A DNA stretch of 64,000 nt, taken from Macrolepiota albuminosa (Eukaryota > Basidiomycota > Agaricomycetes > Agaricales > Agaricaceae). The DNA lies in NCBI GenBank assembly GCA_027475525.1, contig JAMWFC010000113.1, positions 372,001-436,000 of the forward strand, read 5' to 3'. Shown here one piece after another: positions 1 through 64,000 of the stretch (its first letter is position 1; each line of letters opens with the position of its first letter). A program made the position numbers and the translations under genes. The notes below the pieces were generated by a model, which saw only the letters and a list, made by a program, of their open reading frames with translations, did not search any database and had not been told where the DNA came from.

Positions 1-758
1 TGGAGTTCAATGCAAGAAGTTGAACTCTATATGAGCAGTCATGAATTTAAAAACTACAGTTCTTCACTACTGTTGGTGCTTGTGATAATCAAGGAATTAA
101 TCACATGAGTGCAGGCATATACTTTTGTCAGATGCCTGGACACATCACCAAGTATCTCTTCCATCAACCTTGACCTGGGTGTTGACTAGGTGCTATGCCA
201 TTAGCATGTCTGATGTACCTTCTTTTATGTCATCTTCTGTGCCTGCTAAAATTGTTCTGTCAATGTCTAGACCTCTAAAATCAAAGCCAGGTATTAGCAA
301 AAATTAAGGACTTTGAAGATAGTCTTGCTGTGGTCAAAAAAAAAGCTACTAGATATACAGATAACAAGTAAACTTACAGCTCAGGTCAGAGACTTACTAA
401 AGAGAGTAGAAGGATGGGCAAAGAACATTGAAGTCTTGAAGAAGGAAAATGAACAGCTGAAGACTCACATTGATCAATAATTGTGAGGCAAGTATAGATA
501 ACTCAGATGAAACATCAATGGACTTGGAGAGTGATGCAGAAAAAAAACTGAGGCTCACAAAGATGGAAGAGGAGGTTGAGGCAAGCACATTGGCCTATGC
601 AGACAATGCCTTCAAAGTACAAAAAAGCTGCAACAAAAGATTGATGACTTACTATATTAATCAACAAGGAGCTGACACATTATGCATTCAATCACAACAT
701 GGGCATTGGAAAGTTATCTGAAATAAACCCTCCAATGTATTCTGACACAAGTGATCAA
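1..758 (+). pseudogene. decayed coiled-coil ORF, possibly gag-like
   Basis: No intact gene. Short plus-strand open pieces, notably 470-721, encode a charged, Glu/Lys-rich, helix-prone sequence (around DLESDAEKKLRLTKMEEEVE), with further Lys-rich pieces in other frames upstream (300-470). Stops and frame changes separate the pieces. The run ends just before an L2-family LTR, so an origin in the interior of an LTR element (gag or an accessory ORF) is plausible but inferred. No zinc knuckle or catalytic motif is visible. Confidence 0.3.
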
Positions 759-2790
759 TCAGCTTAGCCTTGTATTTTAAGGATCAATGACCCAGTAATA
801 GGACTCTACACAGGCTAGGCACATCAATAACAGGCCACAGCAGGCTTGACACTGGCTCTGGATATCTTACCACATGTGATTTAAACTTATCACATGCAAT
901 TTATCCATTGGAGGCCATATCTAACAGATCCCAGGTAACAGATGGCATTACTCTATTGGCAAGTATTGACAGATGGCATCACCTCATCAGCAAATGGTAC
1001 AGCTAGCTGGTGGCAGCACTTACAACTTGAAATGATGGCATTTCTCCATGACAGACAGCTTGGCATTTCACCTTGGCACCTGATATCACTTAGCACCCTT
1101 TATTTACTTGAGCAGACAGCAATCGAACTTTTTACTATTCAGTTTAATGCATGGTGTCTATTTACATTCTTTTCTACTTAGCAGCAGTGAACTCATTTTT
1201 CCTATAAATACTTACTGTTCTCAATAGTTTGCAAACAGAACAGAGTACCTAGGTACTCTCTGCTGATGATGCCAACTATGGTTGGGAACGTTGGATGCTA
1301 CATAGTAAAACATTGTCTCCAGCATATGGCATGTGTAAAGTGCAAAGAGTTTTGGCAGAGTTCCAGTATGCTTGAGACAATAAGATGTGACTAGGCACTA
1401 GTAATTAGTGCTCCTAATGCTACCTAGCAAACTGTAAGTGCTGTGATTCTAACAAAAGTTTGACAAAAAAGATAAAATAGCACAATGCAAATGTGCTTGT
1501 TGTTGGCACCATAGACAATGAAGACAATATAGACACTGCTAGTGCCTAACTCCCTGGCAACTTTAAGTTAAACTAGCAAGATTTAAATGATGAGGGTAAC
1601 TGACTTTTGATTTGTTGCTATTTATACATCCAGTAGCTATCTTTTATACTATACACTATCAAAATTTGAGAATAAGTCCATCTGTAGCACTACAAGTTAG
1701 CACTTCTTTTCATGGCTACAGCTAACAGTGACCTGTCAATAGCAACCAACAGCACATGGATGATGGCAACTAATGGCATTATAGCCTATTGGCTATAGCA
1801 ACTCTAAAACTACTTAAAATTATATGAGTCTGCTCATTTTTTATCTCAAGTTCAATTGACCAGGATGTTCTGGTGTATGGTCAGAAAAACCTCAATAGAC
1901 ACTGTAATCTATAAGTGCTATCTCTGGTGCTAAATATTATTCCTACTTCCAACAGGTCAAAGTGTCAGGTCTTAGTATATCTGGTCCTGTTGATGTTAAT
2001 TCTTATACTTCTGATAATGGTGTCTCAACAGATGGCAGCACTTAATGCTATTTCTCTTTAGAACTAAACAAAATTTGATCAAAACCACCTCTCTGTAGTT
2101 GTGCTAGTGTTATCTCTTCACAAGTCCTGAGTCCTTGGAGTTAGTAAATAATAAATGATTAGCTAGAACTGTTAAGTAGAGCCTGTATTGAGAAGCAATA
2201 GCTAAAGATGTTCTGAGCCCAAGAAAGTAGCTTGAGACTCTAGGTTTGATAAATGTTGGTCAACCTATATTGTTTTTTGATGCATTCAGTCCAAGCAGAA
2301 GCCTATCACTGCTTCTGCTCAGTTCACCTTACAGTTGAGATTTCTTTTGAGCTGACTTAGTTCCAAGTCACCAAAATTGTCTGAACACCTCTCACCTGCT
2401 TGCTGCAGTTACATATATAGAATCTATATGCCTTGCACTTATGGCAGGCATTATGCAGCTTAGACATTGCTGAGCTTCTAGTTCTCTTGCTGCACTCACT
2501 CTTAACCTTCTTTCACTCTTTCGAGATGCACTTTGTCATTAGCGCACTTCTTTTACTGCATATTTCTTACCGACTTTCCTTATCAACACTCATCTTTTCT
2601 TGCTGTTTAACTCATTTCTGACTTGTTTTCTGGGACCTGCTCAGGACTCTCTCAACATACTTAGCATGCCCAATGTATATTCTCAAATTAATAGCTATAA
2701 ACTGAGTCTGCTACTAACCAACTTTTGAGTGTTATCACCAGTTATCTGTTTTAAGTGTAATAAGCAGTGGACCAACAATACCAACTATTA
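759..2790 (+). repeat. L2-family LTR, CpG-decayed copy, split by an L3 repeat
   Basis: The 5' part (759-1255) and 3' part (about 2066-2790) follow, in order, the CpG-rich L2 copy at 20447-21480. Shared landmarks are 'aggactctacacaggctagg' at the start, the 'cagatggcatcac' block, a TATA-like box (cctataaata near 1202, matching gtataaaag near 20958) and 'ctgggacctgctcaggact' near the 3' end. Almost every CpG of the young copy is TpG or CpA here. The two halves are separated by an L3-family repeat. Boundaries are approximate. Confidence 0.6.
1260..2065 (-). repeat. L3-family repeat (LTR-like), copy 1, inserted in L2
   Basis: This block aligns in inverted orientation along its length to 37690-38440. 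Shared words include 'cctagcaaactgtaag', 'gtagctatcttttata', 'gatgatggcaactaatgg' and, at the far end, 'atggcagcac'. Both copies are CpG-poor and diverged. Length and lack of coding potential suggest a solo LTR, but I could not fix terminal TG/CA ends or a target duplication. Strand is assigned relative to copy 2. Confidence 0.6.
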
Positions 2791-3723
2791 TTCTATTTAA
2801 TGGCTTATGGGCTGGATGAAATGCTACAGCACAGAGATTGTATCAAATGCAAAGCCTGCCCTACATTGAATTAGTGAAGAGGATCATCAAAAACATAGAT
2901 GAGAAAGATTTATAATCTTTCAAAGAAAAATGAAAGATGTGCAAGCATTGATGGGAAAGAAAAATATTGTGGTACAGAATGCTCAAGGCCTGAGCATGTC
3001 AGATGAGAGCGTCACAGTCACTAATGAAAAAAAGCAGCCTACTGCTGCAGTGTTGAGAAGTCATGCTGCTGGAGTGCATACAACATTACCTTTGATCCTT
3101 TCATTAAAAAGCAGCCTACTGCTGCAGTGTTGAGAAGTCATGCTGCTGGAGTGCATACAACATTACCTTTGATCCTTTCATTTTCATTGTCTGAGTATTA
3201 ACTGATCTGGGCATTATTTAGAAACTGGCCTTCAGACTCACTCAATGTGCAAAGCTTTCAAAAGAATCACCTTAATATTATGAGAAATATGATTATGCAT
3301 TTATTGCATCATTAATGTCAGATGATAAAGATAAGTATAATAAGAATGGAAAACTGACCAATCAGTTTATCTCACACTTACATTCATACTATAGTCAGGA
3401 AGCATGTGTCAGTTTTAACTGTCTCAAATAAAAAAAAACTGATCACACCTATTGGTAGATGGCCAATCTCCTTGCTGCTGTTGATGCAGTGCCTGTAAAG
3501 ACCTCCAAATGGTACACAGTTTGCATCTGAGGAGAGCCAATTCATGTACCACTAAAAAAAATCAGGCAAGGTTGAATTCAGGGCATGCTGATAGATGGTC
3601 AATGAGGCATGGCTTTTAAAAGAGGAAAATCAACAGTAGGATCAGGAGACATGAATTGTTAAAAGTGGAAAAGCATGGAAAGACAACAAAAATTCCAAAA
3701 TTATTGCTGCTAAGTGTGAGGAA
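2791..3723. other. non-coding or decayed interior; no gene seen
   Basis: Only short open frames occur (2930-3133 is the longest, and part of it is a 77-bp duplication). The region follows an L2 LTR and may be the dead interior of that element. No domain motif was recognised. Confidence 0.4.
3029..3182. repeat. exact 77-bp tandem duplication
   Basis: 3029-3105 is repeated perfectly at 3106-3182, and identity stops sharply at both ends. It belongs to the set of exact 77-bp duplications described in the findings and is probably an assembly join. Confidence 0.9.
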
Positions 3724-3963
3724 GTGAAACTGACAAAAAAAGCTATGATGACAGAAAAGAAGAGAAAGATATTAGAACTAGATAAAGGTCAGGAGACAAA
3801 GAAGGTGAAGAAGATGAAAGCAAAGAAAGTAAAGTCTAGGAAAAAGAGTAAAGTGCATGACATAGAAGGATCAGCCACTCTTGCTTCTGCTTTGGATGAT
3901 GAGTTGGAATATGATCGAAGTATAAAAATCTGCATATTGTCATTATTTGATCTCATCCAATAG
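3724..3963 (+). pseudogene. lysine-rich ORF fragment
   Basis: An open frame of 79 codons, of which the first two thirds are extremely Lys/Arg-rich (for example KKVKKMKAKKVKSRKKSK), followed by a short acidic segment (DDELEY). The composition resembles a basic nuclear or nucleic-acid-binding tail. It has no neighbours that form a gene model, the flanks contain stops in frame, and the sequence is CpG-poor. I do not recognise it. It may be a scrap of a transposon ORF. Confidence 0.25.
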
Positions 3964-4628
3964 CTCTTCTTTATTCCTGCTCTAGCAAAATGATTAACAA
4001 TCAGATATTAAAGATAACAATGTATACATATATGATCAAATAAAACATGCACCTACAAATCACAGTTCAAAATATGTGATTGAAAAGGAATTGTTGCCAG
4101 TATACTATCAATTTGTAAGACTGGTATGACTTCAGGTTCACTAAATTTATTAGCATAAGTTGTGTAAATCCTGAGTGTTGATGTACTGAAGTTGGTCAAG
4201 CATCAGATAATTGCATAAAGTAGGAAGATGGCAAGAATAGTAATTGAGGGTCTCAGAAAAATAGTAGCAGGTTACTATCACAACATATCTTGTATACAAA
4301 GAGATATATGTGAGGTATTTCATTACCTATTTGAATGGCAAGAATAGAAATAATTTTGGCAGGTTCATGATATCCATCATTCCTGATAATAAATGCTTTT
4401 GAATCAGCTGAGGTTGCTTTATTCTGGATTGATCCATATTGTATGCCATCATTTTTGATGCAAAGCAAGGGATGGCAATATTTGGAGTGATAGAATGAAG
4501 TCTTGTTCATAGTTGTATTGCTGACAAGGTTGAGATGTAGCTAGAGATTCTAGAGGTACTTGAGCATGAAAGTATATGATAAGCCATCTGGAAAGATTGT
4601 AGAGATATTAATCTGTCTTGTTATTTGA
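3964..4628. other. AT-rich intergenic; no gene seen
   Basis: Only short open frames with no recognisable motif (4253-4510 minus is the longest). Confidence 0.4.
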
Positions 4629-4833
4629 CATCACTGCTGATACTAAAAGATGTTTCCATTGGAAAAAGTGTAAAAGAAACATGTCATGCCATTCCAAAGT
4701 GCCAATTTCAGATAGAAAAAGGCATTTTGCTTTGGCCAAGATTTTCTTTCAGAAATTGGCACATGGGAAATGGTATAACATGTTTCTTTTACACTTTTTT
4801 CAATAGAAATATCTTTCAGCACCAGCAATACAT
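4629..4833. repeat. foldback (inverted-repeat) element
   Basis: The two halves are imperfect reverse complements. The left arm runs from about 4629 to 4710, with 'aaaaagtgtaaaagaaacatg' as its centre, and is mirrored by the right arm 4745-4833. The loop is only a few tens of bases. Differences between the arms are mostly transitions. A non-coding hairpin of about 205 bp is typical of a MITE or foldback element. No clear target duplication was found, and the right arm is copied again in the downstream tandem duplication. Confidence 0.65.
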
Positions 4834-5310
4834 GGAAGAGTAACGTTGTTGCCAAGAGATGTCTTGGCACAATAAACAGCAAATTTGATCATCATTCCAC
4901 CTTTCTGTTGTTTCTCTTCATGTTGTTGCCAAGAGATGTCTTGGCACAATAAACAGCAAATTTGATCATCATTCCACCTTTCTGTTGTTTCTCTTCATAC
5001 CAAATAGTCATCTCAATAAGCTTTTGTTGATGGCCAGTGTCAGATAGAAAAAGGCATTTTGCTTTGTTCAAAGATTTTTCTTTCAGAAATTGGCACATGG
5101 GAAATGGTATAACATGTTTCTTTTACACTTTTTTCAATAGAAATACCTTTAAGCACCAACAATACATAGAAGAGTAACGTTGTTGCCAAGAGATGTCTTG
5201 GCACAATAAACAGCAAATTTGATCATCATTCCACCTTTCTGTTGTTTCTCTTTATACCAAATAGTCATCTCAATAAGCTTTTGTTCATGGCCAGTGTCAG
5301 AAGTGTCTGG
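4721..5310 (+). repeat. two-copy tandem duplication, true period about 255 bp
   Basis: The block from 'ggcattttgc' (4721) to 'gttgatggccagtgtcag' (about 5043) recurs from 5053 to about 5300 with scattered substitutions. The apparent period is 332 bp because the first copy contains an exact 77-bp duplication; removing that leaves 255 bp. It includes the right arm of the foldback element. Confidence 0.7.
4845..4998. repeat. exact 77-bp tandem duplication
   Basis: 4845-4921 is identical to 4922-4998, with sharp ends. The second unit of the surrounding 255-bp repeat (from 5176) carries only one copy of this block, which shows directly that the extra 77 bp is an addition. Confidence 0.9.
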
Positions 5311-6335
5311 AAGGAAAAGAAGATACTTATATAATAGGTGCATCATAAGCCAGTTCTACATTATTGTTAGCTCTATGTATCCTCCATCATGACCATTGAG
5401 CTTTACTTTTTCAAACATGCCATTGAATTGCTCAAATGAAAAAGCCACCACTTATAGACTGGACCAAAATTCTCAAAGAATTTTATGTATTGAATCAAAG
5501 CAATAGTTGTTAATTGTTGTGTAAATATTTATTTGCCTGAGCACACAGTTATATTGTGTAAGAGACTCTTATCTAATTTTCACTTGCAACATTAAAATCT
5601 TGCATGATGCAAGTATATGCACACTAGTGGCCAGTTGGAGAGCAGCTTTGTATATAGAATGATATGCTCAATCATGTTGTGAAGAATAAGCAGCATTTGA
5701 AGAAATAGGTGGCTGCCTACTAAATAGTCTATCATTTTTGTCTTGCCATAAAATCCAGAGAATTACAGATGCAATAGCAAATAGTCAACACATCAGCTTT
5801 TTTCAGTGACTGATTTTCTCTGAGCTGTTCACATCATATATTAGTGTTATCTTGAATATAAATGATCAATTTATATCTTTTGATAGTTGTGTGATGGTGG
5901 CTTAGCTACTCAATAGTATTAATGCTAGCCTCTGACTTTTCTCTGACTTTTTTTTTGCAGAGTTGTTGCCTTCAATGCTGGATAGCATATAACACTTGAA
6001 AATGACTTTGTTGAAAAAGTGACTAATAATATTTGTCAAATCATGTGAAAATTGCTTCAGAATACTAATTGCAAGCATAGACCTTGCCAAGAAAGATGTT
6101 ATGCATAAAATCAAGTGCCATTTTTGAACATGAAAGCCAATCCAAACAGTGCTAGTGTTTCCAGTTTCATGTTGAATATCTGTCTCTGATTAATACTACA
6201 TCTGACCATCACTAATGTCTGACATGATACAATCAGGGTTCATATTTTGATTAGATACATGTGACTGTTTCTGAGCAACAGATGCATCAAATCCTGGGCA
6301 TTTGAATATTTGTCAAAGACTTTTAATGATAGAGA
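5311..6335. other. AT-rich intergenic; no gene seen
   Basis: No open frame above about 70 codons, and no motif recognised on either strand. Confidence 0.4.
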
Positions 6336-6825
6336 TGTCAGGGGACTCCTCATTTCTTCCTTTTCTCACTCCTTATCTCTTCACTCTCCTTCCATCCATT
6401 CTCTTATTTCTTCTGACATTATTTCATTTTACTGTTTCTATTCTTTCAACACTATCTGTTAGTACTACTCTCAGCCCTTGAGATGCTCTGGTTCATTCAG
6501 ACAAGTGTGGGCCCACTCAGCACCGCTTCCAGACCGCTTATATAAGCCAGAGTTTGCCAGAGTTTGCCCCTTATTTGTACAAGTATTTGTGTAGGCAATT
6601 TTCGAGTTTTTAAGGTTTTGTTGTACTGTACAGTTGTTTCCCATGCTTCAGAGGCCCCAGAAGCGTCCAACCTGGCATAGGGAATCCCTAGACTTGTTCT
6701 CTTTGGATCTCCCTCTGCCAGGTGAGTAGCTACCTTGATGTTGTCAGTATATATTCTAATACACTTTGGATCTCCCTCTGCCAGCTGTGTGACTGAGCTA
6801 CAGCCTCTAGAGGTCGCCCTTTACT
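6336..6825 (+). mobile_element. solo LTR, family L1, copy A
   Basis: Begins TGTCAGGGGACTCC and ends in a decayed form of GTCGCCCTTACA (last base changed). It is flanked by a perfect 5-bp direct repeat, AGAGA (6331-6335 and 6826-6830). Contains 'gcttatataagc', a TATA-like palindrome. Three more copies occur at 8766-9602, 16104-16602 and 36589-37107. No internal coding sequence is attached, so it is a recombination-derived solo LTR. Strand is arbitrary (TGTCAGG first). Confidence 0.9.
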
Positions 6826-7189
6826 AGAGACCTGTAGTTAAATGAGATTTAGGATATGTACACTATTTTTTACTATGTATATCTGTCTATTACAGTGAAG
6901 TGATATGCAAATGGGCTTATTAAGGGCTTCAAGCTCATCTGATATATGTGATTCCCAGCATAATAGACATATTGCATATGTTCATCAGTGTCAATTCCTA
7001 ATCACCTTCATGTACACTGCAAAGTTTGAACAGGTACAAGTTCTTCAAGAAGCATGCTGGTAATTGTTAGCATATTCAATAATGCATTTAAGTTATTTGT
7101 TGCTTATTCCTATGACAAATGGCTAAAAACAATTCTCAGAACCACTTTAAAGTATGCTATTTGAACATAGGACTTTCTAGCATTGCAGG
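6826..7189. other. intergenic; no gene seen
   Basis: AT-rich with no recognisable ORF or repeat. Confidence 0.4.
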
Positions 7190-7450
7190 AATTGTGTACC
7201 TTGACATCTGATCTTGTCTGTTGATATGATGCTGTGCCAGCAGTCAGAGATATAACAAGCACCAGAAGTCAAAATAAACATTTATTAAGGCTGAAAATGT
7301 AAGCCTTCTGGTAGCAAGTTCTAACAAATTGTATCTCTAAAAGTATTCAAATCAAAATACAGAAAAATACAAAACAGATTAGAGCAAGGACAAACGCAGG
7401 CTATCAACTCAACAATAATCCAGCTACTATTATGGTGAGGGGAAGCATGA
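7190..7450 (-). repeat. dispersed repeat R2, copy 1
   Basis: Aligns in inverted orientation with 36240-36530. Both contain 'gctgtgccagcagtcagaga', 'aataaacatttattaaggct' and 'gtatctctaaaa' in this strand's sense. It is non-coding and may be an LTR or terminal fragment of an unrecognised element. Confidence 0.6.
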
Positions 7451-8088
7451 GGCTGGCAAATCAGGGTAGGGCATCACAATAGTATGTATCATACGTTGTA
7501 TGAAAGCTTGCTTTGTGCTGTATCATATATGTCCAGTGGAGTCTGCTACACTGGAGTGGAGCAGTGCCCACAGTGCCATAGAATACAAAGCTGTGGATGT
7601 GTCACAATGTGCTGTATGACACGGTCCAGTGGATTGATAAAAGGTGGACACACACATGTGCATGCAGGCCCAGCGGATGCCAGTGGACACTAGCAGACAT
7701 CAATGTGCGTCAGCGGCTGCCAGCAGGCATCAGCCCATGAGTGAAAACCTCCTCCATTGGTGGATGTTATGGCATGAATAAACTTCTTGAGGTTCCCCAC
7801 TTCTCTCCCCTCTCCCTTCCTCTCCACAATAACTCAAGGCTGCACGCCTCCCCTTCCCTTCTTTTTCCACCTCTGATGCCAGCATACATCTACAAAAGAG
7901 CCCTGCAGACTTACACAGGCCTATGCAAGCCACTAGCAGACATCCATACAGATGTATGTTGATTGACTTAAATCTACACAGGCCTACACATGCCTGCACA
8001 GGGCACCAGTGGACATCTGCAGAGGCCTACACAGGTCCATGGGGGCTGGTTGGACCAAAAAAAAAAGGTGACTCTGTTTTTCGTATGC

Positions 8089-8164
8089 CTGTGGGGAGAA
8101 ATTGAACCCCCGGTCTTAGAGAAGCCTCCAGCAATGGAACACACATTTAACCATTGCACCACAG
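8089..8164 (-). ncRNA. tRNA-like / SINE-head sequence inside repeat R1
   Basis: On the minus strand a 76-nt stretch begins CTGTGGT and ends CCCACAG, which can pair as an acceptor stem. It has an A box matching TRGYNNARNNG (TGGTGCAATGG) and a B box close to GGTTCRANTCC (GGTTCAATTTC), 42 nt apart. On the same strand it is followed by a run of ten T, a possible Pol III terminator. The anticodon arm does not fold cleanly, so it is tRNA-derived rather than a working tRNA. A second copy lies at 17361-17436. Confidence 0.5.
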
Positions 8165-8908
8165 GTCTGTTACTAATGGATAAATTCAAAGGTTGGATAA
8201 CACAATGAACGGACATTCATCTACGTTTCTGCAGGTCTCTGTATGGATTTTTTGAGGTGGAAGGAGGGTGGCATACCTCCTAAAAGAGTTTTTGTGGCTT
8301 GAAAAGAGTGTTGGCATCAGCAGCCATCAGCTGGCCATCAGCTAGCATCCATCGGAGTTCATTGGCAGCTGTCGTGACCTACTGGCATCTGTTGGCATCT
8401 ATTGTACATCTGTTGGCATCTGCCAGATATCCGCTGATATTCATTGGCATCCATGGAAATCTGTCAGCAATCCTTAGCATTGTCTGGCATCAGGATGGGA
8501 GAGAAGGAAATGGGTGCATGGGCATCTGCCACATAGAGTGGTGTCTCGGAGAGTGTGGGGGTGGCAAAAGAGGGATGGGGGTGGGGAGAAAGAGGGGGAA
8601 GGGGGAAGGGGAGGAGCGTGGATGCTGCTAGTTGCCAGCAAACGTCAGGTCAGAGGGAAGGAGGGAAGTGGGGTGCATGTGGTGGATGGGGGTGGTGTGT
8701 GAGATAGTGTGGGAAGTAGAGAGGATAGCACTGGGGAGAAAGAGGGGGAAGGGTGGAAGAGGGTGTGTAAGGGCGACCTCTAGAGGCTGTGGCTCAGTCA
8801 CACAGCTGGCAGAGGGAGATCCAAAGTGTATTAGAGTATGTACTGACAATATCATAATAACTACTTACCTGGCAGAGGGAGATCCAAAGAGAACAAGTCT
8901 AGGGATTC

Positions 8909-9172
8909 CCTATGCCAGGTTGGATGCTTCTGGGGCTCCTGAAGCATGGGAAACAACTGTACAGTACAACAAAACCTTAAAAACTCCTATGCCAGGTTGG
9001 ATGCTTCTGGGGCTCCTGAAGCATGGGAAACAACTGTACAGTACAACAAAACCTTAAAAACTCAAAAATTGACTAATCAAACAACTGTGCAAACAAAGCA
9101 TGGGAAACAACTGTACAGTACAACAAAACCTTAAAAACTCAAAAATTGACTAATCAAACAACTGTGCAAACA
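8909..9172. repeat. two overlapping exact 77-bp duplications
   Basis: 8909-8985 equals 8986-9062, and 9019-9095 equals 9096-9172. The solo LTR copy at 16104-16602 has each block once, so the repeats are not part of the family's consensus. Confidence 0.9.
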
Positions 9173-9279
9173 AGACAGGAAAATTCCGGACTTTAGAAGT
9201 CAGAAAGGCAAACTCCAGCTTATATAAGCGGTCTGGAAGCAGTGCTAAAGGGCCCACACTTGTCTGAATGGTAGCTAAA

Positions 9280-9537
9280 GAACCAGAGCATCTCAAGGGC
9301 TAAGAGTAGTACTAACAGATAGTGTTGAAAGAATAGAAACAGTAAAATGAAATAATGAACCAGAGCATCTCAAGGGCTAAGAGTAGTACTAACAGATAGT
9401 GTTGAAAGAATAGAAACAGTAAAATGAAATAATGTCAAAAGAAATAAGAGAATGAATGAATAGTACTAACAGATAGTGTTGAAAGAATAGAAACAGTAAA
9501 ATGAAATAATGTCAAAAGAAATAAGAGAATGAATGAA
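9280..9537. repeat. two overlapping exact 77-bp duplications
   Basis: 9280-9356 equals 9357-9433, and 9384-9460 equals 9461-9537. The corresponding parts of copies A, C and D are single. Confidence 0.9.
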
Positions 9538-9691
9538 GGGAGAGTGAAGAGATAAGGAGTGAGAAAAGGAAGAAATGAGGAGAAATGAGGAGTCCTCTGA
9601 CAGGGTGCGTGAGTATCTGCTGTCTGCTGGCATGCCAGCAGACGGTAGCTGACGTTGGCATGTAAGCCAGCTGACATCAGTGGTGCAACCA

Positions 9692-9768
9692 GTCCCAGTA
9701 GTTCAGTGGAACATTTGTTTATTGATATTCAATATTGTGTACAGCAGTGGGTTCTACTCCTCCTACTC
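9692..9768 (+). ncRNA. tRNA-derived SINE-like unit 1
   Basis: A box TAGTTCAGTGG at 9699-9709 and B box GGTTCTACTCC at 9750-9760 are spaced as in a tRNA gene. The sequence between them is AT-rich and has lost a proper anticodon arm. Three related units follow within 1 kb. Confidence 0.5.
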
Positions 9769-10159
9769 TACCTTAATAGGGTCTAATGGTATGTTTTTAT
9801 ATAGGTGCATTTTTGCTCTACATATACATCGTACTGACTTGTAGTAAGTGCCTGTGGTAGTTGATCCGACTACAACTCTAGAAATTACTGAAGCAGGATA
9901 GGATGGAGGAATTTGCACATGTGATCATTTCAGTGCACATGATAAGTGACGATACACCAGGGCTGGCTACCTTTTTTACAAAGACCAGCACAAACATAGC
10001 CAGCCACAGTGTATTATCAACTGGTCATGTGCATTGAAATGAATACAAGCACAAATTCATCTATCTTATGCCACTGCAAAAATCTCTGGAGTTTTGAACA
10101 GATCAAATTTATAACACTAGCAGATGTCAGCAGCCTGCTGTGATTATATAATATGAACT

Positions 10160-10235
10160 AGTGGGAGTCAAACCCACTTCTTGTGCACAATATAAAATAT
10201 CAATTTATGAATATTCCATTGTACCACAAGCACTT
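10160..10235 (-). ncRNA. tRNA-derived SINE-like unit 2
   Basis: On the minus strand, A box TGGTACAATGG (10227-10217) and B box GGTTTGACTCC (10174-10164). Flanking 'gtggga'/'cccact' can form part of a T stem. The unit is otherwise decayed. Confidence 0.5.
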
Positions 10236-10277
10236 ACTACAAGTCAGGACAGTGTTCATGTAGTGCACAAATGGACC

Positions 10278-10431
10278 TATACAGAATTTGAATGGATAGA
10301 GAATTTACTGCAACTGGTGCATCTGTATTGAATTGACAATATTAGACTGATATTTATACAGAATTTGAATGGATAGAGAATTTACTGCAACTGGTGCATC
10401 TGTATTGAATTGACAATATTAGACTGATATT
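10278..10431. repeat. exact 77-bp tandem duplication
   Basis: 10278-10354 is identical to 10355-10431, with sharp ends. Confidence 0.9.
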
Positions 10432-10527
10432 TATTTACATCATAGAAGTATACAGGAAAGAGGAAAACCATGGAGTGTAGCGGAATATTAGACTGATATT
10501 GATTTACACCATAGCATTATACAGTAA

Positions 10528-10605
10528 GCATCTGTAGTGTAGTGGAATATTTCCAATTAGTATTTCTTGTATCTTGCAATAGGTGGGTTCGACTCCTCTT
10601 AATGC
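10528..10605 (+). ncRNA. tRNA-derived SINE-like unit 3
   Basis: A box TAGTGTAGTGG (10535-10545) and a perfect B box GGTTCGACTCC (10586-10596). It is followed by a tail 'aatgcattgacatcaaactg' that is also present after unit 4, so a shared 3' body exists beyond the tRNA-like head. Confidence 0.55.
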
Positions 10606-10689
10606 ATTGACATCAAACTGTCAAGAATTTTTGACCACACACAGAATATTAGACTGATGTTTATTTAGACCATAGCAGTATACAGTAAG

Positions 10690-10765
10690 CATTGATGGTC
10701 TAGTGGAATATTATCCATTGGTATTCATTGTGTCTTGCAGTAGGCAAGTTCAATTCCCACTAATG
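10690..10765 (+). ncRNA. tRNA-derived SINE-like unit 4
   Basis: A box TGGTCTAGTGG (10696-10706), resembling tRNA-Glu/Asp heads, and B box AGTTCAATTCC (10747-10757). It is followed by the same 'aatgcattgatatcaaactg' tail as unit 3, about 160 bp downstream of that unit. Confidence 0.55.
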
Positions 10766-10949
10766 CATTGATATCAAACTGTCTGGAATTTTTGACCTGC
10801 TTAGCTAATTGTTATTTACTAAACTGTAAGATAAACAAAGTAAGGTTTGTCAAGCAATAAATAAAACTTCTTTTGTAATTTAAAAAGGGTTACATGATAT
10901 TTATTTTCAGAACTTGCTTCATGTAAAGTTCTTGTCCGTTTCTTTAATC

Positions 10950-12882
10950 CTCCATCTGCCATGTCTAATAAAGAACTTCACCAATAGATCATTAACATGG
11001 ATGTTCAAGTATTATACCTTGCTCTCAGAGGAGACCTGCATCAACTCAAAGCACAGCAAAAGGACCTAGTAAGATGCAAGCACTTCTGCCTAATAGACAT
11101 GCACTAATAGTCGTCCTGTAGATTGACATGTGGTTGATGGTTAGAGAGGTCAAGGATGACAAGAAACTCCTCCTTGATGCTAGGAGAAGTTCCATCAACA
11201 AAGTTATCCCACTACTCCAGAGCAAGCTTTCTGATGAGGATATGACCAGGTGATTGAAGGACACTGTAAAGAAATGGACCCAGAGGAGCGGAAGGGGGGA
11301 AGAACCAAGTGGGGGTGAAGAATGACCTGATCTATTGACCAAGGCTGGTCCATCGATGGCACCAGCATGAGAAGACCAGATAGGTCATAGGCTAGCAGCA
11401 GGAAATTTATCTGGTCTGTCACCAATTCTGAAGAAGAGAGAACAACCGAGTCCTCCAGTGGCAGGAGATTTGTCTGATCTGTTGCCAAATCCCAAGCAGC
11501 CAAAATGGATAACCTATATTAGTCAATGTCCTTCTGGTATCTATTGTTGACAGAAGAAGCAGGAGGATGAGGATGAGGACAAGGATGAAAAGAAAGAGAA
11601 AGAGGAAGAATAAGAGGGCAAGATACCAAAGGGGGAAATTACTGGAAAGATGCTGTTAGGCAGGTATCTGAGGACAGCACCTTGTCACAAGGCTCAGCAT
11701 ATCAACCCCCCTTGCCAATATTGCACAAGTAAGCAGCTACAGTGTGTCAGGACAAAGGGCAGCACCGCATGCAATCCCTGCCAGCTTATTCACAAACGAA
11801 CATGCAGCCTGACAATTGTCAAGAAAACCATCAAGCCTGGCAACAAGGAAAAGGGAAAAAAACAACTGAGAAAGAAGTCAGTGACGATTATTGAGAGTGA
11901 TGACAGTATGAAACTCTTTTCCTGCTCAAAATAGCTAACCAAGTCAGGACAAAGGGTGGCACCACATGCAATCTCTGCCAGCTTATTCACAAACAAACAT
12001 GCAGCCTGACAATTGTCAAGAAAACCATCAAGCCCAGCAACAAGGAAAAGAGGAAAAAACTACTGAGAAAGAAGTCAGTGACAATTATTGAGAGTGATGA
12101 TGGTATGAAACTCTTTTCCTGCTCAAATAGCTAACCAATAGTTAGCAGATGAACCAGCCAGTCCAATCACAGGACCATCAAAACCGTCTGTCCATCCATA
12201 TCAACCATCAACCTCCAACTATCCAGTGGATCCTCTTTTGGTCAAGAAAAAGGGCAAGGAGCAGGCAATGGAGTCTAGTCACAGTGAGGACATTGTGGCT
12301 GGTGTAATGGCAGGGGTGGAGAGCTGTTTGGACAGGATGTAGAATGGGTTCCAGAAAGCATTGTGGAATGTTGGGGAGCAGGTGCAGGACAGGTTTGTCA
12401 TGGCTGAGGAGAGCTAGTTACCGTATATTGAGGACTTTTTCTGTTGCTATCAGACTTAAGTCAACACGCTTGGTGGCTGCATAGAAACCCTGCAAACCAA
12501 TGTTTCTCTTGCAGGTGAGACACTTGCATCCTATGACAGACGGATTCATCAGACAGAAGAGCAGATCTGCCATATTTGGGGTATGATTAACACTTTGCAG
12601 AGTTGACTTCACATCTCCACCCGTCCCTTCAGTCCATCAGCTCAGGATAATGTGGCAGTGCATCCAACAGGGCACAGTGGACTTGGACCCATTGTTAAAG
12701 AGAAAGAAACCACTCCTGACCCTACTGCTGACCAATCCCCTGCCACTGCTGACGTATCTGTTCCCACTGGTGACACTTCTGCTCTTGCCACTGACCAATC
12801 CCATCACGCCACTGACTTATCCGCTCTCACCGTTGCTCCATCCCCACTTCAACAAATATCCTCAGAGATATCTTCTGCATGA
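10950..12882 (+). pseudogene. decayed ORF with Cys-rich cluster and Lys-rich linker
   Basis: Fragments in alternating plus frames read as one protein. They comprise a helical Lys/Asp-rich part (about 11120-11270), acidic-basic repeats near 11570-11620, then a cysteine cluster at about 11690-11810 with spacing C-x2-C, C-x8-C, C-x2-C and C-x7-C (in part CQYCTSKQLQCVRTKGSTAC). A Lys-rich segment follows, and finally a Pro/Thr-rich repeat tail (12652-12882). Several stops, many at former CpG sites, interrupt it. The cluster resembles DNA-binding zinc clusters, but the family is not recognised. A retroelement-associated ORF is likely, by composition and neighbourhood. Confidence 0.45.
11747..12133 (+). 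repeat. tandem duplication, 197-bp period, inside the Cys-cluster ORF
   Basis: 11747-11935 recurs at 11944-12133 with about a dozen substitutions, several of them CpG decay (for example 'accgcatgc' against 'accacatgc'). Being diverged and of a different period, it is a genuine old duplication, unlike the 77-bp set. Confidence 0.8.
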
Positions 12883-13117
12883 ACATCTCTATCACTCCCT
12901 CAACCATCTTCTATCCCTCTGCCAGTCCCTGCCAAGGACCCTTTTCCTGGCCCAAGGAGATAGGCTTGCAGCAACTCCCAAAGTAGTCAGCTACCAATGC
13001 AATGGATCCAATCATCCAATTGGCTTACTGAAAGATGGAAGGCAACAGAAAACAAGTGAAGATGGACGGTTGATTACTTCACAGTGATTTTTTTTGTTAT
13101 GATAGACATTGACATTG

Positions 13118-15341
13118 CTACATTTTTGTAACACTATAGTTTACAAAAATGTAATGTAACATTTCCCCCTTCCCCACATCAATGACAGCGGACTGGTTGA
13201 ATGACCTTAGTGCAGCTGCTACTCCTTTTTGCTGATGTAGACATATCAATGTATTGAGCTGCATCCTCCTGTAGCATTTGTGCTTGAGACTTGCGAGGTC
13301 ACTTGGAATTTGTTGACAATTGGTTAGGCAATGCCTTGCGCTTCTTTTGGTTTTGTAATGCCGGCCTTCCCTCACCTTCAAATTGGTCATTGTCCTCATC
13401 TTGAAGAATGTCGAGCACCCTTCTTGACACTCTATATCTAGGGGAACCATCACTAGGGCCATTAATTGGAGAGTCTGGATGGCTCCATCCTCTTTGTTGT
13501 AAGAGGTGGATGGTAGTGGCATCTACCACTGCTGTATCATCACTATATTCATCATAAACAGATTCGTTGTGAGCAGACTCATTGTGAGCGGAAGCTGATA
13601 CATTTGGTCAGGATTTGTTGTGAACCATGGATCTGTTGTAGAGGCTGTGGAGTGTGTGGTGAGCACAAGATAGGGGTTCCTCCTGTAAGTCAGGCAGTGG
13701 TGTGTGTGGTACACTAGGTGATAGGGGAAGTGTAGGCCCCAGTTGCCACTCCAAGTTGGCTGCAGATCCTGTGACTAAAGTGGATCTGCCATCAGCAGCT
13801 CCATCATTAGCAATGGTCCTACTATTGCCATTGACTACTGCTGATGCTGTTGGCCTTTGTTTCTGATTTTTTCCTCCATTTTTGCGTGTAGCCTTACATG
13901 CTGCTGCTGCTGCTGCATTTTTTTCATAATCAGCTCAGGTGCCGTACTTGGCAGCTACTGGCTGCTTGTGATGGTTGAGATAAATCATCCAGCAGAAGGT
14001 GTCACCAGATCGATACTGTCCTTGATGGTCTCTCCAGAAGTTCAGCAGATGCAATAGCTCAGGCCAACTAGAATTATGGGAATCTTGGAATATCAGACCC
14101 TCTGGAAGATACCTTGAATGTATGAATTGCTGATCATTGGTCCTCACTGCCTTGTAAGGAGCAGATTCATAACGGTAACCAGACGCAATTTCTGATGGGG
14201 TGATCAGATGATGAGCAAAGGTGGAGAAAACTAGGATTCACTGTAATGAGTATTTAGATAGTCCCGGACAAGCATTTCCAATTCTGCCCAAGTTTGAAAT
14301 ATATTTGGTTCTGGATCTGCTGGTAATATTGAGAATCCATCCCTATCCAGATCAAGAATGAGGTCATGGCATGTAAGGATAGGAGGAGTCAAATCATAGG
14401 ATGATTGCATGTTGGATGGCATGTCTCTACCAAGAAGAGCAGATATGTAATCCATCATCTTCCTGTTGAGGTCACTAACAAGGTCAGAAAAGGAGTCTTG
14501 AAAGGTAGGTCAGTTAGCATGGGTTAAGTATGATATATTGTCATGACTATAATTGGTGTCAAAATTGTTTAAAGAATGATAGCACCATATACATTCTAAT
14601 AGTTATGCCTTCATCTGCATACCAACCAACAACAGTCCAACTCAACATGCCCATCTCTCTAAATCAAAGCACATCTGCATTATCCACACACTTCAAGCTG
14701 TGCTTTTGGGCCTTTCTGGAGAGACAACGATTAGAAAGTGGAATCAAGTGGACAGATGTACAATGAATACAGGACAGATGGGGGATGGAAGGAGTACCAA
14801 CTTGCACTGAATCTCTGGCAGATTTTCTTTTTTGCTTTATTCTGCTGCCATCTTCTGTAAACAACTTTCCTCCTGTGGTGTAAGTTGATGCATAACATTT
14901 TTGACAGCCACATTATATTGTGCAAATGCATCCAATCCAGAGGTGTTGTGATCTTTCCACCTCAACAAGTTCTGGATCTCCTCGTTTATCTCCTTTGCCA
15001 TTGTCTGCTGGACAACATCTCACAGTGAAGTTTTCAGAGCACCTTTGGATCTTTATGCTGGTAACAAGGGCGCTAGCAATTCTTGATATACTGGACAAGC
15101 TTCTATTCAAGCAAATGATGTCTAGTTCTTTGCAATGAGTTGCTGTATCTACTTTGATTCTCTCTGCCCACTCTTCCCCTGTCTTTGGATCTGTCTCCTT
15201 AGTGGCCCAGTAGTTGAAGATATCTGTTAGGATTTTATCCTTCAAGATAGCAGTTTGAGCTTGAGGAGTAGTTGAGAAGCAGTAGAGTTCCTTGTATGGT
15301 TCAAAGATAGATCTTTCTTCCGCTGTAAATATTGGTTCCAC
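13118..15341 (-). pseudogene. decayed multi-exon gene, unknown basidiomycete family
   Basis: Minus-strand pieces follow in order. 15341-14913 is the N-terminal exon, with FTAEERSIFEPYKELYCFST, a conserved-looking RIASALVTSIKIQRC and DPELVEVERS. Next come 14458-14231 (LDRDGFSILPADPEPNIFQT, VRDYLNTHYSES), 14147-13935 (YLPEGLIFQD, FWRDHQGQYRSGDTFCW), 13714-13523 and 13529-13118 (a Lys/Arg-rich C-terminus). Reading frame changes and stops between the pieces, for example just after 14913 and before 14664, show it is dead. I recall similar unknown-function proteins expanded in ectomycorrhizal basidiomycetes, but cannot assign a role. Possibly transposon-associated. Confidence 0.5.
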
Positions 15342-15750
15342 TCATCTTTTCTTTGGTCAAAATATTGGTTCAGGCAGTTGCAGGAGGGCAGACATGTTTG
15401 TAGACAATATAATTTTCTGCAACCACACAGTTCTCAACTGAAGGATCATATGATAAAATATACATTTCTGTTCAGTGTCTGTTGATAACAAACAGATTCT
15501 GTTTGTCATTGACAGATAGGGTCCGCTGTCTGCTGGTATCTGGCCCATCCAAATTAGGGCATATTGCCGATATCAATGAGTGGTCTCATTAGATCTCTAG
15601 TACAATGGCTAGGTCCTGGCTATAGATATTTGATCATGAATCTGAACTCTCTGAAGAAATGCAAGTGACCAAAAACAACAGTCATTAGGCAAAGGGACCT
15701 CATCCTGTTTGCTGAGGAAAGGACACGACTCACTTAGAACACTCAAGGGT
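15342..15750. other. intergenic; no gene seen
   Basis: Short frames only, without recognisable motifs. Confidence 0.35.
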
Positions 15751-16800
15751 TGCTAGTCCTCATAACACAATGGCTACCACTGGGTCCTGTTCCCATTGTA
15801 ACTGGTGCACCACCTGCAGCATTTCCAGATGATGATAACTTTGCACACTTGGACAATAATCCAACGGTAGATGATGTAGATGATAAAATGCCCGTATCTA
15901 TAAGACATGTAAATGTGATTTGAATATATGCTATTATTGAGAGTGAATTATTCAAGTTCATACATAGACACAGGCAGATTATCTTAATGACTTCATCAAC
16001 CATATTCCACAGTTGCTCAATGGATTGCTTGGTCGTGAATCAATGGATGACATTACTAATTGCCTTGCTTGTTCTGACCATTACCTTGCACAATGGCGAT
16101 GCCTGTAAGGGCGACCTCTAGAGGCTGTGGCTTAGTCACACAGCTGGCAGAGGGAGATCCAAAGTGTATTAGAATATATACTGACAATATCAAGGTAGCT
16201 ACTCACCTGGCAGAGGGAGATCTAAAGAGAACAAGTCTAGGTATTCCCTATGCCAGGTTGGACGCTTCTGAGGCCTCTGAAGCGTGGGAAACAACTGTAC
16301 AGTACAACAAAACCTTAAAAACTCGAAAATTGCCTACACAAACACTTGTACAAATAAGGGGCAAACTCTGGCAAACTCTGGCTTATATAAGCGGTCTGGA
16401 AGCGGTGCTGAGTGGGCCCACACTTGTCTGAATGGTGGCTAAAGAACCAGAGCATCTCAAGGGCTGAGAGTTGTACTGACAGATAGTGTTGAAAGAATAG
16501 AAACAGTAAAATGAAATAATGTCAAAAGAAATAAGAGAATGAATAGAAGGAGAGTGAAGAGATAAGAAGTGAGAAAAGGAAGAAATGAGGAGTCCCCTGA
16601 CAATGCCGTGATTGTGTTGGGTCAAGAATATTCTGTCATGGATGTTTCTGCCACACGCATGACTCCAACCTGTTTCACCGACCTGAAGTATGGAATGGTA
16701 GGTATTTCCAACCAATAAATATGTCAGATACTGAATGGTATTTCTATATCCAACACAATTCATTGCATGCAAACTATCATCAAGGGAAGGTCAGAGTCAG
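15751..16800 (+). pseudogene. KDZ transposase relic with CxC2-type zinc cluster, split by a solo LTR
   Basis: The plus strand reads PDDDNFAHLDNNPTVDDVDD (about 15820), an intron-like GTAAATGT, then a zinc-cluster segment, ITNCLACSDHYLAQWR, up to 16103. After removing the solo LTR 16104-16602 it continues with a DCVGSRIFCHGC-type cysteine pair and an 'FHRPEVWNG' segment to about 16700. CxxC-spaced cysteines followed by FHR-x-xxW are characteristic of the CxC2 cluster at the N-terminus of Kyakuja-Dileera-Zisupton transposases in basidiomycetes. The catalytic domain is absent here. A 30-nt GTAGGT...CAG stretch follows. It is a decayed fragment. Confidence 0.6.
16104..16602 (-). mobile_element. 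solo LTR, family L1, copy C, inside the KDZ relic
   Basis: TGTAAGGGCGACC...GAGTCCCCTGACA, 499 bp, flanked by a perfect 5-bp direct repeat ATGCC (16099-16103 and 16603-16607). It retains more CpG than copies A and D and has no 77-bp duplications. It interrupts the zinc-cluster exon of the KDZ relic. Confidence 0.93.
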
Positions 16801-18035
16801 GGCTCTTGAGGATCATCCATCTATCACACGCACCCTGCTTTTCTCCTCCCCCCTGACCTGATGTCCAATGTCTGCTACGTCTGCTGGCATACCAGTGGAC
16901 ATCCATGCTCCTTCTCTTCCCACTTTCCCCTCTTTCTCCCCACCCCCATCCCTCTTCCACCACTTCCCACGCTCTTCAAGATGCCACTCCATGCGGCAGA
17001 CGCCCATGCACCCTGTTTCCTTCTCTCCCACCCTGATGCCAGACAATGCTGGACAATGCCAGGGGTTGCTGACAGATTCTCATGGATGCTGACAGATACC
17101 AGCGGATATCCAGCAGATGCCGATGGATGTACAATGGATGCCAATGGATGCCAGCAGGTCACAATGGCTGCCAACAAACTCCAACGGATGCCAGCTGATG
17201 GCTGCTGATGCCAACACCCCTTTCAAGCCACAAAAACTCTTTTGGGAGGTATGCCACCCCCTTTCCACCTCAAAAAATCCATACAGGGACCTGCAGAAAT
17301 GTAGGTGGGCATCCGTTCATTGTGTTATCCAACCTTTGAATCTATTCATTAGTAACAGATCTGTGGTGCAATGGTTAAATGTGTGTTCCATTACTGGAGG
17401 CTTCTCTAAGACTGGGGGTTTGATTCTCCCCTACAGGCATATGGAGAACAGAGTCACTTTTTTTTTTTTGGTCCAACCAGCTCCTATGGACCTGTGTAGG
17501 CCTCTGCAGATGTCCACTGATGCCCTGTAGTTTGAGTCCGTCGACGTATGTCTGTGTAGATGTCTGCTGGTGGCTTGTGTAGGCCTGCATAGGTCTGCAG
17601 GGCCCTTTTGTAAACGTACACTGGCATCAGGGGTGGGAAAAGGAAGGAAGGAGAGGCATGTAGCCTTGAGTTATTGTGGGGAGGAAAGGAGAGGGGAGAG
17701 AAGTGGAGAACCTTGAGGAGGGTTTATTCATGCCATGATGTTTACCAATAGAGGAGGTTTTCACTCATGGGCTGATGCCTGCTGACAGCCGCTGACACAC
17801 ATTGATGTCCGCTAGTGTCCACTGGCATCTGCTGGGCCTGCATGCACATGTGTGTGCCCACCTTTTATCAATCCACTGGACTGTGTCATACAGCACATTA
17901 TGACACATCTACAGCTCTGTATTCTATGGCACTGTGGGCACTGCTCCACTCCAGTGTAGCAGACTCTGCTGGACATGTATGGTATGGAACAAAGCAAGCT
18001 TTCATACAATGTATGACACATACCATTGTGATGTC
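16801..18035 (-). repeat. dispersed repeat R1, copy 2
   Basis: Inverted relative to copy 1 (7470-9690). Both ends match: 'gctttcatacaatgtatgac' near 18000 mirrors 7485-7505, and the 'tctgctggcat' words near 16880 mirror 9620. It is uninterrupted here, so it gives the full unit length of about 1.24 kb. It contains the second tRNA-like sequence. No protein family was recognised. Confidence 0.7.
17361..17436 (+). ncRNA. tRNA-like / SINE-head sequence inside repeat R1, copy 2
   Basis: A 76-nt counterpart of 8089-8164 with A box TGGTGCAATGG and B box GGTTTGATTCT. It is followed about 20 nt later by a run of T (near 17458-17470) that could stop Pol III. The B-box difference from copy 1 (CA in copy 1, TG here) fits independent decay of an ancestral CpG in GGTTCGATTC. 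Confidence 0.5.
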
Positions 18036-18039
18036 TCTA

Positions 18040-18260
18040 TGTGGGCAAATAAGGTGGATTGGCATCAATTTAGAGTGATCTGGATTAATAGAAGATATCA
18101 TCTAAAAATAACCAGATTGAAATGTTTTAATCCTAAGAAAAACATGACTAGAAGAAGATATAGAAGAGATGAATAGAGGAAGAATATAAAGGAGAGATGA
18201 ATAGAGGAAAGCTACAAAGAAGAGATGAAAGAAGGAAGAATACAAAGGAGGGATAAAAGG
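18040..18260 (+). repeat. dispersed repeat shared with 36085-36215, purine-rich tail
   Basis: 'gtggattggcatcaatt' and the following 'gatctggattaatagaagat' are found inverted near 36120-36190. The segment continues into a purine-rich tract of 'agagatgaatagaggaag' type words (18150-18260). Non-coding. Confidence 0.45.
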
Positions 18261-18615
18261 AAGAAATGAATAGAATTGTGGCACAGGAATTGAATAGTGA
18301 CACTGAAACAGGCATCACAAAAATAGAAAATGGAACAACAAATTAGGTTAGAGATGCTGGGAGGTCAGGAGCAAAAAGTCATGTTTATCTGGTGGTCTGT
18401 GCACTGTAAAAGAAGTATAAATAGCCCAAGTAGAGTAGAGAATAGACAGGCAATTGATAGGCAAAGGCTCAGTAGTTTCCAGAAAGTGAACCACTTAGGC
18501 TGGAGTTTATTGAGAATCTTCTACATTTCAGAATATTATACATATTTTGAGAAGTAACCCTTCAATACATCAAATTATTATCAAGCATCAGTGTAGATTA
18601 GAGGCAACTTTCTAA

Positions 18616-20263
18616 GATGACCAACAAGCCCAGAATTATAGTAATACTTGCATCCCAAGTACTATGTTTGGAGCCTACTGTGAGGGCTTTGGCTTAGAAA
18701 GTTTACCAATAAGAAACACTCATCAAGTTCAATTTTATGAACCATCAAGTCAGTTCACACATCAAGCTTAATTCAAGACATCATTTGCACCAAGAGAGTT
18801 TACTCCAGAAAAACTAAAGAGAACAGTGCCCAAGCAAAGAATCAGTTTCAAGAAGCAAGCACACAAGCCCACTACCCAGAGCAGCAAAACCACAACACTC
18901 AATAGTGCTGAGAATCCTGAACAGATCTTAAGATCAAGCAGAAGTCAACTATCTAAAAATAGCAATATATCAAGTATATAGAATCAAATACAAAATGTGC
19001 CAGAAGTTATAAGATAAAAATTGCCTCTGTCTACAAGCAGAGATGCACCCTGTTTCACTCATACTCAGCCTACAGAAGTCTGGTGTTTTCTCCAGAAGAT
19101 GGAGAGCCTCTTCAAGGCTGCAGAAATAAGTGATGATGGAAAGAGGAAGGAAAGGGTGACTGAATATGTAGATGCAGAGACAGACAGTTAGTGGAGAGGT
19201 TTGGACAGTTTTAGTGATGGGTCAAGTTGGGAGATCTTTGTCAAATAAGTCCAAGATTCATATCCAGAGACAATCTCTGAAGAAGGAAGTGTGGCTGTAC
19301 TTAACAAGATTTGCTAGAAACATGCCTGGTTAAGCCAAAATAACTCTGAGACATGCACTTGTTCAGAAGTTCTGTGCTGAAGCAAAGAAGTTGACAGTAG
19401 TGCTGGGAAATGGTGCACTAGTTGAGAAGTTCACTAGATGCTTTACTCTAGCATTCCAGAAACTTCTTTTGGCTCAAGCACTGCAAAAATATGGATACTA
19501 TAATGATATCAATAGAAAGAGACACAAAGATGATAGATATGATCTGAAGGAAATTATCCATGTAGTGGCTATTTTGGTTGATTCTGGAACTTCATTCCAG
19601 TACAATGACAGTCCACAGAAGAAGGTCCCAGGATTGATCAAAGTCAAGCAAGAGCTAGATTTAGAGACTGAGAAAAGGTTAGCCAATCTTTAGGATGGGG
19701 TCATGGCTCTGGAGAAGGAAATGAGCAGTCTGAGGGGGTTCATACAGACAATGAACAATGAGTGGAAGAAAAAAGTCAGGCTCCCATGCAGGAACGTCTG
19801 CAGAATAGAATGGGATCCTGCCCAGGCTCTACAAACAGTGCAGTTTCAAGGGAGCAGCAATTCAGCTGCTGGAATAAACTGTTACCATTGTTGGGAGCTG
19901 GGACATAGGACCAATGACTGTGAATACCTCAAAACCCAAGTCCAAGAAGGCAACCTTATTCTTTTTAAAGGCATGCCTAAGCTATCTTCTGGGGATCCTA
20001 TTTCTAGGAATCTACTTAATGTGTCTCCAAAAGAGAGGGTCAATGCTATCATGGATTCTAAGGCTGCAGCTTTCTATGGCTGGATAGAGGAACTAGTAAC
20101 AGTTGTGTCTAGTATGGCTACCTATGTGCAAGCAGTACTCAAAGAGAGAGACGACTTGGAGAAAAAGATAGAGGAGCTGCAGAACTTGGTGTCAAGTCTG
20201 ATAACTACTAGGAGTCAGACTTATGAAAATGGCACACAGCAGCAGAAACAGGAGGGTTTTTAG
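18616..20263 (+). pseudogene. old Ty3/gypsy gag, decayed
   Basis: Pieces in changing frames give a Gag-like order. A capsid-like segment near 19080-19280 has a LQKMESLFKAAEISDDGKRK motif and Trp-containing continuation. A helical part follows (19391-19693). An ORF at 19703-20263 then carries a CCHC zinc knuckle CYHCWELGHRTNDC near residue 60, and ends in a coiled coil (KERDDLEKKIEELQNL). Stops at 19692 and upstream break the frame. CpG-poor. The downstream protease (from 21483) belongs to the same old element, now separated from it by a CpG-rich L2 LTR. Confidence 0.65.
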
Positions 20264-20446
20264 AGAACTCAAGGATGGTGGCAGATGGAAGGGTCCAGCC
20301 TGAATTGAGGATACTACTACTACCTGAGAGTGATCTGAAAAGGCAAAGGGGAATTATAGAAGTAGGAAAAGGAAGCATGCTTTTTGAGCAGGTGCCTGCT
20401 GTAAATGGAGATAAACTAGTAAAATCTTAAAATGACAAGAAAGAAC

Positions 20447-21480
20447 TGTATCAACCCAGAGCGTTGATAGGACTCTATACAGGTTAGGCGCATCAACGGC
20501 AGGCTCGGCACCGGCTCCGGAAACCTTGCTGCACTCGTTCCGAACTTAGCGCACGCGTTCTACCTATTTTAAGCCATTTCCGACGGCCGGACACGGCAAG
20601 AAGCAGATCCGATCAGTGATAGCGCCGACGGCAGCAAGAATGACAACTGACAGATGGCATCAGTCACTGACGACAGCGCTTAGCGAGAAGCCTGATGATC
20701 TATCAAAAACTGACGGACAGCTTGGCGTTTGACCTTGGCGTCTGACATCGCTTAGCACTTCGATTCGGCGCCTGACATCGCTAAGCACGTTGGACGGACA
20801 GAAGAGTGATGGATTGATGATTTAGCACCGCGATCTGCCGCCTGGTGGCGCTAAGGGTCTTGAATGGACGGCAGGGATCTGAAACTGTTGGAGCTACCCC
20901 TATGAAATTTTCTAGTTTACCGCTCTTTGACCACTGGCGACGGCAAACTCTTTGTAGTATAAAAGTACTTACCGACTTGTACAATCATCATCAGACGAAT
21001 AGACCAGAATTTCCTGCTCCTCTTTCGTCAGTCTCTCTTACACTCAAGAGCTCATTTACGGTCAGCAACGTCGAACTCATCGGCAGTTGCAGACTCTCGC
21101 CAACTTTCGACTTATTCGCGCCTTGCAGCTACAGCAGGCCTCATCGATGCTTAGACTACGCTAAGCTTACCGTGTTCTTGTCGCTGCCCTTGCCGTGTTC
21201 ACTTACCGCATTTTTCTTAGGCGCTTTACCTTAGCGCTTGACACTTGCCAACACCCGTTACCGACTTTTCCCCTTTTTTACAGACGCGTTCTCTGGGACC
21301 TGCCCGGGACTCCTCACATCACTTATAGCGTGCCCAACGCAAGCAATTGGTACGGTAACACTATATTCTCTGGGACCTGCCCGGGACTCCTCACATCACT
21401 TATAGCGTGCCCAACGCAAGCAATTGGTACGGTAACACTATAACTACATTTGTTACTGACCAAACTTTGGGCGCCATCAG
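20447..21480 (+). mobile_element. L2-family LTR, CpG-rich young copy
   Basis: Starts TGTATCAACCCAGAGCG within the old gag-pro element. It contains a TATA box (gtataaaag near 20958) and runs to about 21440-21480. It includes an artefactual 77-bp block, so the true length is about 950 bp. CpG content contrasts with both flanks (for example 'cgacggccggacacggcaag'). Decayed relatives lie at 759-2790 and 61290-61415. I could not find an exact target duplication, so the right boundary is uncertain. Confidence 0.6.
21289..21442. repeat. exact 77-bp tandem duplication
   Basis: 21289-21365 is identical to 21366-21442. The decayed relative near 2630-2700 has the block once. Confidence 0.9.
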
Positions 21481-21482
21481 CA

Positions 21483-22180
21483 TGGCAAAGAAAGGAGGAT
21501 GCAAAATATTGGATAATGAGGTGACAATTTCTACAAGGGAATTGTTGAAGGTGCCAGCCTTACAGGAGACTCTGGAGAAGACTTGGAGAAGGAGGGAAGG
21601 TGCTACCAAGTGGACAGCAGCCAAGATCTTTGCACAGGAGGATAGATGTGCTTCTGTAATGAGCCAGGTCAATATAAATGACTTGCCTCAACCAGGCTAC
21701 CATATCTCTCAGAGTGAAGAAGAGGGGATCCCAAAGAGGTCAGTCATTCATGAAGACTGTGTGGCTACCTTCTTAGAACAGATTCCACTATGAAATCAGC
21801 CAAAAGTGCTTTATGTGGCTAGAGACTTACAAGTGTCAAGGTCTCTGTACCCCAGTGTAAATGACAAAGCAAAGGTAGAGGCTATATTAGATAGTGGGTC
21901 CCAGATTGTGTGCATGGTCTTGGACAAGAGACTAAGTTTGGGATTGACTTGGGATCCTGATATAAGGTTGTGCATAGAGTGCCAATCAACAGGTTAATGA
22001 GCCTTTGAAGATGGCCAGGAATGTGCCCTTCAAGTTTGCTGAGGGTTTCACAATATACTTGCAAGTGCAAATATTTGAGAAATCTGCTTATACAGTATTA
22101 CTAGAGAGGCCATTTGATACAGCCACTAAGAGTAATGTGCAGAACTTGAAGAATGGTAGCTATCAGGGATTCTAATACTA
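21483..22180 (+). pseudogene. old Ty3/gypsy protease region, decayed
   Basis: The frame open at 21407-21793 (Lys-rich, with LLKVPALQETLEKTWRRREG) continues after a stop at 21793. At 21806-21997 it shows a retroviral-type aspartyl protease core, AKVEAILDSGSQIVCM, with the active-site D-S-G. Later stops end it, and no reverse transcriptase follows. In old elements of this kind the segment lies between the Gag zinc knuckle and RT, so it pairs with the gag remnant at 18616-20263. Confidence 0.6.
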
Positions 22181-22440
22181 AGAAGAAGACTATACTACCC
22201 ACTTTTGAGAAAGGCAAGGCACTCTCTAATGGCAACAAGGAGTTGGGAAAAGCTTCAGCCTTGAGGAATTGATTCCAGATCAATGAGAGGCTGCAGTGAT
22301 GATAGAGAGGAGTGAGGAGGATGGTTTTGAGATCAAGAGGTATTGTGTTAAGAAGAAGAGTTTTGAGAAGCAAGAACTCAGAGATCTGTACTTGACTTTC
22401 AATTTTTATATGTAACAATTTCTCTCATATTACTGGCCAC

Positions 22441-22610
22441 TGTTTCTACATAGATAGTACTACAAAATTGTTATTACAAGGAATTCCTCCTGACATTGTC
22501 AAGATCATGGGAAGGTGGACATCTGATTCTTTTCTTTGGTATTGACAATCTTTGGAAATTATTGTACCTATGTACATTGAATTGTTGAGACCCATCATGT
22601 CTCTGAGATC
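22441..22610 (+). pseudogene. tyrosine-recombinase C-terminal scrap (DIRS/Ngaro or Crypton type)
   Basis: One plus frame reads LLLQGIPPDIVKIMGRWTSD, then SFLWY, a stop, and SLEIIVPMYIELL. The GxPxxxVKxxGRWxSDxFxxYW pattern is the C-terminal region around the second catalytic Arg/His-Trp of tyrosine recombinases found in fungal YR retrotransposons and Cryptons. The stop is one transition from the expected Trp codon. The upstream HSxRIGG-type motif is degraded. No terminal repeats or RT were located. Confidence 0.5.
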
Positions 22611-22902
22611 AACAATAGCCTTCAGTAGAGGTGTACCTTATCACTTTATTCATCTGCCTTGGCTACCGCAAATTGAGAATTTACAATAAGTTGCATGAGA
22701 AGAATTGTATTAAGTTCTGATTCAACTTAGTCATGCAAGCACAGCTGCTAAATATAACTTCTGTGTATATAACTTTAACAGTTCTTTAGTGTTACTTTTA
22801 AAATAATAAAATGTAATAGAGTTAATTTTTTAAAATGGGCAGAATGATAGATGATTTTTCTATATAGTAATAAATGGCTACAATAAAAATATAATGCATA
22901 TC

Positions 22903-24378
22903 TTAATAATTATAGCAATGTCTCCATTTCTCTCCAAAGAGACAAAATGAAAAATTTACATATAAAAATCTGGTTGATGAGATAACAAGAGTATTTGAAG
23001 GATGGTATACTATGTTGAAAACAGATTTTGGAACATATATCAGACGATGTTGAGTGGGAAGTAACCAAATGCAGTTGCTAAATAAAATCATTGAAAGATT
23101 TGACTTACTAAACTGCAGGCTATAGAGGATATCCTGCACTTTTACAAGACTGTCAGCTGAATGAAAAACAATGCTTTTGCCATCATATGAAAATGCAACA
23201 GATCTGACCCAGTCAATGTGATCATTCAACTTCTGCAGCTGTGCATCACTGGAAGCATCCCACACTCTTATAGACTTATCACCTGAGCCAGAGACAATGC
23301 TTTTGCCATCAGGTGAAAATGCAACAGATGTGATCCAGTTAGTGTGACCATTCAACTCCTGCAGCTGTGCACCACTGGAGGCATCCCACACTCTTACAGA
23401 CTTGTCACCTGAACCAGAGACAATATTCTTGCCATCAGGTGAAAATGCAACAGATGTGACCCAGTTAGTGTGACCATTCAACTCCTGCAGCTGTGCACCA
23501 CTGGAGGCATCCCACACTCTTATAGACTTGTCAGTTGAGCCAGAGACAATGCTTTTTCCATCAGGTGAAAATGCAACAGATGTGACATGGGCAGTGTACC
23601 CATTCAACTCCTGTAGCTGTATACTACTAGAGGCATTCCACACTCTTATAGACTTATTACCTGAGCTAGAGGCATCCCATACTCTTATAGACTTATCACC
23701 TGAGCCAGAGACAATGCTTTTTCCATCAGGTGAAAATGCAACAGATGTGACCCAGTTAGTGTGACCATTCAACTCCTGCAGCTGTGCACCACTGGAGGCA
23801 TCCCACAGTCTTATAGACTTATCACCTGAGCCAGAGACAACACTTTTGCCATCAGGTGAAAATGCAACAAATGTGATCCAGTTGATATGACCATTCAACT
23901 TCTGCAGCTGTGCACCACTGGAGGCATCCCACACTCTTACAGACTTGTCAGCTGAGCCAGAGACAATGCTTTTGCCATCAGGTGAAAATGCAACAGATGT
24001 GACCCAAGTAGTGTGACCATTCAACTTCTGCAGCTGTGCACCACTGGAGGCATCCCACACTCTTACAGACTTGTCAGCTGAGCCAGAGACAATGCTTTTG
24101 CCATCAGGTGAAAATGCAACAGATATGACATGGTCAGTGTGACAATTCAACTTCTGTAGCTGTGCACTACTAGAGGCATTCCACACTCTTATAGACTTAT
24201 CATTTGAGCCAGAGACAATGCTTTTGCTGTCGGGTGAAAATGCAACAGATGTGACCCAGTCAGTGTGACCATTCAACTCCTGCAGCTGTGCACCACTGGA
24301 GGCATCCCACACTCTTACAGATTTGTCAGCTGAGCCAGAAACAATGCTTTTGCTATCAGGTGAAAATGCAACATATGT
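22903..24378 (-). pseudogene. NLR WD40 cluster 2 (ten repeats) and C-terminal tail
   Basis: Ten WD40 repeats of 42 residues share a core of type VTSVAFSPDGKSIVSGSxDK, then S(V/I)RVWDASSGAQLQ(E/K)LNGHTxW. They differ mainly at a few positions: the residue before DK (A, N, G, T), V/I before RVW, E/K after QLQ, and the two residues before the next repeat (DW, NW, TW, DH, AH). One repeat carries a partial internal duplication (about 23650-23680). The last is degenerate and runs into a roughly 60-residue tail ending at the stop. This is the high-internal-conservation class of WD repeats known from fungal NLRs. Confidence 0.85.
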
Positions 24379-25309
24379 GACTTGCTTGTATGGGCCGTTG
24401 CTAGCACGGCATGTCCGAGATCTATTTGTTGACATTGTTTTATACAGGCCCTAGGAAGCTCCCAAGAAACCTTGTCCGCAAAATAACAGATTTGAGGCAA
24501 AATTTTGACCAAATGTAAGTCCCAACTTTGTGGATTTGAGGCCTCTGATCATGCAAACTTTGTCCATAATATTGTGGATTTGAGGCCCTGCTGGATGAAA
24601 TTTTTGAGATTTTGACAACAAAATTCTGAGCATTCAAGGCAATCTGATTTATGTATCAACTTGTTACATGTGTAATAGCACAAAAAATTGCATCATTGCT
24701 CCAATAATCCTCACCTCAGTAATTTTCAGTATGCCTGATGAGGCAAAAACATGGGAAGCTCTCTTGCGTAAGGTGTGAGGAAGGCGGCACATTTGCAATA
24801 TTGAAATCAAGTCTTGCAGAGTATCTTGCCCCCCTCTCTGATGCACTGCCACATCTGAGCCAGAGAAATGTGACTGCTGTCCATCCACTGCTATGTGGAT
24901 CATACATTATCATGCAGACAGAATGGCATACCTATATCAGACAAGTTCTTGACATATATTAAAGGGTGAGAGTTTGAGGTATGGCTCTGTTGATAGCTCA
25001 ACAACACTGGAGAGCCTATCCTGATTGTCACTTCATGTCTATCTTCCTCTCAGGGTGGTGAGACACAATAATCATCCTCTTACTAATATTTATATGTTTT
25101 TTCATAATGCTGGATCCACCAATTCTGATGAAGAAAGTGATGAGGGATACAGACACCACCAGGCCTGAGTTCACATGTAGTATCAACAGAAAGAAGTTCC
25201 ATCTCCATATGCATGCCCACATTGACAACATCATCTTTAACCTTGCATGCCCTTGTTGGCAATAATGTAAAATTAAAACCTATTCTTGCCAAGGCACCTG
25301 TTCTGATCC

Positions 25310-26740
25310 AGGTGGTAAGCTATCTAAGTGTCTGGACCTACTATTGCTTACACAAGCATCTGACAGTCCAATGAATCATATGATGGCAAAAATTGAAGAC
25401 ATTATTCGCACCCTAACACAGGCTACTGCTTACTAAATGTCCAGACCTACTACTGCTTACTAAGTGTCTGGACCTACTATTGCTTATACAAGCATCTGAC
25501 AGTCCAGTAAATTACATGACAGCAAAAATCGAAGACATTTTTCCCACACTGACACAGGCTACTGCTTACTAAGTGTCTGGACCTACTATTGCTTACACAA
25601 GCATCTGGCAGTCCAATGAATCACATGACAGCAAAAATTGAAGACATTTTTCTCTGGACCTACTATTGCTTACACAAGCATCTGGCAGTCCAATGAATCA
25701 CATGACAGCAAAAATTGAAGACATTTTTCGCACACTGACACAGGCTACCGCTTACTAAATGTCCGGACCTACTACTGCTTACTAAGTGTCTGGACCTACT
25801 ATTGCTTATACAAGCATCTGACAGTCCAATAAATCACATGACGGCAAAAGTTGAAGACATTTTTCGCACACTGACACAGGCTACTGCTTACTAAATGTCT
25901 GGACCTACTACTGCTTACTAAGTGTCTGGACCTACTATTGCTTATACAAGCATCTGACAGTCCAATGAATCACATGACAGCAAAAATTGAAGACATTTTT
26001 CGCATACTGACACAGGCTACTGCTTACTAAATGTCCAGACCTACTACTGCTTACTAAGTGTCTGGACCTACTATTGCTTATACAAGCATCTGACAGTCCA
26101 GTAAATTACATGACAGCAAAAATCGAAGACATTTTTCCCACACTGACACAGGCTACTGCTTACTAAGTGTCTGGACCTACTATTGCTTACACAAGCATCT
26201 GGCAGTCCAATGAATCACATGACGGCAAAAATTGAAGACATTTTTCGCACACTAACACAGGCTACTGCTTACTAAGTGTCTGGATCTACTATTGCTTACA
26301 CAAGCATCTGGCAGTCCAATAAATCACATGACAGCAAAAATCAAAGACATTTTTTGCACAAGCATCTGGCAGTCCAGTAAATCACATGACAGCAAAAATC
26401 GAAGACATTTTTCATACACTGACACAGGCTACTGCTTACTAAGTGGCAGTCCAATAAATCACATGACAGCAAAAATCGAAGACATTTTTCGCACAAGCAT
26501 CTGACAGTCCAATGAATCACATGACGGCAAAAATTGAAGACATTTTTCACATACTAATACAGGCTGCTGCTTACACAAGCAATTCAGATAGACGAACAGT
26601 CTGATAAATCACATGACAGCAAAAATCGAAGACATTTTTCCCACACACCTACCTCAGCCTCAGGACAAAAATCAACAACAACAATCAAAATCACATGACG
26701 GCAAAAATTGAAGACATTTTTCCCACACATAGTCTGCTGC
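25310..26740 (+). repeat. minisatellite array of about 14 units
   Basis: The words 'cagtccaatgaatcacatga' and 'gaagacatttttc' recur about fourteen times in fixed order, with 'tactgcttactaagtgtctgg' between most of them. Spacing is mainly about 136 or 108 bp, with shorter truncated units at the 3' side. Units differ by single bases. It is non-coding and fully inside the insertion in the NLR gene. Confidence 0.85.
25577..25730. repeat. exact 77-bp tandem duplication inside the minisatellite
   Basis: 25577-25653 equals 25654-25730. The join creates an abnormally short unit with no 'tactgcttactaag' linker, unlike neighbouring units. Confidence 0.8.
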
Positions 26741-26773
26741 ACAGAAAAACCTCGATCTATTCTAGATCTCGGA

Positions 26774-27414
26774 ACCCAGTTAGTGTGACCATTCAACTCC
26801 TGCAGCTGTGCACCACTGGAGACATCCCACACTCTTACAGACTTGTCACCTAAACCAGAGACAATGCTCTTGCCATCAGGTGAAAATGCAACAGATGTGA
26901 CATGGTCAGTGTAACCATTCAACTGCTGTAGTTGTACACCACTAGAGACATCCCACAATCTTATAGACTTATCACCTGAGCCAGAGACAATGCTTTTGCT
27001 ATCAGGTGAAAATGCAACAGATGTGACCTGGTCAGTGTGACCATTCAACTCCTGTAGCTGTACACCACTAGAGACATCCCACACTCTTACAGACTTATCA
27101 CCTGAACCAGAGACAATGCTTTTGCTATCAGGTGAAAATGCAACAGATGTGACCCAGTCAGTATGACCATTCAACTCCTGCAGCTGTGCACCATTAGAGG
27201 CATCCCACATTCTTACAGACTTATCACCTGAACCAGAGACAATGCTTTTGCTATCAGGTGAAAATGCAACAGATGTCACCTGGTCAGTATGACCATTCAA
27301 CTTCTGCAGCTGTTCACCCCTAGAGGCATCCCACACTCTTACAGACTTGTCAGCTGAGCCAGAGACAATGCTTTTTCCATCAAATGAAAATGCCACACAT
27401 AATACTAAGTCCAT
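26774..27414 (-). pseudogene. NLR WD40 cluster 1 (five repeats)
   Basis: Five 42-residue repeats begin at VLCVAFSFDGKSIVSGSADK and end at LNGHTNWV, where coding meets the 2.36-kb insertion. Spacer residues at repeat junctions are DQ, DW, DQ, DH and NW. Together with cluster 2 this gives 15 repeats, enough for two seven-bladed propellers plus one. The first repeat has FSFD instead of FSPD, as expected for the divergent first blade. Confidence 0.85.
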
Positions 27415-27508
27415 CTGCAGTATACAAATTCTGAGCCAGAGACAATGCTTTTTCCATCAAATGAAAATGCCACACATAATACTAAGTCCATCTGCAGTAT
27501 ACAAATTT
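27355..27508. repeat. exact 77-bp tandem duplication in the first WD repeat
   Basis: 27355-27431 equals 27432-27508. It duplicates part of the first WD repeat and its upstream linker and shifts the frame, because 77 is not a multiple of three. Confidence 0.9.
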
Positions 27509-28054
27509 TTGCCAAAGTAGTTTTTTTATTACCTGTAATAGATGGAATTCTAGAAAACGTTTTTTTCCAATTATGTAATATTGGGCTGTTTACTGGCCAT
27601 GCTGCTAAAGCTGAAATATATAGATGTGGTGTTGACAAAGCTGCTGGACTTAATGCAAAGTTAGCAGCAAAGTTGGCTATTTCAATAATACCTTGTATGA
27701 GAAATGAATTATCATAAATATTTTGCTGTTATAAATTTAGCTGTGAACAAAATTTGTATTAGAGCTATTCACCTTTTTAATAATATCACAGACTTTTTGA
27801 AGCATCAAATGGCATTCTTTAGATAGTTTCAGTAAATTCATTGCTTCTATCCAAAAAAGAATTTTAATATCAAGAAAACTTTCTATTTGTAACTGGAGAT
27901 TTTGGTACTTGTTAGTTGCAGCCTTAATAAAATGTCCAGCCCAGTATTTACAAGCATACTGTAGCACTTCTGAGATTTTCTCTTTAACACAATTTTCCAG
28001 GTTGGTGACTTCTGAATCCAACAGAAATGATGAAGGCATGTTGCATATATCAAA

Positions 28055-28208
28055 GTGGAGATCTCTCATCATTATGTTGAAGCAATGAGAAGCAAGCAAT
28101 GCATGATGAGATGTTGCATCACAAGACATATGTGGAGATCTCTCATCATTATGTTGAAGCAATGAGAAGCAAGCAATGCATGATGAGATGTTGCATCACA
28201 AGACATAT
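28055..28208. repeat. exact 77-bp tandem duplication in the NLR helical region
   Basis: 28055-28131 equals 28132-28208. It duplicates a CDATSHHALLASHCFNIMMR-encoding block and causes a frame change. Confidence 0.9.
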
Positions 28209-28876
28209 TCTTTATATAATTTGAAGAGACATGCAAAGATCTCAAAGAAATTCTAGATGCTTGTATATAATTCATGATAAAATCTGGAAAAGAAGCATGA
28301 TACCAGAAAACATGACCTTCTTTTTTATAAAGAACAGCATGAAGCTTTTGTACAATATCATCAGCTTGCTGCTTGAGAATTTCTATATTTTTTGTGTTAC
28401 ATTTAGAATGAAGTCCTGCAGCAACAGAAGTAGATATACAATCTTCTGCACAAAGAATAGTGTGCAAAATTTCCAAGCGATCAGCAATAAAAATTTCTTC
28501 ACTTGTACTAAATGCATCAGACAATATTTGGCAATATAAGTTGTTGATTAATACTATTGCACTAGGAAGATATGAGAATCTTATATCAATTGTAAAGTTA
28601 AGCAGCTTTCTCATTAAAATCTGCTTTTCTTCTGGAGTTCCTGATGATATGTATTTTACAGCTGTTGAAGCATAAATAAATAAACAATTTGCTTTATTAC
28701 CAAGCTCTCGAAGTTCTGGCTTATTTACAAAATCTGGAAGTTTTGCATTCAAATATGTCATAATATCCATATCAGCATCTTCAGAAGGAATATTCTGAAG
28801 ATAACAAACTGAATCAGATGAAAAAGACTTGCACAGTTCTGCAAGGTCAGGATCTGGTCGACTTGTTACAAGAAAC

Positions 28877-29455
28877 TTAAGACCTTTCAATCATAATAAG
28901 TAATTGTTTGAGAAATTCTGAGCCTCCTTTGTTTTCAACTTCATCCAAAGCATCAATCACAATAAGATATGGTGGTAGATTAGAAGAATAACTAGTCATA
29001 ACTTCTTTCCAAGGATTTACTAACAAATTTTGCATTTGTTTCTTTAAATCCTTGTTAACTGAATCTTTATCTACTTTTTGAAAAGACTTGGCAAAGAACT
29101 GTGAATGACAAGCAAGCTGATAAACAAGAGTAGGAATGATGTTTTTTTGGCTTTGTGTATCTTCAAATTGCCTAGAGCAAAAGAAACTAGCCTGCAATAT
29201 TTGCAATACATTATTGCCCTCTTCAAAATCTTGAGCTATAGTATAAGCAATTGTTGATTTTCCAGATCCTGCATGACCAGTCAGCCAAAAAACCTGTGGA
29301 CTACTATCTGATGTATTTTGAGCCCAATTGCTAATTTTTTTAAGAATTTCAACACGTGTTCCTGGTGTGCATGGTTGACGAGACAATGTTTGCACATCAT
29401 CAGAATTAGCATCATATATAGCTCTGTGAGCATGGGGCCAGCCAGACAATTTCAA
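28877..29455 (-). pseudogene. NLR NACHT domain exon
   Basis: Contains Walker A GHAGSGKST about 65 residues in, preceded by the typical QVFWLT strand, and Walker B LIVIDALDE about 110 residues later with acidic DE. The usual entry sequence HAHRAIYDANSDDVQTLSRQ precedes it. The next frame (28890 down) continues with the sensor-1-like LKFLVTSRPDPDL. The switch between frames near 28880 is a single-base indel, not an intron, since no GT...AG is available there. Nucleotide-binding residues are intact. Confidence 0.85.
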
Positions 29456-31253
29456 TTTCTAAAGCTCTAATAAATACACATTATATCAAAGTGCTTTTCA
29501 ATAACTTACTTCAAGTAGTTTTTGTGATTCACAAACATTTTTATCAATTTTTAACATTAATATTGACTAAAAAAAAGCATGTTAAAACTTTAGCAAAATA
29601 GTTGTATAAATATCCATGCCTGAAAAATATTTGTTTGATCATTGATATAATTGATAATGTGGTTTATTTTTGACTTGTTTTCTTCACTGTTCATAGTTTT
29701 GCTAAAACCAGACTTTTTTGACATTTCCACAAGTTCTTCAAATTTATCATTCAATATTCTGCAATATATATTAACTTAAAGAAAATAAGAACAACATTAA
29801 ACCTACTTTACAAAGCCTTTTATAACATTGTTCAAGTCTGTATTTTCATCATTGATACTTGTTAGAGCATTAAGAAAGTCTCTGATTCTTGCAAGCTGAA
29901 GATCAAGCTCATCATTGTTATTAGAAACAGCCTATAACTACTTTTAATATATATATCACAAAAAACACAAACAAACTCACATTTATCAGCTCCATAAAAG
30001 CATTAAAAGATGCAAAAGGAACTTGAAGTGGAATTCCAGATAATGATTTGTCAACCTTCTTGAGCAAGAGCTCAATGCCATTCAAAGCTGTGTGAAGTCT
30101 ATCCTTTATCATAATGTTTAAACTATGGTCTCTGGCAGAAGATGCCTGAGATATAGCTAAACTACCATCATGACTTCCTCCTTCAGTAAAAATTCATTAG
30201 TACCACTGTATATATATATATAAATCTGGTGAAATGTATCATACCCAATTCATTGGTGGAAGAAGCATTGATCTGAGAGTTCATGTCAACTATAATGCCC
30301 CTCATTCAGTTATTAAGATTGGTAGATCACTTGAATAAAATTACCTGATGTCACACATCCTTTCCCAGTTGATACAGCATCAGATTGACCCATATTGGTA
30401 AAAGCTTGAATTGTGAAACAATTATTATGATTCTTTGCAGTATGAATAATCATCAATCACTGACTGGTACTTGTCAAATGTGTGTTAACTTGAGATGCTT
30501 GCACAACACCTTCAGAAGCGGTCACTTTCAAAAACGTGAAGCATAAGAGGCACATTTCATACTCACTGTTTCCTTGTACTGTAGACCCAGCTGTGTCGGC
30601 AGGGATAGATGAGGTATCTTCACTGGTTGTCCCTTTTGAGATCTGTTCAGGCCCACAATGACAGATGAAATGGACTTGACACTCACTGAATCCAGTGTCT
30701 TCTCTGTTAGTTGGCGGTGCGGCCAATGAAGGCATGGAGGCAGAGACTTGGGTGCACATTGAGACACCCGGACCTGGGCAGCGAAGATGCATGTATGCCT
30801 ACCTGTATTCATCGGGCCTGACAAGAACGAAAGTTGACTCGGAGAACCATTTCCGGGTACACGACGAGAATCTGCTGCGAGAAAAACATTCGGGACATTG
30901 ACTTGGGTGCCTGCAGTACGACGCCTGAACATTGAACGAAACCTTTGAATAATTCGTTGCCGCCTTGAAGAGGGCTTGCTGTCTTGCTGAGGAGTAGACA
31001 TATTCAATGAGTAATAGAGCGATAAGGTGCGGGGAAAGATAGACAACAGTAGAATACGGTTGCCCCGAGTACATGTCAGTCTAGCCATTTTTATGCATAA
31101 GCTCAATATGTCAAGACTAAATCACAAGTGGACAGCCTTGGGCCAACTGACTTCATGCTGTTACCAGATCGAGCTTGTCATTCTCTCACAGCACACAAGA
31201 ATTCAATAGTACTCGCTTCAGATCATCAATGCTACAGATCTCATTTCCCCCTT

Positions 31254-31592
31254 CTATTGAACTCCTCCGTTCACGTATACCAAGAACCTCACAGCCATAA
31301 TAATTACCAAGCCGGCCATATAGCCAATATCACGACAAATAGTCCCGATCGAGCGCCAAGCGATGAAACATACTGTCAGAATTATTAGCTGACAAGGCCC
31401 TAGAGTGTGAATTTCGTAACGCGAGCCTCCTCGCAGACTTCGACCCTGCCAACGATCGATTCCGCCACCGCCCTCGCAGACGTCCTGCGCACCATACAGC
31501 TGTGTCGTGGCACCCCTGAGGGGCTCCGGCACCTGCAAGGGTAACGCAAAGGACACGACGACATCACGCACATTTGTCATCGGCGACTCCAT
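31254..31592 (-). other. possible small gene or fragment between the NLR and ATG18 copies
   Basis: CpG-retaining stretch open for 112 codons on the minus strand. It has a hydrophobic C-terminal third (CQLIILTVCFIAW and YMAGLVIIMAVRFLVYV), which could be two membrane segments. It contains an intron-like GTGCGTGATG...CTTGCAG near the start. The plus strand is also partly open in the same place (DSATALADVLRTIQLCRGTP) with a possible 3' splice site at 31644-31664. I cannot decide the coding strand and recognise neither product. Confidence 0.25.
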
Positions 31593-31879
31593 GCATTTGG
31601 CGCCATCGCAGCGGGAAATAACGTGTATTATCAGGTGCGTACTGGTTTTTTTCTCAGCAACACGTCATTGAAAGGGCATAGTCGCAGCGCACAACGTTCT
31701 TCGGCTCATCCACAGAGCGTAGCGAGGCAGCTGCTGGTTCTCATTTCCATGAACGGCGCACCCCGAGCACTTATTTCCCATTGTACATGTGGTTCATGTC
31801 GTCGGTGCCTCCTCCGAAGTGGTCTCGAACATGATCGGAACGTGTCAAGAGGGTTGTCATAGTAAACTACCTGTTTAGT

Positions 31880-34023
31880 GAGTACGCAACGAGGAAGAGT
31901 TGATGGACTAATGCAACATACCTTCAATCCCTTGATGAACTTCATTGGCGTCATCATCATTCGAATGGGGACCTCTTGAATCATCTTGTCTTTGGGAAGA
32001 GGCATCGTCATCATTTTGGTGGTTTCCTCTTGCATAACCCTTCCAGGAAGATCGAAAATGCGTTGGTAGAGCACTATCCTGCTGTGAGAACCGACCATGC
32101 CTGAAAAAGATGTGGTGAGGGGTAGTTCCTCAGACGTCACGAATCACCTACACTTGCGTGCTTCCATCCTCCTGTAAGACATGGTCTCTTCTTGCTGGAA
32201 CTATACTGCTTCATCAACTGGCACTCGTCACCGCTCCCCAAATCGATACTATACGAGTGAAAGTATCCTTCCGACAAGGCGACCATCACGTGTGGAGTCG
32301 TCCTTAGCATCAGCACGAGCAAGCGAACAAGTTAGTCAACATTTATACAGAGGTCGTTATTACACGCACGGGCTAAGGGCGACAATACAGCGTGTGCCGT
32401 GCGTCGGGAGACATAGAAAGGCAAAATCTCGTGCAGGCTCCCAGAGCTCTGTGAGCGTTGTGGGGAGGTACCTGCTCATGGAGTGTGTGAGTGATTTGGT
32501 GACTTGTATAGATTTGCGTCGCAGGCTTGAGGTGTAGTGAGATTAGATGAGATGAGATTGAATTAGATTAGATTAGATTATGAGAGGAGAGAGGAGGGAC
32601 GCAGGAAACGCTTAGAGCGGATTTCTTGTCGATAAAGGTGTCGTAGCCTGTGTCTCTGTTGTCCATAGAGTCGGATTCTGTAGGCGGGCTCGCAAATTGC
32701 GATGGAGACTGGGACTGCGGGCGCTGCGGGCCGAGCTTGAAAATATGTACGGTATCGTGTGCAGAACTGACAGCAAGGAGTGTAGACATCGAGTTAAAAT
32801 TGAGATAATATATACATGCTTTGCGTGTGCTACGGCGGAACTGGTAAAGCTTTTCGGCGGCGGGGACGCTCCAGACGCAGATGACGGTGCCTTTGTCGGA
32901 GGCGGTTGCGAGGAGGGTGCCGGTGGAGTTTAGAGAGAGCAGGGAGATGGGGGACTTGTGTGCGCGTACGACGTTTGCGACGGTTAGAGAGCGAGTGGAG
33001 AAGAGGAGGACGTCGCCGGTAGGGGGCGGGCCGGCAGGGGCAGGGAGCGAGGACGGCGAGGGCAGTGGGGCGGGGTAGGCGAGGTACGAGTTGTCGGCAG
33101 AGGGAGAGAGGGCGCAGATTGCTGGGAAAAGTCAGCGCGGGCGGAGAGGGAAGCGGGACACGGACCGTCGGGGTTGTTGGTTGTTTCGATGACATGGAGC
33201 AGACGCATGTTGGAGATGTCGTAGATGTAGATTTCAGCAGCGAGGACAATGACAAGAGTCTTGCGGTTCATCTTCACGGCGAGAATGGACGACGGGAACA
33301 GCAACTCGCAGATCATCGATTGGCGCTGTGGCCGTCAGCGTAGGCAACTTGGACAACGGCGAAGACAGACCTTGGTGTTGACAATCTGAAGCTTGCGTGG
33401 GCTCTACTCTGGCTGGTCGGCGGCACCCACGAGCGCAAGGAGCGACGTGCAGAAGAGCATTTCGACGATACCACGCGCGCCGTCGTCTGCAGAGTGTCAG
33501 CAGCGCACTCGCAGCGGGCACAGACGCACTCATGGTGTACACGCGGCCGAACGGGTCGCAGTTTGTGATGCTGTATCCCGTCCGTGTCCCCACAGAGATG
33601 CAGCTGCAGCACCGTCAGCACCGCCCTCTCTGTGCAGCGACCACATACTATTCCACCCCTTTAGCTCGGAGTCCCCTCTGAGTCGGATGTCACGAAGGCG
33701 TCACACCTTAGTAAGATGCACTCTGCTGCACTGTAAAGAAGACCGAGATGCAAGAGAACTTTAGACTCCGCCTTGCCGCTGAATCGGCAGGCGTGACAAC
33801 TGGCTTGACCATTCACCACCAAGGGACTCAGCAACGAGACCTTGTCTCACCCCTGGACTAAGTTGTGAACACATTAGGTATGTTATTTCACATTGTATGT
33901 CTTGTTTGAAGTGCTTAGGATGGCTGGTTGTGGCAAAACATTGTTTTGTCTGACTCAGAGGGGACTCCGAGCTAAAGGGGTGGAATAGTATGAGAAATCC
34001 TGGTTAAAGTTGGTGAACAACAT
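31880..34023 (-). pseudogene. ATG18: ATG18 (PROPPIN WD-repeat autophagy protein), broken copy 1
   Basis: Spliced minus-strand pieces read NFNQDF (exon 1, ATG at 34023), [98 protein letters not shown] and a last blade with SEGYFHSYSIDL (about 32200). This is the Atg18/WIPI seven-bladed propeller, which binds PI3P and PI(3,5)P2 through an FRRG loop in autophagy. Defects: FRRG is FRRS (GGC to AGC), a TAG stop follows ADQPE (TCG to TAG, near 33405), and the exon-1 splice donor is lost where a MITE is inserted. Much CpG is retained, so the copy is fairly young. A working paralogue must exist elsewhere. Confidence 0.8.
33648..33988. mobile_element. 341-bp MITE with 37-bp perfect TIRs, TA target
   Basis: 33648-33684 is a perfect reverse complement of 33952-33988 (CTATTCCACCCCTTTAGC...). 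The element is flanked by TA on both sides (33646-33647 and 33989-33990), the Tc1/mariner-type target duplication. The second ATG18 copy (near 56936) lacks the insertion and shows the empty site. The interior is non-coding. It sits at the exon 1/intron 1 junction of ATG18 copy 1. Confidence 0.9.
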
Positions 34024-36239
34024 CAGTCCATGGGAAGTTGCCGCTGATCACTATCTCCATATCAACAAACTCGCATGCTTGAGCTTGTTCATATCTGAAT
34101 GCCTGTTGTCTGAATTTCAATGGTTATTGCTGCTCCTGGGTGCCTCCCCTGCTCCATTTTCACCTTCGATGTAAGGGCCCTTGCTCTGGGGGGCTCTTTG
34201 ATCTGTAACCACCAACCATGTGTGGTTGCAAAAGCTTTTCAGAATATTCAGACAGGCTGGTCAAAACTCAGCTGATACTCTCTAGTCAAGTTGTTGTGAT
34301 AGCCAGATCAAGACTAGCTCCTCAGTAATAAGGAGTTATTCATTGGTGAGGCTAAACACCCAGGGCATGGAACTAATATCAATCAGCTGGGGCTTCTTTG
34401 AATTGGAATAACACCCACTCTGCACACAATGCAAGAGGTACAAAGGGAAAAGGACAAATTATGCAGCAAAATGCCACCTCCCATAAAGGATAGAGATTTG
34501 AATCCTACTGAGAGGTCCCACCCTAAAGAGCATGATAAGGGACACCAGTCTGAATACTTTGCAATGGAATTCACCATCCAGCTCATGTAAGGTATCAGTC
34601 ACAGATAATAATCAAATGAAGGTGACATATTTTCCAGGAATTCAGGTACATAGCACTTCCTGGTCTTGGCCAAGCTTGCAACAGAAACTCACACTGATGC
34701 AAATTTATAAGTTTACTTGTAAACTAAAAGTAGCCTTAAAAAAATAAGACTGGACTTTTATTATAAGTCAACTTTATTCACCAAGATCATGGCGCTCTGT
34801 TATGCATGTGCACACTTTATAATAGTGGTATATAAAACTTAAAAAGTACACTCAAAAATGGGCCAAACAGTATTATTACTAATCCAAAGTCAATTCTAGG
34901 TGCTTGTAGGCCTAAGTAGTCTGCTCTCTTGAGACACCAAGCTGTGGCAAGTGAATTGCTTGCTCAGCCTCTCCAAATCACCACTCTCTTTATACCCTTC
35001 TACTCTATACACAGACCATGACCTATTCATGTATTTATCCATTGGTTTGTCATGCTTTACATGCCTGAGCATTACTAGCACCTGGCTTCATGGCTAAAGG
35101 TTGGTTCATCTTTTCTCTGACTGAGTCTGCCATTACTTCTCTTCTTCCCTACCCTTCCTGTCTCTTCTTCTTTCTGGATTTTCCTTGTTACTGCCTATGT
35201 GTTTGTTGTGTGGCTCATCATGCTCTGTGCATGTGATAGAAGTAACTGAGGAGCACTTTTTCATGGGAGGTGAGGTGATGGCAGGTTCTTTGCATGATCA
35301 TGATTGATTTGCTTGCTGTCCTTGGAGACATCAAAGAAAGCATTTCAAAGATGCAACTTCCCATTAGAAATGATGAATGCAGACTCTGGCACTGGAAGTT
35401 CTCTGGCTACTTGATGGCAAGCCTCATCAGTTAAACAGGTACAAGGGACAGCTTCTTATGCATGCTTGACTTTATGAGGAAAAACTTTATCAGCAGATGA
35501 CAATTGTTGACCCACTGCAGGTGGGTTGCCATAGATTGTGCAAGCAGGAGGAGGAACCCTGGCCTCTGTGGTCTCTCCCATGAAAATGCAGGTGCATGTT
35601 CCTGAGAAACTTCCACATGCAGAAATTAAGGAGCTTGATACTCAGGTCTATGTAATGGTGATGCAAAATTTCTATCAATTCCAGGACAAAGTAGTGAATG
35701 AGACCTCACCACAGGATGCTCAGTGTTGGGGAGTGCAGTTGGACCTATTCCAAAACCATGTCTCTGGATTGCTTGAAGGTGTGCCTGTAAGGCTAAGGAT
35801 GTGTGAGCTCAGATAAAAGAAGCCTGAGATAGAAAAATGCTTTCTTGTGATGCAAAATTGTAACAGAGCAATGCCTTGACCAGCCAAGGCATAATAAGCC
35901 TCAAATAAGGCAAACCAAGTGCCAAATGTCACAATCCAGGTCTAATAAGCTAAAGACAAGCATAATAAGCACTCACAGCAGCCAAGGAGCTGAAAATTGC
36001 ATCATAAGCCCAAAGACAGGCAGAATACACCTTAGAAGTGGCACATCAAGCCAAGGACAGGCATATTAAGCTCCTCTTCATTCATCCTTCTTTTGTACCC
36101 TTCTTCTATTCATCAAAACATTCCAATCTGGTCATTTCTAGATCAGATCTTCTATTGATCTAGATCATTTCAGATTGATGCCAATCTACTTCATTTGCCA
36201 GCCCCATGCTTCCCCTCTCCATAACAGTGGCTAGACTAT
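34024..36239. other. intergenic; weak short frames and degenerate repeats
   Basis: 34024-34190 is probably the old ATG18 5' flank. 35538-35816 holds a 92-codon plus frame (MQVHVPEKLPHAEIKELDTQ) that I do not recognise. 35880-36080 contains four or five degenerate words of the type 'aagccaagacaggcataataagc'. 36085-36215 is the inverted match to 18040-18260. No supported gene. Confidence 0.35.
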
Positions 36240-36530
36240 TGTTGAGTTGGTAGCCTAAGTTGGTCCTTGCTCTAAACCATTCTGTATTTTCTGTATTTTT
36301 ATTTGGGTATTTTTAGAGATACACTTTGTTGGAACTTGCGTCCTTGCTCTAAACCATTCTGTATTTTCTGTATTTTTATTTGGGTATTTTTAGAGATACA
36401 CTTTGTTGGAACTTGCTATCAGGAGGCTTACAGTGTTCAGCCTTAATAAATGTTTATTTTGACCTCTGATGCTTGTTATGTCTCTGACTGCTGGCACAGC
36501 ATTGTATCAGCAGTAGTGAGATAATAATGA
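36240..36530 (+). repeat. dispersed repeat R2, copy 2
   Basis: Inverted relative to 7190-7450, sharing 'agccttaataaatgtttatt' and 'tctctgactgctggcacagc'. As in copy 1, an L1 solo LTR lies within about 400 bp. Its first part carries an exact 77-bp duplication. Confidence 0.6.
36263..36416. repeat. exact 77-bp tandem duplication
   Basis: 36263-36339 equals 36340-36416. The inverted R2 copy at 7320-7440 has the block only once. Confidence 0.9.
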
Positions 36531-36588
36531 GGTTGTCAATCATAGCTGGAGAGTTTGCAGGGTGGCAGAGCCCTTAATAGAAAGTTGG

Positions 36589-37107
36589 TGTCAGGGGACT
36601 CCTCATTTCCTCCCTCTTTCACTTCTTATCTCTTTACTCTCCTTTTATTCATTCTCTTATTTCTTCTGTTATTCTCTCATTTTACTGTTTCTATTCTTTC
36701 AACACTATCTGTTAGTACTATTATCAGCTCTTGATGTGTTCTGGTTCTTTAGCTACCATTCAGACAAGTGTGGGCCCTTTAGCACTGCTTACATACCACT
36801 TACATAAGCTGGAGTTTGCCTTTCTGACTTACAAAGTCCAGAGTTTTCCTGCCTTGTTTGTACAGTTGTTTATGTAGGCAATTTTTGAGTTTTTAAGGTT
36901 TTGTTGTATTGTACAGTTGTTTCCCATGCTTCAGAGGCCCCAGAAGTGTCCAACCTGTCATAGGGAATCCCTAGACTTGTTCTCTTTGGATCTCCCTGTG
37001 CCAGGTGAGTAGTTATCATGATATTGTCAGCATATATTCTAATACACTTTAAATCTCCCTCTGCCAGCTGTGTGACTGAGCCATAACCTCTAGAGGTCAC
37101 CCTTACA
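36589..37107 (+). mobile_element. solo LTR, family L1, copy D
   Basis: TGTCAGGGGACTCC...GGTCACCCTTACA, 519 bp, between near-identical 5-bp repeats GTTGG (36584-36588) and GTTGA (37108-37112). CpG-decayed relative to copy C ('gtcaccc' for 'gtcgccc'). No attached coding region. Confidence 0.88.
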
Positions 37108-37689
37108 GTTGAGGCAAATAGGCCTTTGCTAGGGGGAATTGGGTAGGGCCTATGTTGAGGATATTGAGCTTATATGATGGTCAGAATAAGCAATTGGACA
37201 TTAAACTTTATTTGAATAACTGATAGACAGATTGTGTCATAGTATGTGCTTCTCAGCACTTGTAATGCTGCATGCTCTGCTTCTTTTTGCTGGGTTCTCT
37301 GTCTGATTTCCCAACACAAGTGCTAAGCATCTTGCAAATACCTTGAGTGTCTCACCTCTGCCTACCAGAGGCTAAAATCTATTACTTGGTTGTCTACCTT
37401 GTTCCTTTTTGCATCCCCAGAGGCTGAAATCTGTTGATGGGCTTGTACTCAGGCTGAGTGCATCAAGAGACACTATAGGCCTACCAACAACTGGCAGTCT
37501 GGAGACTCAAGCAACCTTATTGGACACAAGACAGCTCTGGCTTTGGCACCTCTGTCACAGGCTTTACTTATCAGTTTCAACCACCATTTATCACTCCTTC
37601 AGCACACATGATCCATTGACTTCAAGGATTCAGGAGGCTCAGAATGCATAATATTAGTGCAATGGTGGGAAAATAACTCTGACCAAACC
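37108..37689. other. intergenic; no gene seen
   Basis: Short frames only; 37409-37651 has no recognisable motif. Confidence 0.35.
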
Positions 37690-38440
37690 CTGATCAATTC
37701 CAAAAGGGTTAGCATTAGGTGCTGCCATTTGTCGAGACACCTCAATCAGAAGTTTAAAAAATCAATGATAACAGAATAGGATATACTCAAGCCCGTCATT
37801 TTAACATATCAGAAAATGATACAATATTTAGTGCCAACATTAGCACTTATGGCATCTCTTGAGAATTTTCCAACCATACTCCAGAGTGGCCTGGCCAATT
37901 AGAATTACATTAAAAAGTGAGCAGACTCATACAATTCTAAGTAGTTTTAAAGTCACCCATGGCCAATGGGCTGTAACACCATTAGTTGCCATCATCTATG
38001 TGCTGCAGGTTGCCATTAGCTGTAACCACAAGGAGAGGCGCTAATTGGTAGTTCTATGAATGGACTCATTTTGAAAATACAGTAGAGCATAATATAAAAG
38101 ATAGCTACTTCACATGTACATAACAACAAATTATAACCCATTGACCACCCAGTTACACTCAGTGTTCAAATTGTGCTAGCTTGACCTAACTTTGTCACTA
38201 AGTTGGGTGCTAGCATTGTCTATATTATCTTTGTTGTTTACAGTGCCACCTATGGGCACATTTCATTGCACTATTCTTTCTCTTTTTGACATCTTTGTCT
38301 AAGCTATGGTGCTTACAGTTTGCTAGGTAACATCCAAGGTGCTATCATTTAGCATGTCATTTTATCATATTTTCTCAAGCACACCAGGACTCTGTCAGGA
38401 CTCCTCACATACTATGCACACCGGGCACTGGAGATGGCAT
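37690..38440 (+). repeat. L3-family repeat (LTR-like), copy 2
   Basis: Inverted match to 1260-2065. Its 3' end carries 'ggactctgtcaggactcctc', resembling the 'gggacctgcccgggactcct' near the 3' end of the L2 LTR. L2 and L3 may therefore be related LTR families sharing promoter-proximal or terminal sequence. Directly followed by the old gypsy pol fragment. Confidence 0.6.
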
Positions 38441-39224
38441 TGTACTGCGAAAAGCACACTTGTGCCAAGTTAGAATCTATCACTCTGAATGAGAGAGAAG
38501 CTAGATTTTCTTAACCAAAAAGAGAGCTGTATGGTCTCATGAGATCTCTGCTAGCCAACAAGTATTGGCTAGTTGGTTGTAAAAAACTAGTAATAGAGAC
38601 AGATGCCAAGTATCTCAAAGGGATGCTAGAAAATCCAGGAGTAGGACCCAATGCCGCTATCATGAGATGGATTGAGAATGTCCTACTCTACCACTTTACC
38701 TTGAGGCATGTGCCAGGCAAAACATTCAGTGTGGATGGTTTGTCATGGCGGCCTAAGCAGCCAAGAGATGAGGAGTACCCACCAGTTGATCCCTGAGTTA
38801 ATGGATGAACCTAAGTCTATGAACTATGAGTATCCAGACCAGATCAATAATGTACCTGGTTTGGAGGACTGGGAACCTTTGGAGCTTGAAGAGTTTGCAG
38901 ATCAAATTGATACTAGAGGAGGTTACTTAAACATGGTAGCTACTGAGGTATCAGATTTTGAACAAGAACTTGGTAAAGTCAGGTCCCAAGAACAGGAGCT
39001 TAGAGATGGAGTCTTGAGTCAAACACCAGGAACAAGCATGAACCCAGTAGCAGTATTAGCTATGACCATGCCTCTGTTACTAGTAGAAGACCAAGAAGCA
39101 AGGGTTGAGGACACCCAAACTTACCTAGAACACCGGAAAGGTAGTAAGGGTGAGGACTGGGATAATCTGCTACCCACTGTTCAGAGTTGGTTGCAAGACC
39201 CAGGGACAGAACCCAAGAACCTAC
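38425..39224 (+). pseudogene. old Ty3/gypsy pol, RNase H part (5' half of a split gene)
   Basis: Reads ESITLNEREARF, a stop, then PKRELYGLMRSL, LVIETDAKYLKGML and FTLRHVPGKTFSVDGLSWR. This is the RNase H region of a basidiomycete gypsy Pol with its conserved TDAK and VPGK..DGLSR signatures. After a stop at 38796 a second frame (38708-39229) continues the linker up to EPKNL, where the intact chromovirus interrupts it. The same frame resumes after the 3' LTR at 50673. Upstream RT is missing. CpG-poor. Confidence 0.75.
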
Positions 39225-39400
39225 TGTAACGGAGTCATCCGTCTTACCATCAGCGTCAACGACGCTATAATCCTTTAGTAGAGTATTACGTAAGATAACA
39301 TCTTGTTTTCGCACTAAGTACTAGTCAAATCCGATATTGCGGTCTGATTTAGCACTGTGTGAAATACACAGATAGTTCTAACTAGTAACCGCAGGTTACA
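39225..39400 (+). repeat. 5' LTR, 176 bp
   Basis: Begins TGTAAC and ends GTTACA (6-bp inverted ends). Contains three short perfect hairpins: ACGGA-gtca-TCCGT (39229-39242), AGCGTC-aac-GACGCT (39252-39266) and CTGTGT-gaaat-ACACAG (39355-39371). There is a weak TATA-like CTATAATCC at 39265-39273 and a splice-donor-like GTAAGA at 39290. It is very short for an 11-kb element. Confidence 0.95.
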
Positions 39401-39511
39401 TTTTTTTAAATCTTCTGCTATCGGCTTTAGACTCTAGGCTTGTTACCGACTAGGCAACTATCATCAAAACTTCTCGATTCTCTGTTGGCATCACGCTGAA
39501 AACGTGCTTCC
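39401..39511 (+). promoter_or_regulatory. leader / primer-binding region of the chromovirus
   Basis: Starts directly after the LTR with seven T (TTTTTTTAAATC) instead of the usual TGG-starting tRNA 3'-end complement. No ATG occurs before the Gag start at 39512. A T7-plus-AATC start is also found after the LTR-like end at 61650. The priming mode cannot be told from the sequence. Confidence 0.6.
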
Positions 39512-42500
39512 ATGACTGGCTCTCTTGATCCGGATCCTCCGTTCTCAGCTGCAGACGCAGGTGACTTACCTGTGCTTCAGGCTGTGAAGACGCAATCTGC
39601 GTCAGCATACCAACCCCCGCCAAAGCGGGACGAAAAGACCCCTCGCGATGTCAGCGCGAGCTATGGAATGCCTGGTGGGCTATCCGTATCACGGATGATG
39701 TCCATTGTACGACCTGGTGGAAAACCAGGAGATAGATCCGCGGTCTCAGGAGTGTCGCTGCCAGCGAGCCAAATGCCCTCACTAATGTATCCGGTATTGC
39801 CCGAGAGCTCTTCAGCTCCCTCGGAGGGTCAACCGGACGTTACCCAGTACTCGGAAATGGTACAAGGCAGCGCGTTTGCGCATAGCACCCCATTCCGGAC
39901 TGCACCTACGGAACGGCATTTGGAATATGTGGCCAATGCTGCCACTGAACCGGGACCGTCGTCATTGACGACACAAGTACAGAAGCAAGGACCAGCAATA
40001 GTGGTCAGTAGGGAAGACGACAATGTCGTAAGGTTGGACAAGGCGTTAACAACGCCTGGAAGTCCAGAGTTGCACCGACGAGCCGGCAAACAGCCGCAAG
40101 TGAGGCATGACGGCCTCAGGAGAGTTATGGACTTAGAGTCCGAGTTGGAGTCCTCAGATGATGAGGAAAGCAAAAGGTCGCATTCGACCTTGTCTATCCA
40201 GTTGCAGCTAGTATTGGACCGATATCCGGCGGTCGTGAAGGAATCGACGCGAAAGCGTCTTCAGCTTTATGTAGTGAAGCACTTACAGTTGCTGGCGGCT
40301 AGGAGCCACGATGTACCCCGTGCAGATTCGAGTGAATATATCGAATTGTTTGTGCGCATCTTCGAACTCGAAGTAGTGGAATACCTTAAGCGCAAAGCGG
40401 CGCGAGGGTCAGCAGTCTCAACGGCTACTCCAGCCGACTCCGTAGAATGTGAGATGAGTGTGCGCAGACGAGCGCCACTAATCGCGGACGCGATGGAATT
40501 GCTCAATGCGCCTCGTCAGGCTAATGAGTCTCAGCAAGACTACATTCGGCGTCAGAACGCCGCAAACCGTCAACGCATTGTTAGCGGAGTGCCTCAGCAG
40601 GCATTGTCGGAGGTGGAGACGGTAACGACGACTCCGGCAGAGCCAGAGGCAGCACTTGTAGTGCAGGAGGTTAAAACACCTCGTAAGCAAGTTACAATCA
40701 AGGAAGAGGTGGACGAAGTCCACATTCTTGAGGAGCGAACGCGACCACAACGCGTAGTGCGACGCGTCCACCTAGTGGACAACTGGAATGAACGCGTCAA
40801 TTACCAAAGGATACGCAACCAGGATTTGCGCGATCATGGTGAGTCGTTCATTGACGACCAGGGGGTAGTCTTTGAAGGGCGTGAGGGCGTAACGCCTGTC
40901 GATGACATGCGGCGACAATTCGCGGCTCGGACTGCTGAACCGGACAGAGATCCGGGTGGTAGTGACGACAGTAGTGGTCACTACGAACGTAGGGAGCCAA
41001 ATCGTCGCAATCACGACGGTGGAGATCGTGATCGTAGGAATGACGATCAGGACGATAATAATCGTCGTGACAGAGGCAGGCAGGCTGGTGGAATACCAGC
41101 GGAGCAACAAGTGAGGCAACAGCCCCCCGCACGGCCGGAAAGAGTGGTCAATGAGCACCTGTTTCGCAGTCCTCGGGCATTCTCGATGCCCGCACCTCAT
41201 GATTTGCGTGAAACTACGCCGGGAATGAATGAAGCGGTCAGGATCCATATGGATCATATGCATGACCGCCTCACTCGTCTGGTGGATGACTCCCTTGGAG
41301 TCAGATTTAAGTTCCCTGCTGGGGTAAGCCCCCGTAAATCCGATGGTAAGCACATACGTGCGTACGCTGGAGGACATAGGTTCTCGCAACTGGAGGACTG
41401 GGCCATGGACGTGTGCTACCACCTCGCAGCCTGCTGCTATGGTGGAGACGACATGGACCAGGAAAGGATATTCGTGCTACACGAATTTATGGAAGGAGAG
41501 GCTCGGAATTGGTTCCGTCGCCATGTTCTCCACATTAATCGCGACAAATCGCACTGGACATTTAAAGAGGTCCTGATAGGACTGTATAATCGGTTCGTTA
41601 ACGCTGCTACGATGCAGGAAGCTCGCGATGCCTTTAGAAAGGCAGTGTATGACGCTAAGACTGGCGTCCAGACCTTTTATGATGACCTTGTGGGTCATGC
41701 ACAGAATATGGCCGTCTATCCAGACGAATACACTATCCGCGAGACATTCCTGGACGGAATACCCGCAGACATGAGGAGAGCGTTGATACGCAACGATAAC
41801 TTGTCTCCGGAGGTCAACACTGTGACTGAATTTTTGGCGTATGCCATCCGTTATGAGCAGTCGACACGGACTGCAAACCATTATGAGCAGCGTAGTTCAC
41901 GCCGAGGACCAGTGACCCGTCACGCAGTGAAGGTGGGAACCTTCCTAGCCAAGCGGACGGAGATGGAGAACAATCGCAATCCGCGATTCGTGGTGCGCAA
42001 GACAATTCCTGGAGGCCAACGGCCTCGATCGAAACCTGCTGGACAATTGCCAGCGAAGGACAGTCGACCCGTTTCGGGTCAGAATCAAGTAGCACCAAGA
42101 GGAGTAGTGGCGCCTGCAGCACGTATGGCGGGTAAAACCGCTGGAGCTCCAGGAGTGGGCCAGAGAAGGCCTGCCGGGGACCCCTCAGCGTGCTACAATT
42201 GTGGCAGGAGCGGGCACTTTGCTAAGGAGTGTCCCGCCCCTCCTAAGGCACACATCCGAGCGGCCCATACGGCTGCGGCACCGAGCGATGTCGTCAGTGA
42301 CGACGAGGACGATGAAATCGTCGATGAAATCGAGGAGGAGCCGCAAGTAGAGGCTGACGGGTCGGAAGTGGATGACGCTGAGAGCGTCCAGATTGATGGC
42401 GACGAATACGTCGCAGTGGACGTCTACGACAGCGACTATTACGCTCGTGATGACGAGGAAGAACATCTGTTTGCACTGACGGAGTGCCATGGGGATCAGC

Positions 42501-43012
42501 GTGTCCGAATGAGACGTGTAACCCTGCAGAAAGCAACTAATAAATTGCAGAGGCCACGCTATACTCCCGAAGAGAAGGAGTGCCTGGTCACGTATGTTGA
42601 TGTCAATGGACATCCGGCATGGACGTTGTGGGACTCCGGGAGTACCACTACGGGCATTACGCCCCAGTTTGCTCACGTCAACGCGATTCGCGTTCATGAA
42701 CTGGAGGAGCCCTTGATGCTCCAGCTGGGGACTGTGGGGAGTCGCGCTATGGTGCAGTTTGGCGCGGAGGTGAGAATAAAGACGTCAGGAACGTCGACGA
42801 AGGAATATGTGGATATAGCGAATTTTGATCGCTATGACATGATTATCGGTACGCCGTTCATGCGTAAGAACAAGGTGTCGCTGGATTTCGTGAACGACAT
42901 GGTCGTTGTGAATGGTACGCCTCTGAAGGCGGAGAAAGTGGTGTTGAACGATACAGATGGTCGTTTGAGGCGCTATCGCGCAACTGAAAAGCGGCGTGAT
43001 GAGCGCAACTGA
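39512..43012 (+). CDS. gag: Gag-protease polyprotein (ORF1)
   Basis: 1166 codons, with ATG 39512 the first after the LTR. Residues 1-550 are long, low-complexity and Pro/Ser/Arg-rich. A capsid-like retrotransposon Gag domain lies at about 570-790 (with HEFMEGEARNWFRRHV and YDDLVGHAQNM). A CCHC zinc knuckle CYNCGRSGHFAKEC is at 894-907, for RNA packaging. An acidic spacer at about 925-1000 (DDEDDEIVDEIEEE) precedes the aspartyl protease with active site WDSGSTTTG at about 1041 and a later MIIGTPFM. The protease is thus encoded before the stop and RT after it. The ORF ends at UGA 43010-43012, in frame with pol. Long minus-strand frames within it are shadows. Confidence 0.93.
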   Translation: MTGSLDPDPPFSAADAGDLPVLQAVKTQSASAYQPPPKRDEKTPRDVSASYGMPGGLSVSRMMSIVRPGGKPGDRSAVSGVSLPASQMPSLMYPVLPESSSAPSEGQPDVTQYSEMVQGSAFAHSTPFRTAPTERHLEYVANAATEPGPSSLTTQVQKQGPAIVVSREDDNVVRLDKALTTPGSPELHRRAGKQPQVRHDGLRRVMDLESELESSDDEESKRSHSTLSIQLQLVLDRYPAVVKESTRKRLQLYVVKHLQLLAARSHDVPRADSSEYIELFVRIFELEVVEYLKRKAARGSAVSTATPADSVECEMSVRRRAPLIADAMELLNAPRQANESQQDYIRRQNAANRQRIVSGVPQQALSEVETVTTTPAEPEAALVVQEVKTPRKQVTIKEEVDEVHILEERTRPQRVVRRVHLVDNWNERVNYQRIRNQDLRDHGESFIDDQGVVFEGREGVTPVDDMRRQFAARTAEPDRDPGGSDDSSGHYERREPNRRNHDGGDRDRRNDDQDDNNRRDRGRQAGGIPAEQQVRQQPPARPERVVNEHLFRSPRAFSMPAPHDLRETTPGMNEAVRIHMDHMHDRLTRLVDDSLGVRFKFPAGVSPRKSDGKHIRAYAGGHRFSQLEDWAMDVCYHLAACCYGGDDMDQERIFVLHEFMEGEARNWFRRHVLHINRDKSHWTFKEVLIGLYNRFVNAATMQEARDAFRKAVYDAKTGVQTFYDDLVGHAQNMAVYPDEYTIRETFLDGIPADMRRALIRNDNLSPEVNTVTEFLAYAIRYEQSTRTANHYEQRSSRRGPVTRHAVKVGTFLAKRTEMENNRNPRFVVRKTIPGGQRPRSKPAGQLPAKDSRPVSGQNQVAPRGVVAPAARMAGKTAGAPGVGQRRPAGDPSACYNCGRSGHFAKECPAPPKAHIRAAHTAAAPSDVVSDDEDDEIVDEIEEEPQVEADGSEVDDAESVQIDGDEYVAVDVYDSDYYARDDEEEHLFALTECHGDQRVRMRRVTLQKATNKLQRPRYTPEEKECLVTYVDVNGHPAWTLWDSGSTTTGITPQFAHVNAIRVHELEEPLMLQLGTVGSRAMVQFGAEVRIKTSGTSTKEYVDIANFDRYDMIIGTPFMRKNKVSLDFVNDMVVVNGTPLKAEKVVLNDTDGRLRRYRATEKRRDERN

Positions 43013-43016
43013 CTAG
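43010..43016 (+). promoter_or_regulatory. in-frame UGA-CUA-G, probable stop-codon readthrough site
   Basis: ORF1 ends in TGA, immediately followed by CTA GAT, and the same frame stays open to 46924. No ATG is available near the start of pol, and the first in-frame residues continue without a break. UGA-CUA(G) is a known efficient readthrough context in animal genes and plant viruses. The inferred product is a Gag-Pro-Pol fusion made at low frequency. The alternative is a CGA-to-TGA point mutation in this copy. Confidence 0.7.
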
Positions 43017-46000
43017 ATGGTCGCAGGAGAGCGACTGTACAGGAGGTGGAGGACGAACAGGCCCCACCGAAAAGCCTGCCGGCTGATTCGCCGGCTATAC
43101 TGATGACTGAGGAAGAGTTCCAAGGAACTCTGAAGACGGGGAAGCACCCGGATGTGACTGGGTGTACCAATGGAAAGCCTAAACAGGCTGCGCAGTGCAA
43201 GAATGAGCGTAGTAAACGCGTGGTGGAGTCGCTGGAATGCCAGCCGACTAGCTCTCGAGTGAAGGTGGAGGATCTCGTCGAGGACGAGGTATACAGTACG
43301 ATGGGAACTGTGGGTAGCACTAGGTCGCTAATGGATCGACCAGTGCCACGGCCAGGAGTGCAATGGGCGTATGACCCACGTATGCCACGAGAGTGGAACG
43401 AATTGGTGGCGTCAATGGTGACGCAGACCATGGGACGGGGGCAGGCGACCCAGACGGGGGAAGTGTACCGTCATGCACGAGAGGATGAGATATCCGAAAC
43501 AGTGGATATCGTACTGGATGGGCTTTCGCTGAAAGCGAGAAGCGTGCAGTCGTCGTTAAGTGCGACGAGAGTGGGGGGTAGACAACCCGTTGTAAGGTTG
43601 AACCCGGGAGATCTCATAGAAGAGCACGTACGTGCCTTACGGGAGCGATTTGAGCCAAAGGTTCAGCCGCGTGTAGCACGCGTAGTCAAAGGAAAAGGCA
43701 AGGCTTTGAGCCTTACAGAGGAGGATATTCCTCGATTGCGCCAGCAATGGCAACGGGAGTTTGCTGATATCGTCAATGGAACGAAGGAGGAGCTTCCTCC
43801 GTGGCGGGAGGTTAATCATGAGATCAACCTCATTGACGATAACAAGCAGTACAAGTATCATTTGCCTCGCTGTCCGCGAGCACTTCAGGATCAACTTCGT
43901 GAAAAGACGAATAGATACATAAACGCGAAGTGGTGGGAACCACGACCAGCGGTGCAAGCTGCACCATTGCTTTGTATCCCCAAGAAGGATGGAACGTTGC
44001 GGACGGCATTGGACGCGCGACAGCGCAATGATAATACCGTCAAGGATGTAACACCTCTTCCAGATCAGGAAGTGATACGAGAAGATGTTGCGACAGCGAA
44101 GTATCGGTCGAAAATCGACCTCACAGACGCGTACGAACAGGTTCGCATCCGCGAAGAGGATATACCGAAGACACTGTTCTCGTCCCTGATGGGGACGTTC
44201 GTGAGTAACATCATGCAGATTGGTGATTGTAATGCACCGGCGACATTTCAGAGGTTAATGACCTCAATCTTCCGAGATGTAATCGGGAAGTTCATGCACG
44301 TCTATTTAGACGATATATTCATATTTTCTGACTCCATTGAGGAGCATGAGCAGCACCTACGAGTCGTATTTGAACGACTACGGAAGGCCAGCCTCTATCT
44401 CAAATGGAAGAAGTGCGAGTTGTACGCAACGAGTATAGATTGTCTCGGTCACGTCATTGACGAGAAGGGCATTCATCCTGATACGGATAAGCTCGACCGA
44501 ATCCGAGAGTGGCGTACTCCACGCACGTATAACGATATCCAACGATTTGTCGGACTGGTGAACTATATTGGCAATTTCTTGCCAGACATCACTGCATACA
44601 CTGGGCCACTTATGGCCATGACCCAGAATGGGTCACCGTTTCATTGGAGACCGCTGCATCAGCGGTGTTTTGAGATGATTAAGCGCATATGCGCGAAAAC
44701 GCCGGTCATCCGGCCAATTGACCCACGCATCGACGAGCCCATCTGGCTCATTTGCGATGCGTCGAAGACTGGGGTTGGGGCCATGTTTGGCCAGGGTAAA
44801 ACATGGCAAACTTGCCGACCAGCGGGGTTTATGTCCCGTAAATTCACTGCTGCCCAGCAGAATTATGCTGTACACGAGTTAGAAACACTCGCTATCCTGG
44901 AAGCCCTCCTAAAATGGGAGGATAAACTGATGGGATACAAGATCCATATCATTACGGATCATAAAGCACTAGAGTTTTTCAAGACTCAGGTGCACCTATC
45001 TCCGCGGCAACGTCGCTGGATCGACTACATGTCGCGGTATCAGTTCGACATCACCTATGTGAAGGGTGAATTGAACAAAGTCGCAGACTGCCTGTCTCGA
45101 TATTTCGAGAGTGATACTCGAGATGACGTCCATGACGCGCATGACTATGTCCAGGCGGACAAACGTATTGACCCCGAAGGCGAAGACTTGCCCCTGCATC
45201 GGTTCCACGAAATCAAGGAACATAGGGTCGAGCTACGCGCCATGCGAGCGCAGGAAACACGTCGCAGTAAGCGACTGCACGAACAGCGAGAAATTCGCGA
45301 TATCGAAGCCCAGGTATTGCTGGAGCATGCGGCCCCTCAGCTTCGTGAAGAGACGAGGCAAGAGGTGCCTACGAGAGGTGCTGAGATGACGCTCCAGCAA
45401 GCATTGGAGTCACAAGACCATATTCCTGCACCGGCCGACCTAGGCAATGAGCAGTTCCGCACACGTATCCAACAGGGATACAAGGGTGATAATCTCTGCG
45501 TAGAGATTCTGAACAATATCCAAGCGCACCCGCGCTTCAAGGTGGAGCAACAGCTCATCTACCTTATCAGACCCGCGGGGTCCAAAGTCATCTGCATCCC
45601 CCGGGAGAGGTCGTTAATTACGACTATCCTGGATCAGGCCCACACAGTGGTGGGCCACTTCGGAACTCAGAAAACGCTGGACTACGTGCGACGCTGGTAC
45701 TGGTGGCCGCAAATGGCCAAAGAGACGAGCCAATTCTGCTCGACATGCGAGCTATGTCAACAGTCGAAAGTGTCGACTTTGAAGCCACCAGGAAAGCTGC
45801 ATTCGCTACCCATCCCGGTCAAACCCTGGGATTCGATTGGGATGGACTTTATAGGTCCGTTCCCCGAGTCGAAAGGCTTTAACTACCTGTGGGTAGTCAT
45901 CTGCAGAATGACCAGTATGGTCCATCTCATTCCGGTGAGAACCACCATGACCGCGTCAGACTTGTCGTGGATCTATCTCAAGGAGATAGTACGTCTCCAT

Positions 46001-46924
46001 GGACTGCCCAGCTCGATCGTGAGCGATCGAGATGCTAAGTTTACTTCCAAATGGTGGAAGGAGTTGCACAAACTGCTAGGAGCAAAGTTGCTCATGTCGA
46101 CATCGTTTCATCCGCAAACGGATGGTCAAACGGAACGTGCGAATAGAAATATCGCACAGATCTTGCGAGCATTCGTACGTCCTGACCAGAAGGACTGGGT
46201 GGATAGATGCCCACTCGTGGAATTCGCGATAAATGCGAGCATATCAGAGACTACAGGGTACTCACCCTTTGAACTCAACAATGGCTACATGCCATCCATG
46301 ATTCGTGAACTTCGTACGGACGAAGCTATTCATGTGGGAGTCAAGCAGTTTGCGCGCAACGCGCTAAGGAATCTGGCAGATGCCCATGATGCGATTATAG
46401 AATCGCGCGTCTGGCAAACCAAACACGCGAATAGTCGCAGACGTGAGGAACCAGAAATCGAGAAAGGGAATCTAGTGTACCTTTCTACGAAGAACCTGAA
46501 CCTGCCGAAAGGCAGAGCGAGTAAGTTGTGTCCAAAGTGGATTGGACCGTATAAGGTCCTTGAAGCGGAGCCGAGTACGTCGAACTACGTGCTGGAACTA
46601 CCCCATGCGCTGCAAGCGCGTAGGATAGTCCCCAAATTTCATGTGTCGCTATTGCGACCATATATGGCCAGTAGTGATGCGCTCTTTCCTAATCGAGCAA
46701 CTCCGGAGCCGTATGATTTTGGAACTGGTAATGACCAGGAGTGGTTCGTAGATGACCTGATAGGTCATCGTTGGACAAGGGGAAGCCTCGAATTCGAGGT
46801 AAGGTGGAGCTTAGGTGATACTACCTGGGAACCGCTAGTAAACTGCAAAGACCTTGCAGCGATGGACAGGTATCTAGAGCTGCAGGGCGTGAAACGCCCT
46901 CAGCAGCTAGCAAAACGCGCGTAA
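43013..46924 (+). CDS. pol: Pol: RT-RNase H-integrase-chromodomain (ORF2)
   Basis: Positions here count from 43046. RT lies at about 255-515, with LCIPKKDGTLR, KIDLTDAYEQVR and catalytic YLDD at 420-423. RNase H lies at about 565-690, with ICDASKTGVGAMF, ELETLAI and ITDHKALEFF. The integrase has an HHCC zinc finger (HTVVGHFG...CSTCELC, about 865-900). Its DDE core has D in GMDFIGPFP, D in IVSDRDAKF (about 992) and E in GQTERANRNI, followed by a GPY/F module (WIGPYKVLE). A C-terminal chromodomain-like end (EFEVRWSLGDTTWEPL) completes it. All catalytic residues are present. No own ATG is near the 5' end, so translation by readthrough from Gag is expected. Confidence 0.95.
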   Translation, partial: LDGRRRATVQEVEDEQAPPKSLPADSPAILMTEEEFQGTLKTGKHPDVTGCTNGKPKQAAQCKNERSKRVVESLECQPTSSRVKVEDLVEDEVYSTMGTVGSTRSLMDRPVPRPGVQWAYDPRMPREWNELVASMVTQTMGRGQATQTGEVYRHAREDEISETVDIVLDGLSLKARSVQSSLSATRVGGRQPVVRLNPGDLIEEHVRALRERFEPKVQPRVARVVKGKGKALSLTEEDIPRLRQQWQREFADIVNGTKEELPPWREVNHEINLIDDNKQYKYHLPRCPRALQDQLREKTNRYINAKWWEPRPAVQAAPLLCIPKKDGTLRTALDARQRNDNTVKDVTPLPDQEVIREDVATAKYRSKIDLTDAYEQVRIREEDIPKTLFSSLMGTFVSNIMQIGDCNAPATFQRLMTSIFRDVIGKFMHVYLDDIFIFSDSIEEHEQHLRVVFERLRKASLYLKWKKCELYATSIDCLGHVIDEKGIHPDTDKLDRIREWRTPRTYNDIQRFVGLVNYIGNFLPDITAYTGPLMAMTQNGSPFHWRPLHQRCFEMIKRICAKTPVIRPIDPRIDEPIWLICDASKTGVGAMFGQGKTWQTCRPAGFMSRKFTAAQQNYAVHELETLAILEALLKWEDKLMGYKIHIITDHKALEFFKTQVHLSPRQRRWIDYMSRYQFDITYVKGELNKVADCLSRYFESDTRDDVHDAHDYVQADKRIDPEGEDLPLHRFHEIKEHRVELRAMRAQETRRSKRLHEQREIRDIEAQVLLEHAAPQLREETRQEVPTRGAEMTLQQALESQDHIPAPADLGNEQFRTRIQQGYKGDNLCVEILNNIQAHPRFKVEQQLIYLIRPAGSKVICIPRERSLITTILDQAHTVVGHFGTQKTLDYVRRWYWWPQMAKETSQFCSTCELCQQSKVSTLKPPGKLHSLPIPVKPWDSIGMDFIGPFPESKGFNYLWVVICRMTSMVHLIPVRTTMTASDLSWIYLKEIVRLHGLPSSIVSDRDAKFTSKWWKELHKLLGAKLLMSTSFHPQTDGQTERANRNIAQILRAFVRPDQKDWVDRCPLVEFAINASISETTGYSPFELNNGYMPSMIRELRTDEAIHVGVKQFARNALRNLADAHDAIIESRVWQTKHANSRRREEPEIEKGNLVYLSTKNLNLPKGRASKLCPKWIGPYKVLEAEPSTSNYVLELPHALQARRIVPKFHVSLLRPYMASSDALFPNRATPEPYDFGTGNDQEWFVDDLIGHRWTRGSLEFEVRWSLGDTTWEPLVNCKDLAAMDRYLELQGVKRPQQLAKRA

Positions 46925-47150
46925 TGCGCGTGTGGTGGTGGAATGTGGACGAAGTCCACTTTGATTGCCGGTAAATGACCGGGTGGCCACTAAGTGTGGC
47001 TGTGATTGTAACTATTTAGGCGATTATGATCGCCGACGCGGCGCCGGGTGGCGTGTGTTTGTGGTTGTTTACACCACTGGCGGAGTTGGGAGACTGTTTT
47101 TTTCTTTCTTTCCTCAGTCCCAATACACGTCGTCTACGTGTTGCTTTAGA
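46925..47150 (+). promoter_or_regulatory. pol-ORF3 gap with a strong 3' splice site
   Basis: Between the pol stop (TAA 46922-46924) and the ORF3 ATG (47151) lies a 20-nt pyrimidine tract (47096-47115) followed by AG at 47116-47117, a textbook 3' splice acceptor 33 nt before the ATG. Removing an intron that starts at the pol-end GTAATG would join pol to a different, short frame, so a donor far upstream is more likely. Candidates are GTAAGA at 39290 in the LTR and CAG-GTGACT at 39561 in gag. A spliced subgenomic mRNA for ORF3 is inferred. Confidence 0.55.
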
Positions 47151-50084
47151 ATGGCCTATTGGGGGCCGCAAAAAATTGATCAGAGCCGGCAAGGCTCTAG
47201 TGGAGGGGGGAGACCCCCGAATATACAGTCGTCATCTCAGTTGTCCCATTTTCAGAGGCAGCCGCCATATCCGGCGGCGAGTCAGTTGCAGTCAGCGGGC
47301 GTGGCCTACCCGGGCCGCGAGGAGCCGCTTCCTTACCAAACGCCCCTCCACTCGCAAGAGATGGAGGTCGATGATGATGGGCGCTATGGGCGCCCGGAGG
47401 ATAGGTACTATCAGGAACCGCCCTCACGCTCGTCTGCGTCGTATCCGACGTATGCAGGTGTGGTGACGGGGCCGCCGTCAGTTCCATGGGCTCATCGGCC
47501 CGCAGCAGAGTCGTATGAGGAGCCTGCGCCACAAGCGCAGAGTGTAGTTGGGTCAGATAGGTTGTTGGGCAGACTGGAAGCAGCGGGACAGCCAGTCCCT
47601 GCAACTGCGTCCTTTCTGCAGGACAGTTTGGCCGTGATGGTGATGGAGGGATTGCTCGACCAGATCGAGCTGATGAAGAGGCAGCGCGTCTCAGCGCTGG
47701 AGCAGATCGAGCGCGCGTCTAAGCGCAAAATCACCACGAGCGAGGAATCGACCGCTGAGGTCAAGAGGGCGAGATATCAGCCCAGTCGACCGGTCGCTCC
47801 TCCACAGGCAAGGATGCCGTCGGAAGCGCAATTCGCGCGCCATGAGCAGCCTCCTCAGCCCGTGGCTTCGTCATCGCGGGTACCCGAGTCGGGCTCGCAG
47901 GCCTCTTCAGAGTCGATGGCTGCCGTCAGTGAACCCTTGGCAGGTCTGTCCTTGGGCCAGCGGGAAGCCGCATCGTCTCGGGCCCCACCTAGGGGGTCCA
48001 AACCCGTTGCTGTGGCGCCAAAAGCGCCCGTTACTGTTACTCCTCGCGCTGGGCCTGGAGGGAATACTCTGGCGCGAAATGCGCCTGCTCCTCCGGTGGC
48101 TCAGCCACAACCCGAATCGTCCGCCCTGACCAAGTCGGGGCCGTCTCGTCAGCGTCGCGGCCGTAAGCCGCCCCTCGATGCCTCCAAATTGGAGGTTATA
48201 CTCTTTCCTGCTGGCATTCCCGCACGAGCGGGAGAAGTCCAGATGTTATTCATGTTGCCGGTGTTTGTACCGGCCCCACCAGTAAAGTATCCCGTGGTCG
48301 TCTTGACCCCAGACCCCCGTACGCCGGAGCAGTATGATGGTCTGGTGGCGACCTCGAGGGGAAAGACTAGGCCCGATAAGGGCAAGAAACCAGTACCGTC
48401 CCTGTCCGACGAGAGCGACTATGGGGAGTCGAGCTCGGAGCAGGAGGAGGACGGGGAGGAGGGGGAATCGGCCGCAGACCGATTCCAACGAGTAGCGCGC
48501 AATAAGCGCATCGCAAAGAAGAAGGCGATTCACGCCAAGGAGCTAAAGGCCCAGAAGGAGAGGGCCGAGGACGAATGTTCGGGGAGGATCCCCGATGGCT
48601 TGGGGGTGAAGGTGTGGGGTCCGCTCGATATCGAGCGAATGAACTCGTGCTTTAGAGGAGCACTCAGCCATTGCACCTATTATTCGTATGCCACGAATAC
48701 GGTGTTGATGGGAGCTGACGCCAATAGAGCGGCGTCATACGAATATTCCTCTGGCCATCCTGCCCACATACCGGGCACGATTGTTTACAAGCACGCCCCA
48801 CGCGGTCTTCCCCGCACTCCTCTAGAGCTGGACCGGCTCTATAAGTATTACGCCAATGTACACGTCCCGCGTCGCGACAGAATCGTCGCGTATATGCTGA
48901 TCACAGAGCTCCAGATGTTCGCACAGCGAACAGTGGAGGCTCTGCACGACCGAACCATGCAGCTCCTGATGAAGGAGCCTAGGTACCAAGACCTCGTCAA
49001 CCCGATGCAGGGCCCTGACGACCTCGCTCTTGTCGAGCGACGACACATTCCGGGGCGCTTTTTGCGCACGAAAGACGATGGCACCACGGCGCTGCGCGTA
49101 ATGCGCGCTCAGGATCCAGCCACACCGTTCGACTTGGACCAACTGGCGCAGTACGCGCTGGTCTTTGGTCGACCTGGGCTGGAGAATACCTATCAAGGTA
49201 TCGCCGTGGATCATGCCTACCGCATGCACTGGCGGACCCTCTTTGGGTTCGCCTTATGTCGAGCATTGTGCGCTAACAGCGCAGCCAAGCCGGTGATCGT
49301 ACGGCGCATGACCCTCGTCGTGGCCCGACCAGGGCTTTACCGAGAGGCGATTGCCTCGTATGACGCCATGTTTCCCGAGCAGCCATTTGAGCCCCAACGT
49401 GGGCCGCAGCTCGAAATTCATCAAGTTCACGTGCCCGACGACCATGCACGGAACTTCTCCGACGACGACGCGTTACGCGTCTTGTTACACAACCGGATTC
49501 CGCTGGAATGGGTGGACCACGCGTACACGTACGGCGTAGTCTTCCTGGAACAGCAGTTCCACTCCCCCACGATGTCTATGGACATCTTTAAGCAGGTTGA
49601 TGACGAGCGTATGGAGCGCCTCTCCAAGTATGGCACCCCCGCCGCAATCCCGCAATGGGATGGATGGCGGGAGATGACTGAAGACGATCACTATCGTCTG
49701 ATGTTCAAGCACCACGAGGAGAGCAAGCTCCAGGAAAATCCTGAGGCCAACGGCCTCTATTACTTGATTGGCATGGACCCGAATCGGGTCAATCTCCTAA
49801 AACGCTCGGCAGCGCATGACCTGCCAGCAGCAGACATGGACCCAGGCCGGGTCAATCTCCTGTCACGCACGGCAGAGCAGGGTACGCTTACCACCACCGC
49901 TTCAGCGATTAACGTCGCACTAACAGAGCCTATGGTGGTAGACACGCCTGCAGCCGAGGGGCCTATAACCCCACCGAGGACGGAATCGGCGCCTCCCCCT
50001 CCCGCGATTAACGTCGCACTGGAGGAGGAGGCAATGGTGACTGAGACGGGCGCTGTCGCGGGAGCATCGTCATCCGGGTCCTAG
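47151..50084 (+). CDS. ORF3, large accessory protein of unknown function
   Basis: 977 codons from ATG 47151; the frame is open upstream to 46965 but without ATG. Residues 1-160 are Pro/Gln/Ser-rich. A short coiled coil lies at about 166-194 (LLDQIELMKRQRVSALEQIE), followed by a Pro/Ala-rich linker. An acidic run at about 415-441 (DESDYGESSSEQEEDGEEGE) is followed by a Lys-rich helix. A long folded-looking region at about 485-900 (for example VKVWGPLDIERMNSCFRGAL, LALVERRHIPGRFL) comes next. The C-terminus has two duplicated motifs, MDPxRVNLL and AINVAL. There is no signal peptide, membrane segment, zinc knuckle or protease site, so it is not an env. Codon use and CpG content match gag and pol. 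I do not recognise the family. Confidence 0.85.
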   Translation: MAYWGPQKIDQSRQGSSGGGRPPNIQSSSQLSHFQRQPPYPAASQLQSAGVAYPGREEPLPYQTPLHSQEMEVDDDGRYGRPEDRYYQEPPSRSSASYPTYAGVVTGPPSVPWAHRPAAESYEEPAPQAQSVVGSDRLLGRLEAAGQPVPATASFLQDSLAVMVMEGLLDQIELMKRQRVSALEQIERASKRKITTSEESTAEVKRARYQPSRPVAPPQARMPSEAQFARHEQPPQPVASSSRVPESGSQASSESMAAVSEPLAGLSLGQREAASSRAPPRGSKPVAVAPKAPVTVTPRAGPGGNTLARNAPAPPVAQPQPESSALTKSGPSRQRRGRKPPLDASKLEVILFPAGIPARAGEVQMLFMLPVFVPAPPVKYPVVVLTPDPRTPEQYDGLVATSRGKTRPDKGKKPVPSLSDESDYGESSSEQEEDGEEGESAADRFQRVARNKRIAKKKAIHAKELKAQKERAEDECSGRIPDGLGVKVWGPLDIERMNSCFRGALSHCTYYSYATNTVLMGADANRAASYEYSSGHPAHIPGTIVYKHAPRGLPRTPLELDRLYKYYANVHVPRRDRIVAYMLITELQMFAQRTVEALHDRTMQLLMKEPRYQDLVNPMQGPDDLALVERRHIPGRFLRTKDDGTTALRVMRAQDPATPFDLDQLAQYALVFGRPGLENTYQGIAVDHAYRMHWRTLFGFALCRALCANSAAKPVIVRRMTLVVARPGLYREAIASYDAMFPEQPFEPQRGPQLEIHQVHVPDDHARNFSDDDALRVLLHNRIPLEWVDHAYTYGVVFLEQQFHSPTMSMDIFKQVDDERMERLSKYGTPAAIPQWDGWREMTEDDHYRLMFKHHEESKLQENPEANGLYYLIGMDPNRVNLLKRSAAHDLPAADMDPGRVNLLSRTAEQGTLTTTASAINVALTEPMVVDTPAAEGPITPPRTESAPPPPAINVALEEEAMVTETGAVAGASSSGS

Positions 50085-50360
50085 ACCCTTGTATACAATT
50101 TTGTATGTACCTCTGAGTATTTGACTCGAGCCATTCCAGCTGATACGCACTTTAGAGTCGCGTGTAGATACAGCGGACCCAGAGGAGGGGTCATTTTTCT
50201 TGTTTTTTATACTTTTATTATATACACCATTGACTACCTACTGCTGGCGTCCCCTGCGCCTGTGTCTGATAAGGACTGCTGTCTCTTGTGTCCGGCCGAC
50301 ATATCTTCATTGCGCATGAGTACTAACGCCTCTCAGCCACGCAACACGCGTGCATCCATC

Positions 50361-50444
50361 CGTTATTGCACTACCGTGCATCTTTCATCGTTATTGCACT
50401 ATCGTGCATCTTTCGTCGTTGTTGCACTACCGTGCATCGTTCAT
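50361..50444 (+). repeat. three tandem 28-bp repeats with palindromic core
   Basis: 50361-50388, 50389-50416 and 50417-50444 are near-identical. Each contains TGCAC-nnnn-GTGCA, so the RNA can form three small hairpins. They lie in the 3' region of the element, between ORF3 and the polypurine tract. Confidence 0.85.
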
Positions 50445-50484
50445 TTCGTTCTACCTCCCGTGATCAAGACCGAGTATTCGGTCT

Positions 50485-50496
50485 CATTGGGGGGTA
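50485..50496 (+). promoter_or_regulatory. polypurine tract
   Basis: A run of six G followed by TA lies directly before the TGTAAC of the 3' LTR. It is in the position of the plus-strand primer of LTR retrotransposons, and short. Confidence 0.6.
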
Positions 50497-50672
50497 TGTA
50501 ACGGAGTCATCCGTCTTACCATCAGCGTCAACGACGCTATAATCCTTTAGTAGAGTATTACGTAAGATAACATCTTGTTTTCGCACTAAGTACTAGTCAA
50601 ATCCGATATTGCGGTCTGATTTAGCACTGTGTGAAATACACAGATAGTTCTAACTAGTAACCGCAGGTTACA
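50497..50672 (+). repeat. 3' LTR, 176 bp
   Basis: Identical base for base to the 5' LTR, and followed by the CCTAC target duplication. Confidence 0.95.
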
Positions 50673-51910
50673 CCTACAAGGCTGGGATCTAGAGAAGTTC
50701 AAGAAGTTTGCTAGGCAATTCTTCTTTGACAAGAAGGGGAGATTGTATAAGCGCTGTCATGAGGGAAAACATAAACTAGTAGTCCAAATTGATAGACAAA
50801 TATTCATGCTTAAATCAGCTCATGATGTCTTAGAACATAGAGGAGCCTATGCCACCAGGATGCCTATATGGGAGCGCTTCTGGTGGCCTGGCATTGAAGG
50901 AGATGTACAGTGGTATGTTGAGACTTGTCACAATTGTCAAATCAGACAAAAGACAGTAGTCAACATGGAACCAACTGTAACGTATACTCCCTCCATCTTT
51001 CAAACAATTCACATTGATACCATGCACATGAAACCAGCCTCCAATGGCTGTAAGTACATAGTACATGGCAGGTGTGCCTTGTTTTCTTGGATGGAAGGTA
51101 GACCCCTGAGGAAGGAGAACCATAAGACCATTGGTCAATGGTTGTTTGAGAATGTGATTTGCTGCTGGGGCTGCATTGCAGAAATCATCACAGATAATGC
51201 TGGACAGTTCAAGCAGGTCACTGCCTGGTTGAAAAAGAAGTATGGGATTAGAGGTATTACTATCTCTCCCTACAACTCACCAGCTAATGGTAGAATTGAG
51301 AGACCTCATTGGGATGTCAGGCAAGCTTTATTCAAAGCCTGTGAGGATTGCACCAAGTGGTTCTGGTTCTTCTACCATGTAATGTGGAGTGACATAACCA
51401 TTAGGCAGAGATTTGGATGTTCACCCATACTTCATGGTCACTGGTGCTCATCCTACTCTACCCTTGGATCTAGCAGAGGCCACCTGGCTGGTAGAATTAC
51501 CAGAAGGACCTCTGACTACTGAGGAGTTGATTGGATATCGTGCTAGAGCTCTAGCCAAACACCATCAACATGTAGAGGAAATGAGAGAGAGAGTTGGGAA
51601 GGCTAAGCTCCAATAGGCATTGAAGTTTGCAGAAGAGCATAAAAGCTCAATCAAAGACTTCAATTTTAAGCCATTGGACTTAGTACTAGTCAAAAACATG
51701 ACTACTGAAAGTTCATTCAGTGCTAAGATGTTGCCACATTTCCATGGGCCCATGGTAGTAATTGCCAAGACTCAGGGCAGTAATTACATTGTAGCAGAAC
51801 TAGATGGGTCAGTTTGGCAAGCACAAGTAGCCGCTTTTTCCTTACAAGGCTCACAAAAAGCTAATCTTGCTTTAGGGCATAGAAAAGTATGTGGACATTA
51901 CACCTGCTAA
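50673..51910 (+). pseudogene. old Ty3/gypsy pol, integrase part (3' half of a split gene)
   Basis: Continues the frame that was cut at 39224. It has an HHCC zinc finger (HDVLEHRG...CHNCQIRQ) and an integrase core with D in IHIDTMH, D in ITDNAGQF and E in NGRIERPHWD. A frameshift near 51415 moves to FMVTGAHPTLPLDL and RARALAKHHQHVEEM, then a stop at 51614. An FHGPMVVIAKTQGSNYIVAE segment follows, the usual C-terminal SH3-like end. It is decayed, lacks a chromodomain and is clearly a different family from the intact element inside it. Confidence 0.8.
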
Positions 51911-52254
51911 GCTAAAAGAGCTAAGGGAAGAGCTACAAAAACCTACAGAGTCAATCACCAAAGACATCTCATTTGGCACAGTAAGGCTCCATGAGCCCAC
52001 TGACCAGGAGTTAGGTCTGCCACAAACTGATTAAGATATAGAAAGAGAAGCTATGATATTTCAAAGAAATAACAAAAGTTCAACTCAATTCTGAATTTTC
52101 AAACAGTCTGATGGAAAGTTGTTTGACAGTAAAAGGACTATTCAAGGGAGGTACTAGCCCAGAGAGGTAGCTACCAACTAAAACGAGAATAAAAACCTCA
52201 ACTTAAGTCAATAAAACAACGGAATTTAGGATGGAACAAAAGCACAAAGTGCTG
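51911..52254. other. 3' flank of the old pol; no gene seen
   Basis: Short decayed coding-like remnants only; the old element's 3' LTR was not recognised. Confidence 0.3.
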
Positions 52255-52690
52255 ATGTTCAGATCTAAACCAATGTTGGGACTTAATGAGGCTGGACAAG
52301 CATGGCAACACATGAGTTCAAATTCTCAGAGGAGTGTTGTTTGTAACAAACTCAGAATTTAAAAATGTTGATTTGATGAGCCAATGTGCATGTTCAAAAC
52401 TGAGTAAAGTATAAGGTCTTGATTAAATAAGCACGGGGTACTGGCATGCTGAAGTTTGAACCCTGGAAGAGGATAAAATAAATTTGAAAAGGAAAATGAA
52501 ACATGTTGCTAAGTTATCAACTGAAAAACTTAAAAACCACCTGTTTCAGATTTAAAGGAATTTATTGGGTACTATGGAATAGAAGAAGGGGAGGAGACTA
52601 TTTTAAAGTCTACACTAAGCAGACACAAAAATGGTGTTTGCAATGGAGGAGCTACTTATACCACCACGGGTCTTTGAATCCCTCCTGTGG
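52255..52690 (+). repeat. possible tRNA-derived SINE remnants
   Basis: Three B-box-like words occur at roughly regular spacing: GAGTTCAAATTCTC (near 52315), AAGTTTGAACCCTG (near 52455) and GTCTTTGAATCCCT (near 52670). Two are preceded by a similar 'gacaagcatggcaacacat' or 'aagcacggggtactggcat' segment. They are too decayed to fold, and A boxes are unclear. Confidence 0.3.
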
Positions 52691-52768
52691 GAGGTCTTGA
52701 AACTCAATGTCGGAGTCATTATGTCTGGAGTTTAAATAAACAGTTTAAGTAACGCAGACACAAAAGGG

Positions 52769-53882
52769 TTATTGAGGATGCACCGGCAATGAGACTTGAA
52801 GGGCATGCAGCAACAAACCTGCTTGGTCTACCTCAGAAGGGCCAAGGGTCTTGCTAAAATGAGCATGACAGTCTGAAATAAGCTTGAATGTCTGCAGTGC
52901 AATGTTGAGTTGATAAAGCTGGTGTTGTGTGGCTAAGTTGACAGCATCGAGATGCTTTTGAAGGTTGGTGCAAGGAACCACCTTGTCATTGTCAACCAGC
53001 TGAACAGAGTCAAGAACATGGTTGACTTTGGAAAGCAATGCCAATGTAGCTTCATGGCCAGGGAGGTGGGTAGCTGGGTGATCAGTGTTGAGCAAAAACA
53101 AGGCAATGAAGTGAAAGGAATGCACCCAATGCAGGTTGTACCTTGAGCTTCTTTGCCTTAGGCTTACCCTCAGGCTTGACCTGAGGAAGGGACAGAGTTA
53201 GTGTATTGAGATGATGGGCTACAAGGTCAAGCTTGCAAGCTTAGACTTACATTAGCATGGCATTTACAAGGGTGAACAGCAGGTGTACCCAGCATCTCAA
53301 CATCTTTGTTGTGTGCTCAGCATTGCATCTAGGAGAAAACAAAAAGAGATAAAGCCAGTATGAAAAAGAGGAAGGAATCTACCTCTTCAAGCTCCTTCTG
53401 AAGTTTTTCGTGGCATCGTTCTCTAATTCTGCAAATAGGAAGAAGGCCTTCATGTCACTAGAACTGTGAGCAATGCTGCGGTCTAACAATGGAAGGATGT
53501 TGGACAAGGCCTTGCAGAGGATTTGCTGGTCAGAGAGATGAGAGAATTGAGTCTTGTCAGAAAAATGCTGAAAGAGACAGAGAATTAAAAATGGGGACAG
53601 AAGAGGCAGGAAGGAAAGGCGTACCCAGCCAAGACTTCCAAGGTACCAAGTCCAGTTGGAAGGCATACCAGGGAAGGACTTAGCAGTGGCAAAGAGACCC
53701 ACAGCAGCCTTTGTGAACAACAGGAGCTTCAGTACCAAAGTAATCATGTTGTTTGCATCCTGCTTCACGGAATGCTGGAGCATGCCAAAGAAATCTGGCA
53801 GCTTGGGCAAGTTTTGAGGCAAAAAAGCAATGGGAGCAGGGGTCATAATAACAACCTGAGGGCAAGGTTTGGCACTAGCCAT
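52769..53882 (-). pseudogene. decayed multi-exon gene, unknown
   Basis: On the minus strand, from MASAKPCPQVVIMTPAPIA (53882), reading FLPQNLPKLPDFFGMLQHSV and PSNWTWYLGSLGW. A good 57-nt intron follows (GTACGC...CTTTCAG, about 53573-53629), then HFSDKTQFSHLSDQQILCKA. Two more introns (acceptors TTTGCAG and CTCCTAG) flank a coiled-coil piece CHEKLQKELEEM with a basic stretch KPEGKPKAKKLK. The last exon (53125-52769) contains LQKHLDAVNLATQHQLYQLN. Stops fall where CGA or CAA codons would have been. The product is not recognised. No transposon signature is visible, so a dead host gene copy is possible. Confidence 0.45.
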
Positions 53883-53982
53883 TTTGTGGGGAGCGGTGGG
53901 GACGTTGAGAGCTATACTGTAACCCAAACCAAGCAGTTTGTTCTTAAAAAGACAAATGTGGATATGATCAAGCAGTAAAAAT

Positions 53983-55430
53983 CAAGGAAGAGAAGCAAAA
54001 AGTTTATTTTTGATTTACTATGTAGGCAAAAAATTTACTTAGATTTAAAAATCAATGATTGAGAAAGCTGGAGTCACTAAGCTACTTATGCTGACTGATG
54101 ACAGTCAGTATCTAAGTGAGGGGGGGGGTGATATGTCTGCCTCACACAAGGCAGACAATAAGAGTCAAAATGCAGTCCCAATATACTAAAAAAGCACTGA
54201 AAACTGTAAGCGCAGTTGAAAACTGTAGACACAAAAACCCAAACCCAAACTTACAAAAACTAGCAAAACTCAGCCAGAGCAGCAGTAAATGCACAGTAAC
54301 AAGGCAGCAATCAATGATTGATCAAGTCAGGGATAGCCAGAGAAGTGGCAGTGCTCAGCAAAAGCCAAGATCTCAGCATTATCTCCGAAATTGACACTGC
54401 CACCATGCTATCCCATTACTCTGTTTTTGAAATACTTTGAACTCTTTCATTGTACCTCCTCTCCACAATGACAGCCCACTGTGACCACAGAACAATGACA
54501 AAGCAAGCCTAGAAGAAGAGAAAAGGACACAGAGGAATGAGAAGATAAGGCAAGAGGAGGATAAGATGGCAGTGGAGGAAGGATTAGCCATGAAAAGAGG
54601 TGTAACTACATGCATCAGAGAATAGACAAACAAGTAGCCACCAGTCCAGGCTCAGTAACATGCTAACCGACTGCCTGGGCACAGCAACATATTACAATGA
54701 CACAAAAACACGTGCCATATGTAGTGGTCCATGCATCAAAGGAAGGAATATAAAAGGAGGATGGAATTGGGGGAGTCGGGCAAGCAATTGACTTGCCACA
54801 GCTTGAAGTCCCCAGGGAATGGACGTCTTAGGCCAATAGCACACAGATTGTCTTTGGGCTTTAGTAGTAATACTTATTTGCACCCATTTTGAGTGATAAC
54901 TTTAAGTTTTCATTCAAATAAATCAATCAAAAATTGTACACTACTTTTACAAAGTGCACGTGAGTGTAGCTCTTGCCCCACGTACTCTGTGAACTTGTAG
55001 AGTTGAAATATAACAAAGTTTAGTCTGAATTCCATTTTGGACTACTTTACATAGAGTAAATACCACATTTTGCATCAGTATCAGAATCTTAAGGTCTTCC
55101 CAGATCAATGCAGAGGGAGCCAAAACAACAAGTATATATATAATGGTCTTGTATCCTAGTTTCAGGAGACTTGGGCTCTTGTTTTCTCATTTGGAAATTC
55201 TCCTATGCTCATCTGAGGGTCTGACATTCCCATGCATCTTATGTAGCAAAATGATTGTGACAAACCAAAAAGAAGCTCAAGGTTGTCCATCATCTATATG
55301 TATGTGCTTCCACTGTTTTACATGATTCACAGACATGAGGGTTCTGATACCATGTCAATCGATAAGAAGCTCGACAAGCTTGCAGTTCTACATGGTGCAA
55401 GAACATTTAACTACAAAAAAAGGAAGATTG
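53983..55430. other. intergenic; no gene seen
   Basis: Contains a run of nine G (54121-54129) and short frames in all directions without motifs. 54379-54633 minus is hydrophobic in part but unsupported. Confidence 0.35.
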
Positions 55431-55436
55431 ATGTAA

Positions 55437-56985
55437 TCAAATTGATACAACCTGACTGGGACTGGGACTGCAGGCACTGCAGGCTGAGCTTGAAAATATG
55501 TATGGTATCATGTGCAGAACTGACAGCAAGGAGTGTAGACATCCAGTTAAAATTGAGAAAATATATATGTGCTTTGCATGTGCCACAGCAGAACTGGTAG
55601 AGCCTTTCAGCAGTGGAGACGCTCCAAATGAAAATGATGGTGCCTTTGTCAGAGGTGGTGGTGAGGAGGGTGCTGATAGAGTTGAGGGAGAGCAGGGAGA
55701 TGGGGGACTTGTGCACATGCACGACATTTGCAATAGTGAGAGAGTGGGTGGAGAAGAGGAGGACATCACTAGTAGGGGGCAGGGAGTGAGGATGGGGAGG
55801 GCAGTGGGGCAGAGTAGGCAAGGTACGAGTTGTCAGCAGAGGGAGAGAGGGTGCAAATTGCTGGAAAATGTCAGTGATGGCAGAGAGGGAAGAGGGACAC
55901 AGACCATCAGAGTTGTTGGTTGTCTTGATGACATGGAGCAGACACATGTTGGAGATGTCGTAGATGTAGATCTTGGCCACAACAATGACAAGAGTCTTGC
56001 GATTTATCTTGACAGCAAGAATGGATGACAGGAATAGCAACTTGCAGATCATTGATTTGCTGTGGCCATCAGCTAAGATGGCTTGAGTAGTGACAGGACA
56101 GACCTTTCTGTTGACAATCTGGAGTTTGTGTGGGCTCGACTCTGGCTGGTTGGTGGCATGCACAAGTGTTAGAAATCAAACATAAGAACAACTGTAAACT
56201 CACTCCTGTAATGGCCATGACCCATTTGTTACTTTGCATATTGACCCTTACCTTCTTTATAGCTATATCTTGTGATTACTGCAGCTACCAGGTACTCTAT
56301 TGCTGGGACTATATAAACTAGTACAGTGTTAGAGTACAGTAGCTTCTTCCCAATTATCAGGACTTAACCTAGTTCTATCAATTATGTGAAGGCTCTTCTA
56401 CCTTGTGGTAACACTGTCACAGATGCTGTTCCTACAACTTCCTCAGTCCATTATAATTGACTGTATTTAAACTGTATCTAAGAACAACCATAAGTTCACT
56501 CTGTAGATACTGTTAGCTTCATACTGTATCACTATAGTAAATAGTTGTCTACCTCTCAGTCCGTTATAATCAACTGACAAGTTCACCTATGGAGGTTGTA
56601 TATATATATATGTATCATAGACAATGGAAGAGCCAGTGGACAAAGCAATGAGGGTGGCCAGTGGCCCTGCATGATGAGTGGCTTGTGTGATATTTGTGAT
56701 ATGGTAAAATACTAACAACGAGCATAAGCAGCAACATGCAGAAGAGCATTTCGATGATACCATGCACACTGTCATTTGGAGAGTGTCAGCAGCACACTCA
56801 TGGTCGGCACAGATGCACTCATGGTATATACACAGCCAAATAGATTGCAGTTTGTGATGCTGTATTTCATCTGTGTCTCCACAGAGATGCAGCTGCAGCA
56901 CTGTCAGCACTGCCCTTTCTGTGCAGCGACCACGTACAAGAAATCCTGGTTAAAGTTGGCAAACAACATCAGTCCATGGGAAATT
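55437..56985 (-). pseudogene. ATG18: ATG18 (PROPPIN), strongly CpG-decayed copy 2, split by a solo LTR
   Basis: Minus-strand pieces match copy 1: NFNQDF (exon 1, near 56960), [48 protein letters not shown] and [17 protein letters not shown]. It ends near 55440, before the last blade, so it is 3'-truncated. The lipid-binding FRRG is FCCG, because both Arg codons (CGC, CGT) became Cys (TGC, TGT) by CpG loss. A 551-bp solo LTR (56167-56717) interrupts it. It keeps the Ser codon that is a stop in copy 1 and lacks the MITE, so the two copies decayed independently. Confidence 0.8.
56167..56717 (+). mobile_element. solo LTR (family L4) in ATG18 copy 2
   Basis: 551 bp beginning TGTTAG and ending CTAACA, with target duplication ACAAG (56162-56166) / ACGAG (56718-56722); the one difference is a CpG transition. 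The uninterrupted sequence in ATG18 copy 1 (near 33430-33450) confirms the empty site. No coding content. Strand arbitrary. Confidence 0.88.
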
Positions 56986-56989
56986 TTGT

Positions 56990-57940
56990 AACAACTATGA
57001 TTGCCTTAGGTATTCAATCCTTAGTTTTGTTATAGCTTTGCCTTGTGACTTCTGTCACTACTGGATACTCTGGTTACTGAGACTTGCTTGTATGGGCCAT
57101 TGCTAGCAACCTTGTCCCATACTTGATCAAAAGGTATAGGCCTGCGGCATATGATGAGACCGAGGTCTACAGCATAGGATGTTAAATATGTGATGTGGCA
57201 GTATCAATGTAACCATGTCAGTGTGACATGCTAGCACAGCACAACATGGTACATTAACTTAACGCAGAAGGGAGAAATCCTGGCAATGTTTGTATAATAT
57301 TGAATGTCCAATTTGTATATATCAGTATCCATAAGCATAACATATATAAAAAAAACAAACAAAAATGCATCAATGCATTGAAAAATAGGTAGAAAACTAA
57401 AAATTAAAGCCTTCATTTGTTAACGTTGTCCCTGTATGCGTAGAACATGTTGGCATTGACACAACTGCTGTACAATAGTAAGTACATCCCTGTACAACAA
57501 GACTTTGTATTCATAGTCTGTAAAGGGGTGTTATTCGATGAATTACATCAAAAACTGGCAATAAACTTGTTTCTTGTTACAATTCAGTTCCTTGACCCTC
57601 CCCATAATCCTCTTGATATGCCTGAATGCTTGAAAAACATACACGTGCACAGATCTAAGCATTTTTGAGTTTAACAGAGCCAAAAAAAGGTGGAAATCTA
57701 TGTACTTGATGCTCTGAACTACACTAGTCCTTCTGCTTTTATTTTTTCTGATTTTATACAACAAATCACTGTCAATAGTTTGGAAAACTATATGGGATGA
57801 TTGTTTAGAAGTCAATAAGCAAATCATGAATGTTATGAGGTGGGAATGAACATTCAAAGCAATGTTGAGGTTGAGCAATGTCCAGGACGCTGTGACATGT
57901 CAAATACATGCATGACAGTCACATGTACGCATCAACGTCA
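56990..57940. other. intergenic; no gene seen
   Basis: Short frames only. It contains the 28-nt word shared with the NLR insertion border (57081-57108). Confidence 0.35.
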
Positions 57941-57944
57941 CTTC

Positions 57945-58190
57945 TGTTGGCCTTAAACAGCCAATGTTACCTCCACATCATCCTTGGAGCATCCACACAC
58001 AGGTAGAGGTTTTGCTGCATGTTCTAAAGTCAAAGAAAATAGTTTGAAGTACAATCAATAAGTTCAATGTACCAATTTATTATAAATACCTGCCTGCATC
58101 GCTCTTATTGGCTTCAAATAGCCAATGCTGGCCCTCTTGTTGTCCTTGGAGCATCTACATGCAGCTGGAGGCTTTGTTGTACAACCTAAA
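57945..58190 (-). repeat. two imperfect copies of an 80-bp block
   Basis: 'cagccaatgttacc...ccttggagcatcc' (57959-57992) and 'tagccaatgctggcc...ccttggagcatct' (about 58120-58155) are parts of two aligned blocks about 160 bp apart. On the minus strand both read a short WLFEANKSD-like peptide followed by an intron-like GTATTTA in one case, so duplicated exons of a dead gene are possible. Confidence 0.4.
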
Positions 58191-58214
58191 TAATAATAAT
58201 AATAATAATAATAA
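58184..58214. repeat. (AAT)n microsatellite
   Basis: Eight to nine perfect AAT units. Confidence 0.9.
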
Positions 58215-59040
58215 AATTGTTTGATCCACTACTGACCAGCTATTATGACACGTATTCAGCTGCTGTCTGGAGCTAATTGAATGCAATGTTGTAAGATGAA
58301 TCTTCACCAGTGTGAGTATGAATACTGACAGTATGGTTGGGATAATGCGAAGCAGCAAACTCTACAAGCTCTGAGATAGAGTCAACATTAAGATAATGGT
58401 CCTGGCTATACCCAAGGTTTATGCATGGACAAACAAAAGTACTGCCTGAGATATATAGAGTGTTTGGTAAGAGACTATCTGTTGGCAAAGGAAGGCAGAC
58501 AGTCTTTTGCATCCTTATCTGCATTTAGATTGTTTTATCATCATATGTGGTCAATACCAGGTAGAAACCAACTTGTGGAATGATGTTGGAGGGGCAACAA
58601 ATAGAAATGGTGAATTTGATGCCTTGATATATAGCAGAATAATGAAACAGAGCTTTTTGGTTTTGCCTAAATCAGGTTCAATAACACATTGTTGATTTGC
58701 ACCGTAGTCCTAGAAACATATAGAGCCCTTCAACTATCTACTGACTTTACCCACATTTGGTTTTGGCTGTATGTGATCCACTAGTGGAACTACATAAATT
58801 TTTTAGAACATATGGTCATGCAGTTGGGAGGAGACATACCTAGCACTTTAAATACCAGTAGCACATGCTTGAGCAACTCCATAAGAGCAGATGCTGACAA
58901 CCAAACTGCTCATGAGTTGCATCAAGATTGCCCCATAAATCTGGCAGATCACATTATATAAAGTCTTCCACTTCATTCTAAAATAAATCACTAGTTCCAG
59001 AAATAGGTTCCATCAGAAAGTCTGCTGACCTATTTAAGGT
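58215..59040. other. intergenic; unassigned short frames
   Basis: 58273-58524 (minus, 83 codons, with NLGYSQDHYLNVDSISELVE and HYPNHTVSIHTHTGEDSSYN) looks protein-like but is not recognised and has no supported start. 58507-58695 (plus) overlaps it. Confidence 0.25.
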
Positions 59041-59059
59041 GCTTGCACATATATTATCT

Positions 59060-59262
59060 GAGGCATATATAAATATAAATATAAATATATATATATTTAT
59101 CTAATAATATATATATATATATATTTATCTAATAATATATATATATATATATTTATCTAATAATATATATATATATATAAGTAAACAGGCCATTCAACTG
59201 AATACTTATATAACACTTATTATTTATTTATTTATTTATTGCTTTTATTTATTTATTTTATT
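59060..59262. repeat. AT low-complexity tract
   Basis: Three successive 30-36-bp units of (TA)n plus 'tttatctaataa', followed at 59220-59262 by (TTTA)n. Simple-sequence DNA. Confidence 0.9.
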
Positions 59263-59399
59263 GTTATTTGAAATATTTTTAATTTTAAATATGATGTATA
59301 TACATGTATGTCAATAAATGAATACAGTGCGTTGATACTACAATAAAATATATGAATTATTTGTGAACTTATAAGGATCAGTAAGCATTAAAAGTAAAC

Positions 59400-60764
59400 T
59401 GACTTACATGAAAAATACAGACAAAATATATATATATGTTCTGCTCATGTGAGGTCTGTAATGTGCCTGCACTAATAAAATTAGACAATAAAATACTGGA
59501 TGACTGAATACTCATGATTTCTCTCAAAAAGGTGTTAAAAACATGATGATGAGTTATGCTAGTTGGAACAATGTGCATTACTGTTATGCCCCAAGCTGGC
59601 CAGCTGTACAATGCACCAGAATACAAATAAGTATATGCTTTGTCTAAGTGTTGCTCATTGTCACTCAAGTATAAGTGAAAAGCTGCAATGAGATGACTTT
59701 CTCGGTTGAATCTCTTTATCATGAGATGTCGCGTTTTATGGTCTCTATGAGTATAAGCACTGGCAGTAATGTATAAATTTGACATCAGAAAACTGCCTAT
59801 AAACACTAAAATATCTATAAAAACTCACCAGAATACTAGATCGGCAACATTCACCTGTGTCAATACATTGAAGTACCAACTGGATACTGTAGATAAGACA
59901 ACATTTATCATTTTTCTCATCTGTCTGCTGTGTGATGATGTAGCAGAAGTGTGGGGGCACCAACACTGAATACTAGCAATGAGAAGCGTGGACATGATGT
60001 TATGTGAGTGGAATAACAAGTGTAAATGTATATAAAGATATATTGAAAGGACACATTGATATTGTACATTTATCATGTAAATTAGTGAGTTCACACTAAC
60101 TATATGTTTTAATGATAACTCAACATATTGGTTGGTTTATCAATTTAGTGTATTGTAGTTCATCCTATCGGTGTATGAGTAACACATCCTATTTTCCATA
60201 GAGATTCATGCAAAAATGTTTTAATTTGACTTACAAGAATCCATAGATTGAGCAGACTGGTGTTCTTTCTGTACTGTGCTTGATATAATTTTACCCATCA
60301 GAGTGTTCTAGCCCAGAGTGAGTAATAAGTACCAAGTCAATATATAGTGATGGTATTTGCTTTTATCAGGTGTCTGTTGAGCAAGTCTACAGCAACATAG
60401 AATGCTAGTACTAGTACAACCAAGCGGTGGTGGGAATGCATTTTCCAGAGCATACAATAGCATTTTGTAAGAGGGACCCAGATGTAATATAGCTGGTATA
60501 AGAAACTACCGAAAGAAACCAACAGACTGAAAGATATAGAAAGGTGAAAAGCACATCAGGAGAGAAGAGTTGAAGAATTATGTATGTACTTTAATATATA
60601 AGAAACAAAATAATAATACATATCATCAAATATATATGTATCATAAGTCGTTTCAACATACCATAAATTTATATCTTTTGTTTTTAAATAAAACATTGTG
60701 TTTCTTACTTTTACAAGTAGAAACTGGTTTTGCTTGTTGGCTAGCCTTGTATGAAGTGGCATGA
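59400..60764 (-). pseudogene. possible dead multi-exon membrane-protein gene
   Basis: On the minus strand, MPLHTRLANKQNQFLLVK (60764) is followed by a GTAAGAA donor. A good acceptor (CTATATCTTTCAG, near 60528) opens a hydrophobic exon: SFGSFLYQLYYIWVPL and LVVLVLAFYVAVDLLNR (60522-60337). Further hydrophobic pieces occur at 59966-59745 and 59806-59378. The arrangement of short introns and hydrophobic exons resembles the multi-span, unknown-function membrane proteins common in Agaricomycetes, but frames are not continuous and similarity was judged by eye only. Confidence 0.25.
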
Positions 60765-60799
60765 CAATGAGTAAATGTATATATGTGTGTTTGCTATGT

Positions 60800-61289
60800 A
60801 ATTTCTGAACAGTTATTCAACCAAACCATTATATAATACAAAGTCATGTTTATAAATTTGTTATTTAATTTTACTAGTCATTCCTTTTATAATTTAATAA
60901 TTATTTAAAATCATGATAAAATAAATAAACAAATATAATCAAACCAATTGTCCCACTGAACGCTTACATAATATACCCTTACATTAAAAATTCATGGTCA
61001 TAAAATTAGTTAGGTGAACCTATGGTGGACATCACGTGCTCAAACTCATGATTACTAACTAATAAACTAATTTTAATACATGTGAATATAAATTATATCA
61101 GCATTCAGATGCACAACCAACCAGTTTTTTAATGGTTAAACAGCAGTAAAATAAATAAGTAATTAAATAAATAAAATATATAAGTAAACTAGTTGTTGCA
61201 CCAAACACTTATATAACATGCATTTTTGTTCATTTAATAGGTATACCAAGGATCGTCTTTACAGACTACTTAGTTCTTAGTTAGCTGTT
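60800..61289. other. AT-rich intergenic; no gene seen
   Basis: No frames or motifs of note. Confidence 0.4.
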
Positions 61290-61415
61290 GGTGCACATGA
61301 TTTATCTATTTCAGGCCTTATTCAATGGCCACACATAGCAAGCAACAGATCCAATCAGTGATAGCATCAGCAGCAGCTAGAATAACAAATGGCATCATGC
61401 TGCTGGCAAGCATTG
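61290..61415 (+). repeat. L2-family LTR fragment, decayed
   Basis: 'gatccaatcagtgatagcat' followed by 'cagcagctagaat...atggcatcat' matches the 20610-20665 part of the young L2 LTR with CpG losses. It is truncated where the next LTR begins. Confidence 0.6.
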
Positions 61416-61650
61416 TGTAGCATAGTCTGCTATGTGGTGGTGGCCACATAGCGTTTACTTACTTTACTTACTAGATACTTAGCATATAATATTATATTTA
61501 TTATAATATTATTTACATAATTATAAATACCTACAACCTGCTGCTTAATAAGCAGCTTAATCTTGTATTACACTATATAGTCAATAGACCAGACTGGTCT
61601 GATTCTGTGCAGTGTGATCTTAAGCTCACAAACGTTGTAACTTCGTTACA
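61416..61650 (+). repeat. LTR (5' LTR of a second element), 235 bp
   Basis: Begins TGTAGC, followed at once by a CATAG-tctg-CTATG hairpin, and ends GTTACA followed by seven T and AATC. This is the same plan as the intact chromovirus LTR (TGTAAC, ACGGA-gtca-TCCGT, GTTACA, T7, AATC), although the sequence in between differs. A leader of about 107 bp leads to ATG 61758. No second LTR lies in the window, so it is presumably beyond 64000 or lost. Confidence 0.5.
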
Positions 61651-61757
61651 TTTTTTTGAATCCGCCAGCTAGGATCTATTGCCTAGCAGTTGATGTCAGT
61701 CGCTGAGTTCCTTGACAGAACTCTATCAGCTTCTTGAGCTTTTTGCACAGCCACACC

Positions 61758-62890
61758 ATGCAAATTTCAAACGCCGCTACTCATCAGCCCACTGTGATTA
61801 GCACTGCAAGCCTAGCGCTTCCCATTACCCAAGATGGCACCACCATGGCGGCCCCCTTTGCCTGCTCTCCCTATCGTCCTGTCCCTTCAAAGCATAAGCC
61901 CGTTGTTGCCTCTCCTAGCAAGAGTCCCGGTAAGCACTGAGAGCTAGCGTCTGCTACTCCCGTAGTCCTGTCTTCTACCAAGTCATCTACTAATGAAGGC
62001 GAGGATACCGAGAGGGATGCTGAGGGCAAGAATGACAATGAGGCTGGGCCTGTAGTCAACACCAATGCGCTGTTGGCGGTACGTGCTCTTCTGCTTTGCC
62101 TTACTCCCTCTATCGCCGCTAACCCTTATCAGAGCAGCCCTAGTGGTAATTGGTGCATAGTCCTCGTGTTTTCTTTTTCAGTTGCACTAACCTTTTTGTT
62201 GCCAGGTCCCCTACTCCTTCGCTTCCCATCGTCATGAATATCCCTCCCACCAAAGATGTTGTGATGTCTGTCGCTGGTGCTACCCCTGCTCCTTCTCACA
62301 GCCTTTCTTCTTTCCCCAGTACTTGCGAGTCTTCCAGTGCACCTGAGTCTGAAGGGACCTTAGTGGCTCAGGGTGAGCACTGTTACTGCTGGAGGTACCT
62401 GCCTTCTTATGGCATTCACCTTTCTTCCACTAGGGCCATGTCCCCAGGTAACGAGCACCATGAATGGACTCCTTGTGCTCCTGTAACCATTTGAGTAAGT
62501 CTGCATTTATTAGTTGGTTCATCTTTTCTCTGACTTCTACTAAGTTCGATCCCTTCTGGACTCCTCCCCCTGCCATGCACGTTTCTGGTGACACCTACCC
62601 TTGGCTTGGGGATGAGTTTTCTTATCCCGTCACTCCCCTTTGTCCTGCCGCCAATCTCCACCAACAACTTCACCATGTTGAGGATGCAACTGACATCATC
62701 AGTAGCAAATTTGCCATCCTATGACCTCGTGTCTCCACCTTAGCGCACCATGAGCTTTTCCTGCTTGAGCTTCATGATGACATCACTGATGTGCTTGAGT
62801 GGCAAGCGAGTAACGCCATTCAGGACAGGGACTTGCTTCCTTTGGGTGATCCCGCTCCCTCCAAATCTGATGCGTAGTTGCTGGCCCATA
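61758..62890 (+). pseudogene. decayed first ORF of the second LTR element
   Basis: ATG 61758 opens a Pro/Ser/Thr-rich protein (YRPVPSKHKPVVASPSKSPG), stopped at 61940 but continuing in frame with SSTNEGEDTERDAEGKNDNE. Intron-like GTACGT...CAG follows near 62078-62134. Further pieces are NIPPTKDVVMSVAGATPAPS (about 62240) and, from 62560, DTYPWLGDEFSYPVTP and HHVEDATDIISSKFAIL, then LELHDDITDVLEWQASNAIQ to a stop near 62875. Composition (disordered, Pro-rich start, helical end) is like the N-terminal part of the chromovirus Gag or ORF3, but no zinc knuckle is seen. Moderately CpG-containing, so younger than most of the window. Confidence 0.4.
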
Positions 62891-63247
62891 GCGCTCCGAA
62901 CTTTGTGGACTTTGTAAACTTTTGATACATAGTTTTGTGATAGCCATATTAAAATAAACACTCCCCTCCCCTTTGTTCCGAAATTGTCAGTTTATAAGTA
63001 ATCAAATACAAAGTAAGAAAAAAAAAGGGAAACACTCAGTAAATTATCATAGCATAGAAAACCCCTTTGCCAGCACAACCCAATAGCCAATATCGCACCA
63101 GCCTAGGAATAAATAGGTATTGTCTGTAGAAAAATAAGTCAATTCATGCAAGAAGTTCAATGTGTAAGAAATAGAGTGCCACTAATCACTTGTGGTTATT
63201 TGGTGATGGTGGGTATAAGCACCAGATCTTGAAGGTTAACTTCCTCT
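62891..63247. other. intergenic; no gene seen
   Basis: No frames or motifs of note. Confidence 0.35.
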
Positions 63248-64000
63248 TTGTGCAACCTAAAAATGAGTTATGAGTTAAGCGCATCCTATTGGTTTGTGTC
63301 TGCATCAGGGTCCAAGCCCCTTGAGAAGTGCCTTCCCATGCTGTCACTAGTTGAAACACTGCCCGAGTCCTATAAATTGCCCATGCCTCGACAGCATCTC
63401 ATCAGTCTTCACGATGGAAAGCCCAACCGGCATCGTGTGGTCTCTCTGCTGTGATCGTGCTCATGTCATGATTGATCTCCCCACTTTCCTGGAATGCACT
63501 ACCTCCTTTTTCCACCACTACCCGGCAGTCGGCATGCCCAGACTGACCAACAGAGTCATTGAGTTAGGTTGCCGCTCCCAGCTACTTTGTGTGGCTTGTG
63601 AGATTTGGAATGACGACTTGCCATTGACCCGTTTTGGTATGGAGAAGAACTGGAGTTAGATTTTTCAGGTGCGCTATTGCCTTTTTTGCCCTCCTTCTCT
63701 TCTGATAGTCGCCAAATAAAGCAAATCACGACCAAGGAAACAAAAAAGTGTCTTGAGTTGCTGCTGGAGGAGAGTCACTATCTGGTTTGTCGCCTTACTA
63801 CCTTGTTTTCTTCCTTCTAACGCATCACCTCGCTAGGCGCCCTGCTTGTCTACTGGTGGCCAGCTTTTTTGCAGTCCTGCTGAAGGCTGGAGGCCTCCCA
63901 GGCCTCTCCTTTTGCCTGGTTCTTGATGCTCGTCTGTCTCCCATGTCATTTATGTAAGTCGGCTCCTTCTTTTCTGAACTTCTCCTCCTCCTTGATGAGC
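63248..64000 (+). pseudogene. unknown decayed ORF running off the window
   Basis: Pieces in two plus frames: PTGIVWSLCCDRAHVMIDLP, TFLECTTSFFHHYP and RVIELGCRSQLLCVACEIWN (63351-63659), then KKCLELLLEESHYLVCRLTT (about 63740). Alternation of frames and stops shows decay. The window end cuts it. I do not recognise the family. Position suggests it belongs to the second LTR element or its accessory ORF. Confidence 0.35.

Follow-up and report, generated by a model that had tools for sequence, protein, structure and literature searches.

Exact 77-base tandem pairs in a Macrolepiota albuminosa contig are almost certainly untrimmed assembly overlaps

The window, meaning the whole 64,000-nt stretch analysed here, corresponds to C106:372001-436000 (contig JAMWFC010000113.1) of the Macrolepiota albuminosa assembly GCA_027475525.1, in which C106 is a 3.43-Mb contig and the total is 100.1 Mb in 129 contigs. 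Among 120 listed of 3458 similarity hits, the top named ones belong to Termitomyces (57-59% identity), followed by Tephrocybe (51%), Hebeloma and Sphaerobolus and, lower in the ranking, Blastosporella, which makes an agaric fungus likely. A segmental duplication of ~37 kb occupies window 1250..38447 and matches C106:207641-244134, ~165-171 kb upstream; its right end falls within the DNA examined, and its left limit is simply the limit of that DNA. The main matches (window 1250-5319, 23130-24381, 26774-29694 and 35099-38447) are 93.6-99.9% identical, and around 8.5-10.5 kb the identity, judged from coordinates only, is 87-89%. The duplication could be real, or it could be a second haplotype placed in the same contig. 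Within it lies a NACHT-WD40-type gene, in which Pfam places NPHP3_N/NACHT in 28880-29458 and WD40 in 26587-27456, with no Pfam match in the frame 28075-28890. At least ten close paralogues of this gene were found, eight on C106 (C106:228229-846978) in addition to C41:57773 and C90:3035117, and near-identical 126-base WD40 repeats occur among them. To the right of the duplication, window 39500-46924 is retroelement-like, with reverse transcriptase and integrase motifs recognised by eye and frames of 1170 and 1303 aa; it holds none of the 77-base pairs described below.

Scanning the window at periods 10-999 (run of at least the period minus 3 and at least 15) returned 12 exact tandem pairs, all of period 77. 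The only further row was at 59085, where an AT-rich array has period 28. A sequence-only reading had listed twelve perfect period-77 duplications here; all twelve are present and exact, ten of them with the starts it gave and two (25576 and 27354) beginning one base earlier. All 12 fall inside the segmental-duplication span, ten in the compared parts and the pairs at 21289 and 25576 outside those parts, a distribution that fits the clustering of pairs in the window. Out-of-phase pairs probably account for part of the lower identity at 8.5-10.5 kb. The same reading had placed every case before 36.5 kb, which is true of the window, but further pairs flank it on both sides (L012, L014, L015 and L016), starting again beyond its end in L015 and L016.

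Single-copy relatives were found for ten of the twelve blocks, 27354 being counted on alignment coordinates. The pair at 3029..3182 has a paralogue at C106:209141+ that carries the 77-mer once and departs from the window exactly at its end, continuing with 1,114 bases absent from the window before the right flank resumes; this extra DNA holds two 77-base pairs of its own. For 4845..4998 the paralogue (C106:212241-212365) is single, the copy being C106:212241-212319 with two overlap bases attributable to alignment slack, and identity starts exactly at the start of the 77-mer. Similarly, the pair at 36263..36416 is single at C106:242037-242113, 77 bases common to both flanks, with the identity edge exactly at the 77-mer start. 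At the end of the WD40 array, both copies of 27354..27507 align to C106:228559-228635, coordinates that suggest the unit is carried once there.

The pair at 28055..28208 lies within the NACHT-WD40-type gene and is single in 10 of the 10 close paralogues listed; these number at least ten, are 79-89% identical in the left part, and have exactly 77 bases in common between their two flanks, corresponding to one copy. In the paralogues L050, L051 and L052 an open frame of 552, 552 and 358 aa, respectively, runs through the site, the shorter frame of L052 stopping near a 77-base pair of its own (L052:3125). In the window the same frame is split into two overlapping frames, 28075-28890 and 27740-28195.

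Four pairs, 8909..9063, 9019..9173, 9280..9434 and 9384..9537, lie within one copy of one repeat family, 9019 starting 110 bases past 8909 and 9384 starting 104 bases past 9280, so that 8909 overlaps 9019 and 9280 overlaps 9384. The earlier description of the duplicated sequences as unrelated needs qualifying for these four. The first three have matching runs of 78. Each is single in other copies of the repeat in the window: near 6.6, 16.2 and 36.9 kb for 8909, near 6.6 and 16.3 kb for 9019, near 6.5, 16.5 and 36.7 kb for 9280, and near 6.4, 16.5 and 36.7 kb for 9384, with shared stretches of 72-82 bases since the repeat copies differ by small indels. Some relatives appear doubled, as in L016, which carries 77-base pairs in this family. 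In the segmental paralogue C106:215156-216282 the alignment breaks at the 9019 junction only, and this paralogue may be doubled near 8909, 9280 and 9384.

The pair at 10278..10434 (run 80) is single on C44, C47, C77, C107 and C106:1921871-1922435, and that at 21289..21442 belongs to a repeat family in which 18 of the 42 matches listed terminate at q313-316, no more than 3 bases from where copy 1 ends. The shared match ends point to an LTR end as the probable family fork at 21289, a block for which the comparison gave no single-copy relative spanning both flanks. The pair at 25576..25729 sits within an array of 136-base tandem repeats, in which no comparator was assessable. Because several relatives of 21289 and 10278 aligned ungapped, an inherited real duplication was considered at these two blocks and rejected, the pairs being out of phase. 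Five of the six such relatives examined (L056-L060) each hold their own exact 77-base pair: those of L056-L058, related to 10278, lie in other phases, and those of L059 and L060, related to 21289, are shifted by 4 and 1 bases, each of their two copies showing letters specific to the locus. In L061, the sixth, the match extends no further than the end of copy 1. Thus, within one repeat family the pairs differ in phase and their length is always 77. Best-match listings place doubled copies at the top because these align without a break, and hence give an unfair sample of relatives. The claim that a second copy of a repeat carries the block once is accordingly borne out for 8909-9384 and 36263 in the window and for 3029, 4845, 10278, 28055 and, by inference, 27354 elsewhere; it does not extend to those relatives of 10278 and 21289 in which a separate 77-base pair sits in another phase, or to the apparently doubled relatives of 8909-9384.

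A pooled census of exact tandem pairs with periods of 30-1000 covered 345,189 bases, a sample of the 100-Mb assembly rather than its entirety, which included 20 stretches of 10 kb from C106 together with 20 shorter ones, of 2 kb, drawn from as many further contigs; for this census and the fork test below, L001, L002, L049 and L053, which overlap other records, were left out and L055 was trimmed. A run of 100 N occurs in two of the 20 C106 stretches. Period 77 accounts for 61 of the 62 exact pairs, the remaining one having period 50; eight of the 61 come from loci fetched by similarity, five of these eight in pieces picked for looking doubled. A chance origin is excluded by this count. The sequence-only reading had predicted a spike at 77, and each sampled set of stretches shows it, over 345 kb of the 100 Mb in all. 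The matching runs of 77, 78, 79 and 80 bases number 33, 16, 10 and 2, against 34.3, 17.2, 6.4 and 2.1 expected from chance matches of adjacent bases, and therefore the unit is 77; in the window, the four longer runs (78, 78, 78 and 80) are likewise as expected from chance identity.

The 20 C106 stretches contain 39 further exact pairs. Density is 29 pairs in 150 kb over the 15 spaced C106 stretches, a set that includes L011, picked for its paralogue, versus 2 in 40 kb on the 20 other contigs. Exact pairs also occur in pieces of C41, C94, C53, C16, C92 and C6, and alignment coordinates indicate a doubled 77-base stretch on C124. L018 is the densest stretch; most of it duplicates parts of L028 at 96-99% identity, and some stretches do so at 84-90%. 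L027 is also dense in pairs and has no near copy among the DNA examined. Over the seven records with more than one pair, successive starts are at least 104 bases apart, as compared with the minimum of 78 that such a graph would permit, in line with joined pieces that are never shorter than k+1.

An ungapped scan of all DNA examined added six pairs at period 77 with one mismatch and found no pair with 60 to 75 matches of 77; one further pair, L018:1677, has two one-base deletions in one copy, which suggests later polishing with error-prone reads. This pair occupies the same position in L028:4322, a near-identical locus. Diverged tandem repeats do occur at other periods (81, 92, 114, 161 and 197), and no near-exact pairs (at least 85%) were detected at periods 33, 54, 55, 75, 76, 78, 79 or 127 in the window and L002-L028. 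The restriction of period 77 to exact and one-mismatch pairs, with no intermediates, is unlike an ageing population of real duplications, and would fit a few edits by a polisher.

When the nodes of a de Bruijn graph are 77 bases long, a piece comes to its end wherever sequences sharing a 77-mer differ at the next base, and therefore the identity around a shared duplicated 77-mer should stop at one of its edges. It does so exactly in 14 of 17 duplicated blocks, compared with 51 of 2701 ordinary 77-mers lying outside the blocks, the latter sampled every 7 bases and thus not independent. These 17 are the exact pairs, among the 61, whose 77-mer recurs elsewhere in the DNA examined, the comparison leaving 44 aside; L056 and L057 serve as each other's comparator, as do L018 and L028, and these rows are not independent, and the match of L012:4719 lies inside its own locus, beside the pair. 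Blocks with an extension allow several phases, and a stricter count restricted to blocks without extension gave an edge in 6 of 8, versus 4 of 67 after the 77-mer was slid 1-40 bases either way. The clearest case is 3029, where the extra DNA of the paralogue starts right at the end of the 77-mer. For the three blocks without an exact edge, the fork-defining sequence may lie outside the 345 kb. The fork positions link the unit to 77-base nodes of the graph and are hard to obtain by any cellular process. Among the records used, L004 and L005 (C90:1708975 and C90:1472652) are 3.4-kb stretches 236 kb apart that have nearly all tested 77-mers in common.

These observations bear unequally on the processes that could double a short sequence. 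Replication slippage or unequal crossing-over has in its favour the tandem arrays found here (the 136-base, 126-base WD40 and 197-base arrays, all with real divergence), but it yields many lengths and a spread of copy divergence; the sampled spectrum instead has a lone spike at a single period, with 61 of 62 exact pairs of one length and only exact or one-mismatch copies besides the one pair with two one-base deletions, and we give this origin almost no weight. Target-site duplications left by a departed transposon would agree with the position of several pairs in or beside repeats, and with the extra DNA of the 3029 paralogue having its left edge exactly at the 77-mer end. However, that extra DNA belongs to the paralogue, where the 77-mer is single; in the window the two copies are directly adjacent and do not flank an element; a gene, repeats and an array all hold pairs alike; and the target-site duplications known for LTR and DNA elements are far shorter than 77 bases. 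This origin, too, has a negligible probability. A real fungal process making fixed 77-base tandem duplications in unrelated DNA, for example by filling in cuts staggered by 77 bases, would account for the constant length, the perfect copies and the relatives doubled near the same place, and is nonetheless extremely improbable: the pairs are placed where other copies diverge, which cutting at one locus could not know, the 28055 pair is absent from all 10 of the close NACHT-WD40-type paralogues listed, and period 77 has no ageing series, although diverged repeats exist at the five other periods. A cellular process that duplicates exactly 77 bases where repeat copies diverge, such as repair of a fixed-size recombination intermediate at the borders of heterology, seems to us just as extremely improbable.

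The remaining question concerns the kind of artefact. The pairs are almost certainly an assembly artefact in which de Bruijn pieces were joined without trimming their 77-base overlap, as the sequence-only reading had proposed; the period spike and the fork positions uphold that proposal, and the main observed support consists of the constant length, the occurrence on many contigs, the single-copy relatives (10 of 12), the fork positions and the split gene frame. Against it stand the pair common to L018:1677 and L028:4322, as expected of a real duplication, the relatives of some blocks that carry pairs near the same spot, the three of 17 blocks that lack an exact edge, and the six one-mismatch pairs and the one with two deletions, which untrimmed overlaps alone would not yield and for which a later polishing step must therefore be assumed. 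Another artefact of the same length, whether a gap closer or polisher inserting a 77-base anchor or a graph program besides SPAdes, is rather unlikely. The one-mismatch pairs do suggest later editing of the sequence; the fork positions, conversely, bind the unit to nodes that are exactly 77 bases long. SPAdes has K=77 among its defaults, and a program with odd k whose pieces overlap by k-1 would leave an even number. An overlap equal to the odd K of SPAdes would fit the length, and SPAdes run with K=77 is likely to be behind the pairs, as judged from the unit size.

Under the untrimmed-overlap reading, short reads would have been assembled into a de Bruijn graph in which adjacent pieces share a 77-base end (K=77). 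Where near-identical stretches part, at the edge of an insertion, at a site where the copies of a duplication or repeat differ, or presumably at an LTR end, the graph would fork and the pieces would end in the 77-mer of the fork. A later joining step would then have kept the shared 77-mer from both consecutive pieces, leaving it present twice, and the few pairs whose copies differ by one mismatch or in homopolymers would stem from subsequent polishing. Some starts are only 104 and 110 bases apart, and therefore some of the joined pieces barely exceed k. For the joining step itself we favour a graph path written edge by edge, or contigs joined, without trimming the 77-base overlap of each link; it looks like more than the placing of long contigs end to end.

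A literature search gave no direct match for a report of the same fault, and three precedents come nearest. PMC5923482 describes 127-bp artificial overlaps at SPAdes contig ends, likewise a perfect doubling where assembled pieces end; there the contigs are from phage and the length is 127 bp, whereas here the duplicates lie inside large contigs, recur, stand between neighbours and measure 77. The same SPAdes contig-end overlap is dealt with by Unicycler (PMC5481147), in which such overlaps are stripped so that each contig leads straight into its neighbours, a removal step that seems to be missing here at many joins. In PMC2864568, false segmental duplications by mis-assembly include 'duplicated overlapping contigs', where overlapping contig ends are also retained twice; those are attributed to haplotype differences, have a median identity of 98.1% and vary in size, in contrast to the identical 77-base copies here.

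The 77-base pairs hold no biological novelty and are a quality warning for gene models. Extrapolated from the sampled densities, their number in the 100-Mb assembly would be 5,000 to 20,000, a very rough figure, and the untrimmed-overlap fault can be screened for cheaply by searching for exact pairs that all have a single odd length. In the window the pairs sit in recent duplications and repeats, where young transposons and fast-evolving NACHT-WD40 genes are usually sought. A pair within an exon breaks the frame because 77 is not a multiple of three, with false pseudogenes or false introns as a possible outcome; at 28055 the doubling makes the gene look broken. The same gene has a second break at 28877-28890, between the NACHT frame (28880-29458) and the next (28075-28890), with no 77-base pair there, and at this point L050 and L051 keep one open frame of 552 aa.
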